A stretch of DNA of 64,000 nt from Protula sp. h YS-2021 (Eukaryota; Annelida; Polychaeta; Sabellida; Serpulidae): contig OX457028.1 in assembly GCA_949752745.1 (NCBI GenBank), positions 2,354,420 to 2,418,419 of the forward strand. The letters are read 5' to 3'. Positions within the stretch are counted from its first letter, which is position 1, and the number at the start of each line of letters is the position of its first letter. This document shows positions 1 to 64,000 of this stretch, piece after piece. A program made the position numbers and the translations under genes. A model generated the notes under the pieces. It saw only the letters and a program-made list of their open reading frames with translations, searched no databases and was not told where the DNA came from.

Positions 1-2041
1 CTAACATGTTGGCGCGGATGGGCTGCTCTTCGTCGCTGACAGGATTCTCCAACCGTCCTTGTTCTGTAGGATGAATGAAGACCGGGTAGTCTGACATCAT
101 TTGAAGTACTTTTGGAAACCAGAACTCACTTGGCCATTCGGGTACCACCAAAATCAGAACACATTTTTCGCTTTCTACTTTTTTAAGGACCTTTCCTATC
201 AGAGAAAAGGGAGGAAAGGCATATCCTTTAATCTGATTCCAGCTGAAACTCATTGCATCACATATTTTGGCTCCTGGATCTGGTTTCCAACTAGCATAAT
301 TTTCCAGTTGATTGTTCAGTCTAGAGGCAAATAAATCAAAGTTTGTCGGACCAAAACGATCTTGAATTTTGGCAAAAATGTGTGGATTCAATCTCCACTC
401 CATGTTGCTGTGAAACATTCTACTCAATTTATCTGCCTCTATATTTTGCTTCCCAGGTAAATGTGCTGCTATTAACCATATATTCCGGCTAATTGCCCAT
501 TCCCAGATGTCTCTTGTAATTTTGTAGCAATCTAATTTCCTTCCGCCTTGCTTTGATATGTATGTCACACATGTCGAATTATCAGACACCACTTTAATCG
601 AGATATACCTTCTCCCATTACACAGACTTTTGAGAGAGAAAAACACTGCCAAAAGCTCTTTGACATTAATATGCAATTTGAGCTCTAACTCTGTCCAGTG
701 ACCTCCAGTTTTTGTATTATCTACCCAGCCACCCCAACCAGTGTCTGATGCATCACAGTAAAGCACCAAATTTGGGGTTTTTGTTGCAACGCTTACATAA
801 GATGACTCAAGGTTTTCCAACCACCATCTTAAATCTTGTTTTGCTTGGTCCGATAATTTCATTTTAGCCTCATAATTTCCCTTTGTCCTTTTAAGTGCTA
901 GTATTTTTTCAATATCGATCCGTCTATAATAAAGACGGCCATAAGAAACACCTGGGAATGATGCAACTAACTTTCCTACTACTTTTGCAACACTTTGAAT
1001 GGATACTTGCTCTTGAGACAGAATCTGTGAAATAACCTGTATAATATCTTTAACTTTCTCATCTGTTAGCTTTACTGTCATTTCTATTGTATTTAGAACA
1101 AAACCAAGGTACACTAACATTTGAGTAGGTATCAAAACTGATTTTTCAGGATGGACAATAAACCCTGCTTTTGTGCTAATAAGAGCAGTTTCAACTACAT
1201 TCCGAAAACAACCTGCAAGTGTTTTTTCTATCAAAAAAGAGTCATCAATAAATGAAGTATTGAGGTATCCTCTCTTTCTCAGATTCCTAAACAACTTTTT
1301 CACTATTTTTGTGAAAACCCTTGGTCCAGAACTCAACCCATTTGGCAAACAATTATATTCATACTTTTGATTTTTAAAATTAAACCGTAGATATTTTCGA
1401 TGCGGTTTGTATATGCCGAGACAATAGTACGCGTTTTTGAAATCTATGCTTGCCATAAAAGCCCCAGGTGTCATCAAATCAATGGCAGTTTGAAGGCTTT
1501 GCATTTTGAAATGTTGATATTCAATATTTTCATTGAACTGCTTGAGATTTAAAATAACACGAACCCCGGAATCCTTTTTCGGTCTTATAAAGATATTTGA
1601 GATAAATTCCCCAGGATCTGGTTTGTTTGATACTGGCGAAATAATTTTTTGATCAAGCATTCTTGCTATCTCTTCCTCAATTTGAACTTGTTCCGTTACG
1701 GAAAATTTTATTTGTTTCGGAACATACGTCTGTTTAACTTCCTGAATCAAATCAAGTTTTAAGCCTTTTACTGTATCTATAACCCAAGGGTCTGTACTGA
1801 GGGTTTTCCAAAATTCTAAATGATTCTTAAGTCTGTCAGCTTTAAAAGAGGATGCCTCAACTCTGTAGTTTTTCAACATTACAGCAACGTTTTGCTCGAT
1901 TTCGTACCTACTTTCAGTAATGTCCTGGGATTCGCTACCCGGCTCTATTCCTGCCCTCTTCTTGTTTGTGTGAACGGCCTCGTCTGCCCTCTCGACTGAT
2001 AATGACCCCTTCTTTGGTATCTGGACCGGCTTAAAAAACCT
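1..2041 (-). CDS. DIRS reverse transcriptase-RNase H ORF (partial)
   Basis: An uninterrupted minus-strand frame runs from position 2041 to the window edge, more than 670 codons. It encodes an RT whose catalytic motif reads FIDDS (about 1240-1255), preceded by a palm segment with ASIDFKNAYY and PNGLSSGPRVF. An RNase H follows with LVLYCDASDTGWGGW and KELLAV, then a DNSTCVTYISKQGG segment. This order and these motifs match DIRS elements, which copy RNA into DNA for recombinase-mediated insertion. The frame has an in-frame stop at 2042-2044 and its first Met codon is about 60 codons in, so it probably has no start of its own. It overlaps the end of the Gag-like ORF by about 97 bases in the -1 frame. 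No stops were seen, so the copy looks young. The C-terminal part is outside the window. Confidence 0.88.
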
Positions 2042-3429
2042 CTACCTCGCGAAGGTCGGTAGTACCCGGTTCCCCTGTTATAATACGGTCGATAACCCGA
2101 TCCACTGCTGTAATATTGGCCTTCATAGGGATATTGTTTGCCAATATCCTTCGTGTTTTTTGTACATTCTTCTGCGTCTTTGAGTGATTTCGAAATATCA
2201 GAACCAAAAAGAAATTTGTCATATGTTTTTTGCGATGCCAAAGCCATGTATTTGCTATTCAAATTTGGCTTAATGAGATGTCGCCTAATCGTTGACAAAT
2301 CATCCATGATCTTTCCATTTACTGTTATTGCATCACATAATGTGTAACAAATATCAGATTTGACATGCTTCGGAATCTCCTTACTCATTTTGATTTGTTC
2401 AAGCGCTTTGAAATTAGCTATAGCAGAAACACCCACATTGTGTTGGATCATTTTCAGAAAGTAATCTCTCCTTTTCACTGGTTTTTTCAAGATTCTATTT
2501 ACCTCAGGATTAACCAATTTCCCAGACAATAAATCTATATTCTGGGGCTCAAGATAGGTTTCTTTTATTTTAGTGATATGCTCAGATTCGATCTCTTGGC
2601 CAAAACATTTTCGCGCAAATTTTGTATGCTTTTCTGAAAAAGGCGGTCCTTTCTTTGTGGACATGTTTTCCCGAAAGAAAATTTCTTCTTCGTATGAATC
2701 ATCTGAATTCATTTGTTCTTCTGTATCAGTGCTCAGTTCATGAACCTTTCTCTTTTTGTTTTTTGGCTTTACCAAATTTGCATTTTCATCAGCACTTTCA
2801 TTGTCAGAAATGAAATCTGAGAAATCATTTGGGTAACCGATATCAACACTTTCTGGCTCAGCATGTTCTTGGTTCCCTGCGGATTGAGTTTCAATGAGAT
2901 TCAACAATTCGCCAATTTTTTCTTGTTGCATTTTTGCAATTTCCCTGAGCTCCATAAGCTCATTTTCACTCGTATTGGTTTTACTGGTTTTGCCTGTTGT
3001 TCGTTTATCACTGCTTTTAGCAGTACTCGATTCTGAGTTACTATGCTCCGTCATATTTTCTTTTGTCTGAGTTGTTACTTCAGTTCTTTTAGAAAAGTCA
3101 CTTCTATCAAGTTTCGACTTTTTGGGAGACACACATGTGTCTCCAGCACTATTTCTTGAAAGTGAGCTCGATCTGAAAAGACTATCTTTGTCTTTTTCTT
3201 CACTTGATTTTCCAGTACTTAGACTAGCTGACCTTCTTTTCTTTCGGTCTTTATCCCTTTGAATTTTATCATACGCATTATCAAGCAAAGCTTGATCAAA
3301 AAAATCACTTTCTTTAGCCATATTGGAGTTAAAAGGTAAATACTGGCCTAACTCCAGCCAATACCGTACGCGTATATGGTTAACTATTTGAGCGATAATC
3401 TGAGATTTACTGTTTAAACTCGAAAACAA
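1945..3429 (-). CDS. DIRS Gag-like ORF1
   Basis: A 494-codon frame directly upstream of the RT frame. The N-terminal third is Lys/Arg/Ser-rich and low in complexity. A Leu/Glu-rich stretch near residues 160-185 could form a coiled coil. The last 55 residues are an Arg/Gly/Tyr/Gln-rich tail that probably binds nucleic acid; no zinc knuckle is visible, as is usual for DIRS ORF1. An alternative start is the Met near residue 37 (MAKESDFF). The role, packaging of element RNA, is inferred from position and composition. It ends at TAG (1945-1947) after overlapping the RT frame. Confidence 0.8.
   Translation of the reverse strand: MFSSLNSKSQIIAQIVNHIRVRYWLELGQYLPFNSNMAKESDFFDQALLDNAYDKIQRDKDRKKRRSASLSTGKSSEEKDKDSLFRSSSLSRNSAGDTCVSPKKSKLDRSDFSKRTEVTTQTKENMTEHSNSESSTAKSSDKRTTGKTSKTNTSENELMELREIAKMQQEKIGELLNLIETQSAGNQEHAEPESVDIGYPNDFSDFISDNESADENANLVKPKNKKRKVHELSTDTEEQMNSDDSYEEEIFFRENMSTKKGPPFSEKHTKFARKCFGQEIESEHITKIKETYLEPQNIDLLSGKLVNPEVNRILKKPVKRRDYFLKMIQHNVGVSAIANFKALEQIKMSKEIPKHVKSDICYTLCDAITVNGKIMDDLSTIRRHLIKPNLNSKYMALASQKTYDKFLFGSDISKSLKDAEECTKNTKDIGKQYPYEGQYYSSGSGYRPYYNRGTGYYRPSRGRGFLSRSRYQRRGHYQSRGQTRPFTQTRRGQE
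2032..2038 (-). promoter_or_regulatory. Candidate -1 frameshift heptamer T TTT TTA
   Basis: On the minus strand the ORF1 codons GGT TTT TTA place a T TTT TTA heptamer in the zero-frame register required for -1 slippage (X XXY YYZ). Slipping back one base continues directly into the open RT frame (TTT TTT AAG CCG). The RT frame is closed by TAG only four bases upstream, at 2042-2044, so it opens essentially at this point. The same heptamer is used for Gag-Pol frameshifting in lentiviruses. Use here is inferred, and I did not identify a downstream stimulatory structure. Confidence 0.6.
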
Positions 3430-3789
3430 ACTTAAGCGTGGGCTAACTTTGCCCTAATCCTAGTAAAATTGTTGATTTTATTTAAATATAAACTGTCTTT
3501 ATATATACCTCAACTTGTAAGCAGTTCCAAGTTTATTCACATTTGCTTTCCCAAAACACGTGTTGATGAAAATTAATAGCCATAACAAAGGCAATACTAT
3601 TTTCCGTAAAACTCAAAAAATAACAACCTGAAAGATAAATTAAAATAAAGATTACAACGAAAACTTTTAAATTAATTCTTTCGTGACCTCTTGCCTCGTG
3701 GCAATCTTAGCTCACAATGGCCTCTATCGGCGATCTACTCAAATCTCAGGTCTTCTCTTATCCCGAAAATGTTTATTTTCGGATACAGA

Positions 3790-4330
3790 ATTGATCAATT
3801 ATCTGAGTATATATTTTACCGATAATCAATAACCACTTTAGTTGAATCCGCACAAAGTACCCATACACGCGCCTTAAAGTCGGACTGTAGAAGCCAAATC
3901 ACACTTTGGGCATTCCAAATAAAATGCGAAAAAATTCTGCGTTTCAAATACAAACTAACCGGATTAAATGAAAGAAATGATAGAGAAATTTCACATAAAT
4001 GTCATATTTCTCTTGCACAAAAGTGAAATCGTGTTTTCAACGAACCGTACGCTATTTTAAACATTTATTTAAAGGTTTAACAAATAGTTCTCAGTTTCAA
4101 TTTCTTTTATGTTCCGAGTATGGGCTGTTTTTTTCCTATACTTCTATCATTTCTTTCATTTTTACCCCGTTCCCTTGCATTCGAAATTCAAATTTCTTGC
4201 GCATTTTATTCGAAACACGCTTCCAAGTAGTCCCAGTTGACTCCCACCTCCACAGAAGCGGTACGCTACAAAGTTTCCACGCATCGCTTCAAAGACTCGC
4301 TGTATAACACACAAGTCTCAAAGATTACGT
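3790..4330. repeat. Foldback-family fragment (left)
   Basis: Related to the foldback at 5470-6912: it shares a 'hydra-like' flank with the phrases AAGCGGTACGCTAC and a block about accession to a stop-ridden repeat near 4250-4310. The right counterpart continues at 52800-53520. No gene was recognised. The left end is cut by the DIRS insertion. Confidence 0.5.
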
Positions 4331-4339
4331 AAAGGCATG

Positions 4340-5335
4340 GATGGAGTCCTGTCTGCGTAATTGGGGTGCAAGCATGAAGATTTGCGATGCCCGGTCTGAT
4401 ACGTCAAATCAGACTACCTCCTTCCCGAGCGATCTAAAATCGGCCCGCGTGGTTACTCACAGTACACACTAAGCCCCTTGGCTCCCTCATATCATTTCTA
4501 CGCTGATGGCTCCGGACTAGAGAAAAGACTTTGATCCTAAATGCCCCGTAGAGCAACATATCACAACAAAACAGGTTGAGGATACTTTTAACGACGTTGG
4601 TGGCTGGATGACTTCGAACAAGTTAAAAGTTAAACAAAGGTTATGATTATTTCTAGTGCTCACAGTGAAAAGCTCATGAAAGTAGATTCGCTTGGTCTGG
4701 ATAATGAAGTCGTTCTGCGCTCCAATACGGTGCGTACCTTCGGGGTCCACATAAGACTTCGCCCTAGCTATGGATACGCATGTAAGTTCAGTTGTACGAA
4801 CCTGTTTTTACTACTTCACGTAGATTCGTGATGTGAAAGCAAGACTCACTGAGGATGCTACAAAGATCTTAGTTCATTCATTGATCAGTAGGATAGACTA
4901 CTGCAACAGTCTTCTGATAAATCTCCCCAAAAAAGCAAATACGGCGTCTCCAACGAATCCTCGACGAGTTGACTCGTGTAATTAAACTTTCACGCGAAGA
5001 AACAACAAATCAGAAATTAATGGTATTACACTGGCTGAGAGTTGAGCAATGAATAGATTTCAACGTTGCTCTCCTTATGCATCAAGCTCTTCAAGACAAA
5101 GCCCCATCGTATATCAAGGATATTCTGAGACCATATATCTCACGTTGTCCACTTCGGACCAACGAACAGTTATTCTTAGTAGAATGCCGCTCTGACAATC
5201 ACTATGGCGACAGGGCACTCGAAAAAAAAACGCGGCTTCGAGAATATGGAATAGATTGTCCTTATCTATTAGACGTGAAACTGACATTTTAGTGTTCAAG
5301 AGATTGTTAAAAACATATCTTTGTAAAAAAGCGTA
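4340..5335 (+). pseudogene. Decayed LINE RT C-terminal half (left copy)
   Basis: Plus-strand frames with several breaks resemble the end of an L2/CR1-type LINE ORF2. Near 4500 there is YHFYADG, a changed version of the YADD catalytic motif, then WMTSNKLKVK near 4610. Near 5030 is LHWLRVEQ followed by an in-frame stop, then IDFNVALLMHQALQDKAPSY (from about 5058), which corresponds to the conserved C-terminal LHWLP region of the family. Loss of the second Asp of the motif and the stops make it inactive. The mirror copy at 50060-50930 keeps the LHWLR segment open. Confidence 0.75.
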
Positions 5336-5469
5336 TCTAGTCTAGTCAATCAGTGATTTTACTATACACTTTAGCATGTATAGATTTATGGATTTTATTA
5401 CATTTCAATGTTTCGCTTAAGGTTTTAGCCCTTGTAGGCGCGTTACAAATACGGATTTAATATTTATTT

Positions 5470-6912
5470 GTTAAGTAAGTCAACTGCACTTGTTTTGAGG
5501 CACCCTTGTGGCTACTCTGTGCGAGATTCAACGACCCATAAGTCTTCACTGCCATTTGCTAAAGGCCCTCAAAGTGCAACGGTAATGATATACAACGTCT
5601 GTGTTATGCTTTCTTTAAAAGTAAGAAATAATACGGAAATAACCAAAAAATCTTCCGCAATAATTGGCATTTGTTTGTATCCAGGGAGCATAGTTTATTA
5701 CGTGAAAGAGAAACAATAATTTTTGTAATTATCCATCAAAAAACTTTTGAACTGATATTTCAAAAAGAACGTAAAAAATAAAACGTCAAATATTGTGGGA
5801 AAACAAAATAAATTTATACCTAGCTCTGCATTTATCAACTATTTTAGTATATATTTTACAAATAAACTATGACCCCTTTATTTAAATTTTTGGCCATGTG
5901 ACATTTAAAGGCCGGAATGTAAGCAAACATTTGACAGGTTGGTGCGGAAGCTAATTTTTCTGTACTTTTATGAACAAATAAAAAATATACAGCTCACTAA
6001 AATTGTGCCTGTTTGTAAAAAGGGTATTTTATGCATGAACTTTCAGTAAATGTTTGAATTATTGGGACTGGTATGTAGGATTCGTGCCTCAGAACATTCA
6101 AAGCTGATCCCTATTAGCGTAACAATGTAAGGCTTCGTAGCTCTGGCAGAGAGATATACATGTCAGAGCTGACTCGGAGCTAGCTCCGAGTAGCTCTAAC
6201 TTGTATAACATCGTATATCTCTCTGTCAGAGCTACGAAGCCTTCCATTGTTCCACTAATAGGGCTCAACTTCACATGTTCTGAGGCAAGAATCCTGCATA
6301 CCAGTCCGTATTATTCAAACATTTACAGAAAGTTCATGCTCAATACGCGCTTTTTGTAAAACAGGCACAGTTTTTAGTGAGCTGTATATCTTTTATTTGT
6401 TCATTAAAGTGCAGAAAAAATAGCTTCCGCATCCACCTGTCAAATGTTTGTTTACATTCTGGCCTTTAAATGTCAAGTGACTAAAGTCAAGGGACCGAAA
6501 ATTGAAATAAAGGGGTTATAGTTTATTTGGAGAATACATATTAAATAGTTGATAGACGCAGAATTACGTATAAATTTATTTGGTACACCCGCCATGTTTG
6601 ACTTTTTATGTTTACGTTCTTTTGAAATATCAATTTAAAAGTTTTTTTGGTGGATAATTGCAAAAAATTATTGTTACTCTTTCACGTAATAAAGTATGCT
6701 CCCTGTATATTAACAAATGTCATTTATTGCGGGAGATTTTGGGTTATTTCCGCATTATTTTCTTTTAAAGAAAGCGTAACACAGAAGTTGTCTATGATTA
6801 CCGTTGTACTTTGAGGGCCTTAAGCAAATGCCAATAAAAACCTATGGGTCGTTGAATCTCGCACAAAGTAGCCGCAGGGGTGCCTCAAAGCGAGCGCAGT
6901 TGACTTGCTTAT
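5470..6912. mobile_element. 1.4-kb foldback element (left copy)
   Basis: The first half (5470-6180) pairs with the reverse complement of the second half (6182-6912), giving arms of about 700 bp. The symmetry centre is the perfect palindrome CTCGGAGCTAGCTCCGAG at 6173-6190. Flanking it on both sides are copies of GAGAGATATA and GAGCTACGAAGCC. No coding frame was found. The arms differ by scattered substitutions, so the halves have diverged. Large terminal inverted repeats with almost no interior define a foldback-type element; the transposase that mobilised it is unknown. Confidence 0.85.
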
Positions 6913-7006
6913 CGTTATATAGCGAGGCTTTGAAGCGGTGCCTGGAAACTTTTTAGCGCACCGCTTCTTGGAGCTAACTCGGAGCTAGGGACTAACTTAA
7001 GAGTAT

Positions 7007-7207
7007 ATGAGCAATTTTATGTGTTCTCAAACGTACACTACACACATAATGTCAAACATTTGTAACAGACCCCCGTTTGCAAGAGATTTTTACTACCGAG
7101 GCCTACTTTATAGAATGGGTCCACAAGGACCACAGTCCCAGAAGGTTCGTCCTTACAGACCGTATTATCGCTCATTTCAGTTTCAAACCTTGTGTTGCTC
7201 ATTCTGA
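7007..7207 (+). other. Short frame kept in both arms, probably not a gene
   Basis: A 66-codon frame is present in both arms (mirror at 47917-48117) with a few residue changes. I recognise no domain, and conservation is no higher than in the surrounding non-coding sequence. It is listed because it is the only frame of note between the foldback and the 21-bp hairpin. Confidence 0.15.
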
Positions 7208-7501
7208 ACTATTTTAAACTTTTTTCAAGCAGAAATAACAGCAACCTAATATAAATTATGCTCACCTTTTGTGATTTCTGTCATATAAAAAAGTTTAAAA
7301 AATTTCCATCTCGCTCCTTCTGTTGCAATGCATTGTGGGACAGTCACGGTGTGTGGACAAACTGTCGAGGGTCGTAAATATAACTCTTCACAGTGGTTGT
7401 GGGTAACAATTTCAAATTTCGAACGATTTTTTCCTTTCAATATCTAGCGGCGGATAAAAGAGGGGTTCAGGGGTTGCGCCCCCCTAAATCCGAATAAAAT
7501 A

Positions 7502-7551
7502 GAAGTAGGGCATGCATGCGCTGACTTAAGAGCGCATGCATGCCCTACTTC
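7502..7551. repeat. Perfect 21-bp stem hairpin
   Basis: GAAGTAGGGCATGCATGCGC and one more base pair form a 21-bp perfect stem around the 8-base loop GACTTAAG. The same hairpin, without a mismatch in the stem, lies at 47573-47622. It sits beside a block rich in G and C runs (7450-7500) next to the MITE end at 7705. Confidence 0.8.
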
Positions 7552-7699
7552 CACTCTGGCTCAAGTTGAACCCCGCCCCCTCCCTTTGTACCCCAACTGA
7601 TATCTGCTCCTAGGTGAAAAAATATTTGGCTAATAAAAGGAACAGATGTTTGAAAATAGATTAATTATTTGACATTTTATCATCTGACTATCAAAACTG

Positions 7700-7890
7700 T
7701 AGAACATAGTCCAACAACCAACCTCTACGGCGGTTCGGCACGTTGTGTGTAACACCTTTTTACTCCGCAGACCCACTGGGCATTCCTCGCAAAATAGTAC
7801 TCATAAAAGAGAGGCACCACTTTTAAAAATATGTTCAAGAACCATCCTCCACGGCTGTTCGGCCTATTGTGTATAATACCTTTTTCTCTT
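7700..7890 (+). mobile_element. Fragment of long-TIR MITE family (left)
   Basis: Carries GTCCAACAACCAACCTCTA and CTCATAAAAGAGAGG, which also occur in both terminal repeats of the complete element at 25010-25735. A second partial block (CCATCCTCCACGGCTGTTCG) follows at about 7850. It has the look of an eroded copy. The mirror copy is at 47270-47420. Confidence 0.6.
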
Positions 7891-7919
7891 TCTCATTAAT
7901 TGACAATATCTTTACTAAC

Positions 7920-8600
7920 ACTTTTTGTAATGATTATTTAAATGGTGTTTTAATAAGTGATGTGAGGGTTCATCTGTGAATTTTTACTGTATGGCAAACA
8001 AAGCTAAGAAATATAAGTGATGAGGCAGTACTAGCATTTAAAAAAGAATTAGGAATCATGTAATTGGGAAAATGTATTAGCCACCTCTAATATAAATAAA
8101 GCTTATGCTATGTTTGTTGATAAATTTAAAATACAGTATGATAAAAACTGTCCATGGAAATTTGTAAGCAAAAATGTAAAACGTACACATAAGCCATGGA
8201 TGAATTTGTCTTGATAAATGTTTGCCATTAAAAGGTAAATTACACAAAAAGAATTTATTAGATGTAGAAACATAAGGATCACAAAGAACGAAAATAAGTT
8301 TAAAAAGTACACAGTTGAGTTAAATTCTATCCTAAGACATTGTAAAAGAAATATCATACTAAATTATTGGAAACACAATATGGCGATGTTAAAGGCACTT
8401 GGAAAATTTTCAATTCTATCTTAAAGCGTGAACAACAAACTACTAACTTTCCTGTCTCATTTTATAATTCAAAAGGTGTGAAAGTCAGTGGCAAAAAGCA
8501 TATTGTAAACGGATGTAATAATTTTTTTGTAAATGTAGGTCCTACTCTTGCTCAGAAAATTGAAATTGATATCATTCCAGTTTAAACTACTGCTCTCAGC
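7920..8600 (+). pseudogene. Decayed LINE fragment, endonuclease end to RT start (left)
   Basis: The open part at 8367-8585 reads TWKIFNSILKRE, then NGCNNFFVNVGPTLAQKIE, the segment that links endonuclease and RT in LINE ORF2 proteins (family pattern 'FNKFFVNVGPxLA'). Before it, stop-ridden frames near 7930 read NDYLNGVLISDV, like the end of the endonuclease domain. The RT itself is missing. The mirror copy is at 46550-47225. Confidence 0.7.
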
Positions 8601-8980
8601 TTCTTGCCGCCTGCTCGCAAATATGTTTTGCCGTGTTGTAATTGAAAAATTAATTGAATTAAAAAAATACATAAGGATGAACTAGACGTACTGAAGTTTA
8701 TCAGATCCAGATTTCATCTTTCTAGCCCTAACGGCCTCTGACTAGTTCCACGGACAAACTAAAACAAACGGAAAAACATGCCACAACTGCGACTAAAATT
8801 TTCGTACAAATTCACTACACTAGGGGATTTTGGCAAATCTAGAAGTGTAAAAGTAAGAAACTAAAGGTAAACACGCTAAAAATTGTTTACTCTATCAAGC
8901 TAGTTTATCCAGAAAGTTCATTGTGATGACTAGTGTAGCTAGCTGAGATAAAACAACAACCTCATTTCGCTAGCGAAATG

Positions 8981-9442
8981 TTAAACACTTGACAAAAAAT
9001 GCAAAAATACTTTCTTCAATGGGTTATTTCTTGAATAATATATTGCAAACAACACAGCTAGTGTTTGGTTTGTTGACTTAAGGTTTTATTGACTGCTCAG
9101 GCATACGCCATGTTATCTATTTACGCAGTGAGAGCTCGAACAAAGCTGAGCAACTGTGTGTTCTGTGCTGAGCGTTAAATGCTCCGCATTTACTTGCAAA
9201 AATACACTCTTTTCACATGACGTTTTAAACAAGAAAACAAAATCGAAGGCGAAAATAAAAAGTGTCATGTACACGTTCATATCAAGTTCTACCTAATTCC
9301 TAAGTTTCGTGGCCCTAAGACCCGTAGTTCCAGTGGAGGAGATGACACGGGAAATCCGATCACTGTCAAGAAAAAAAGATACCAACGGCTACTCGCAAAA
9401 ATTCAAAAGGCCCTTGCAAGCCAAAGGTTTGTCAAGTGTTAA
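8981..9442. mobile_element. TTAA-flanked MITE (left copy)
   Basis: Bounded by TTAA at 8981-8984 and 9439-9442, with inverted ends ACACTTGACAAA and TTTGTCAAGTG. TTAA duplication is the hallmark of piggyBac-type insertion. The interior has no long frame. Other copies: 45684-46146 (mirror) and 51779-52248 inside the hAT-like element, so the family has moved more than once. Confidence 0.75.
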
Positions 9443-10435
9443 AAAAACAGATATGGCGGAGAATATGACTTCCATATTGAAATAGCTAGCAACATTCGTG
9501 GAACTATCTGTTCTTTTACTTAAAAAACTGGCTACCTAGTAACACTTTCAAGTTGCTGGCCAACAGAAAAGAAACATATTTTTTAACATGGCGCGTCTTT
9601 GAAAGGAAAAGCAGAGTTAAATAATCGTTTTGGGTCATTTATAGCTAAATAAAGCAAACATAAAATGTCTGGCAATTAAGTACCTTTTATTTACAATGAC
9701 TTTGGAGAATCACATACCATGGTTTTAGTCACACTTCTAAAAAAGATTCTAGCACAAAAAAACTTGGATTAGCTTAAGTAATGGGGGGGGGGCGTTTGGG
9801 AACAAGTCAGTTCCATGCTAATTGTGTTAAACGCGCCAGAGGAGTACTTTATTTCTGCACGCCGAGTTTTCTGCTAAGCGATTTTTAATGAAAGGTTTTC
9901 CGAAATATTGCAAACACAATTCAAGAGTTGGTATCGGTCTAGGTTATACGCAAGTCCTAGTCAAATGCACTTAGCAGGTGAACTGTGGAAAATATATCTT
10001 TGTTCCTTGATCTAGAAATAAAAAATATCCGGGTTTATAAAAGAAAATAATGCGTTTTAACTTGGCGGTCCAGGGATATGCATGGTAATTCATATGGGAA
10101 TTTACACGGGATAGGTGAGATGCAAAAACACACAAGATAAAGTTTTTTAATCAGCATGATGCGTAATTTGTAACAGGTTGCAAAAACATCATGTGAAATA
10201 TTGCATGGTATTAAGCAGTTTTTTTAGAAAACAGAGTAGAAACAATATAGCTACTGAAATTCATGGATTATTGGTGATGGGCATAGTAAAAAATATTGCC
10301 AATGTCATTGCCAAAACTGCCAATATCCAGCACAGTAGAATAATCCGGTTATAATAGTTATAATTTCAACCCTAATTAAATAAGGTGATTCAATCCTCTG
10401 GCATCACTGGTAATAAAGAAATAAAGTCACTTTGA
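9443..10435. other. No gene seen
   Basis: AT-rich sequence with short homopolymers and a G10 run near 9783. I see no frame with domain content, no RNA gene and no element ends. It is conserved in the mirror arm (44705-45683) at the background level. Confidence 0.5.
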
Positions 10436-10523
10436 CTGATCTCCTGGGGAAGAAATGAACCTCACGGAGTATCCTTGAGCTGATCTCCTGGGGAAGAAAT
10501 GAACCTCACGGAGTATCCTTGGA
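10436..10523. repeat. 44-bp tandem duplication (left)
   Basis: Two head-to-tail units begin with CTGATCTCCTGGGGAAGAA at 10436 and 10480 and are almost identical. The same two-unit structure is at 44617-44704, so the duplication predates the split of the two arms. Confidence 0.85.
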
Positions 10524-10539
10524 GATGATTGTATAAAAT

Positions 10540-11830
10540 TTCCGCGACAATGAACAGACGAAATTAATGTTTCAATTATTTTATTCAGTTTTATCCATAA
10601 TGTACTTCGCGTTAGAAATAAGTTCCTCAGGCTTGTTCAATTTTGTTAACTCTGTGGAAACAATACGAAAATCAAGGCCTGAAATACGGAACAGAATCCT
10701 CCGAAAATACAAGAGAACCACTCGATGCAAGCGGTTGTCTTGGGCTTTTATCTGAGCCACCTCGCGGCCAACACAGTGCCTCACAGCACGGCTCTCCAGG
10801 CAGAAAGAAAAGAGCACACGCTTCCGGTATCCATGGCAACTGATCTAATTCTGGGCGTTCTTGCCTAGAAATGCCGAGGCCGTAAGGTAACGCTAATGGT
10901 CAAGAAGTGACAACAGTACATATCATCTGAGGCATTGATATTTTCTTTCCGTCAAGAGCAGGATCAATTAAGCAACAGCTCCAAGTAAACAAGGGCATAA
11001 ACAAGTCTTGGGTGGAGCTGCTGTAATATCCAGATGAAAAGGCCTCGTTGTTCCACAGAGTAATAATTACAATATCAAAACTAAATTTACTTAAAATGTT
11101 TCACGTGACATTTTTACAATTGTCGGATCCATTTTGTTTGTCATAAAGTACAATGACGTTACATACAATCCAAAGTTTATCCGTACGCAGATGATATAGC
11201 ATTTCAAAGGCTTGTAAAATCTAATGGCGTTGATAACCAAACTTAACAAGAAATAAAATGAATTTGGAAAAAGTACTGAGTTTGAATACATGTGGAAATG
11301 ATAGAAAAATGAACAGATTAACAGGAATTTATATATAATAACGAACTGTACCTGGAAGTTTATTTAGTTACAACTAGATTATACTTCAAAAAGAGCAACC
11401 TTATCGTTTTGTGATTACAGGACAAATAAATAAGTAGTTTTACTTTTAACGCTTGGCATTATACTCCTTGTTTTTCGTACATTTAAGCAGCATATTGTGC
11501 CACCGTGTCAATTCGGGCATTCCTTTCCCAAAACTTTCAGTGCAAACAGTATTATCAATTTTTGTCAGGTTAATTTTGGGGGAAGAAATGTAGTTCGAAA
11601 GCGATCTTTGTTTGCGAACGTTGTCATAATTCGAATATATATAACTTTGAGAAACCTGTAGAATTCTGCCAATTGGCCTGACGGTACCTCACTGGAACCT
11701 GAGGTAGAGTCGAAAAGCTCCAAATTGATGAGTCATACGTGTGCGCTTTTGTAGCTTATATTAGTGCTGACTGATTGGTAGTGTTCTGTAATAGTGCTGC
11801 ATGCACATCTTTTCATTAAGGACTCATTAT
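10540..11830. other. No confirmed gene; possible terminal exon
   Basis: On the minus strand at 10581-10650 a splice-acceptor-like TTTCCACAG is followed by an open stretch of about 22 codons (LTKLNKPEELISNAKYIMDK) that ends at TAA with an overlapping AATAAA. The mirror lies near 44480-44550 and differs by one residue. No upstream exon could be linked, so this stays a possibility. The rest to 11830 shows only short frames. Confidence 0.2.
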
Positions 11831-11837
11831 GGTAGAG

Positions 11838-12375
11838 TACGGTGCCACTGCCGGAGCAGTGAAGAGCACGTTGTTTCTACAAAAAAGTTAATAAAAAAGG
11901 ATGTGTTGTCGGTAAAAAAAACCGGTGCAATGACGGATGCATTATCGGTACAAAAGTGGTGCAATGATGATACCCTGAAGGTACAAAAACCGTTGCAATG
12001 CTGGTACATTTTAGGTACAAGCCGGTATAATGAAGTGTGCATTATGGATACAACACCAGTACAATGAAAGATGCATTGGACGTGCAAAGTCGGTACAATT
12101 ACCGGTGCATTGTCCTTAAAAAGCCAATGCAATGAAGGAGACTGTGTCGCTAAAAACTTGGTTAACGATGGGGCCACAAAACTAGTACAATGAAAGGTGC
12201 ATTGTCGATATAAAACCGGTAGAATGAAGTTTGTATTAAGAATGCAAAACCGAATCAATATTGATACACCATAGGTACAAAACCGCTACAATGACGAGTG
12301 TATTTTCAGTATTAAACCTGTAAAATGACTCGTGAACGGTCGGTATGAACACCGGTGCAACGAAGGGTGCATGGC
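11838..12375. repeat. 35-bp minisatellite of hairpin units (left)
   Basis: About 14 diverged units at roughly 35-bp spacing. The unit core is ACCGGTACAATGAAGG followed by TGCATTGTCGGTAC, so each unit carries the inverted pair CAATG...CATTG and could form a small hairpin. Long frames on both strands here are by-products of a repeat free of stops. The mirror array is 42555-43320, where a MITE interrupts it. Confidence 0.85.
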
Positions 12376-12479
12376 GATGCGCACTGGAATTGATGATTCT
12401 GTTGTATGTGTGTGTGAATTTGCAAATCACTGAAAATTGTGAATTATTGAATCTGCTGCAGTACTGCCATGTCAAATGA

Positions 12480-13282
12480 TCTCCTTGTATTTTTTATTTA
12501 TTTGATTATGTTCTTTAACCGTTGTTGAATCAAAAAGAATATATTTCACATTAATTTCTTCCTTTTCAGTTCCCCTGCCTTCTCAAAGAAGCTAATTTTA
12601 TTTAAAATTCAAAAATACGTCATATTGACTAAAAATAAGCCAACATTTGCTAAATTGGCTTAACTAAGTACATATATCTTCAAGCGAAAAAAAAGAAACA
12701 AAACAAAAAATCCAAAAAAAAAACATTTTAAAATATTGTTCTTGAAACTACACCGGAATTTTGTGTTTGTGAGTTTCAAGTGAATTTATAAATACTTCTT
12801 ACGCGTTTCATTTATACTTCTTATGTAATTTATGTGTACTTCCTGTGTACTTCATATGTATTTCTTATGTACTGTATACGAAGCTTTGAGGCATGAAGAA
12901 TCGAAATGAAGTGTCCCTCCTACTCCTCCGTATATAAAACATCTTTACAGTGTAATTACGACGTGAAAAAAATATGGCTGTAGATTGATATTTACTCTGA
13001 TCGTGGGAATTCCTCTGTCTGTTATTGTAATAAATGTCATAGATAAGGTTAAAAATAGACACATAATTTTTTTAACCATCTTACTGACAGAGAAATGGAT
13101 TTTTCTTTCTCTTGGGATAATGGATAGCGTTTTATGGCCCAGGCTTAGAAGGCTGAAATTAAAAAAACCCGTAGCACATAAACAAAGTAGAATAATATTT
13201 GTTTGACAACGGAGACGATTGTTGTTGTTATGTCTTTGGTTTGCGGGCATTTTAGAGGTCGAGGAAAAATTTCTATTGCAGG
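12480..13282. other. No gene seen
   Basis: AT-rich, with an A-rich block at 12690-12720 and a cluster of TTATGTA/TTCATATG-type words at 12800-12870. No domain-bearing frame was found. It is conserved in the mirror arm near 41700-42450. Confidence 0.5.
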
Positions 13283-13345
13283 GTGGAGGAGGAGGAGGAG
13301 GAGGAGGAAGAGGAGGAGGAGGAGGAGGAGGAGCGGGAAGAGGGA
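13283..13345. repeat. GGA microsatellite
   Basis: A run of GGA/GGT triplets broken by a few substitutions. At the corresponding place the mirror arm has a (TTA)n tract (41461-41590), so the two arms carry different simple repeats. Confidence 0.85.
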
Positions 13346-13369
13346 GGAGGTTCATCCCAGCCAAACGAC

Positions 13370-13965
13370 CCACCCCCATCGGCTTGCTATTCCGTGATAC
13401 TAACCCCTCCCTCCCCCTCCCCCCACCCGAGCCAGTAGCGTGGGGTGACGCTGCGCCATTCCCACCCCATCCCTTACTCCCCATCGGCTTGCTATTCCAT
13501 GATACTAACCCCTCCCGCCCCTTCCCTCACCCGAGCCAGTAGTGAGGGGTGGACGCTGCCCCATTCCCACCCCGACCCACCCCCCATCGGCTTCCTATTC
13601 CGTGATACTAACCCCTCCCTCCCCCTCCCTCACCCGAGCCAGTAGTGAGGGGTGGACGCTGCCCCATTCCCACCCCGACCCACCCCCCATCGGCTTCCTA
13701 TTCCGTGATACTAACCCCTCCGCCTCCCCTCCCCCATCCGAGTTAGTAGTGAGGGGTCGACGCTGCCCCATTCCCACCCCGCCCCCACTTCCCATCGGCT
13801 TGCTATTCCATGATACCCCCCCCCCCCCCCGCCCCGGAGTCTGTAGAAGAGTCGCCGCCGCGCTAGTCACCACTTTTCCGCGGCACTGTCTCCCTCTTCC
13901 CCGAGCCAGTAGCGACGGGTCAACGCAGCACCCCATCCCCACCCCCACTCCCCCCGGCTTACTTC
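13370..13965. repeat. ~104-bp tandem repeat, five units (left)
   Basis: The phrase CATCGGCTTGCTATTCCGTG recurs at about 13376, 13482, 13586, 13689 and 13793. Spacing is 103-106 bp. Units contain long C-rich tracts, which give proline-rich spurious frames. The mirror arm has only about three units (41090-41410), so copy number differs. Confidence 0.85.
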
Positions 13966-13989
13966 TATGTGGTCTCATGTGACCTCGAA

Positions 13990-15290
13990 TAAATCCATAT
14001 GGGCTTGTAATAAACAAGTCACAAATATCGAAAAACCCATTAAGCGTTAAGCCCATAAAATGACTTCTAAAAATATTGCCATTCCGTGTTTCAAGTGACG
14101 ACGATTAAGTGACGCTTGTTGTGGATAATGTTAATGGCTTCCCCTCGCCCTCCTCCCCCCTCCCCCTCCCCTCTCTGTCCATGCTTTGGGCGATTTTTAT
14201 TTGTTGACTCGTGCCGTAAATGACTTGTATGAGTGACGTTTTCATCGGCATGTCAACATGTCAATAATGATTGACAGTTAATTGCTATGCAAGGTCAGTA
14301 CTGTGTTTATACATTGGCTTTCTTTTATATATTGGGGGGTGGCGGGGGGGGGGGGGGAGGGCGTACGAGCTGGAATGTTATAATTCCGTTTGATAAAACA
14401 GCGTAATGCGGACACATTAATACGACACAGAGTCCGTGTTCTATTGTAAAATCCAAGACCCCGGAGGCACTGACAGTTCCCAGCCCTTCTTTTTTCCAGA
14501 TAAACATTATTTATGTGCTGGGATAGGGGTGAGGTGGGGGGGGGGGGGCTCAGAGTCGCAGTCAACACTTGTAAACATCATCTATTTCAGTGCAAACGGG
14601 AAAAAAATATAACGCTAAACCCGCTTATGTAACCCCCCCCCCCCCCCGCCTCCACCCACCCCCACCGACCCCCCACACATAAATTGCGAAATCACATGGT
14701 CTGAAAGCACACACCTGTTAAAATCGTACGTATTCAAAAACCCTCTTCTTTTCAGGTGTCTTTAGTGTCGATAACTATGGACATTGCTATTTGACAAATA
14801 TTAATTGCTTTATCCGACCATGTTCAGCAGATAAAACCAGTGGTGGTAATATCAATAATATCAATAATATCCGGCAACCAATCATGACACGTCTCACATT
14901 TCATGTTCATTTTAAAGTCAGTAAACGTTGAAATACGATCCCCCTCCACGAGTTCCAAGTGTGGGCTTTCTTTTATCTATTTTTTTCACTGTACTTTTGG
15001 GGAGAACTTCTTTATTTATGTTATAGGTTTTGTTGACAATTGCTGGCGGCTTTTACTTTTTAAATTCTCATTTGGAAGTTTTCATTTCCAAATGTGTATA
15101 TTTTACTAAACTATCCGCGAAAGTACTGTATATTCCTTTTTCCGTTTGGGTTGAAAATTTTATTTGGCGTAGACAGATGAAATTTGCCACATATACAGAG
15201 GACGAGAAAACCTTCTGAAATCCGCAATTGTTTTACCTTCACCTTCAAGGTCAAGATCGAATTGAGGCCAAAACGCTGTTTTAACTTTAA
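13990..15290. other. No gene; G/C homopolymer islands
   Basis: Contains poly-G/poly-C islands at about 14335-14360, 14535-14550 and 14633-14648, and a short run of ATCAATAAT repeats at 14850-14870. No frame here shows domain content. The mirror arm holds the same order at 39900-40990 with different homopolymer lengths. Confidence 0.5.
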
Positions 15291-15293
15291 AAC

Positions 15294-15888
15294 TGATGAA
15301 GTACACCTCTGTGAGCCGTTTTTGACTCACAGCGGGGCACTTCCTTATAAATTAAAAAGAATGATTAAATGAAATAACAAGTGTTTATTGATATAAATAT
15401 ACTAAGTGCAGTGGGGTGTACCGGGGTCTATTACGCCAAGAAAAGCATTTTGGTTATTAGACTTAAGAACGATAGTCACGTACCATACATGATCGGATAT
15501 CCACAACATAACATATATCCGAGTTTATAATTAATATAATTTCTCAATCAACGTTTTATCATTCAGATATGCGCTTCTCGATTCTCCCGTATATTATTTT
15601 CCGTAGCTTATATACTTGTAGATCCTAACAAAGACACTTATTATAAGAGTGGGTTACAAACAGGTGACAACAATCAAAGGAGTAACAAAAGGGGTTTTAC
15701 AATTATAAACATACCATAACTATTATAAACAATAGAGATACCAATTATAGTAATTCTTATGACCATGCATTATTAAGGGACGATGCGACATATATAATTA
15801 ACAATCAAACAAAACGGAGGATTATAATTACTCTAATCCTATTGATAATTGTCTGTTGGCACAAGAATTGAGTGCACAACACTGATTC
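15294..15888. mobile_element. Left-only ~595-bp insertion
   Basis: The mirror arm runs straight through this site near 39780, so the empty site is known. The inserted block lies between two copies of TGAT, a possible 4-bp target duplication. Near its start is an imperfect hairpin (AAGTACACCTCTGTGAG with CTCACAGCGGGGCACTT). It contains no long frame and I cannot assign it to a family. Confidence 0.6.
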
Positions 15889-16019
15889 CAGAAAACTCCT
15901 CCTGGGCTATTTAGCGTACGAAGATGAGATCTGGCACAAGTATAGAGGGTAAAATGAATGTGAAATTCGAGTTTTTTGGTAAAAATATTTTTTTAAAACT
16001 AAATATCCGTGTTCGAACT

Positions 16020-16462
16020 TACCTATGTATAAGTAGGGAGTAATCTCACGATCTGAACCTCGACCCAGAAAACTGTTAACGAAGACGATTTATCTCGAAA
16101 ACGGTTGGGTATTCTGAGCGCATTTTCGACCCGTTTAGTCTATAACCTGTTATACAAAAGGGACCTCGGTAATCTTCTCGGTCACGGCCAAGGTCAAAAG
16201 AGGGAAGTTGACAATGATCTCGAGACACGGTTAGATATATGCCGAATCTGAACTCACTTTTTAGTCTTTGGCCCCATGAAACACCAAAACAAGAGGTACC
16301 ACGGTGACCTTGATTGAGAAGGTCAAGGTCAAAAACCGGAAGTTGACAATTATCTCAAATTTGTTAGAAGAACTCCGGTGTAAATAATGTTTGCAGTAAG
16401 GAGTAACTACATGACCTATATCGTGACCTTGATTTTCAAACTATAAGTCACGTGACATCTTA
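16020..16462. repeat. AAGGTCA-rich repeat, part 1 (left)
   Basis: Several copies of AAGGTCA or its complement TGACCTT occur, for example GAGAAGGTCAAGGTCAAAAA near 16317. They alternate with words such as ATCTCGAAAACGGTTGGG. The same kind of sequence resumes at 20580-21165 on the far side of the LINE, so the LINE split one repeat block. Confidence 0.7.
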
Positions 16463-19400
16463 GTAAATAGTAAATAGTAAATAGATTTTACGTGCCTAGT
16501 TCTAAAAGATATTCAAAGACACGATACAAGAATATAAAAATAACTGATCACATAGTAAAATAGCTAAAAGACACTGACTAGGTTGTTATCACAGATAGGT
16601 AATACTGAATAAAAAAGTTTTTAGTTTATTTTTAAAAGACAGGTAGTTCGTTTCTAAACGTAGGGAAGTTGGTAGGTTGTTCCACAGTCGCGGTGCCGAA
16701 ACAGAGAAGGCCCTATCACCATAGGTTTTTGTCCGGGATTTTGGCACATTTAACAAATTCTTATGTATTGAACGCAGAGTCCTAGAAGGTTGGTAAGGTG
16801 AGAGTAGTTCACATACATATTCTGGAGATGTGCCCTGGATAACCCGAAATGTCAATAGTAGAATTTTAAACTCAGTTCTGCGATCTGGTAGCCAATGTAG
16901 CGATTTTAAAATGGGGGTAATGTGGTCGTATTTTCTGTTGCACGTCACTAAGCGAGCGGCAATATTTTGTATCCGTTGTAGCTGACTGATGCGGCATTTA
17001 GGAAGACCATATAGTATTGCATTGCCGTAGTCCAACCTGGAGGATATCAGTGCATGTACTAGCTTTTCACAGGAGTCCTGTGAGATGTATGGCCGTATGG
17101 AGCGAATGTTTCTGAGATGATATAGGCACGTCTTACAGCGCTGCGATATTTCCTTTTCTAGTGTCAAATGTGAATCAAATATTATTCCAACGTTTTTTGC
17201 ACTATCTGTTGGGCTAATATGGGTTTCACCAATCACAATGCTATCCAAACTAAAACTAGTAACGTGTGATGATGGAGTTATAACAAGCACTTCGGTTTTC
17301 GAGTCATTTAACTTTAATTTGTTGACTGACATCCAAAGCCTAATTTCTTCGATGCATGCTTCCAGCTTCCTCACTGAATAATTGAAATCAGTACGATCAT
17401 TTAGTCGAAATTGTACATAATTTTGAGTGTCATCCGCATAAATATGAAAGTTAACTGCATGGCGTCGAGTGATATCTGCCACCGGCAAGGTGTAAATTTT
17501 GTAGTCCTCGGGACCCATTAGAGAACCTTGGGGCGCACCGAAAGAAAGACAGATCTGGTCGGATAGTGCGCCATCTATAATAACCGCTTGCGACCTTCCA
17601 GTGTGATATTCGGAGAACCATTTAAGAGCGGTGTCTTCGATACCCAGACGCTCATGAAGCCTTTGCATCAGGACTGCATGATCAATTGTATCAAATGCCG
17701 CGCTCAGGTCCAACATAACTAAAACAACGCCACGCTTATCGTCAAGCGCGCGCAAGATATCGTCAAATATACGCACCAGAGCTGTCTCCGTTCCATGACC
17801 AGCACGATATGCAGATTGAAATTTTTCGTGTAATTGGTTTTGTGACATGTGTGTATCCAAACGTTTAATGACTGCTTTTTCTATTATTTTGGAAATCCAC
17901 GGAATATTGGATACTGGTCGGTAATTTTTGAGTTCTTCCGGATTGAGAGTTACTTTCTTAATAAGAGGTTTGACCAGTGCTTGTTTTAATGTAGCTGGAA
18001 AATGTCCATCCTTCAGTGATAAGTTCACGATATCAGTTATAGTAGGTAGCAGGTGAGGTAAGCACCGTTTCAGAAGACTAGTTGGTATGGGGTCCAGAGT
18101 ACAGGTAGCATTACTTGTCTTGGCGATAATTTTTAAAATTTCATCTTTGGTGTAGGTCGTGAGAGACGGTAGTTTCGTATCACAAGCTGGTTCTGAATTT
18201 GGAATATATGCGCTACAGTTTTCGTCCAGTTTTTCTCGAAGTTTTGTGATTTTATCCGAAAAGAAGTTGTTAAACCTCTCTGCCAAATCTTCTTTAGATA
18301 AATGTTCAGGTAGAATGGTTTTGTTTTTGCTTTTCAGTAACTCATTTAGTACATTAAAAAGCTTTTTTTGGTCAAATCCACAATCATTGATTTGTTGCGA
18401 ATAGTAAGATTGTTTTTCCTTCTGAATAGTGTTTACAAATTTAAGTCTAGCTTGCCGATAACGACTGACATTTTCTGGAGTTCTGAATTTTCGCATAGTC
18501 CTTTCCGCTTTTCTTTTTTCTCTCTTGGCTATGGCAATATCTTTCGAAAACCAGGGAACTTTAGGTCGAATGGTAATTACTGATGTTTTTTCTGGTGCAT
18601 GTTTATCCAAAATATTACCCAGAGAGGAATTGTATCTTTCTAAAAGGGTGGTCGCTGTGTCGCCAGGTCGTGACAAAATATTTGCATTTTCGACATCATG
18701 GCAAAATAAGTCAATATCAATATCTTTAATTTTTCTGTATGTAACACGTTTTTGTTCAAGTTTTGATTTTCTTATTCTAAAATATCCGTGTACGGCATGG
18801 TGGTCCGAGATGAGATCACTGATAGCACACATTGAAAGCAGTTCGTCATCGGCTCTAGTAATAATATAGTCCAGGATGTGACCTTTTACATGTGTCGCAT
18901 AGGGAACATGTTGCTTAAGATTCATCGATGATAGCAGGGAAGAAAATTCTTTGTTTTCAGGATGGCTTGACACGTCCCAGTGAATATTAAAGTCACCAAG
19001 AATACATATTTTTCCTGGAGTTAAAACAATGTTTTCTAAAAAGTCTGCAAACTCGGCATGAAAATCTTTGAATTTTAGCCTGTTGGCGACTGAGGGAGGA
19101 GGTCGATAGATTGTATAAAAAGTAATCTGTTCTCCCCGAATTACTGACTGAGTGGCGATAAATTCAAAAGATGAATAAGTTTTGAAGGCAGCTGTAATAT
19201 CCGTTGTTTTAATGGATTTTTGCGTGATAACTGCCACACCACCACCGCGCTGACAATTCTGCCTTGGTTTTTGATAGTATGAATAACCATTGGGAGTTGC
19301 AGATCTTAGAGAGAGATCGTCAGACAGATCTTTTGGCATCCATGTTTCGGTTAAAAAGCACAGTGATAACGAGTTTTTGCAGATATGCTCCAACAGAATA

Positions 19401-19764
19401 TCTGATTTGTTGCTCAAGGATTGGCAGTTTATAAGACCGATTGAAAAGCATTCTTTTTGCGGTACGTGTTCGTGAAATTCTATTTGTTTCAGATAAGAAC
19501 GGGTCGCACTGTTAGCGGAATTTTGTACCTTTCTAAAATTATGTCCAGAGTATGTGGATACTCGTTTATTTGTACCAGCTCTTAAACCCCTTGATTTCAC
19601 TATGCCTTGCTGAATGACACTTTGAATTGAATCAGCTGATGGGGACAGGCCCCTAGATCGTCTTCCAATAGCGAACAATTCGGCCTTGGTGTAGATTATT
19701 GTTCTTGAAATTCCGGTATTAATACACATAATGAATAGCAATCCAACACATTTCTCTTGCGCCA
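16463..19764 (-). mobile_element. L2/CR1-type LINE, left arm only
   Basis: The mirror arm lacks this block: its sequence runs uninterrupted through GGTGACGATGTCACGTGAC near 39212. The 3' end of the element lies at about 16463-16490 and carries three copies of a 7-bp unit (TATTTAC), the short tandem 3' tail typical of L2/CR1 elements in place of poly(A). The 5' end coincides with the start of the open frame, so ORF1 is missing, either by 5' truncation or because the family lacks one. No clear target duplication was found. Confidence 0.85.
16589..19729 (-). CDS. LINE ORF2: endonuclease-reverse transcriptase
   Basis: About 1046 codons from the Met I chose (MCINTGIS); the frame is open for a further 12 codons upstream without another ATG. 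Numbered from position 19765: residues 108-330 form an apurinic-type endonuclease (LINCQS, TETW at 139-142, YRPPPS, GDFN at 257-260, SDHHAV at 320-325). Residues 590-830 form the RT (FDTIDHAVL, GAPQGS at 743-748, YADD at 776-779, WMSVNKLKLN). Residues 955-1000 carry the LHWLP...FKILLLTF segment typical of L2/CR1 relatives. The protein nicks target DNA and copies the RNA in place. There are no stops or frameshifts and all key residues are present, so this copy could be recently active. Confidence 0.92.
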   Translation of the reverse strand: MCINTGISRTIIYTKAELFAIGRRSRGLSPSADSIQSVIQQGIVKSRGLRAGTNKRVSTYSGHNFRKVQNSANSATRSYLKQIEFHEHVPQKECFSIGLINCQSLSNKSDILLEHICKNSLSLCFLTETWMPKDLSDDLSLRSATPNGYSYYQKPRQNCQRGGGVAVITQKSIKTTDITAAFKTYSSFEFIATQSVIRGEQITFYTIYRPPPSVANRLKFKDFHAEFADFLENIVLTPGKICILGDFNIHWDVSSHPENKEFSSLLSSMNLKQHVPYATHVKGHILDYIITRADDELLSMCAISDLISDHHAVHGYFRIRKSKLEQKRVTYRKIKDIDIDLFCHDVENANILSRPGDTATTLLERYNSSLGNILDKHAPEKTSVITIRPKVPWFSKDIAIAKREKRKAERTMRKFRTPENVSRYRQARLKFVNTIQKEKQSYYSQQINDCGFDQKKLFNVLNELLKSKNKTILPEHLSKEDLAERFNNFFSDKITKLREKLDENCSAYIPNSEPACDTKLPSLTTYTKDEILKIIAKTSNATCTLDPIPTSLLKRCLPHLLPTITDIVNLSLKDGHFPATLKQALVKPLIKKVTLNPEELKNYRPVSNIPWISKIIEKAVIKRLDTHMSQNQLHEKFQSAYRAGHGTETALVRIFDDILRALDDKRGVVLVMLDLSAAFDTIDHAVLMQRLHERLGIEDTALKWFSEYHTGRSQAVIIDGALSDQICLSFGAPQGSLMGPEDYKIYTLPVADITRRHAVNFHIYADDTQNYVQFRLNDRTDFNYSVRKLEACIEEIRLWMSVNKLKLNDSKTEVLVITPSSHVTSFSLDSIVIGETHISPTDSAKNVGIIFDSHLTLEKEISQRCKTCLYHLRNIRSIRPYISQDSCEKLVHALISSRLDYGNAILYGLPKCRISQLQRIQNIAARLVTCNRKYDHITPILKSLHWLPDRRTEFKILLLTFRVIQGTSPEYVCELLSPYQPSRTLRSIHKNLLNVPKSRTKTYGDRAFSVSAPRLWNNLPTSLRLETNYLSFKNKLKTFLFSITYL

Positions 19765-19825
19765 CATGAAATATCGTATAACATAAGACATAATCTTTTG
19801 TGATTTATCCAAGTGGGTGATTCCA

Positions 19826-20895
19826 CTGTCTAGCGGGGAATTCAGTCTAGTTTCATTAGTGTTTAGTTAAATACGGTATAATTTAGGGTACGCAGTATAT
19901 GTATCGAACATGAATTCGATCTCCAACAAAGTCTTCCTCCCCTCCCCCCCCCCGCCCACCCACTCCCCTCCTCCACATTTATACATGACAGTGAAAAGAC
20001 GATTTTTTTCAGGGTAGAAATTTTAACACAAGTTTAACAGTTTACAGGGATGGGGGGTGGGGGTGGGGGTAGGAGCGGTAAATTACTGCTTTGTTGACTT
20101 TCTCTGAAAGTGAATGCTCTACAAAGTGAATGATGCGCAAAGTGACTGGCCCACAATAAATATGAAAACAACTGTTAATGGTATGAATGTTTTTTTTTTT
20201 GTTTGTTTAGAAGTTCGCTATGTCGTTAGTTCGCATGTCTGTTTCTATTGTTTTTGTCCGAACAATATCTAGGAAACTGTTCGTTGGATCAGATTCATAT
20301 CTTAACAGACAATTTTATACACTGAATTTTTACTCCTGTTGAATATTTAAAACTTGGCAGTTGTCTTGCATTGTTGTGCATTTTGACGTTTATTTCAGAT
20401 CCTAGTTAAGGTTTTGTCATTTTTGCACATTTACGCCTCCAATCAGCCTATTTTTTTTTTTTAATTTTTGGTTTGTTTATTTATTCCTAATTTCAAACTG
20501 TGCTTGCAAATGGGGAAAATTTTGTGGTTATTCCTAAAGTTTATTGCGTTTTTTCAGCCTTTTTTTTTCGTTTTAATGGTTTCTAAACAGCTCCTCCCAG
20601 ACCATTTGACGTACAAAGATGAAATTTGGTACATGTATAGACGATGATGAGGTGTTGCAGTGTCGGTGAGGTCAAAGAATTTTTTACCTCAAAATGGTTT
20701 CCAGACAATTCCTCCTAGACCGTTTGACACACGGCAATGACGTTAGGCAAGGTATGAAATGTTTTTCATCGACCGTGAAGGGCAAGGTCAAATTCAGGTC
20801 AAAATATTTCTAGAACCTCTACTTATCACGAAAAATGGCTGGAAATAGGGCTCAAATTCCTGTTCGAATACATTTACGGAGTGAATAGAGAGTAA
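19826..20895. repeat. Left-only ~1-kb block beginning with a MITE-like end
   Basis: It starts with TTCCACTGTCTAGCGGGGAA, the same terminal sequence that forms both ends of the 89-bp palindrome at 39068-39156 in the mirror arm. The rest (polyC-rich piece at 19940-19980, T-rich tracts, and AAGGTCA repeat from 20580) has no counterpart there. Either the right arm lost about 1 kb or the left gained it. No gene was found. Confidence 0.6.
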
Positions 20896-21165
20896 CCTAA
20901 CAATCTGAATATTGACCTTGAAAGTCAAGGTCAAAGGTCATGTGACCTTTGTATCGCGTGAACCATTAGCGACAGGATCATTTATTTTGTCAGAGATTTT
21001 CGACCCTTAGGGCCTAAAAGACCATAATTAGGTGGCTTGATGACCTTGAACTTGTCGGCCAAGGTCAAAGACGTGAACCGGAAGTTGAATGTTATCTCGA
21101 AAACTTTTTAAGCTCATTTTTGGGCCTTAAAAAGGCTGCATAACAGGTACCTCGGTGACCCCCGC
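20580..21165. repeat. AAGGTCA-rich repeat, part 2 (left)
   Basis: Closely spaced AAGGTCA half-sites, for example GAAAGTCAAGGTCAAAGGTC near 20928, plus CTCCTCCCAGACCATTTGAC-type words repeated near 20590 and 20705. The nine-base TCAAGGTCA matches the estrogen-related-receptor type monomer site. The mirror block lies at 38810-39650. Confidence 0.75.
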
Positions 21166-22440
21166 ATAATATCACATTTAATTTTGTGTATGATGCAAAT
21201 GGGCCGCATCTGGCGGAATTCTCTATAGTTTTCTTTTAGTGTTGTTGTTGTTGTTGTTGTTGTTGTTGACATTTTTTTTATCCCGATGTTAGGTGATGGT
21301 TTGTGAGCAGTGTCAAGAACAATACAGTTCTGGAATAGGTAATACAAGAGGACCCCCATGATAAGCAAACCCTGTACATGAAGACCGTATTGGTGCGCTC
21401 CCCTCGTCACTCACTCCCGTAACAAAAAATGTCTGTAAAATGAGACGGCCCCTTAAATTAAGATACTTTGAGTTAGTTCCCGCTAGGGGGGGGGGGGGGA
21501 GGGGAGGGGGGCGGTCTTCATGCGGAGATCCTGTTGCATATGTAGATAAAGCATAATTTATTTCCGCGCGGGATGTGGGATGGGGGGGAGGGGAGAGGGA
21601 GGGGAAGGTAGAACCAAAGTAAAAAAAAAGGCCAAGCAATTAATTTCATGTATTGGTATGCAAATTACAAGGCGAATTAAATCTGTTAAATGGCATGAAA
21701 AATGTCAAGAATGTTAAGTTCTGTTAAATTCGCTTAATTTTTTTTTAACATCCTAGAGTCGAGAAAGTGAACTCAACCCTGTCAATCCAGTTATTAATAA
21801 CATCTTTCAAAAGTCATTTTCAAAATTAAAAAAAAGTGTAAAAGCCTGACAGCCACTGACCTTACACATTGTGGCACGTACAGGCTTAGACCTCCCGTCC
21901 CCCCTCCGCCCCCCTCCCGCTCCCCGTGCGCAGAATTTGCCACGTTACCCACTGACTATAACATTATGTACAGACACCCCCTCCCAACCCCCCTCCCATC
22001 CCCCTTCCCACCCCCTCCCACCCTCCCCTGAGACGTGCTTTATGACTGTTCCCTTACTGTAAAGGAAAATAGAAAAAGTGTTTAGAGAAAAAATTTTGAG
22101 AACCTTTGCTTTTTACATAGCATTTCTTTGACAGCAAACTGAATAACCATATTCATTAAAAATGTCGTTGTTTTTCTGTGCTGTCTTGGTGATGGTCAGC
22201 GAAGTTGTAAGGCAATTGTTTACTTGTTCTGAGTTATATCTTTTTTGCTCACAGAAACGTTATGTATCGCTAGCCAGAGGTCACCCATTCAAGTAAAACC
22301 GTGCCCAACGCTGTGCAATGTTGTAGAAGCAAGCGTTTCGAAACCGTTGTTAAAGGAGGGAGGGGGTTAGGTCATGGCATGCCCATTTGCCCCCCCCCCC
22401 CCTCCCCTCCCATCCGCTCGCACGCGTTCGGGCACGGGCA
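21166..22440. other. 3' flank of ankyrin gene; no other gene
   Basis: Contains (GTT)n at 21241-21266, G-rich tracts near 21487-21510 and C-rich tracts near 21895-22025. These yield only low-complexity frames. I did not find an AATAAA close behind the ankyrin stop codon in either copy, so the end of the transcript is not placed. Confidence 0.45.
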
Positions 22441-22445
22441 AGGGT

Positions 22446-23825
22446 TCAAGCCACGGACGGGAGCTGTAATGTCTTTCGTCGCTTCTTCTCCGATGCATTT
22501 TCTACAAATTTATTGGATGAGCTCAATATCGACGCCATGTTGGCTACCGACTTCCGTTGCGAGGCACCTGCTTCCGGTTTTCCTTTCTTCGCTCCAAATA
22601 CAACAGCCAGTGTAGACACCCCAATTTTGCGCATGCGCTGCTCTTCTGGCGAGGGCGGCCTAACAGGTTTGCGATACGAGTGCGAACATTGCGCTGCGAC
22701 TAAGCCGAGAATATCGTTCAGATTATCGCGAATCGGTTTACGATACCTATCCGCATCGCTTCGGGCGCTTTCGATTAACATTTTCTCAACTTCGCGAGAG
22801 TCCGGTCGTTTCCGGGGAGTGGTGAGGGCTATCAGCGCCTCGGCTGTGTCCACCGATCTATTGACCAAATCGTATCTCCCTGGCCTGCTCAGTGCCAGCA
22901 TCGGGATGTTCAACTCCTTTTGCCGTTGCTGCTGTGCCACTTGCGCTTCATGGGCCTCAATATCTACGCTAGCCGTTGAATTCCTCGTTGGACTTCGGCA
23001 ATCTTCGACATGAAATGGCTTTGCTGGTTCCGGAACAGCAAACGAAACAGCCACTTTGGGAACTTCTTTCGCTTTGATAGGAACCAGTCGTGTGTTTCTA
23101 TTGAGCTTGGACATATGCCGCTCTCTGCGAACCTTTTCTCGGTCCTTTCTCATCTTCTCCTTGCGACCTATCGTCTCCCATTCTTCAGCAGACCGGAAGG
23201 TGACACTGTCCAATTGCTGCTTGCTACAGTGACCAATCTCCACCAAGACCGAAGCGACGTCGTATCGCGCCAATCTTCGGGCGTATATATAAGGCGTCAG
23301 ACCGTGCGAATCGGCTATATCCACATTAAGTCCATAACGAACCATTTTCTGTACGAGAATCTCGACGACCTTGACATGTCCTCCGATAACAGAGTGATGT
23401 AGAGGCGTCATACCTTCGAAATCGCGCCGCTGGAGATCGATTTCCCCCATGACCGCTTCGAGAACGAATTGCACCTGATCGGATCGGCCGAGATACGCCG
23501 ACCATCCGAGGACATCGCGGCCGGTTTTCTCATCAACGTGGCAAATATTGGCGCCTTTTCGCACCAGTAATTGAAACATCCGCTCCCTCTTAGCATTATC
23601 CTGAATGTAGAGCGAAGCGACGAGTAGATTCTGTCCGTCATCGTTAATCACTCCCGCTGATACGCCATTCTCTAACATAAACTTCACGCGGTGGAAATTG
23701 CAATTCACGACGGCTTTAAAAATAGCATCGGCAAGGTTACGTCTTTCGACCCCTGCAACATCTTCCGGTCTCACCTCTACAGCATCGTCCCAAATATCCT
23801 TTTTGCGACCACCTTTATATTTCAT
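22446..23825 (-). CDS. Ankyrin-repeat protein, intronless (left copy)
   Basis: A 459-codon single-exon gene. The reading frame is open upstream, but the first ATG is at 23825, preceded by AAAAATC. Residues 30-200 hold about five ankyrin-type repeats, the clearest with TPLHHSVIGGHVKVVEIL from residue 140. Then comes a basic Arg/Lys/Glu helix at about 210-245 and a Ser/Arg/Pro-rich tail. Ankyrin repeats bind protein partners; the rest matches no domain I recognise, and I assign no specific function. No signal peptide or membrane segment is visible. GC content is far above the flanks. The copy at 36059-37438 differs at residues 6 (G/C), 345 (E/K), 374 (G/S), 390 (P/Q) and 419 (A/G). Confidence 0.9.
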   Translation of the reverse strand: MKYKGGRKKDIWDDAVEVRPEDVAGVERRNLADAIFKAVVNCNFHRVKFMLENGVSAGVINDDGQNLLVASLYIQDNAKRERMFQLLVRKGANICHVDEKTGRDVLGWSAYLGRSDQVQFVLEAVMGEIDLQRRDFEGMTPLHHSVIGGHVKVVEILVQKMVRYGLNVDIADSHGLTPYIYARRLARYDVASVLVEIGHCSKQQLDSVTFRSAEEWETIGRKEKMRKDREKVRRERHMSKLNRNTRLVPIKAKEVPKVAVSFAVPEPAKPFHVEDCRSPTRNSTASVDIEAHEAQVAQQQRQKELNIPMLALSRPGRYDLVNRSVDTAEALIALTTPRKRPDSREVEKMLIESARSDADRYRKPIRDNLNDILGLVAAQCSHSYRKPVRPPSPEEQRMRKIGVSTLAVVFGAKKGKPEAGASQRKSVANMASILSSSNKFVENASEKKRRKTLQLPSVA

Positions 23826-24044
23826 GATTTTTTTCCCTTGCTTTAAGTTCTCACACAAATAAAACTCGTGACCGTTCTGTCTTTGGTTGTGTTAAAAAAA
23901 ATATATCCGTTTTAGAAAGTAGCTTATTCACGAAGAACTTCAAATTTCCATACAAGCGATATCTAGCTCTCCTGGTTTATGTGACACCTATGATTGTGTT
24001 TCTCTCCGGAGATCGGCTTTCCCGGTTATTTTACACTCGCTAAT
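23826..24044. promoter_or_regulatory. 5' flank of left ankyrin gene, innermost paired segment
   Basis: Shared almost base for base with 35840-36058. It includes the T/A-rich block AAAAAAAATATATCCG at about 23893-23908. This is the only upstream sequence common to both copies, so a shared promoter would have to lie here. No specific site could be assigned. Confidence 0.3.
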
Positions 24045-25005
24045 TTACTCTGGATATGAAGTGTGTGTTTAGTTTAATTTTGCTCTTATTTTGGGATCAG
24101 GCAGTTAATGTGATTCTTATTTGCGTGAGGCAGTTAATGTGATTCACAGTTTCCTATTTAACATGTTTTAAAGCACGCAACACAACACCAGCCGTGGCTC
24201 TTGCATTAAAAAAAAACACACACAGATCTTTTTGCATAATTCAAATAAATAGATAGTCTGGCGGATTTCTACGCACATACACAAATCCAGAAAGTAAATC
24301 AAACCCTTTTATATAGCCCCTTCTCCTTTCCTCTTATTTGTTTTCATTCTGTAATAACGCCGGTGAATTTGTTTTACTCCTTAGCCAAATTTTCTTTCAG
24401 TTGAAAACATGAGTTATTTATTCTGACAAACTCTTCTTCATTTAAAGCCCGTAGACCTTGTGCAAATAATCGCCCAATAGCGAAAACAAGAAATGTAAAA
24501 ACGACAAAATTCTCAATTCAATTTCACTGGCCCAGAAGACTAGGGTCATATTTTTTGAGCGGATAATTAATCGATCATTAATCGGGATTCATATTTTACA
24601 CCGCGGTTGTCCTGTTGTGTTTAATTCTACTGTAATTATAACCCCTCTCAATGTTTGTTCGTTTCTCCCAGATTTAGCGTGACGTAAATTTATCGCTCCG
24701 ATATTTGGGAATATAAATATTTTTAGACGTAATGATAGAGAAATATAATGGATGTGCTTTCTCAGGCATAAATCCTTCTATGCACGATTCGTCACATAAA
24801 TCCCTCACAAAATCTTTTCACCCTTCTAAAGATTGCAATTCTAAGTCCTAAGATAAGTTTTTTTTTAATGAATAAGTTGAAAGCAGAATCTTCACCAAAA
24901 TTCACTTGCTTGTAGCCTAGCATGGCGACTTTTAAACAGCTCCAACAAGGATCATGGCTTCGTAAGTAATTTGCGGAAAGGGCTGGAAGAAGAGGATGAT
25001 AAGCA
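24045..25005. other. Start of unpaired spacer; no gene seen
   Basis: Not present in the right arm, where the gap begins. It contains a direct repeat of AGGCAGTTAATGTGATTC at 24100 and 24127 and ordinary AT-rich sequence. No domain-bearing frame was found. Confidence 0.5.
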
Positions 25006-25009
25006 AAAA

Positions 25010-25735
25010 TCTTGCGTTGTTGTCCAACAGCCAACCTCTAGGGCGGTTTGGTCTTTTGTAAGCAACATCTTGTTACTCCGCAGATGAGAATTCCGCGCAA
25101 AATAGCACTCATAAAAGAGAGGGACTACTTTTTAAAATATCCATTCGCTCTGTGTTTATACACAACAGATAAATCTCACCAGAGGTCAGCTGTTTTATAA
25201 CAACGCAAACCCTTGCATATCAAAGTGACAGTTCACACAAATTGATGCCACCTTCCCACCCCTATATTTTAAATAAAAATAGAATTCAATGAAATTTCAG
25301 AAGCAATTAAGGCACTTTAATGACAGTCCCCTCCCTATTTCCCCATCCACTACAACCTCCCCTTGCCCTAGCCCCTCCATCAAATAAATTGCATTCAGAA
25401 AATTCTTGTTTTTTTTTATATTTTACTTCCTTAATCTGTGTTATTTAAAAACAAAATCGATTTTAAAACCAATTATAGTGATACTTCATACGTAGGACCA
25501 ATTACGACCAACCACAAGGTGAGTCGTTGTTATAAAAAGGCTGACCTCTGATTAGATTTATTTGTTATGTATCAACACAGAGCGAATGAATATTTTTTAA
25601 AAAGTAGTTCCTCTCTTTTATGAGTACTATTTTCGCGGAATCCCCAGTTGGTCTGCTGAGCAAAAGAAAAAAAGTTATACACAACAGACAAAACCGCCGC
25701 AGAGGTCGGTTGTTGGACAACAACGCAACGGGACT
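25010..25735. mobile_element. MITE with ~200-bp terminal inverted repeats
   Basis: The left terminal repeat begins TGCGTTGTTGTCCAAC at about 25013 and the right one ends with its exact complement, GTTGGACAACAACGCA, at about 25728. The repeats run inward for about 200 bp each, including CTCATAAAAGAGAGG (25110) and CCTCTCTTTTATGAG (25609). About 300 bp lie between them. There is no transposase. Eroded relatives sit at 7700-7890 and 47270-47420. Confidence 0.85.
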
Positions 25736-25739
25736 TAAT

Positions 25740-27285
25740 TTAGAAGTAGTCTTATTAGCCCCTCACCTGGTTTGGAGTTAAAAACATTACATTTACACTA
25801 TCTAATCCACTTTCACAAGCCAAAATTGTGATTCATCACCCACTGTCTTCTTTCAACCTTCCCCCCCCTTCCCCATCTCTTCTTTCTCTAGGAAGCGATA
25901 TTCTCCTACTCAAAAAATTATTTTCACTTTTAGTCTTTCGACCTTTGTTAAGAGGACCTTTTTCTCCCTCCCCCCCTCCCCCTCCCCCCCCCCCCCACTA
26001 CCCATCCTCGTTAACCCATCGAGCCAAAGAACATTTTCGAGTTTTTGTTCAGTCAGAATATACCGATATACCGATGGAACTATAATATATTTGTCACGAC
26101 CACGAACATTCTACTTCCATTCCGTCAAATCCAATCCGCTCCACGAAATAAACAAAACTTGATGTAGACCAGTGAAACAGTTCTGGAGAGGATGGAACAA
26201 TAAAAACAGTAGATAAGTTTGATAATCTGATAATAAATGTACAATCCAGAAATATTTGACTGTTTTTAAATCTTCAAGCTTACGAAGACTGCTGCTGTCG
26301 TCTGCCACTCCACATTGTCACTAAAGTGATTAAGTCAAGGGTTTGAATTGGCCATGAATACAACAATAAACCGGCGTATAAACAAATAAACAATGTGGAG
26401 GCGAGGCTTAATAAATAGTCATACAGAAGCCCAACAATATGGAAAAGAAATCTGTGAAATACTTTTAAAAAAGCGTGAAAGTTTCCTTCAAATAATGAGC
26501 AAATCTTGACTTATCTATGTCTAACATATGTATTGCTGACTACTAAGAAAATGTTGACCGAACTGTCAACTTTTTTGCAATTGTTCAATGATATTTTGCC
26601 CTGCGTCATATGCTTTTAGACAGAAAAAAACCGAACAAAATAAAACAAAAAACAAAACAAAAAAACAAAAAAAAACAAAAAAAAAAACAAAAAAAAAAAC
26701 AAAAAAAAAAAAAAAAAGAAGAAGAGGAAGAAGAAAAAATAAAGAAGCAAAATCAAAGCACTTCCGGTCTATATATTGTCCAATGAGAATCCGCATACAG
26801 TTTAGACGAATCGCATTTCTTCAATATGCGTTTAGCCTTCATGGTGCTGTTACCAGTGCGTTTCCCCACTGCATCAAATGCATTACAACAATTGATATCC
26901 AGCTTTTCTTTTTACATTTTTTTTATTGCATGTGCCCTTTTACTGGCTCCGTATAGCCTTCTCATCTTTAAGTGGATGGGGATACAGGTTGGTTTTGAAC
27001 AATCCGACATATTTATTACCATTATTGTGCGAGAGTTTGTAAATTGACAGAATTGTTGACATTCCAGTGATTTCCAAAAGAAATTCGAGGAATTTGAGGA
27101 ATTAGCAATGAAAATTAGATATCAAATTGTTTTGAACAATCATCACATTTTTTACATTATCACAGAAGAATTTACAACTGTGAATGCACATCACGTTCGC
27201 TCCAATTGCCACAGCTTAGCGAATGCAGTGGGATAGATCACATCACCTGTCACGGAATTCAACGCCCTCTGAGACTTTCGGCCCT
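25740..27285. other. No gene; C-rich and A-rich simple sequence
   Basis: Holds a C-rich block at 25970-25998 and an A-rich (AAAAC)n-like block at 26625-26730. The frames here are low in complexity, or short and without domain content. Confidence 0.5.
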
Positions 27286-27287
27286 CC

Positions 27288-27437
<150 letters not shown>

Positions 27438-28019
27438 CGCTTCAAGCAGGTATCAGCTTGTTACTGCGAATAGGGAGACTGCAACGCCTAACCTTCATGA
27501 CTAAAGAAAAAAGCCGTTAAAAATCATTTACATATTTTAGAAAAGCTGTGCATTCCTCACTGAGTTTCAAAAAGAAATGATGCAAGAAAAACACAAACAA
27601 AAACAAAAACAAACAAACAAACAAAAGAATTTTTTTTAAATCTTTTGCAAAAGACAGAAAAATAGTTTTTTCGCATAAATTTAATTCAGAATTCAATAAA
27701 ATAATAATAACATATTTATAATAAAAACAAATACATTTATTTTGTTTCAGCTCGTAAAGGATTTTATAACTACTCTTGTTTTAATTAATTTTTGCTTGAA
27801 AGCAGCAGAGTGGTCGTAAACCCGGTCAAACCTTACCCTTTTTTGGATGCAGCGACTTAACCTGGGTTTAGCTAAACCTGATTGGTTTAAACCTGGCTTT
27901 CTTTTGTTCATGCAGAAGATTCAAATATTATTAGTTAAACTAAACGCGATTAAGCCACTGTATAAAAAGATCATAATTGAAAAATTATTTACCGGTGAGA
28001 AAAAGAGAGAGAATTTTGT

Positions 28020-29000
28020 TGATATCATTTATAATGGCCTCGTATAATTGTCAATACTTACATCCAATAGAAACCGGAAGTGGTAGTTTGTACAATCTGC
28101 AGCCCTAAAAAATTGATTTGTAAATAGTTGCTGAGAGATAGCGCCAGGTTATCTTTTTAAAAACTATCTCTAACCATGCAGATATTGTAATTTTCAAGTT
28201 CATTGGAACGAGTATTAATAAAAGATTAATTAATTAAAATAAATATATAAATTAGATAAGATCCGTTTTGAAGTGGTTTTTTCTTATAGAAATATTCCGC
28301 GATACGAGTAAAATTTCAAGGATTTCGCATCCACATTCCACGATTCTGGTTATCCTCCCCAACCCCTTCACAACGCACCCTACACATACATACACACACG
28401 CACACACACACAGACACACACACACGCACAATCGCACACGCACACACAAACAAACAAGCAAAGACACTCAACCCAGGAACAATCTGGGGTGTGTTAAGTC
28501 TCGGTTTGCCCATTCTCGCTGTTATGTTCAACAAAAAGACCATCGTCAAATCGAATCGACCCAGTGCCAGTGACGTCATTACGTAACTAAGCAAGAAGTC
28601 ATACTCCTTCTCAACGGATAAGCTTTTGCCAGTGCAAAAAAAAGTTTCTGGACAAAACTATTTTTTTAAACCATTAAATTGAAGAAAATCATACTTTTAA
28701 CAAAATAGAAATGGCGATAGTTCCATTCAAGAGTGGACCGTGAGTACAGAATTTGCAAACATGAATCAGATTACGTTTGTAGCAAGTAGTTTTTTTTTTA
28801 TTTATTTATTGTTCAGCTTTTATTTTTTGGTTCACAGATTTGTCGTTTTTTTAATATATTTAAAAAAAAGATTTTATGAACATTTAATTCTAAATGTTAT
28901 TTGACAAGATTGCATGGTAGATCTCTGGCGCGGATGAGGGGGGGAGGAGGGGTTGGGTAATGGGGGGGGGGGTATTGTGAGGAAAGTCCTACTTGGCTGG
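28020..29000 (+). repeat. CRE-containing spacer repeat, copy 1
   Basis: Shares with 29805-30985 the order AATGGCCTCGTATA, a GCCAGGTTATCTTT-like word, TTTCAAGGATTTCG, and GTGACGTCATTACGTAAC. The perfect CRE palindrome TGACGTCA is at 28571-28578. A (CA)n-type block at 28380-28450 and G runs near 28935 and 28965 interrupt it. No coding frame was recognised. Confidence 0.65.
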
Positions 29001-29218
29001 ATCCGCTTCAATCTTCAATGGTTTTAAGTCCCAAAAGCTTATAGCCATCCTGGACTGTGGTCTAGACGCAACTCAGTTTCAATTTGAAATATTAAACATA
29101 AAAATAAATAAATTATGAAGAACAACCATTTCAAGGGGGGAGGGGGGGGCAGGAGAGAGAGAGGAGCATTTCAGTCAATATCTTGCAAAATGTTTAGTTG
29201 ATTTTGAGCAACTGAAAC

Positions 29219-29640
29219 TTGCAGATATCTCCATTTACTCGCCATTTCGCACTGGTTTCGCAAATGAATTACCGAACCACTTCTCCCCCTCTTCGCCACA
29301 AACACACCCTACACCCTCCCCCCTCCCCCCCCCCCCCACCGACACACACACACACACACACACACATACAAACACAAACATACACGCACAATTCCCCCTC
29401 CCCCCCCCCGGCGGTGGGGGGGGGGGAGGGACTTGGTACCAAATTTTCATTCAGTATTCGATCCGCGCTTCCCACAAAAAGGGGGCTATTGAAGAATTTC
29501 ATCCCGTGTTTTGTTTACAAAAAGGGGTGGGGGAGTTATTTCAAAATTAGGCCGTTTTTAAAAGTCAAAGACACGCATGAGTTGGCACGTGGGTGATTCC
29601 CCCCCCCCCCTCCCCCCCTCTCCCCTCGGGCATTCTCCTC
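29219..29640. repeat. (CA)n and C/G homopolymer island
   Basis: A (CA)n run at about 29341-29366 is flanked by C-rich and G-rich tracts at 29315-29338, 29393-29430 and 29600-29622. The frames here are repeat-derived. Confidence 0.8.
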
Positions 29641-29804
29641 CTCAATATTTTCAAACTGTAGAGGCCGCATGAGTCCAGTCATCAGCCCAACCACCCCTTC
29701 CCCGAGCCCCCAAACCCCTACTCCTTTCAATACTGGATACCTGGGAAAGTTTTCAAGCCTGTGAAGTAACATAAAAACAAGCTTTTGATGGAATTGTCAG
29801 CAAA

Positions 29805-30253
29805 CGTGGTTGGTATCAATTACAATGGCCTCGTATAGTTCTCAGTACATTTATCGATTCAAACACAAAGTGTTGTCCAGATGCTGAGTATGTAAACAGA
29901 TAATGGGGCTTATTTAGAACCCTAAAAGTAGTTTTGTAATTACATGGTTGGAAATTAGGCCAGGTGATCTTTGAAAAAAAAAGAGAATTGCTTTACCGTG
30001 CAATCCAAAAGGTGGTTCCAAAGTTAACTGAGAAATAATAACACTAAATAAATATCCAACTTCTACCTCTCGCTAATATGGTGTAACTACAATGAATATG
30101 TATATTTATGATATCAAACAATAGTGTATTCAGAGCTAATGTTCAAATTAGATCGAAGATGTAGCGTCAGTTACGAGATGAAAGTAAGAAAATGGGACAC
30201 AGTTGATTGTATACAAACGAAACTAATTTACAGTATATATAATAAAATACAAA

Positions 30254-30347
<94 letters not shown>

Positions 30348-30985
30348 CAATGAATTGCTCTCAAGTGTCCTTAACAGTGATATGGCTTATTCAATATTAT
30401 TTATGAAATGGAATAAAGAATGTATATAACATGTGATCTGAAATTGTGAAGAAATAGATATGGACCAAGAGTCTGATATATATAAATAAATAAAAAAAAA
30501 CTTAAGACTGTTTTAGAGGGACTTTTTTTTTTTTAGAAATAACCCGCTATTTGTGTAAAGTTTCAAGGATTTCGTGACCAAACTGGAGAATTCTGGTTGA
30601 ATATCATGGAATGCTCCCCTTCCCGCACCCCAGCCCCTCCCCTCCCCTCCCCTCCCCCGCACCCCACCTCATCCTCAGCCCAAGAAAATCTCTGATTTTT
30701 TAATCCTCAGTTTAACGTTACTCTTTCTAAAGTAAACGACATCCCAAAAATCGAATTGACCCAGTGATGGTGACGTCATCACGTAACCAAGCGGAAAATC
30801 ATACTCCCTTCGCAACGCACAAACTTTGCCAGGGCAAAAATAGAAGTCGGGCATTTTCTTTGCAAAAACTTTATTTTTAAGCCATAAAATTGAAAAAAAA
30901 AAACACACTTATAACGAAATATAAACAGCGATATTTACAACTAGGACTGGCTCGTGAATACAGAATTTGTAAACATGAATCAGGT
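29805..30985 (+). repeat. CRE-containing spacer repeat, copy 2
   Basis: Direct repeat of 28020-29000, with TGACGTCA at 30771-30778 in the same context (CCAGTG...GTGACGTCATCACGTAAC). A (TA)45 run splits it at 30255-30344. It continues into the palindrome-rich tract that starts near 32160. Confidence 0.65.
30255..30344. repeat. (TA)45 microsatellite
   Basis: An uninterrupted TA run of 90 bases inside copy 2 of the spacer repeat. Confidence 0.98.
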
Positions 30986-30999
30986 CACGTTTGTAGCAG

Positions 31000-31538
31000 G
31001 AGTATTTCTCACTTTTTGTTTCATGTCAACAGGTTTGTCATTGTTTTCATAAAATTTTTGAAATAAAAATAAGTTTATTCCAATTTCTCGATACAAACTT
31101 CATTTGAATGTGAATCTTTTGAGCATAAATCATATCAATATTCTGTATTCTACAAGCGCTTATTATGAAAGTCAGCAGTACAATGTTTGTACAAGGGCAT
31201 GTCCTTTTTAAATATTACTGTAATGTATTTTTTTATAGTAAAAAAATATTGAAGATAAATTAAGGATACGAAATATTGAGTAACACTGCATCAGCAGGAC
31301 TGTTGAGCAATCCTATAGTGCTGGAGCTCGTGACGCTCAATACTCTGGCTCAGTGAGGTATTTTTGAGGCTCCTGTTTGAATGATATACGAATCGACCAC
31401 AATCAACAAAACTACAATCTGTTATATATCTAGGAAGATGTATTGATAGGAAATAATCAAATAAGAAAAAGGTGTCTTTGGCAGGTCTGGGGTGTGTTGG
31501 GTGGGGGTGGGGGGTGGGGGTGTGAGAGGCATGTTGTT

Positions 31539-31570
<32 letters not shown>

Positions 31571-32150
31571 GTTCGGTCATTAAAACACGCCCAGAAGAGG
31601 TTTAAATATTTAACCGAAACCTAAAATAAATAACTGAATAAAAACAACGTTTTCAGAATTCTCTGACAATCAACTGTGGGCATTTTTTTCTCTTTTTTTT
31701 TTCAAATAATAATAAACCCGAAGCAGATAATAGTTTCGTTACCCATCCCAAATTTCATCCTCCCTGGTACCTTTATTAAGAAATGTTCTCCAAAATATTG
31801 CACCTGGCCATGGCAGAATTCTCATGTCTTGAAATTTCGATAGATTGACATTGGCAATTTTTTTTTTTCTTCTTCTCTGAAGGATAGTTTATTTATTTAT
31901 AATACTCATAGATGACAAGACGGCTACATTAACAATTTGTAAGTAGCTGGTTTAAACATGTGTGAAACTGCAAGCGCCAAACGCGAAAGAGCTAAAAAAT
32001 ATGAGAGCAGGTTTTCAGTATTTTTGTGCACCTTTTGATAACATAATTTTATTTTCAAATTTTGAACGCCAGTTGAACAAATTTTGAATGTTCACTTTTT
32101 CTACGTTTTACAACTTGAAGAAAAAAATTGGGAAGGAGGGGGTGGGGGTA
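31000..32150. other. No gene; long poly-T
   Basis: AT-rich sequence with a poly-T of about 30 at 31540-31569 and G-rich words near 31490-31530. No domain-bearing frame was found. Confidence 0.5.
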
Positions 32151-32159
32151 TTATTAATA

Positions 32160-33490
32160 TAGAAATGATATAATGATCTATAAAATTAATTTTTAGAGAT
32201 CAAAAGTTTAATTTTTGACAGCAAAAAATAAAATATTTGATAATAAAATCTCACTTTTGAGCGTAATAATTTATGTTTTTTTATCGATAGCAAGAATGTA
32301 TTTTAGATACCATTTTTTCAGAGTGAGACTTTTTTTAGTTATATTGTGAAATATGCAAAAGATTTTTAAATCACAAAACTACCATTCTATTTTTTTTTTA
32401 CATTTAAAATTCAGAAGTCAATATCTGTGAATGAAATAATAATAGTCACTGCATAAAGAATCTGTCTTTTAAGTTTTTGCTGCACAAAAAAGTAGCAATT
32501 GTTGAGCTAAAAAAATGTTATTATTATTGATATCAAGAATTAAATTTTTCATCTCTCGAATTGTATTAACGATTCGTTAAATTTTATTTAAAAGTCTGCT
32601 TCCTTTCAGATTTTTTTGGGTTGTTATATTGATTTGTTCGTCTTAAAAATAATTTTTACCATTACCATTTTTACCATTTTATATTTATTTATTGATGTCT
32701 TTAAAATTCTCTAAAATTTATCGCTTTGGTATCAAGAATTAATTTTTGTCATCCGTACCTATATTTTTGATATCTCTAAATGTTTTCTTGATCTCAAAAA
32801 TCATTCTTGCAAACAAATGAATATTTAGATATGGCGAAAAATTTTTTTATTGATATCAAAAATGATTTCAGTATCTCTAAAATAGAGTTTTAGAACTCAA
32901 AAGTTCAATTCTTGATAGCAAAAACGAAATATTTGATAGCAAAATCTCAATTGTGAGCTTGATAATTTATTTTCTTTTTACTGACATCAAGAATGTTTTT
33001 AGATAACATTATTTCAGAATGAGCCTGTTTTAATTTATATTTTGAAATCTGCAAAAATCTGCAAAAAATAATATTTGGTATCAAAATATCAGCTTCCTTT
33101 TTATGTATAAAATTCAGAAGCAAACATCTGTGGCTGAAATAATGGCGGCCTCTGTATTTAGAATCTTTCTTTTAATATTTACTACACCAACAAAGAAGTA
33201 ATTCTTGAGCTCAAAAATTGTGCAGTTATTATTGACATCAAAAATTCAGTTTTGCATCTCAAAAATTTAATTAACGAGTCGTCATATTTATATAAATGTT
33301 TGTCTTCCCTTTGTTGAATTTTTTTGGGTTATAAGATTGATTTTTTTATATAAAAAATTAGTTTTTGTCATCTAAAATACAATTCTTGATAGCAAACCAT
33401 TAATAAATGAGCTCTACAGTAATTTATTGATATCTTTAATTATATTTTGATATCAAAAATTATCAATAAATGTTAAAATGGCTTTTCATA
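32160..33490 (+). repeat. GATATC-type palindrome array, two direct blocks
   Basis: Short palindromic words such as TTGATATCAAAAATT, TTGAGCTCAAAAATT and GATCTCAAAAAT recur every few tens of bases. Two long blocks (about 32230-32830 and 32860-33490) share the order of internal landmarks: CAGAAG..ATCTGTG, a CTGCATAAAGAATC-like word, ACGATTCGTTAAATTT, and TTTTTTTGGGTT. A third block, inverted, is 34060-34880. No coding frame is present. Confidence 0.75.
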
Positions 33491-33599
33491 TAACAAACCT
33501 ACAGACAAAAAAAAAAAAAAAAACGAAAATACAACCCGAAAAATACCTCCGTTACACACTTGATCTGGTTCAAGCTCGTAAAATTTTGTACTAATAGCG

Positions 33600-33960
33600 C
33601 ATTCTATGCTACTATTTATAGATTGTAGTCTCATGGTTTAAACAAATTAGTTTTACTCAAATACACCTTAACTCTGTTTTTCGCGATGGCAAAAGTTTAT
33701 GCGTTGCGAAGGGAGTGTGACTTTTCGCATAGTTACGCGATGACGTCACTGCCACTGGATCGATTCTATTTACGGGATGTCTTTTAAATTAGAACGAGAA
33801 CGTCAAACTGATGCTCACTGAGACATAAATTATTCCTGGATGGGGGTAGGGGGTGGGGGGAGGGAAGGAGAAGGGAGGGGTGTTATTATTTAAACAGAGT
33901 CTGTGAATTTAGTTGTGAAATCCTAGAAATGTTTCTATAATCGCTGGATATTTCTTTTTA
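33600..33960 (-). repeat. CRE-containing spacer repeat, copy 3 (inverted)
   Basis: Opposite orientation to copies 1 and 2, with TGACGTCA at 33741-33748 and the landmarks TTGCGAAGGGAGT, GATGTCTTT and GAAATCCTAGAAA. With 34060-35060 it makes the inverted partner of the copy 2 region. Confidence 0.65.
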
Positions 33961-34059
33961 AAAAATCCTATTAATTTATTTGCTATTGTTGTTTTCAATT
34001 AACTTTAGAATCACGTTATTATTTGCATGGCGAGCAATATCCCTCTCCCCTATGGAATT

Positions 34060-34880
34060 CCGTTTTAACATTTAATGCTTATTTTTGATGTCAAAATATA
34101 ATTAAAGATATCAAGAAATCAATGTAGATCTCAATAATTTATATTTTGCTATCAATAATTGAATTGTAGATGGCAAAAATTTATTTTTGAGATCAAAAAA
34201 TAAAATTTACAAACTTAAAAAATCTTAAAGAAGATACACATTTACATAAAATTTAACGAATCGTCAATTAAATTTTGGAGATGAAAACTTGAATTATTGA
34301 GATCAATAATAACAACACAATTTTTGATCTCAAGAATTGCTTCCTTTTTGTACAGTAAAAAATTTAAACAAAGATTCTGCATACAAGGGCCAGTCATTAT
34401 TAATTTACAGATGTGTGCTTCTGAATTTTTTATTTAAAAATAGACTGATATTTTGATATCAAAAATCAATTTTTGAAATCAAAAAATCATTTGCAAATTT
34501 TAAAATACAAATTAAAATAGTTCCATTCTGAAATAATGATATCTGAAATAAATTCTTGATATCAATAAAAGGAAAATGAATTATTGAGCTCAAAATTAAT
34601 ATTTTGATCTCAAATATTTCATTTCGGCTCTCAAGAATTAAATTTTTGATCTCAAAAAATCAATTTTAGATATCATTAAATCATTTTTGATATCAAAAAT
34701 TGTTTTTGACATCAAGAATACATTTAGAGATATCAAAAATACAATAACAGATAGCAAAAATTAATTATTGATATCAAAATAGGGATTTTTTGAGATCAAA
34801 AATTAATTCTTGATATCAAAAATTCAATTTTTGAGATCAAAAATTATTTTTTGATATCAATAATTCCTTAATAAATGTGA
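34060..34880 (-). repeat. GATATC-type palindrome array, inverted block
   Basis: About 25 GATATC/GAGATC/GATCTC-type words in 800 bases. In the densest part (34795-34870) successive words are 20, 21 and 20 bases apart, separated by AAAAATT tracts. TTTTTGATATCAAAAA is itself a perfect palindrome. It matches the 32230-33490 blocks in reverse. Confidence 0.75.
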
Positions 34881-35059
34881 AAACGGCATTCCATACTCCC
34901 CCTTCTCTCCTCCCTCCACCTCAAAGATAACCTGGCCTAATTTTTCGCCAACTAATAACAACACTATTTTATGCTAATACATAAGTTAGCACATTTGTTT
35001 CTTATACAGAATTTAGATAACATTTTTAATGAGATAAAAGAAGTAAGAACTGCACGAGG

Positions 35060-35375
35060 CAATTGCAAGTAATATCAACAAATGTAATTGCGATTCTGTG
35101 ATGTTCTTGTTTGTTTGTTTGTTTGTTTTTTATCAGAAGGATTTACGTTAATTCGAGACTTGTTTGTTGTTTCAAAGTTTGGCAGAGGGAAGAGGGAGGT
35201 GGGGAAGGGGGAGGAGGGTTAGGGGATTTATTCATTGACAGTCTTGAAGTGTTGCTGCGATGTCTTCGAAACTTTCTTTTTAAAAGGGGAAATTTCTGAA
35301 AAAAATCCCTTTTAAAAACCAAATTTATTAATTTTTATGCTTATTTATTTATCTATATATTACTGTTTTGTTTAT
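35060..35375. other. No gene seen
   Basis: Contains (GTTT)n at 35108-35129 and a G-rich patch near 35185-35225. No supported gene. Confidence 0.5.
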
Positions 35376-35410
35376 TATTATTATTTTCATTATTATTGTT
35401 ATTATTATTA

Positions 35411-35497
<87 letters not shown>

Positions 35498-35519
35498 TTT
35501 TATTATTATTATTATTTAA
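35376..35519. repeat. (TTA)n microsatellite
   Basis: A nearly pure TTA/ATT run of about 140 bases with a few interruptions, 120 bases from the assembly gap. Confidence 0.95.
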
Positions 35520-35639
35520 ATTATGATTGTATTATTTTGTATTATTAACAGGTAGTAGGTTCATGCATAAAGATTTTTTTCTCAGATTATACTGAAGATA
35601 AGCTACGATTTAAAAAAAAACTCGGGTTATTTTTCACTT

Positions 35640-35839
35640 NNNNNNNNNNNNNNNNNNNNNNNNNNNNNNNNNNNNNNNNNNNNNNNNNNNNNNNNNNNNN
35701 NNNNNNNNNNNNNNNNNNNNNNNNNNNNNNNNNNNNNNNNNNNNNNNNNNNNNNNNNNNNNNNNNNNNNNNNNNNNNNNNNNNNNNNNNNNNNNNNNNNN
35801 NNNNNNNNNNNNNNNNNNNNNNNNNNNNNNNNNNNNNNN
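35640..35839. other. Assembly gap, exactly 200 N
   Basis: A round-number run of N marks a scaffold join of unknown true size. The right arm begins at the first base after it. The last bases before the gap (35625-35638, GGTTATTTTTCACT) match 13 of 14 bases of the left arm's inner end (24024-24037). Confidence 0.99.
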
Positions 35840-36058
35840 ATTACCGAGTGTAAAATAACCGGGAAAGCCGATCTCCGGAGAGAAACACAATCATAGATGT
35901 CACATAAACCAGGAGAGCTAGATATCGCTTGTATGGAAATTTGAAGTTCTTCGTGAATAAGCTACTTTCTAAAACGGATATATTTTTTTTAACACAACCA
36001 AAGACAGAACGGTCACGAGTTTTATTTGTGTGAGAACTTAAAGCAAGGGAAAAAAATC
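35840..36058. promoter_or_regulatory. 5' flank of right ankyrin gene
   Basis: Counterpart of 23826-24044, cut short by the gap. It contains CGGATATATTTTTTTTAAC at about 35975-35993. No defined promoter site could be assigned. Confidence 0.3.
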
Positions 36059-37438
36059 ATGAAATATAAAGGTTGTCGCAAAAAGGATATTTGGGACGAT
36101 GCTGTAGAGGTGAGACCGGAAGATGTTGCAGGGGTCGAAAGACGTAACCTTGCCGATGCTATTTTTAAAGCCGTCGTGAATTGCAATTTCCACCGCGTGA
36201 AGTTTATGTTAGAGAATGGCGTATCAGCGGGAGTGATTAACGATGACGGACAGAATCTACTCGTCGCTTCGCTCTACATTCAGGATAATGCTAAGAGGGA
36301 GCGGATGTTTCAATTACTGGTGCGAAAAGGCGCCAATATTTGCCACGTTGATGAGAAAACCGGCCGCGATGTCCTCGGATGGTCGGCGTATCTCGGCCGA
36401 TCCGATCAGGTGCAATTCGTTCTCGAAGCGGTCATGGGGGAAATCGATCTCCAGCGGCGCGATTTCGAAGGTATGACACCTCTACATCACTCTGTTATCG
36501 GAGGACATGTCAAGGTCGTCGAGATTCTCGTACAGAAAATGGTTCGTTATGGACTTAATGTGGATATAGCCGATTCGCACGGTCTGACGCCTTATATATA
36601 CGCCCGAAGATTGGCGCGATACGACGTCGCTTCGGTCTTGGTGGAGATTGGTCACTGTAGCAAGCAGCAATTGGACAGTGTCACCTTCCGGTCTGCTGAA
36701 GAATGGGAGACGATAGGTCGCAAGGAGAAGATGAGAAAGGACCGAGAAAAGGTTCGCAGAGAGCGGCATATGTCCAAGCTCAATAGAAACACACGACTGG
36801 TTCCTATCAAAGCGAAAGAAGTTCCCAAAGTGGCTGTTTCGTTTGCTGTTCCGGAACCAGCAAAGCCATTTCATGTCGAAGATTGCCGAAGTCCAACGAG
36901 GAATTCAACGGCTAGCGTAGATATTGAGGCCCATGAAGCGCAAGTGGCACAGCAGCAACGGCAAAAGGAGTTGAACATCCCGATGCTGGCACTGAGCAGG
37001 CCAGGGAGATACGATTTGGTCAATAGATCGGTGGACACAGCCGAGGCGCTGATAGCCCTCACCACTCCCCGGAAACGACCGGACTCTCGCAAAGTTGAGA
37101 AAATGTTAATCGAAAGCGCCCGAAGCGATGCGGATAGGTATCGTAAACCGATTCGCGATAATCTGAACGATATTCTCAGCTTAGTCGCAGCGCAATGTTC
37201 GCACTCGTATCGCAAACCTGTTAGGCAACCCTCGCCAGAAGAGCAGCGCATGCGCAAAATTGGGGTGTCCACACTGGCTGTTGTATTTGGAGCGAAGAAG
37301 GGAAAACCGGAAGGAGGTGCCTCGCAACGGAAGTCGGTAGCCAACATGGCGTCGATATTGAGCTCATCCAATAAATTTGTAGAAAATGCATCGGAGAAGA
37401 AGCGACGAAAAACATTACAGCTCCCGTCCGTGGCTTGA
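36059..37438 (+). CDS. Ankyrin-repeat protein, intronless (right copy)
   Basis: 459 codons, ATG at 36059 and TGA at 37436-37438. The frame is open 11 codons further upstream but only from TTG, so ATG is preferred. Architecture is as in the left copy: ankyrin repeats at residues 30-200, basic segment at 210-245, Ser/Arg/Pro-rich tail. I found five residue differences and about seven base differences between the copies, one of them silent, so roughly 0.5% against about 3% in flanking DNA. Both frames are intact. If the arms are haplotypes these are alleles; if the palindrome is real they are divergently placed paralogues kept alike by conversion or selection. The function is unknown beyond a likely protein-binding role. 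Confidence 0.9.
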   Translation: MKYKGCRKKDIWDDAVEVRPEDVAGVERRNLADAIFKAVVNCNFHRVKFMLENGVSAGVINDDGQNLLVASLYIQDNAKRERMFQLLVRKGANICHVDEKTGRDVLGWSAYLGRSDQVQFVLEAVMGEIDLQRRDFEGMTPLHHSVIGGHVKVVEILVQKMVRYGLNVDIADSHGLTPYIYARRLARYDVASVLVEIGHCSKQQLDSVTFRSAEEWETIGRKEKMRKDREKVRRERHMSKLNRNTRLVPIKAKEVPKVAVSFAVPEPAKPFHVEDCRSPTRNSTASVDIEAHEAQVAQQQRQKELNIPMLALSRPGRYDLVNRSVDTAEALIALTTPRKRPDSRKVEKMLIESARSDADRYRKPIRDNLNDILSLVAAQCSHSYRKPVRQPSPEEQRMRKIGVSTLAVVFGAKKGKPEGGASQRKSVANMASILSSSNKFVENASEKKRRKTLQLPSVA

Positions 37439-38685
37439 ACCCTTGCCCGTGCCCGAACGCGTGCGAGCGGATGGGAGGGGAGGGGGGGGGGCAAATGGGC
37501 ATGCCATGACGTAACCCCCTCCCTCCTTTAACAACGGTTTCGAAACGCTTGCTTCTACAACATTGCACAGCGTTGGGTACGGTTTTACTTGAATGGGTGA
37601 CCTCTGGCTAGCGATACATAACGTTTCTGTGAGCAAAAAAGATATAACTCAGAACAAGTAAACAATGGTCTTACAACTTCGCTGATCATCACCAAGACAG
37701 CACAGAAAAACAATGACAATTTTTTATGAATATGGTTATTCAGTTAAATGCCAAAGAAATGCTGTGTAAAAAGCAAAGGTTCTCAAAATTTTTTATTTAA
37801 ACATTTTTTTATTTTTCCTTTACAGTAAGGAAACATTCATAAAGCACGTCTCAGGGGAGGGGTGGGAGGGGGGTGGGGGTGGGAAGGGGGATGGGAGGGG
37901 GGTTGGGAGGGGGTGTCTGTACATAAGCTAATGTTATAGTCAGTGGGCAACGTGGCAAATTCTGCGCACGGGGAGCGGGAGGGGGGGCGGAGGGGGGCGG
38001 GAGGTGTAAGGCTTTACGTACCACAATGTTATGGTAAGTGGCTGTCAGGCTTTTACACTTTTTTTTTTAATTTTGAAAATGACTTTTGAAAGATGTTATT
38101 AATAACTGGATTGACAGGGTTGAGTTCACTTTCTCAACTCTAGGATGTTAAAAAAAAATTAAGCGAATTTAACAGAAACTTAACGTTCTCGACATTTTCC
38201 ATGCCATTTAACAGATTTAATTCGCCTTGTAATTTGCATACCAATACATGAAATTAAATGCTTGGCCTTTTTTTCTTTGGTTCTAACTTCCACTCCCCCC
38301 CCCCCCCCCCACACCCCGCGCGGAAATAAATTATGCTTTATCTACATATGCAACAGGACCTCCGCATGAAGACTCCCCCCCCCCCCCCCCCGGCGGGACT
38401 AACTAAAGGTATCTTAGTTCAAGGGGCCGTCTCATTTTACAGACATTTTTTTGTTACAGGAGTGAGTGACGAGGGGAGTGCACCAATACTGTCTTCATGT
38501 AGAGGGTTTGCTTATCGTGATGTCCCCCTGTGTTAGGGTTAAGGGAGTGAGTGACGACGGGCCCGCAGCATTTTTATGTAGAGGGTTTGCTTATCATGGG
38601 GGTCCTTTTGTATTACCTATTCCAGAACTGTATTGTTCTTGACACTGCTCACAAACCATCACCTAACATCGGGATAAAAAAATGT

Positions 38686-38716
<31 letters not shown>

Positions 38717-38800
38717 AAAAGAAAACTATAGAGAATTCCGCCAGATGCGGTCCATTTGCATCATACACAAAATTAAGTGTAATATTATGCGGAGGTCACC
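37439..38800. other. 3' flank of right ankyrin gene; no other gene
   Basis: Mirror of 21166-22440, with G-rich tracts at 37855-38005, C runs at 38295-38310 and 38377-38390, and (CAA)n at 38685-38714. No domain-bearing frame. A partial local repeat, GTAGAGGGTTTGCTTATC, occurs at 38500 and 38577; only one copy was noticed in the left arm. Confidence 0.45.
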
Positions 38801-38809
38801 GAGGTACCT

Positions 38810-39660
38810 GTTATGCAGCCTTTTCTAAGGCCCAAACGGTCGAAAATGAGCTTAAAAAGTTTTCGAGATAACATTCAACTTCCGATTCACGTCTTTGACC
38901 TTGGTCGAGAAGTTCAAGATCATGGAGCCACCTAATTATGGTCTTTTAGGCCCAAAGGGTCGAAAATCTCTGACAAGATAAATGATCCTGTCGGTAATGG
39001 TTCACGCGATACAAAGGTCACATGACCTTTGACCTTGACTTTCAAGGTCAATATTCAGATTGTTAGGTTCCACTGTCTAGCGCGGATTTCGGTCTAGTAC
39101 CGTATTCAACTAAACTACTGATGAAACTAGACCGAATTCCGCGCTAGACAGTGGAATGACCCACTTGGATAAATCACAAAAGATTATGTCTTATGTTATA
39201 CGATATTTCAAGGTGACGATGTCACGTGACTTATAGTTTGAAAATCAAGGTCACGATATAGGTCACGTAGTTACTGCTTATTGCAAACATTATTTACACC
39301 GGAGTTCTTCTAACGTATTTGAGATAATTGTCAACTTCCGGTTTTTGACCTTGACCTTCTCAATCAAGGTCACCGTGGTACCTCTTATTTGGTGTTTCAT
39401 GGGGCCAAAGACGAAAAAAAGTGAGTTCAGATTCGGGATATATCTAACCGTGTCTCGAGATAATTATGAACTTCCCTGTTTTGACCTTGACCGTGACCGA
39501 GAAGATTACCGAGGTCCCTTTTGTATAACAAGTTATAGACCAAACGGGTCGAAAATGCGCTCAGAATACCCAACCGTTTTCGAGATAAATCGTCCTCGTT
39601 AACAGTTTTCTGGGTCGAGGTTCAGATCGTGAGGTTACTCCTTACTTAAACATAGGTAAG
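38810..39660. repeat. AAGGTCA-rich repeat (right)
   Basis: Mirror of the two left blocks, here not split by the LINE. It includes GACCTTTGACCTTGACTTTC near 39026 and TTTGACCTTGACCTTC near 39342. It is the uninterrupted form of the repeat. Confidence 0.75.
39068..39156. mobile_element. 89-bp MITE-like palindrome (right only)
   Basis: TTCCACTGTCTAGCGCGGA at the left end and its complement at the right end give about 31 bp of terminal inverted repeat with one mismatch. Less than 30 bp lie between them. The left arm has only one such end (19826) followed by unrelated sequence. Confidence 0.7.
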
Positions 39661-41089
39661 TTCGAACACGGATATTTAGTTTTTAAATAATATTTTTACC
39701 AAAAAATCGAATTTCACATTACTTGTGCCAGATCTCATCTTCGTACGCTAAATAGCCCAGGAGGAGTTTTCTGGAATCAGTTTTAAAGTTAAAATAGCGT
39801 TTTGGCCTCAATTCGATCTTGACCTTGAAGGTGAAGGTAAAACAATTGCGGATTTCAGAAGGTTTTCTCGTCCTCTGTATATGTGGCAAATTTCATCTGA
39901 CTACGCCAAATAAAATTTTCAACCCAAACGGAAAAAGGAATATACTTTCGGATAGTTTAGTAAAATATACACATTTGGAAACGAAAATTTTCAAATGAGA
40001 ATTTAAAAAGTAAAAGCCTCTGGCAATTGTCAACAAAATCGCCCCAAAAGTACAGATAAAAAAATAGATAAAAGAGAGCCTACACTTGGCACTCATGAAG
40101 GGGGATCGTATTTCAACGTTTACTGACTTTAAAATGAACATGAAATGTGAGACGTGTCATGATTGGTTGCCGGATATTATTGATATTATTGATATTATTG
40201 ATATTACCACCACCTTTTTTATCTGGTGAACATGGTCGAATAAAGCAATTAATATTTGTCAAATAGCAATGTCCATAGTTATCGACACTAAAGACACCTA
40301 AAAAGAAGAGGGTTTTTGAATACGTACGATTTTAACAGGTGGTGTGCTTTCAGACCATGTGATTTCGCAATTTATGTTTGGGGGATCGGTGGGGGTGGGG
40401 AGTGGGTGAGGGGTTACATAAGCGGGTTTAGCGTTATGTTTTCTTTTTCGTACGCACTGAAATAGATGATGTTTACAAGTGTTGACTGCGGCTCTCACCC
40501 CCCCCCCCCGCACCCCTATTCCCAACACATAAATCATGTTTATCTGGAAAAAAAGAAGGGCTGGGAACTGTCAGTGCCTCCGGGGTCTTGGATTTTACAA
40601 TAGAACACGGACTCTGTGTCGTATTAATGTGTCCGCATTACGCTTGTTTATCAAACGGAATTGAAACATTCCAGCTCGTACGCCCTCCCCCTCCCCCCCC
40701 CCCCCCCCCCCCCCGCCACCCCCCAATATATAAAAGAAAGCCAATGTATAAACACAGTACTGACCTTGCATAGCAATTAACTGTCAATCATTATTGACAT
40801 GTTGACATGTCGATGAAAACGTCACTCATACAAGTCATTTACGGCACGAGTCAACAAATAAAAATCGCCCAAAGCATGGACAGAGAGGGGAGGAGGAGGG
40901 GGGAGGAGGGCGAGGGGAAGCCATTAACATTATCCACAACAAGCGTCACTTAATCGTCGTCACTTGAAACACGGAATGGCAATATTTTTAGAAGTCATTT
41001 TATGGGCTTAACGCTTAATGGGTTTTTCGATATTTGTGACTTGTTTATTACAAGCCCATATGGATTTATTCGAGGTCACATGAGAGCAC

Positions 41090-41410
41090 ATAGAAGTAAG
41101 CGGAGGGGGAGGGGGGAGTGGGGGTGGGGATGGGGTGCTGCGTTGACCCGTCGCTACTGGCTCGGGGAAGAGGGAGACAGTGCCGCGGAACAGCGGTGAC
41201 TAGCGCGGCGGCGACTCTTCTACAGACTCCGGGGCGGGGGGGGGGGGGGGCAGTATCATGGAATAGCAAGCCGAGGGGAGTGAGGGCGGGGTGGGGTTGG
41301 GGTTGGGGTGTTGTGACTAGCGCGGCGTCTACTCCTCCACAGACTCCGGGGCAGAGGGGGGGGGGGGGGAGTATCACGGAATAACAAGCCGATGGGGAGT
41401 GGGGGGCGGT
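41090..41410. repeat. ~104-bp tandem repeat, about three units (right)
   Basis: Shorter mirror of 13370-13965 with the same ATGGAATAGCAAGCCGA word and G-rich tracts. The unit count is lower than on the left. Confidence 0.75.
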
Positions 41411-41460
41411 TTTTGCTGGAGGTAGAACATTTGCTTCTACAACGTAGTTAAGCAGCGATG

Positions 41461-41486
41461 TGCTTATTATTATTATTATTAGTATT

Positions 41487-41549
<63 letters not shown>

Positions 41550-41590
41550 GAATAATCATTTTATTATTATCATTATTATTATTTCCTTAA
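41461..41590. repeat. (TTA)n microsatellite (right only)
   Basis: TTA/ATT run with a short non-repeat interruption at about 41549-41560. The left arm has a GGA run in this position. Confidence 0.95.
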
Positions 41591-42554
41591 TGACACAGAT
41601 GTTGGGCAAATTAAACATTAAATTAACCATTGATTTATAGGGAAATCGTTTGGCTAGGATGATTGAACTACAATAGAAATTTTTCCTCGGCTTCTAAAAT
41701 GCCCGCAAACCAAAGACATAACAACAACAATAGCCTCCGTTGTCAAACAAATATTATTCTACTTTGTTAATCTGCTATGGGTTTTTTTATTTCAGCCTTC
41801 TAAGCCTGGGCCATAAAACGCTATCCATTATCCCAAGAGAAAGAAAAATCCATTTCTCTGTCAGTAAGATGGTTAAAAAAATATGTGTCTATTTTTAACC
41901 TTATCTATGACATTTATTACAATAACAGACAGAGGAGTTCCCACGATCAGAGTTAATATCAATCTACAGCCATATTTTTTTCACGTCGTAATTACACTGT
42001 AAAGATGTTTTATATACGGAGGAGTAGGAGGGACACTTCATTTCAATTCTTCATGCCTCAAAACTGCGTATACAGTACATAAGAAATACATAGGAAGTAC
42101 ACAGGAAGTGTACATGAATTGCTTAAGAAGTATATATGTAACGCGTAAGAAGTATTTGTAAATTCATGTGAGACTCACAAACACAAAATTCCGGTGTAAT
42201 TTCAAGAACAATATTTTTAAATGTTTTTTGCTTTTTGTTTCTTTGTTTTTCGCTTGAAGATATATGTACTTAGTTAAGCCAATTTAGCTAATGTTGGCTT
42301 ATTTTTAATCAATATGACGTATTTTTGAATTTTAAATAAAATTAGCTTCTTTGAGAAGGCAGGGGAACTGAAAAGGAAGAAATTAATTTGAAATATATTC
42401 ATTTTTATTCAACAATGGTTTAAGAACATGATCAAATAAATAAAAATACAAGGAGATCATTAGACATGCCAATACTGCAGCAGATTCAATAATTCACAAT
42501 TTTCAGTGATTTGCAAATTCACACACACATACAACAGAATCATCAATTCCAGTG

Positions 42555-43320
42555 CGCATCGCCATGCACCCTTTGTTGCATCGGTGTTTATACCGACAAT
42601 TCACCACTCATTTTACAGGTTTAATACTGAAAATACACTCTTCATTGTACCGGTTTTGTACCTACAGAGTATCAATATTGATTTGGTTTTGCATTCTTAA
42701 TACAAACTTCATTCTGCCGGTTTTATATCGACAATGCACCTTTCATTGTGCTAGTTTTGTGCCTACAATGTGCACATTGTTAACCAAGCTATTAGCGACA
42801 CAGTCTCCTTCATTGTATTGGCTTTTTAAGGACAATGCACCCGTAATTGTACGGACTTTGCACCTCCAATGCAACTTTTATTGTACTGGAGTGGTATTCT
42901 GCTCTATCCTTATATTTAAGGACGTCCTTATTCTTTAGATTAGATGGTTCATCCTTAATTTTTATCCTTATTTTTAAAAGACTTTGTTAAGTTTGGGGAT
43001 AGAGCAGAATAGGTTTTTTATCCTTATTTTTAAAAATAAGGACATCCTTAAAAATAAAGACAGAGCAAAATACCCCTCCTATGGTTGTATCCATAATGCA
43101 CAGTTCATTAAACCGGCTTGTACCTAAGATGTACCCAGCATTGGAGCGGTTTTTGTACCTACAGCGTACCATCATTGTACCACTTTTGTACTGATAATGC
43201 ATCCGTCATTGCACCGGTTTTTTTTACCGACAACACATCCTTTTTTATTAACTTTTTTGTAGAAACAACGTGCTCTTCACTGCTCCGGCAGTGGCACCGT
43301 ACTCTACCATAATGAGTCCT
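42555..43320. repeat. 35-bp minisatellite (right), interrupted
   Basis: Mirror of 11838-12375 in reverse orientation, with CATTGTACCGGTTTTGTACC-like units. A MITE (42893-43078) splits it. The flanking units pair with consecutive left-arm units, so the insertion came later. Confidence 0.85.
42893..43078. mobile_element. Small MITE in minisatellite (right only)
   Basis: Ends GGTATTCTGCTCTATCCTTA and, inverted, GGTATTTTGCTCTGTCTTTA form the terminal repeats. The interior has further inverted copies of TCCTTATTTTTAAAAATAAG. It is absent from the left arm at the matching position (about 12050), which gives the empty site. There is no coding capacity. Confidence 0.75.
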
Positions 43321-44616
43321 TAATGAAAAGATGTGCATGCAGCACTATTACAGAACACTACCAATCAGTCAGCACTAATATAAGCTACAAAAACGCACAC
43401 GTATGACTCATCAATTTGGAGCTTTTCGACTCTACCTCAGGTTCCAGTGAGGTACCGTCAGGCCAATTGGCAGAATTCTACAGGTTTCTCAAAGTTATAT
43501 ATATTCGAATTATGACAACGTTCGCAAACAAAGATCGCTTTCGAACTACATTTCTTCCCCCAAAATTAACCTGACAAAAATTGATAATACTGTTTGCACT
43601 GAAAGTTTTGGGAAAGGAATGTCCGAATTGACACGGTGGCACAATATGCTGCTTAAATGTACGAAAAACAAGGAGTATAATGCCAAGCATTAAAAGTAAA
43701 ACTACTTATTTATTTGCCCTGTAATCACAAAACGATAAGGTTGCTCTTTTTGAAGTATAATCTATTTGTAACTAAATAAACTTCCAGGTACAGTTCGTTA
43801 TTATATATAAATTCCTGTTAATCTGTTCATATTCCTATCATTTCCACATGTATTCAAACTTAGTACTTTTTCCAAATTAATTTTATTTCTTGTTAAGTTT
43901 GGTTATCATCGCCATTAGATTTTACAAGCCTTTGAAATGCTATATCATCTGCGTACGGATAAACTTTGGATTGTATGTGACCTCGTTGTACTTTATAACA
44001 AACAAAATGGATCCGACAATTGTAAAAATGTCACTTGAAACATTTTTAGTAAATTGAGTTTTGATCTTTTAATTATTACTCTGTGGAACAACGAGGCCTT
44101 TTCATCTGGATATTACAGCAGCTCCACCCAAGACTTGTTTATTCCCTTGTTTACTTGGAGCTGTTGCTTAATTGATCCTGCTCTTGACGGAAAGAAAATA
44201 TCAATGCCTCAGATGATATGTACTGTTGTCACTTCTTGACCATTAGCGTTGCTTTACGGCCTCGGCGTTTCTAGGCAAGAACGCCCAGAATTAGATCCGT
44301 TGCCATGGATACCGGAAGCGTGTGCTCTTTTCTTTCTGCCTGGAGAGCCGTGCTGTGAGGCACTGTGTTGGCCGCGAGGTGGCTCAGATATAAGCCCAAG
44401 ACAACCGCTGGCATCGAGTGGTTCTCTTGTATTTTCGGAGGATTCTGTTCCGTGTTTCAGGCCTTGATTTTCGTAGTGTTTCCACAGAGTTAACAAAATT
44501 TAACAAGCCTGAGGAACTTATTTCTAACGCGAAGTACATTATGGATAAAACTGAATAAAATAATTGAAACATTAATTTCGTCTGTTCATTGTCGCTCAAA
44601 TTTTACACAATCATCT

Positions 44617-44704
44617 CCAAGGATACTCCGTGAGGTTCATTTCTTCCCCAGGAGATCAGCCCAAGGATACTCCGTGAGGTTCATTTCTTCCCCAGGAGAT
44701 CAGT
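44617..44704. repeat. 44-bp tandem duplication (right)
   Basis: Same two units as at 10436-10523, inverted (CCAAGGATACTCCGTGAGG twice). Confidence 0.85.
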
Positions 44705-45683
44705 CTTTATTACCAGTGATGCCAGAGGATTCAGTCACCTTATTTAATTAGGGTTGAAATTATAACTATTATAACCGAATTATTCTACTGTGCTGGATAT
44801 TGGCAGTCTTTTGGCAATGACATTGGCAATATTTTTTACTATGCCCATCACCAATAATCCATGAATTTCAGTAGCTATATTGTTTCTACTCTGTTTTCTA
44901 AAAAACACTGCTTAATACCATGCAATATTTCACATGATGTTTTTGCAACCTGTTACAAATTACGCATCATGCTGATTAAAAAACTTTATCTTGTGTGTTT
45001 TTGCATCTCACCTATCCCGTGTAAACTCCCATATGAATTACCATGCGTATCCATGGACCGCCAAGTTAAAACGCATTATTTTCTTTTATAAACCCGGATA
45101 TTTTTTATTTCTAGATCAAGGAACAAAGATATATTTTCCACAGTTCACCTGCTAAGTGCATTTGACTAGGACTTGCGTATAACCTAGACCGATACCAACT
45201 CTTGAATTGTGTTTGCAATATTTCGGAAAACCTTTCATTAAAAATCGCTTAGTAGAAAACTCGGCGTGCAGAAATAAAGTACTCCTCTGGCGCGTTTAAC
45301 ACAATTAGCATGGAACTGACTTGTTCCCAAACGCCCCCCCCCCCATTACTTAAGCTAATCCAAGTTTTTTTGTGTTAGAAACTTTTTTAGAAGTGTGACT
45401 AAAACCATGGTATGTGATTCTCCAAAGTCATTGTAAATGAAAGGTACTTAATTGCCAGATATTTTATGTTTGCTTTATTTAGCTATAAATGACCCAAAAC
45501 GATTATTTAACACTGCTTTTCCTTTCAAAGACGCGCCATGTTAAAAAATGTGTTTCTTTTCTGTTGGCCAGCAACTTGAAAATGTTACTAGGTAGCCAGT
45601 TTTTTTAGTAAAAGAACAGATAGTTCCACGAATGTTGCTAGCTATTTCAATATGGAAGTCATATTCTCCGCCATATCTGTTTT

Positions 45684-46146
45684 TTAACACTTGACAAACC
45701 TTTGGCTTGCAAGGGCCTTTTGAATTTTTCCGAGTAGCCGTTGGTATCTTTTTTTCTTGACAGTGATCGGATTTCCCGTGTCATCTCCTCCACTGGCACT
45801 ACGGGTCCTAGGGCCACGAAACTTAGGAATTAGGTAGAACTTGATATGAACGTGTGCATGACACTTTTTATTTTCGCCTTCGATTTTGTTTTCTTGTTTA
45901 AAACGTCATGTGAAAAGAGTGTATTTTTGCAAGTAAATGTGGAGCATTTAACGCTCAGCACAGAACACACAGTTGCGCAGCTTTGTTCGAGCTCTCACTG
46001 CGTAAATAGATAACATGGCGTATGCCTGAGCAGTCAATAAAACCTTAAGTCAACAAAAACCAAACACTAGCTGTGTTGTTTTCAATATATTATTCAAGAA
46101 ATAACCCATTGAAGAAAGTATTTTTGCATTTTTGTCAAGTGTTTAA
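45684..46146. mobile_element. TTAA-flanked MITE (right copy)
   Basis: TTAA at 45684-45687 and 46143-46146 with ends CACTTGACAAACC and TTTTTGTCAAGTG. Mirror of 8981-9442, at the orthologous position. Confidence 0.75.
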
Positions 46147-46549
46147 CATTTCGCTAGCGAAATGAGTTTGTTGTTTTATCTCAGCTAGCTACACTAGTCA
46201 TCACAATGAACTTTCTGGATAAACTAGCTTGATAGAGTAAACAATTTTCAGCGTGTTAACCCTTTAGTTTCTTACTTTTACACTTCTAGATTTGCCAAAA
46301 TCCCCTAGTGTACTGAATTTGTACGAAAATTTTAGCCGCAGTTGTGGCATGTTTTTCCGTTTGTTTTAGTTTGTCCGTGGAACTAGTCAGAGGCCGTTAG
46401 GGCTAGAAAGATGAAATCTGGATCTGATAAACTTCATTACGTCTAGTTGATCCTTATGTATTTTTTTATTCAATTAATTTTTCAATTACAACACGGCAAA
46501 ACATATTTGCGAGCAGGCGGGAAGAAGCTGAGAGCAGTAGTTTACACTG

Positions 46550-47225
46550 GAATGATATCAATTTCAATTTTCTGAGCAAGAGTAGGACCTACATTTACAA
46601 AAAAGTTATTACATCCGTTACAATATGCTTTTTGCCACTGACTTTACCACCTTTTGAATTATAAAATGAGACAGGAAAGTTAGTAGTTTGTTGTTCACGC
46701 TTTAAGATCGAATTTAAAATTTTCCAAGTGCCTTTAACATCGCCATATTGTGTTTCCAATAATTTAGTATGATATTTCTTTTACAATGTCTTAGGATAGA
46801 ATTTAACTCAACTGTGTACTATTTAAACTTATTTTCGTTCTTTATGATCCTTATGTTTCTACATCTAATAAATTCTTTGTGTAATTTACCTTTTAATGGC
46901 AAACATTTATCAAGACAAATTCATCCATGGCTTATGTGTACGTTTTACATTTTTGCTTACAAATTTCCATGGACAGTTTTTATCATACTGTATTTTAAAT
47001 TTATCAACAAACATAGCATAAGCTTTATTTATATTAGAGTTGGCTAATACATTTTCCAAATTACATGATTCCTAATTCTTTTTTAAATGCTATTACTGCC
47101 TCATCACTTATATTTCTTAGCTTTGTTTGCCATACAGTAAAAATTCACAGATGAACACTCACATCACTTATTAAAACCCCATTTAAATAATCATTACAAA
47201 AAGTGTTAGTAAAGATATTGTCAAT
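46550..47225 (-). pseudogene. Decayed LINE fragment (right)
   Basis: Mirror of 7920-8600: the minus strand holds the linker segment between endonuclease and RT, with frame breaks. The RT is missing, as on the left. Confidence 0.65.
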
Positions 47226-47269
47226 TAATAAGAAAGAGAAAAAGGTATTATACACAATAGGCCGAACAG

Positions 47270-47420
47270 CCGTGGGGGATGGTTCTTGAACATATTTTTA
47301 AAAGTGGTGCCTCTCTTTTATGAGTACTATTTTGCGAGGAATGCCCAGTCGATCTGCGGAGTAAAAAGGTGTTACACACAACGTGCCGAACCGCCGTAGA
47401 GGTTGGTTGTTGGACTATGT
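47270..47420 (-). mobile_element. Fragment of long-TIR MITE family (right)
   Basis: Mirror of 7700-7890 with CCTCTCTTTTATGAGTACT and AGGTTGGTTGTTGGAC, which match the terminal repeats of the complete element at 25010-25735. Confidence 0.6.
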
Positions 47421-47572
47421 TCTACAGTTTTGATAGTCAGATGATAAAATGTCAAATAAGTAATCTATTTTCAAACATCTGTTCCTTTTATTAGCCAAAT
47501 ATTTTTTCACCTAGGAGCAGATATCAGTTGGGGTACAAAGGGAGGGGGCGGGGTTCAACTTGAGCCAGAGTG

Positions 47573-47622
47573 GAAGTAGGGCATGCATGCGCTCTTAAGT
47601 CAGCGCATGCATGCCCTACTTC
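47573..47622. repeat. Perfect 21-bp stem hairpin (right)
   Basis: The same stem as at 7502-7551 with the loop CTTAAGTC. Identical stems in both arms while flanks differ. Confidence 0.8.
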
Positions 47623-48184
47623 TATTTTATTCGGATTTAGGGGGGTGCAACCCCTGAACCCCTCTTGTATCCGCCGCTAGATATTGAAAGGAAAAAATCG
47701 TTCGAAATCTGAAATTGTTACCCACAACCACTGTGAAGAGTTATATTTACGACCCTCGACAGTTTGTCCACACACCGTGACTGTCCCACAATGCATTGCA
47801 ACAGAAGGAGCGAGATGGAAATTTTTTAAACTTTTTTATATGACAGAAATCACAAAAGGTGAGCATAATTTATATTATGTTGCTGTTATTTCTGCTTGAA
47901 AAAAGTTCAAAATAGTTCAGAATGAGCAACACAAGGTTTGAAACTGAAATGAGCGATAATACGGTCTGTAGTGACGAACCTTCTGGGACTGTGGTCCTTG
48001 TGGACCCATTCTATAAAGTAGGCCTCGGTATTCAAAATCTCTTGCAAACGGGGGTCTGTTACAAATGTTTGACATTATGTGTGTAGTGTACGTTTGAGAA
48101 CACATAAAATTGCTCATATACTCTTAAGTTAGTCCCTAGCTCCGAGTTAGCTCCAAGAAGCGGTGCGCTAAAAAGTTTCCAGGC

Positions 48185-49640
48185 ACCGCTTCAAAGCCTC
48201 GCTATATAACGATAAGCAAGTCAACTGCGCTCGCTTTGAGGCACCCCTGCGGCTACTTTGTGCGAGATTCAACGACCCATAGGTTTTTATTGGCATTTGC
48301 TAAAGGCCCTCAAAGTACAACGGTAATCATAGACAACTTCTTTACGCTTTCTTTAAAAGAAAATAATGCGGAAATAACCCAAAATCTCCCGCAATAAATG
48401 ACATTTGTTAATATACAGGGAGCATACTTTATTACGTGAAAGAGTAACAATAATTTTTTGCAATTATCCACCAAAAAAACTTTTAAATTGATATTTCAAA
48501 AGAACGTAAACATAAAAAGTCAAACATGGCGGGTGTACCAAATAAATTTATACGTAATTCTGCGTCTATCAACTATTTAATATGTATTCTCCAAATAAAC
48601 TATAACCCCTTTATTTCAATTTTCGGTCCCTTGACTGTAGTCACTTGACATTTAAAGGCCAGAATGTAAACAAACATTTGACAGGTGGATGCGGAAGCTA
48701 TTTTTTCTGCACTTTAATGAACAAATAAAAGATATACAGCTCACTAAAAACCGTGCCTGTTTTACAAAAAGCGCGTATTGAGCATGAACTTTCTGTAAAT
48801 GTTTGAATAATACGGACTGGTATGCAGGATTCTTGCCTCAGAACATGTGAAGTTGAGCCCTATTAGTGGAACAATGGAAGGCTTCGTAGCTCTGACAGAG
48901 AGATATACGATGTTATACAAGTTAGAGCTACTCGGAGCTAGCTCCGAGTCAGCACTGACTTGTATATCTCTCTGCCAGAGCTACGAAGCCTTACATTGTT
49001 ACGCTAATAGGGATCAGCTTTGAATGTTCTGAGGCACGAATCCTACATACCAGTCCCAATAATTCAAACATTTACTGAAAGTTCATGCATAAAATAGCCT
49101 TTTTACAAACAGGCACAATTTTTAGTGAGCTGTATATTTTTTATTTGTTCATAAAAGTACAGAAAAATTAGCTTCCGCACCAACCTGTCAAATGTTTGCT
49201 TACATTCCGGCCTTTAAATGTCACATGGCCAAAAATTTAAATAAAGGGGTCATAGTTTATTTGTAAAATATATACTAAAATAGTTGATAAATGCAGAGCT
49301 AGGCATAAATTTATTTTGTAAACCCACAATATTTGACGTTATATTTTTTACGTTCTTTTTGAAATATCAGTTCGAAAGTTTTTTGGTGGATAATTGCAAA
49401 AAATATTGTTTCTCTTTCACGTAATAAAGTATGCTCCCTGTATACAAACAAATGTCAGTTATTGCGGGAGAATTGTAGTTATTTCCGTGTTATTTTCTTT
49501 TAAAGAAAGCGCAACACAGAAGTTGTATATGATTACCGTTGTACTTTGAGGGCCTTTAGCAAATGCCAAACTTGTGGGTCGTTGAATCTCGTACAGAGTA
49601 GCCACAGGGGTGCCTCAAAGCAAGCGCAGTCGACTTACTT
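48185..49640. mobile_element. 1.4-kb foldback element (right copy)
   Basis: Mirror of 5470-6912, centre CTCGGAGCTAGCTCCGAG at 48931-48948. Both halves are retained. No frame. The element is a palindrome inside an arm of the larger palindrome. Confidence 0.85.
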
Positions 49641-49798
49641 AATAAATAAATCTTAAATCCGTATTTGTAACGCGCTTGCAATAGCCAAAACCCTAAGCGA
49701 AACATTGAAATTTACATAAAAACTCCACATATCGCATTTGTAGTAAAATCCATAAATCTATACATGCTAAAGTGTATAGTAAAACTACTGCTTGACCA

Positions 49799-50050
49799 GA
49801 TATTCGAAATACAGCTGAAAATTATCTGACCAAGCATACTCTTTTTTAAAAAAGATATGTTTTTAACAGTCTCTTGAACACTAAAATGTCAGTTTCACGT
49901 CTAATAGATAAGAGCAATTGACTAGATATTCGAAATATAGCTGAAAATTATCTGGCCAAGCATACTCTTTTTTAAAAAAGATATGTTTTTAACAGTCTCT
50001 TGAACACTAAAATGTCAGTTTCACGTCTAATAGATAAGGACAATCTGTTC
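49799..50050. repeat. 126-bp tandem duplication (right only)
   Basis: GATATTCGAAATA recurs at 49799 and 49925, and the 126 bases between are repeated with only a few changes. The left arm has one copy of the shared part near 5270-5345. Confidence 0.85.
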
Positions 50051-50059
50051 CATATTCTC

Positions 50060-50930
50060 GAAGCCGCGTTTTTTTTTTCAAATGGCCCTGTCGCCATAGC
50101 GATTGTTAGAGCGGCTTTCTACTAAGGGGAACTGTTCTTTGGTCCGAAGTGGGCGACATGAGATAAATGGTCTCAGAATATCCTTGATATACGATGGGGC
50201 TTTGTCTTGAAGAGCTTGATGCGTAAGGAGAGCGACGTTGAAATCTATTCGTTGCTTAACTCTCAGCCAGTGTAATGCCATTAATTTTTGATTGGTTGTT
50301 TCTACGCGTGAAAGTTTAATTACACGAGTCGATTTGTCGAGGATTCGTTGGAGACGCTGTATTTGCTTTTTTGGGTAGACTTATCAGAAGACTGTTGCAT
50401 TAGTCTATCCTACTGATCAATGGATGAACTAAGATCTTTGTAGCATCCTCAGTGAGTCTTAGTTTTACATCACGAATCCACTTTAAGTAGTAATAACAGG
50501 CTCGTACAACTGAACTTACTGGGTATCCATAGTTAGGGCACAGTCTATGTGGACCCCCGAGGGCACGGGCCGTATTGGCCGTATCATGAACTCGGTTTCC
50601 TCTTTAACTTTTAACTTGTTCGAAGTCATCCAGCGGACAACATCGTTAAGAGTATCCTCAACCTGTTCTATTGTTCTATTGATCTACGGGATATTTCGGA
50701 TCAAAGTCTTTCTCTCTAGTCCGGAGTCATCAGCGTAGAAATGATATGAGAGCTGATGTGATTGAATGAGGGAGCCAAGGGGCTTAGTGTGTACTGTGAG
50801 TAACCGTGTGGGCCGATTTTAGATCCCTCGGAAAGAGCGCAGTCTAATTTGATACTATCAAACCGGGCATCGCTAATCTTCATGCTTGCACCCCGATTTC
50901 GCAGACAGGACTCCATCCATACCTTTGCGT
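50060..50930 (-). pseudogene. Decayed LINE RT C-terminal half (right copy)
   Basis: Mirror of 4340-5335. The segment at 50078-50281 is open and reads LHWLRVKQRIDFNVALL, so the stop seen in the left copy at this place is not shared. Other parts are broken, and the RT core is not recoverable by eye. L2/CR1-type by its C-terminal motif. Confidence 0.75.
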
Positions 50931-51546
50931 TATCGTTAAGACTTGTGTGTTATACAGCGAGTCTGTGAAGTGATGCGTGGAAACTTTGTAGCGTGCCGCT
51001 TCTTGGAGCTAAGTCCATCACCATCACCACCCTTCTACTCTGTTGAGGTGGGAGTTGCACCAGAATATCACTTTTGATTGACTCATGTACATAACCTTGT
51101 AAAAACCATCAATAAAAGCGTGTTTTAAGGTCAAGTGTGTTCTCTTTCTATCGTGATTATTTAAATAAAAAAAAATCGATTTAAATAAAACAAAAATAAA
51201 TAAAAAAGCATGATTTAAAAAAAAAATCATGATTTTTACCAGCCCTGGACTCAACAGAAACTACTCGTAAGCGTGATCACACTGGGTGTTTCGAATAAAA
51301 TGCGCAAGAATGTTGAATTTCGAATGCAAGGGAACGGGGTAAAAATGAAAGAAATAGTAGAAGAAATATAGGAAAAAAAACAGCCCATACTCGAAACATA
51401 AAAGAAATTGAAACTGAAGACTATTTGTTAAAACTTTTAATAAATATTTAATATGGCGTACGGTTTGTTGAAAACACGATTGCACTTTGGTACAAGAGAA
51501 ATATGACATTTATGTGAAATTTCTCTATCATTGCTTTCGATAGTTT

Positions 51547-52782
51547 CAGGGTTGGCAGGTTTCTCCCATTAGGGTTTTTACCCTGGGTTAAAACCAGGTT
51601 TTTACCCCAGGGGAGAAATACGTTTCTCCCACAATTTCTGCCGTAGTTCCTCCCCTCTTTTTATTTATTTATTTTTTTGTCTTGCTTAACATACACGTGA
51701 GAATAGACGTAAGAATAAGTAAGTTCATACATTCGAAAGTGCGAAACCGATTAGGCAATGATAAAGCCGCCAAGCTAGTTAACACTTGACAAGCCTTTGG
51801 CTTGCAAGAGTTATATGAATTTGTGCGAGCAGCCGTGACACTTTTTTCCGATTTTTTGTGTCTTCTTCTTCTCTGACACTATGAGCCGTAGGACCATGAA
51901 ACTTGGGTCTTATGAAGAGCTTGAACTGAAAGTGTGCCTGTCACTTTTTATTTTCGTCTTTGATTTCGTTTTCTTTGTTAAAACGCCATGTGAAAAGAGT
52001 GTTTGCAAGTAAATGCAGTGCATTTAACGTACATCACAGAACACAGTTGCTGAGCTCTGTGCGAACTCTCACTGCGTAAATAGATAACACGGCGTATGCC
52101 TGCTCAGTCAATAAAACCTTAAGCCAACAAAAACCAAACACTACTGGGCTTATAAGACGTATTCAAGCTGTGTTGTTTGCAATATATTATTCAAGAAATA
52201 ACCCATTGAAGGGAGTATTTTTGAATTTAATTTTTGTCAAGTATTTAACATTTCGCTAGCGAAATAAGGTTCTAGTTTTCTGCTATGATGCTATGCTTCG
52301 ATGATCAAATGAGATTGATTACTAAGTGCAACTTAAATGATTGATTCGACTACTTCACTGTTCCGCCTTCAGGCAGACTGGTCTATGCATCAACAGTTTA
52401 AAGAAAGTTTTGAAATATTATATGGATTTTGGTTAAAATGCATAGTGTGGATTTTTACGAAAAACTTTTTTCTGGTAGAGTCAGCTTTGAGAATCGAATG
52501 AGCGAGTGAAATATATGACAAATTGGATTAAATGATTGACATTTCTCATGAATCAATGTGTGTTTGTGTAATGAACAGTTTAAGAAAAATCGGAAGTGTT
52601 AAAATAGCAAATAATTTGGAATAAAATGCAAAATAAAGGTTGAAATATGTTTTATGCCCGACGTTTCTCCCCTGTTTCTCCCCCATTTATCCCCGGGAGA
52701 GAACCTAAATCCCGGGTTTTTCCCCTATTTCTCCCATGGGGAGGGGAGAAATACCTTTATCCCTGGGAGAAACCCAACCCTG
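51547..52782. mobile_element. hAT-like non-autonomous element (right only)
   Basis: Begins CAGGGTTGGCAGGTTTCTCC and ends, inverted, CAGGGTTGGGTTTCTCCC. It is flanked by GATAGTTT (51539-51546) and GTTAGTTT (52783-52790), an 8-bp duplication with one mismatch. CAGGG-type ends and 8-bp duplications are the hAT hallmark. The left arm has a single GTTAGTTT at the corresponding point near 3955. Subterminal TTTCTCCC repeats fill both ends. No transposase frame is present. A TTAA MITE is nested inside. Confidence 0.8.
51779..52248. mobile_element. TTAA MITE nested in the hAT-like element
   Basis: TTAA at 51779-51782 and 52245-52248, ends CACTTGACAAGCC and TTTTTGTCAAGT. Diverged relative of 8981-9442. 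It was carried along with, or inserted into, the hAT-like element. Confidence 0.7.
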
Positions 52783-52799
52783 GTTAGTTTGTGTTTGAA

Positions 52800-53520
52800 A
52801 CGCAGAATTGTTTTCGCATTTTATTCGAAATGCCCAAAGTGTGATTTGGCTTCTACAGTCCTACTTTAAGGCACGTCTATGGGTACTTTGCGCGGGATTC
52901 AACTAAAGTGGTTATTGATTATCTGTAAAATATATACTCAGATAATTGATCAATTAATTTGTTTACCCACATTATTTATCTTTTATTTTTTCCCCCATGC
53001 TTTCTGAAATATCAATTCAAAAAGTTTTTTTTTGTCGGAAAATGTATATTGCCACCTTTTCACATAATAAACCATGCCCCCTGTATGTAAACAAATTTCA
53101 GTTATTACGGGAGAATTGTGGGTATTTCCGTATTCTTTTCTTTTAAAGAAAGCGCAACACAAAAATTGTATTTTATTGCCGTTGTACTTTGACGGCCTTT
53201 GTCAAATGCAAATGCAAAGTAAATAAAAAAAAATCAAAGTGGGTCGTTGAATTTCACACTTGCCTATAGTTATAAAGCGAGGAATTGAAGCGCTCCGCTG
53301 AATCCCAGTAGCGATTCACTTCTTGGAGGTAGCTCCGAGTCAGCCTTTCCGTGCGCTACTCCGTATATCAGAGCTACGAGGCCTTCTCATGTCTAGCTAA
53401 AAGAGGTCAACTTTAGAAGTTCTGAGGCTCGAACCCTGCATACTATCCTCTATTATGCAAACATATACTCAAAGTTCATAAAATTCATGTGTTCATTTAA
53501 TATTTCTTTTGCCTATAAGT
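52800..53520. repeat. Third foldback-family copy (half)
   Basis: Shares TTTCCGTATTCTTTTCTTTT, TGGGTCGTTGAAT and AGAGCTACGAGGCCTTC with the 1.4-kb foldbacks, but more diverged and with only one half recognised. The DIRS in the left arm sits in the matching copy near 3789. Confidence 0.6.
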
Positions 53521-55110
53521 TACAGTTTTCACAATTGTACTCCGAGTATTTCAATGACAAATTTTAGTACCCCTGCCCTTCATTTAGTTTAATATCTAGA
53601 TAACAAATACGTCCATAATCAAGATACGCCCATTTGAAATTTTCAAATTTTGAACTGGACCGGATTTTCGGTGTAAACCAAACTTGTAAATATTGAAAGA
53701 AACAGGAACCTGTTTCGCAAAGGTGAAATTTTATACACTTGATCAAAAATAATATTTTAAAAATAAATTAATCCCTTCGAGTGAAATTATTTTAAAAACG
53801 TTTCGGCCTAATTTTGGTTTGTTTTTTCCTTTACAAGATAATGTCTTTTTTCGGATTCCGAAACCTTTCTAAAAAGCTCTTTCATCGGTTACAAACCTTT
53901 CTAGAAGAAATACATAGCTTTGCTACCTACTCTCTGAAACCGTTCAAACGGCATCTGTCCCATCCCCCCTTCCCCGTCCCCCCCCCCCCCCCCCCCTCCG
54001 CGATCCTCACCAGGAATAGTGCGTAGCTGAAGCTGGTAATCTATACGAACATTCAGTGTATTTGAAATGGCCAGATAAGATTTTTGCATCCACACGTCGT
54101 TCTTATAAATCCGAAACAAACATTTCAATATACGCAACGTATTTTTTTGCATATGCAAATAAAGCACCCAGCATTTATCCAATGCGCAGTGTGGGCTGGT
54201 GGCAGATGCAAGAGGCTTGTGCAAGTGTTGCTGCAGCCCTTATGCGTTGTATTTCTTGATAAAAAAAAAATAATTTTTTTTTTTTTTTTGCTTCGTGTTT
54301 TGATTTATAAACATGAAAAATAAAGCCGAAAACAAAAATCAAGACGCAGAACGTGAAATAAAGTTGTGCATATGGTTGGAATCTGGGAGTGCTTGGGCCT
54401 GCGTAGTTAGAAGAATAGGCAGAACAAAATGTACGGACCCAAAAAGGAGAAAAAGAAAGGATCCGAAGTGTTGGCCATGTACAACTTCAATGTACTTTTT
54501 GCAAGTCTTCGACACACCGAGTGTTAATAATAATTATTTTAACATCATTTACTAATCCATCAAAAACAGCACTTTTAACCATAACAAAATATTTTGCTTG
54601 ATTAATTTATCCCGAGAAAGGACCATTTTGGTCCTTCTTTTGCTTGTTTTTTGTTTTTCGTTATTATTTTTGTTTTTTTGTAGTAAAAAAATTGAGGATC
54701 TCCCAAAGCCCGATTATATGGCCATTTTTTTGCATCTTGCGAGTGTCCAGTGATTAGGGTGATAAAAAGAAATGTTATTTTTATTGCCTGGTATGGTAAT
54801 AAAATACATTGTTCGAATGTGATTAAATCCTCCCCCCCCCCCCCTCCTCCCTCCTCCCCCTCCCAACCCGATTGTAGTAAAATTGTAGTGAACTGCCTTT
54901 TCGATTGAATAAACCCATATTTCTCACACAACGTGATTCCTATGTGGTGGTACGTGAGTGTCTCAATCGGTTAGAAGTGGGTGACGTGTGAAAAATCGAT
55001 TCGTGCATTGAAGCAAGTGAAGCTATTTTCTCTTTGAAAAGATTAATTTCTCACCTAAAAAAAAAAAAAATACGGAAGTCAAAAGATTGTTGGGAGAAGC
55101 AGCAACTATT
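53521..55110. other. No confirmed gene; homopolymer islands
   Basis: Contains poly-C at 53978-53997, poly-A/T near 54262-54290, poly-C near 54830-54850 and poly-A at 55058-55071. The 80-codon frame at 54313-54555 is Lys/Arg-rich with no domain I recognise. Confidence 0.4.
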
Positions 55111-55114
55111 TTCA

Positions 55115-55272
55115 TCCGGATCCGCTAGTGACTCCCAATCCGGATCCGCTAGTGACTCCCAATACGGATCGGCTAGTGACTCCCAATCCGGATCCGCTAG
55201 TGACTCCCAGTCCGGATCCGTTAGTGACTCCCAATCCGGATCCGCTAGTGACTCCCAATCCGGATCCGCTGG
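55115..55272. repeat. 24-bp tandem repeat just 5' of SAP exon
   Basis: Six complete 24-bp units and part of a seventh, built on TCCGGATCCGCTAGTGACTC. Variation is limited to single bases. Unit length divisible by three leaves all frames open, which explains long frames on both strands here. It ends 21 bases before the ATG of the SAP exon, so it may lie in the 5' UTR or promoter. Confidence 0.9.
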
Positions 55273-55293
55273 CTTATCATTGCAGGCAGCGGC

Positions 55294-55459
55294 ATGGACC
55301 CCAATGACAACGATGTGAAGCGGTGGTCGCGGATGACGGTGGCACAGCTGCGGAACGCCATGGTGGTGCTGGAGCTGCCGGCAGCTGCAGCTGGTAGCTC
55401 CAAGGCGGAGCTCGTCAAGCGGCTGGTCGAATTTGAGCGCAACATGGTGGGCACCACAG
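55294..55459 (+). CDS. SAP-domain protein, exon 1
   Basis: ATG in a strong context (GCGGCATGG) followed by 55 codons and a splice donor CACAG|GTAAGC. Residues 12-48 (WSRMTVAQLRNAMVVLELPA and the following AAGSSKAELVKRLVEF) fit the SAP motif, a two-helix unit that binds AT-rich DNA or serves chromatin proteins. The exon ends in phase 1. The exon is GC-rich in an AT-rich setting and continues in frame into 57772-57818. Alternatively it is internal, with acceptor TTATCATTGCAG just upstream. SAP domains also occur at the N-terminus of some retroelement Gag-like proteins, so a domesticated or element origin is possible. Later exons were not found. Confidence 0.65.
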
Positions 55460-55618
55460 GTAAGCAGAATTAACACTGGATTATCAGGCCTTCCAGCGGA
55501 ACCTATTAAACCTTTTTTTTTTTCAAAATGGACCTACTTTTTGAGAAAATGCCCTATTAAACATAGTAAAACCTATTTTTTTCAAACTTCTAATTATTAT
55601 TTTTTTGCCTTTTTTTAT

Positions 55619-56570
55619 CCCCGCCCGCCTAGCCGGGGACGGAGGATATAGAAACGCCTCGTGTCCGTCCGTCCATCTGTCCATCCGCAATCCTCTTTGT
55701 CCAGGCTGTATCTTTGTTACTGTTCCTCAGAGATTAATAAAACCCTATAGCAGGAAAGTATATAACGTGTAGTTGTGCAACGTCGGGTTATTTTTCGATT
55801 TTTTCAAAACATGTAACTTTGGCGATTGTTTTTTAAAAATTTGGACTTTGTCGTTTTTTAGAACCAGTTTGTCCAGGCTGTTTCTTTGTTACTATTCATC
55901 GTAGACCAATAAAGCCCTACAGGTAGAAAGTATATAAAGTGTGGTTGTGCAAAGTCAGGTTATTTTTCGATTTCTTCAAAAAATGTAATTTTGGAGATTT
56001 TTCACATTTTAGACTTTGTTGTATTTCAGACAAGTTTATCGAGGCTGTATCTTTGTTACTATTTATCGTAGAAAAATAAAATCCTACAGGTAGAAAGTAT
56101 ATAAAGTGTGGTTGTGCAAAGTCAGGTTATTTTTCGATTTCTTCAAAAAATGTAATTTTGGAGATTTTTCACATTTTAGACTTTGTTGTATTTCAGACAA
56201 GTTTATCGAGGCTGTATCTTTGTTACTATTTATCGTAGAAAAATAAAATCCTACAGGTAGAAAGTATATAATCTGTAGTTCTGCAACGTCAAGTTATTTT
56301 TCGATTTCTTCAAAAAATGTAATTTTGGCGATTTTTCACAATTTGGACTTTGTTGATTTTCAGACAAATCTGTCCAGGCTGCATCTTTGTTGCTATTAAC
56401 CGTAGACCAATAAAACTTTACAGCTGGAGAATATATAAATTGTAGTTGTGCAGCGTCAAGATAGTTTTCGATTTCTTCAAAACATGTAATTTTGGCGATT
56501 TTTTGACAATTTAGACTTTGTCGTAGAGGAGCGCGGCGAAGGATGTGCAATCTACGATTGTCTTGTTTTC
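55619..56570 (+). mobile_element. Pearl-like element 1, in the SAP intron
   Basis: Begins with a hairpin (CCCCG...CGGGG at about 55619-55640), then a GTCC microsatellite (GTCCGTCCGTCC near 55670), then about five tandem units of 166-170 bp marked by AGGCTGTATCTTTGTTACT at about 55703, 55874, 56042, 56210 and 56376. Bivalve pearl elements and related Helentron-associated elements have this layout. Two of the units (near 55930-56270) are almost identical, pointing to recent unit duplication. No coding capacity. Confidence 0.7.
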
Positions 56571-56604
56571 TTAATGTTATCCATATTTTTCACAAAATGT
56601 TACC

Positions 56605-56640
<36 letters not shown>

Positions 56641-57765
56641 ACATTTTTAGAATATCTCTATTGTTTAAATTGATATATGTATTGTATATGAATTATAACT
56701 GTTAAATTGAAAAACTTATTAAAGTATAATTTCAAACCCTTAAACCTATTAAATTATTTTAGAATGTCAGTAAAATATTACTTTTCGGACACTTCAACAA
56801 CGTATTAAAATCTGTTTTTTTTTTTGCTCCGAAAAACCTATAAAAACCTATTTTTTTAATTAAGGATCTATTAAAATAACCTATTTTTTTTCATAGGAGG
56901 GCTGGAAGGCCTGGATTATGTAAAATAAGAATCTGTCTAGAAAATAAGAATGCAGTGATTTTTTTTTTTTGTACTTGTTGAAGGCTGAAGGCAAAATAAG
57001 GCACTAGGGACAAAGTGAGCTGATTCCGGAATGCACTCATGGGGCTCATTCGAATTGAAATCTATAGCAGAATGGGGAAGAGGGAGAGTTTGACACCAAA
57101 TTTTAGGGGCACTTCTGCCTTGCGAAAATAGTCCAATCATAATTTTATTTTTGGCGTGAATGTGATTCCTTTAAACAGGAAATCCGTTGACGTTAAAGGG
57201 TATTGTTGTTTCCAGTTGCTTTGCATATCGTATGCAATTCGACTGAATATTTTTACCCCATGTAGTTTTATAAGAATTATAAAATAATTATATCATTATA
57301 TAATAATTTTAAGTTTTGTGTGTTTGCCTTAAAGGGGGATGGGCTGGGAGGGGGAGGGATGGTGGTGGTCGGGTTGGGGGGGGGGGGTGAAATAAATGGT
57401 GAGGTTTGGTCGTTCTGCAGGTAAGAATGTGGATGGGCAGGTAGATTTCTTAACCTGCCTGCCCCACCGAGCTGTTGTTCAAAAAGTCACTTAATCTTCT
57501 GTGTCATGAGTTGTCGTGAATCCATTTGTGTGTCGTGAATTCACTCGTGTCCTGGATATAGCGACAGCCGAAGTTATGGTTCGGGTGTTACATCCATGTT
57601 AAACCCCCCCCCCCACACCCACAAAAAGGGAAAAACCGTCAGCTTCCTTGTTACTCTCAGCATTTAATGTATCGAGAATTCTGAATAGCAGCTACATATT
57701 TTTCTTCAACTTAATTGCAATTAGAAAACATTCGTTTAATTGCAATTATTTTTTTTTCATCTGAC
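56571..57765. other. Intronic sequence, no gene
   Basis: Rest of the presumed SAP intron: poly-A of about 32 at 56606-56637, G-rich tract at 57376-57387, C-rich tract at 57606-57615, and a short inverted repeat GGGCAGGT...ACCTGCC near 57435-57465. Confidence 0.45.
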
Positions 57766-57771
57766 GTGAAG

Positions 57772-57818
57772 GATCGGTGGAGAAAGAGAACACAGCTGAA
57801 GAAGACGACGAAGTTCAG
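57772..57818 (+). CDS. SAP-domain protein, probable exon 2
   Basis: A T-rich tract and acceptor ...GACGTGAAG precede a 47-base exon that ends at a donor CAG|GTAAAG. Joined in phase 1 to the SAP exon it stays open and reads GSVEKENTAEEDDEVQ, an acidic segment, leaving phase 0. The intron (55460-57771) holds a pearl-like element. The next exon is not identified; a pearl-like element split by a MULE begins 70 bases on. Confidence 0.5.
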
Positions 57819-57964
57819 GTAAAGTCCAAAAGCTTTCTATCAAAATCATTGTCTGTTAATTGCAATTAAGGCTTGTAATTTATTTATTCCCCACAGGTAG
57901 AACCTGTGGGGAATATATGCGGTCGACCGCATGTCGGTCTGTCGGTCGGTGTGACCTCAAAGAG

Positions 57965-59423
57965 GGTCTTTGGACAACTCGGCACCTTGCCATCTCGGCA
58001 CCAACAAACTCGGCACCATTTGGACAACTCGGCACCATTTTTTTTTTTGACAACTCGGCACCATTTTTTTAAAGTTGGCACCAAGAATGTAAAAGTTAGG
58101 TTGACTAATTTATTTTAATTCACTCTTGTTTTATTGTAGAAACGAAGTAATTAAAAGTCGCACTACAACAAAATGCCAAATTTATATAAAGCAGTGTGAA
58201 TCTCACAAACATCAAATATCACAATATCCGAATACATATATTATCCAAAGTTCATAATCTCAAGAATCACCACAATTTGAACGATTTTTGATAGACATAC
58301 AAAAATTACTCGACATGTATTGGCTATCTCATGGCATTCAGAGTTTAACTAACTTTAATTTGTAACGAGAACGGCTCGTTTTACACACCACATTTCACAG
58401 TCCATTTTATACTTGGTTTTCCATCCTAAACACCGGGTCCATAAATCCGTCCAATCGCTCGCAGAAGTTTGGAAGCCGAACGTTGCCCATTCCGATATTC
58501 CCCCCACAGCTGATTGATTCTTGAGGATACTGAACGATATCGGCTGTTGTGGGAACGTGGCAACTTGTCCTCAGATGCCAGCCGACGGTGAAGTAGGGCC
58601 ACAAGCGCTTCTCTGTGGGAGGCGGGGGGGGGGGGGGGGTAGTCCAATCAGAACTAACAAATTCAAATTGGGATGGTTGGCACGGACGTTGTGGCGGTGG
58701 TGCCAACCCTCCACATCGTTGTTTGTCCTGATGACCCGACCAATCAGGGACCAGTTCTCTGGTGTCCACACCGAAGACGAGATCCAGTTGTCCTCAACGT
58801 ACTGCAGGAGCTGGGTCATCAGTACGTGTTCGTCGGCCTGTTGCTTAAGCTGCTCGAACGAGGGAACGATGTGAATTGCCGGTAGGAAGGGTAGAGCCAT
58901 AACCGTGCGAGCTGTCCTGAACGCAAATCCCATCGTTTACACTTTTTTTCTGAAATTATTACTTGCTTTTTTTCCTGTCACAGCAGAAGTCTAGGGGCCG
59001 ATTTTCTTAGACAAAAGATAAAGACTATTTTACACACCATAATCCATGAAATACACAATATATGAACGTTAATTTTAGTCATTTACTTGTGTGTTTACTT
59101 TACATGTATTGTGCTGCAGTTACATTTCGGTTTTTGTATTTTGGGAGTAATCTTCACCGCAAAAAATAAATACCTTTCTTCTCCCGTTGAAAATCCTGCT
59201 ATGAAATACCGGAGCCGCAAATCCACCACATAAAAGGATCCTAAGTAATTTACACCTGTGATTTCAATATCACAGAGAAAGCATTTCATGTTTGTTGTTT
59301 GTTTAAATTCTTGGTGCCGACTTAAAAAAATGGTGCCGAGTTGTCCAAAGTGTGGTGCCAAGTTGTCCAAATGGTGCACTTTGTTTGGTGCCGAGATGGC
59401 AAGCTGCCGAGTTGTCCAATACC
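57965..59423 (-). mobile_element. MULE-like element with TIRs inside pearl 2
   Basis: Ends GGTCTTTGGACAACTCGG and, inverted, GGTATTGGACAACTCGG. Terminal repeats run about 110 bp and contain repeated GGACAACTCGGCACCA units. Flanks CTCAAAGAG (57956-57964) and CATAAAGAG (59424-59432) match at 7 of 9 bases, in line with the 9-bp duplications of Mutator-like elements. It encodes only a transposase fragment, so it is non-autonomous. Confidence 0.75.
58430..58933 (-). pseudogene. MULE transposase C-terminal fragment, frameshifted
   Basis: The minus strand reads MALPFLPAIHIVPSFEQLKQ, then WTPENWSLIGRVIRTNNDVE and GWHHRHN, which are C-terminal hallmarks of animal MULE transposases (NNDVEGWH). The sequence runs into a run of 16 G on the plus strand (58624-58639). 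The continuation (EALVALLHRRL, INQLWGEYRNGQ, LRAIGRIYGPG) lies in another frame, so the run has changed length. The catalytic DDE core is absent. An acceptor-like TAATTTCAG precedes the fragment, so it may have been a last exon. Confidence 0.8.
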
Positions 59424-59998
59424 CATAAAGAGCTTGTTAACACGATAACTTAAAAACTCTTGCAAGGATTTTATGAAACTTGGTGTGTAGCTTCTATGGG
59501 AACAAACACAGATCGGTATTGTAAATGGGCCAGGTTCGTCCAAGAAAAATGGAAATGGACCAATTTCAGCTCTTGATTGACTATTGTTAATACGATATCT
59601 CAAGAACAACTGCAAGGATTTTAATGAAACTTAGACTGTAGCTTCTGTGGGCACTAACAAGGATCGGTATTGTTAAATGGGTTACGTTGACCCAAGGATA
59701 ATGAACCAAATGGACTTTGGAATTTACCAAATCCTGGAAATTATTCAGGATCGGAATGAGTTTGTTAACACACGATATCTCAAGAACAACTGCAAGGATT
59801 TTAATGAAACCTGGTATGTAGCTTCTATGGGAATATACAGGGATCGGTATTGTAAATGGGCCAGGTTTGTCCAAGGAAAATGGACCAACTGGACTTGGAA
59901 AATTTCAGCTCTTGATTGACTATTGATAGCCGTGTTTAACTGATGGAGGTGGGGGGGGGGGGGGGTCTGTGCGGGAGGCTATGCACACAGCTCTAGTT

Positions 59999-61085
59999 CA
60001 TATTTTTTCACTGAACGGTAAAGGTATTGTTATGTAGTTCAGTAGCATAAATAGTTACTTGCCCCCATACTCCACGTCTGGGGGGGGGGCAGAGACGGGG
60101 TGGGGGGGGGGGGGGTTATATAAGAGCGAGCTCTTCTGTCCGACCGTCTGTGTGTTTTACCTTTTCCCGTGTCAGATTTCTGCAACTGTTTATCACAAGT
60201 TCTTCAGATTTTGTGTGCGCGCAGAATACACTGTGTGCGCGCAGAAATTTTGCGTAATGTTAAAAAAAATAAAAGAACCGAAAAAAAAGTGATTTTGGGG
60301 GGAATTCATTCTCTGCAGGAAGTATAGTGCCCTCTCGATCGAGCAGAAGTTGAAAAAAAAATGTAGCATTTTTTCTAAATTCATATTTTCCTCGAATTTG
60401 GATCAGATTCCTTTCAAATTTTATTAAATATGTCACATAAAAAAGAGAAAGCTACTAAATTACTAAATATTTCTTTTTTTTTGGGGGGGGGGGGGGGCAA
60501 AAGAGTTACATTTGTTTTCAACACGTGTGAGAAATGTGACAGAAATACAAGTCCTTCATTTCTGTTTTACGCTGTAATGGTTGGGAGGGAAAGGGGGGTG
60601 TGGGGGGGGGGGCGCGTGGAGGCGCTGGCCACAATCATGGCACCCGTCGTACATTGTTTAAATGCTGGTCTTGTAATGCGTTTACACTTACTACAAGTGC
60701 AACGTTGTATCATTTTTTTTTTCTTAGCTAAAAAAAAAATAAAGGTTTTGCTTGCAGTGAACGCACTAGACAATGCCCCTCCCCACTCCCCTTCTCCCGC
60801 CTCCCCCCCCCCCCCCAAAAAAAATGACCGTCGGTGTTATCATCACCAGATTAGTCTGTCAAATATGTTTGACCCACGGTGCAGTGTTCATTGACTATGA
60901 GCGTCTGACGTCACTATGTCAGCTGTCAAAATACCCTCAGACACATGACGAGATGCGGTCCATTTCGACTGATTGTGTTGGCTTTACTTGCACTTTGGGC
61001 TACATAATGTTTTTTTTTTTTTTTTTTTTTTAAATTTTGAGTGTAGTGTGATTTGGCTTCACTTGCTCGTTGGGATATAAAGGAG
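59999..61085. other. No gene; poly-G/T/A islands
   Basis: Holds G-rich tracts at about 60080-60113, 60483-60497 and 60600-60613, A-rich and C-rich tracts near 60728-60820, and poly-T at 61009-61032. The frames through these are low in complexity. Confidence 0.5.
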
Positions 61086-61092
61086 CCCCTCG

Positions 61093-61463
61093 TTCATTCG
61101 CCCTCGGTTAATTCGTACCAACATTTGTCGGCCCCCAAATATGGGACCCATTGGTTCCTATGGAAAAGTACGAATTAACGAGATATGTGTGCGGGGATTA
61201 GCAAACTGCAAAGCCCACTCAGCACTCGTGTGTCGTGCCCTTGTCATTACCTACTCCGGAGTAGTCACGTGGCTGCTGCTTCTATAGTCCCGAGTCCTAT
61301 GTGTCCCTTGCTACGACACATACTACTGGAGTTTGCTATAAAAACTGAACATTACTTAAATATTAACATCTCAACTGTGAAAATGGCATCGAAAAAGCGA
61401 AAATACAATGATTACTCAATGGATATAAACTATAAAATGTTGAAGTATAATAAGGCCGTATAG
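61093..61463 (+). mobile_element. Tigger-like (pogo) element, 5' fragment
   Basis: Starts near CCCCTCGTTCATTCGCCCTC with TTAATTCGTAC, whose complement GTACGAATTAA follows at about 61168. This resembles Tigger ends. A transposase start follows at 61383. It is cut off by the LTR retroelement at 61464; the rest may lie beyond the window. Confidence 0.6.
61383..61463 (+). pseudogene. Tigger transposase N-terminus, interrupted
   Basis: ATG then MASKKRKYNDYSMDINYKML, like the start of the CENP-B/Tigger N-terminal DNA-binding domain. It terminates after 26 codons at a stop created by the LTR junction. The DNA-binding helix-turn-helix and the DDE domain are missing. Confidence 0.6.
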
Positions 61464-61988
61464 TGGTGTTGCAATTAAAACAATTTTTAGTACTTCGCGT
61501 TAATTTATTTATTTACTAAAGTCCATGTAAAAGTTTCACAAAGTTGGTGTTTGTAAAAGCGTTCAAAACCTGAATCTGATCACTGCGGGCAGACGCCGCC
61601 TTAAATATGGTTCAGAGCAATTTTCTCATAAAGTAAAATTGCACGCAAGCTCGTTCACAACTTTTCTTCTTCACAACTTTGTTATTCCTTTGTCTTTTAC
61701 AAGATAATAATACGTTCCGAAAAATTGAAAGAAATTCCAAACAGCTCAAATTTCAAATATCATACAAATATCCAATTTAGTCCCAACAAGAGATGACACC
61801 TAATTAACACTTTTATGGTCAATTACACGGTAATTGGATTAGAGAATCTCGTGCTGCAAGGATATAATTTTAAGACTTCCTAACTTTCTCCAAGCGTAAT
61901 AGGATTAGGCGTTATAATTCACTACTCAAAAGGGTTTAGTCTGCGACTTAATTAATTAATTGTTTTTAAAGAAGATAATTATGTTACA
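61464..61988 (-). mobile_element. 3' LTR of a Ty3-type retroelement
   Basis: On the minus strand it begins TGTAACATAATTATC directly after a polypurine tract and ends ...TTGCAACACCA, so it has TG...CA ends over about 525 bases. AATAAA lies near its end (about 61505). The insertion interrupts the Tigger frame. No second LTR is in the window, so family assignment rests on the neighbours. Confidence 0.6.
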
Positions 61989-61990
61989 AA

Positions 61991-62003
61991 ACCTCCCCTC
62001 CAA
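61991..62003 (-). promoter_or_regulatory. Polypurine tract
   Basis: Minus strand TTGGAGGGGAGGT sits three bases before the TG of the LTR, where plus-strand priming of reverse transcription starts in LTR retroelements. Confidence 0.6.
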
Positions 62004-62479
62004 AATTCACACGCCATTTAAAATGGCTTGTGAATAAGCAATAGTTTTACTTGGATAAAACCTATGAAATATGCAACTTCAATAAGAATTTTTTCATCTA
62101 TATCAATGCTCTTCCCTGCAGCTAGCACAGCAGAGATAGGACTAGAACAACAACCAACCAGTTAAGGTAAGAAATTGATCTTTCAGGTATTCTGAGATAA
62201 CTTATTTCGATTTATACCTCCAACACATCAAGATTGATATATAACTTATAGGAATTATAATTACATTTAATCCTTTTACTTGCTGTCGATAGACTACAAC
62301 AAAATACATTAAATCACTCATCATAATCAGACAATATAACATCGAACTGACCACATTTACACTCATCTACAACAGTATTTTATAAGATCTTAGCAAAGTT
62401 CCGTAGGGACTTATTGTCCTCCAAATGTCCTTGTGCACTTAAACAGATAACGAAAACGTCCAACTCAAGATCTGGCGAG
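62004..62479. other. Spacer between env-like gene and LTR
   Basis: About 480 bases of AT-rich sequence on the minus strand between the env-like frame and the polypurine tract. No domain-bearing frame. TCGACAGCAAGT-type words near 62280 have no known role. Confidence 0.4.
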
Positions 62480-63372
62480 CCTCACTATCGGCTTACTTCT
62501 GCCATCCGCCTGCTCAATAGTTACTTTGCCTTGTAAAGAACCTTGGTCTACCTCATTGGTAGATCTAATGGACTCTTCCAATGAAGCATCACTTTGAGGG
62601 GCAACGTTTCTCATACCTTTTATTTATACATTTATATAAACCAAATAAAAACATTATCATTACCATAACACTACAGCAAGAATAAAGACATATTTGAACA
62701 ATATTCGTTCTTGAATGACCGAAGGTAATTTCTTTATTTGTCGGAATTTCTACGGATTTTATCAAAGATTCGAGATGAACAAGGAGTATATCCGATATTT
62801 TGTCTAATTTTCGGGTTGTTTTATTAAACGCGGTAGTTATTTTCCCGAAATTATTGAGAAGACCTTCAGAATTATTCCAAACATTTGGCGATAACTTAAC
62901 TTACTTAACTTAATTTCTCCCTAAATCTGAGCCTGTTGCTCTATATTTACATTTTCCGTTACATAAGTAGGAATATTAAAATATTCAGAACTGGCGGAGC
63001 ATCCATGCTAGAGTTCAGCTACGTTTATCTCAACCCCTAAATTATATACGAATTCCTTATTATCTTCGCAAGTGATTTTGACGCCAATATCATAAGGAGT
63101 AGAAATGAACCATTTACCATTAGGTATTCAATAATTGGGTGAGGTGGGAATTTATGAATTTCGGTGGTACAGTATTGTTTTACTCGATAATTATAAGATA
63201 AATACAAGGTAAAGTAAACATGGGGGGTAGAGACTTGTTTGGTATAGAGGAGCTGTAGATAGGTTTTTGATGCACGAAGTATACGCCCAACTGTTAATGT
63301 ACAAGAAGTGTCGCTGAGAGGAGTAGAAATGTCCTGATAGCCATTCCTGTAACAGATGTTTTAATCAAGAGT
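62480..63372 (-). pseudogene. Broken env-like gene of the LTR retroelement
   Basis: Minus-strand pieces in more than one frame resemble an envelope glycoprotein of errantivirus type. Around 63230-63360 is a Cys-bearing ectodomain piece; near 63000-63120, in another frame, a piece includes HGCSASSEYF after a stop. From 62900 to 62589 an open piece has a heptad-like helix (LDKISDILLVHLESLIKS), then a hydrophobic membrane span (IVQICLYSCCSVMVMIMFLF) and a short Lys/Arg-rich tail. Stops and frame changes disrupt it, so it is not functional. No fusion peptide or cleavage site was identified. Pol would lie further right but pearl element 3 begins at about 63508. Confidence 0.55.
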
Positions 63373-63507
63373 CTAACTTCTTAACGTAACGCATACCTTT
63401 TAAATGGCTTGGAAACTTCTGCCAGTTGCCAATGAGATTGAACTAAATTAATGGGAACAAGTGGCCAACTTGTGATGTACCCAAATTAGTCAAATTTCCT
63501 TATAAGG

Positions 63508-64000
63508 TTATTTATCCCCCGTGAAACGGAGGGATATAGTTGTGAACTTTTCGGTCTGTCCGTCTGTCCGTGTCACGCTTCAGTCTCACGCACCTACAGG
63601 CCACATTAATAGATGAATTCATGTCATATTTGTACACGGCTTCTATGGACCCTTCCGCAGTGCAGTGACCAAGAATTTTCCGGATTGGGCAAAAATTGAC
63701 AAAATGGCGGACTTTTGAAAATTGGCACTGAACTTAGCGTATATGCGGCAGTCTCACGCGCCTACAGGCCACAAAAATTGTTGGATTCGTTTCAAATTCT
63801 GCACACGGGTTCCTTGGGACCTTCCGCAGTGCAGTGATCAAGAATTTTCCGGATGGGACTTGACGAAATGGCGGATTTTTCAAAATCGGCGCTGTACTTA
63901 GCGACAGTCTCACGCGCCTACTGGTTAATGGATTGATTCGTTTAAATGTTAGACACTACGTCTACCTATCCTTTAACTTTTAAATTTTGCGTAGTCAACA
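63508..64000 (+). mobile_element. Pearl-like element 3 (runs off window)
   Basis: Hairpin ATCCCCC...GGAGGGAT at about 63512-63535, then GTCTGTCCGTCTGTCCGTG, then tandem units marked by AGTCTCACGC near 63580, 63750 and 63906 (spacing about 156-170 bp). Units share CCTTCCGCAGTGCAGTGA and AAGAATTTTCCGGAT. Same layout as elements 1 and 2, different unit sequence. Confidence 0.7.

Follow-up and report, generated by a model that had tools for sequence, protein, structure and literature searches.

The large inverted duplication in the 64,000-nucleotide stretch that we analyzed (the window, C5:2354420-2418419 of an 863-Mb, 218-contig assembly) is very probably, with a probability of about 0.9, a scaffolding artefact in which two haplotypes of one locus stand side by side and one of their contigs, contig A, is reversed. 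The sequence comparisons suggest a course of events in which the animal, a diploid with very high polymorphism, carried two versions of the locus and the assembly would have given each haplotype a contig of its own. Both would have been retained on the scaffold, where contig A would have been put beside contig B, its allelic counterpart, and turned the wrong way round. Once flipped, contig A would begin with 11.6 kb of unique sequence, then overlap the first 21 kb of contig B and end inside a mobile repeat that is absent from contig B at that point. The locus would hold one ankyrin gene, not two, and no palindrome; the inverted pair is most likely not a genuine genomic feature. Positions are given in window coordinates, in which values of 0 or less denote scaffold sequence to the left of the window, and we included 100 kb of flanking sequence on each side.

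The layout of the locus is set by two gaps of 200 N, the spacer usually written by the scaffolder YaHS. One gap separates contigs A and B (35640..35839) and the second is found 12.4 kb to the left of the window (-12560..-12361), where it separates contig A from its left neighbor, contig P. Contig A (-12360..35639), with a 200-N gap at both ends, is exactly 48,000 bases long; so round a length would arise by chance about once in 1000 cases, by our reckoning, and suggests a cut made by software. It carries the left arm of the repeat (3789..24044, + strand) plus the entire so-called spacer (24045..35639, +), and contig B, gap-free for at least 138 kb, starts with the right arm (35840..52955, - strand). 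Given the two gaps, the arms are never together on one gap-free contig, and the placement of both arms and spacer on one such contig, as expected of a true palindrome, was not found. The available part of one source (PMC9516828) names as marks of heterotype false duplications an assembly gap that separates the copies and the presence of the other haplotype on small unplaced scaffolds; half read depth over both copies, discordant linked reads and heterozygous single-copy k-mers are further marks. The first of these, here the 200 N at 35640-35839, favors the reading as two haplotypes.

The inverted repeat is present in the assembled sequence far beyond chance. As originally predicted, some 17-20 kb occur twice in opposite orientation: positions 3789-24044 (+) pair with positions 52955-35840 (-), and the best block (6,672 columns at 97.2% identity) scores 11,234 bits, compared with at most 34.4 bits when the right arm was dinucleotide-shuffled 20 times. 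The right-arm alignment starts at base 35840, the first base of contig B, in agreement with the prediction that the second arm begins directly after the gap. We counted divergence in 20 alignment blocks that we selected among the BLAST matches (on the contig A side, 14 in the window and 6 to its left), a count that omits unalignable stretches and tandem repeats such as the one at 13.3-13.8 kb and includes a few bases at block joins twice. By this count, 739 of 17,234 aligned bases (4.3%) differ. The differences form a mosaic, with 0.7% in the ankyrin gene, 0.9% in the last 225 bases before the gap, and 2.1-2.4% across 5.4-12 kb; a further 15 blocks range from 3.9 to 10.1%, and the outermost block reaches 14.1%. 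Divergence is higher and more uneven than the difference of about 3% outside the gene that had been proposed. Two aspects of the mosaic speak against haplotypes: the divergence of 3.9-14.1% in 16 of the 20 blocks is high for alleles, and contig B starts in the most similar part.

The two versions also carry different insertions, another predicted feature that the alignments confirmed. The largest insertions found only in the left version measure 5,344, 3,710, 3,300, 967 and 589 bases and those found only in the right version about 1.24 kb, 196 bases and 193 bases; smaller insertions and tandem-repeat length differences occur in both. The 5,344-base element (-1555..3788, with 1..3788 in the window; - strand) has terminal and internal inverted repeats, a layout from which we take it to be DIRS-like. 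Contig B has an empty site at 52952/52955, with A -1556 pairing with B 52952, A 3789 pairing with B 52955, and AATT at both sides. The element's 502-aa stop-to-stop open reading frame (1945-3453, - strand) had no Pfam match and one homologue at E 1e-10. Among the best 40 of 1,846 candidates scored in a search for this element, the five other copies listed end at 3790-3792 and the 35 further matches represent a dispersed repeat at about 3885-4100, within the arm. Position 3790, originally taken for the outer edge of the arm, is thus the edge of an A-only element, and homology resumes left of the window. A 3,710-base A-only insertion also faces an empty site in contig B (53169/53173). That these two large outer interruptions are confined to contig A and have empty sites in contig B, and that contig A is itself bounded by 200-N gaps, favors two haplotypes.

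Inside the arm, the 3.3-kb left-only insertion (16465..19764, - strand) is a non-LTR retrotransposon with endonuclease and reverse transcriptase domains; a 1,071-aa stop-to-stop open reading frame (16589-19804) lies nearly entirely within it, and the named homologue among its matches, from Patella, is 40% identical. The 589-base insertion (15292..15880) has ACTGAT at both flanks, the 967-base insertion occupies 19882..20848, and the 1.24-kb right-only insertion (51539..52781) has inverted ends of CAGGGTTGG type. Seven other open reading frames had no Pfam match at E 0.001, and searches with Rfam (gathering scores) and ARAGORN (bacterial settings) returned no matches. Both versions share a 1.4-kb element (5472-6911 and 48213-49641) that has an inverted-repeat structure of its own (84%) and relatives in contig P near -83062.

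The outer end of the homology lies well to the left of the window. Contig B sequence at 52956..57007 (- strand) is homologous in pieces to contig A from -1556 to -9118 and weakly to -9177. Five of these pieces lie between -5,485 and -9,118, interrupted in both contigs by smaller insertions and by repeats of differing length. Strong homology stops at A -9118 / B 56954, and a weak match of 72 columns extends to A -9177 / B 57007. This is also the edge of a young high-copy repeat (95-98% identity): among the best 40 of 2,462 candidates scored, all 39 other copies listed end at -9,178..-9,172, and 37 of the 39 at -9,178..-9,176, three more matches being weak and partial. The left end of contig A falls within the same repeat family, for it matched 39 other places at 96-100% identity over at least 598 of 600 bases and two further places weakly (best 40 of 3,117 candidates scored). 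No such mobile repeat is present in contig B near 57 kb. The shared block is therefore bounded by the first base of contig B on one side and by the terminal repeat of contig A on the other. With contig ends and insertion edges as its limits, we saw no natural duplication edge such as would mark the arms of a true palindrome, and the block reads as a suffix-prefix overlap. Both edges at contig ends would not be expected of a true palindrome. Assemblers do sometimes break within real duplications, so the position of the contig ends is not proof. Still, a block that ends at the first base of contig B and at an A-only repeat cut by the end of contig A itself favors the reading as haplotypes.

The 11.6-kb spacer, the rest of contig A, is best read as sequence that lies beyond the start of contig B. 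We searched the genome with two stretches of it and found no second copy of 24045-27000 (best 40 of 5,349 candidates scored) or of 34866-35639 (best 40 of 307 candidates scored), a result that favors two haplotypes; the other matches to both stretches span up to about 245 bases and represent dispersed or simple repeats. Contig P was considered as a continuation of the spacer and rejected: among its matches to contig A of at least 150 columns, three represent one dispersed repeat of contig P and one spans 205 columns at 70.7% identity. The spacer also contains perfect TA runs of 73 units (27291-27436) and 45 units (30255-30344).

A second gene points to haplotype splitting at this position. NDUFB10 is normally a single-copy gene. 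Contig P terminates within its last exon, and the exon continues on an unplaced scaffold of 32,942 bases (C179). A profile search of the genome placed NDUFB10 on contig P and on C179 and nowhere else (8 of 8 candidates scored), with a first exon containing one stop on contig P and three exons without stops on C179. The two are 90.9% identical over 483 aligned bases, similar to the arms, and 75% identical over the last 525 bases of contig P, where exon-like copies differ. The copy on contig P (-13784 to -12561) has single-base deletions in the exon and several exon-2-like copies. These deletions and the stop are what one would see if the gene on contig P were a damaged paralogue instead of an allele, as it could be. 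Judged from the sequences, C179 is probably the other haplotype, pieces of both haplotypes seem to have been retained here on the C5 scaffold, and haplotype splitting at the locus is likely. The division of NDUFB10 between the chromosome (C5) and an unplaced scaffold is thus a further argument for two haplotypes. As a bridge to contig A, C179 was rejected because it was not among the matches to spacer stretches 24045-27000 (best 40 of 5,349 candidates) and 34866-35639 (best 40 of 307), and no scaffold therefore proves the flipped order. It was also not among the matches listed for the left end of contig A (best 40 of 3,117 candidates), which says little. Two kilobases of C179 that we compared match contigs A and B in low-complexity stretches only.

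The ankyrin-repeat gene that gives the locus its apparent inverted pair encodes 459 aa, with an intact frame in the putative haplotype-A copy (22446..23825, - strand) and in the putative haplotype-B copy (36059..37438, + strand). The copies differ at nine codons, four of them synonymous and five nonsynonymous (the five amino-acid differences between the proteins), with a dS of about 0.012 and a dN of about 0.005. These are the only two close copies among 18 matches listed for the genome, the next being 32% identical (best 93 of 319 candidates scored), which favors one gene in two haplotypes. The protein has a homologue in Capitella (31%), which, together with the Patella homologue of the retrotransposon, suggests that the DNA comes from an annelid or another lophotrochozoan. 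It also matches 341 sequences of solved structures, the 60 listed being for the most part designed ankyrin proteins or general ankyrin-repeat proteins.

We consider any real duplication at the locus unlikely. The better form of it is a true inverted duplication, a palindrome of more than 21 kb with the 11.6-kb spacer, whose arms diverge by mobile-element insertion as conversion keeps the gene alike. Such a palindrome would be older than several of the mobile-element insertions, with conversion holding the ankyrin gene near-identical as most of the remainder drifts by 2-14%, a combination to which we give only a slim chance. Conversion would account for a gene and 225 bases beside the gap (0.7-0.9%) that are far more alike than most other blocks, for a synonymous divergence of just about 0.012 and for intact frames in both ankyrin copies. 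The long palindromes of mammalian Y chromosomes likewise consist of inverted arms around a spacer and preserve the similarity of a gene, and they are continuous in reads. The locus studied here resembles them in its inverted arms, spacer and similar gene copies but departs from them in that its arms belong to different contigs and that we saw no natural outer boundary. A palindrome would require, moreover, that the right arm stop precisely where one contig ends and that the left arm leave the other contig at its end, within a repeat; the two arms also share no gap-free contig. Slimmer still are the prospects of a real direct (tandem) duplication with contig A scaffolded backwards, in which the true order of reversed A then B, with both copies real, would yield the same suffix-prefix geometry, yet the junction would have to fall exactly in the gap, and NDUFB10 (contig P and C179) shows apparent haplotype splitting at this very locus.

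Two haplotypes of one locus, the explanation that the original prediction put first with a true palindrome left as the alternative, are favored over these alternatives by the suffix-prefix geometry, the lack of a second copy of the two spacer stretches and the split of NDUFB10 between C5 and C179. The contig ends, the homology map, the insertion edges and the copies located by search are direct observations; from them we infer that the copies are alleles, that contig A is flipped and that the scaffolder was responsible for its orientation. The case resembles heterotype false duplication, as described in the available part of PMC9516828, in that two diverged, probably allelic versions of a locus stand on one scaffold with a gap between them and a probable false gene gain, and in the small unplaced scaffold, here C179, that probably carries the other haplotype. 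It differs in that the second version is also opposite in orientation and mimics a palindrome. Scaffolding by YaHS chooses the orientation of a contig by contact score, and the accessible portion of its description includes misoriented contigs, termed inversions, among the types of scaffold error and notes that the program can also cut contigs (PMC9848053). Contig A, read as flipped, is like such a misoriented Hi-C contig, although the scaffolder used here may differ from the one in that partial account (PMC9848053). Gene counts, palindrome catalogues and inversion calls made on this assembly would err at this locus, where a single ankyrin gene would be entered as two inverted copies. A check that needs the sequence and no reads is to ask whether the edges of a putative duplication coincide with contig ends and the borders of insertions, and whether the apparent palindrome becomes a suffix-prefix overlap once the contig is flipped.

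Contig P contains further repeats. A 24-bp minisatellite of about 143 copies (3.4 kb, -17207 to -13784) lies just before the exon-2-like NDUFB10 copies and also occurs on C179; we rejected it as an allele of the minisatellite at 55114-55270, since the unit differs. A 3.2-kb inverted repeat (97%) lies on this one contig with no gap (-39009..-35808 and -24500..-21289). Farther left, two adjacent direct copies of 3,948 bases (-73260 to -65364), 99.92% identical and with no gap, are either the product of a tandem duplication that is very recent or a further artefact of the assembly.
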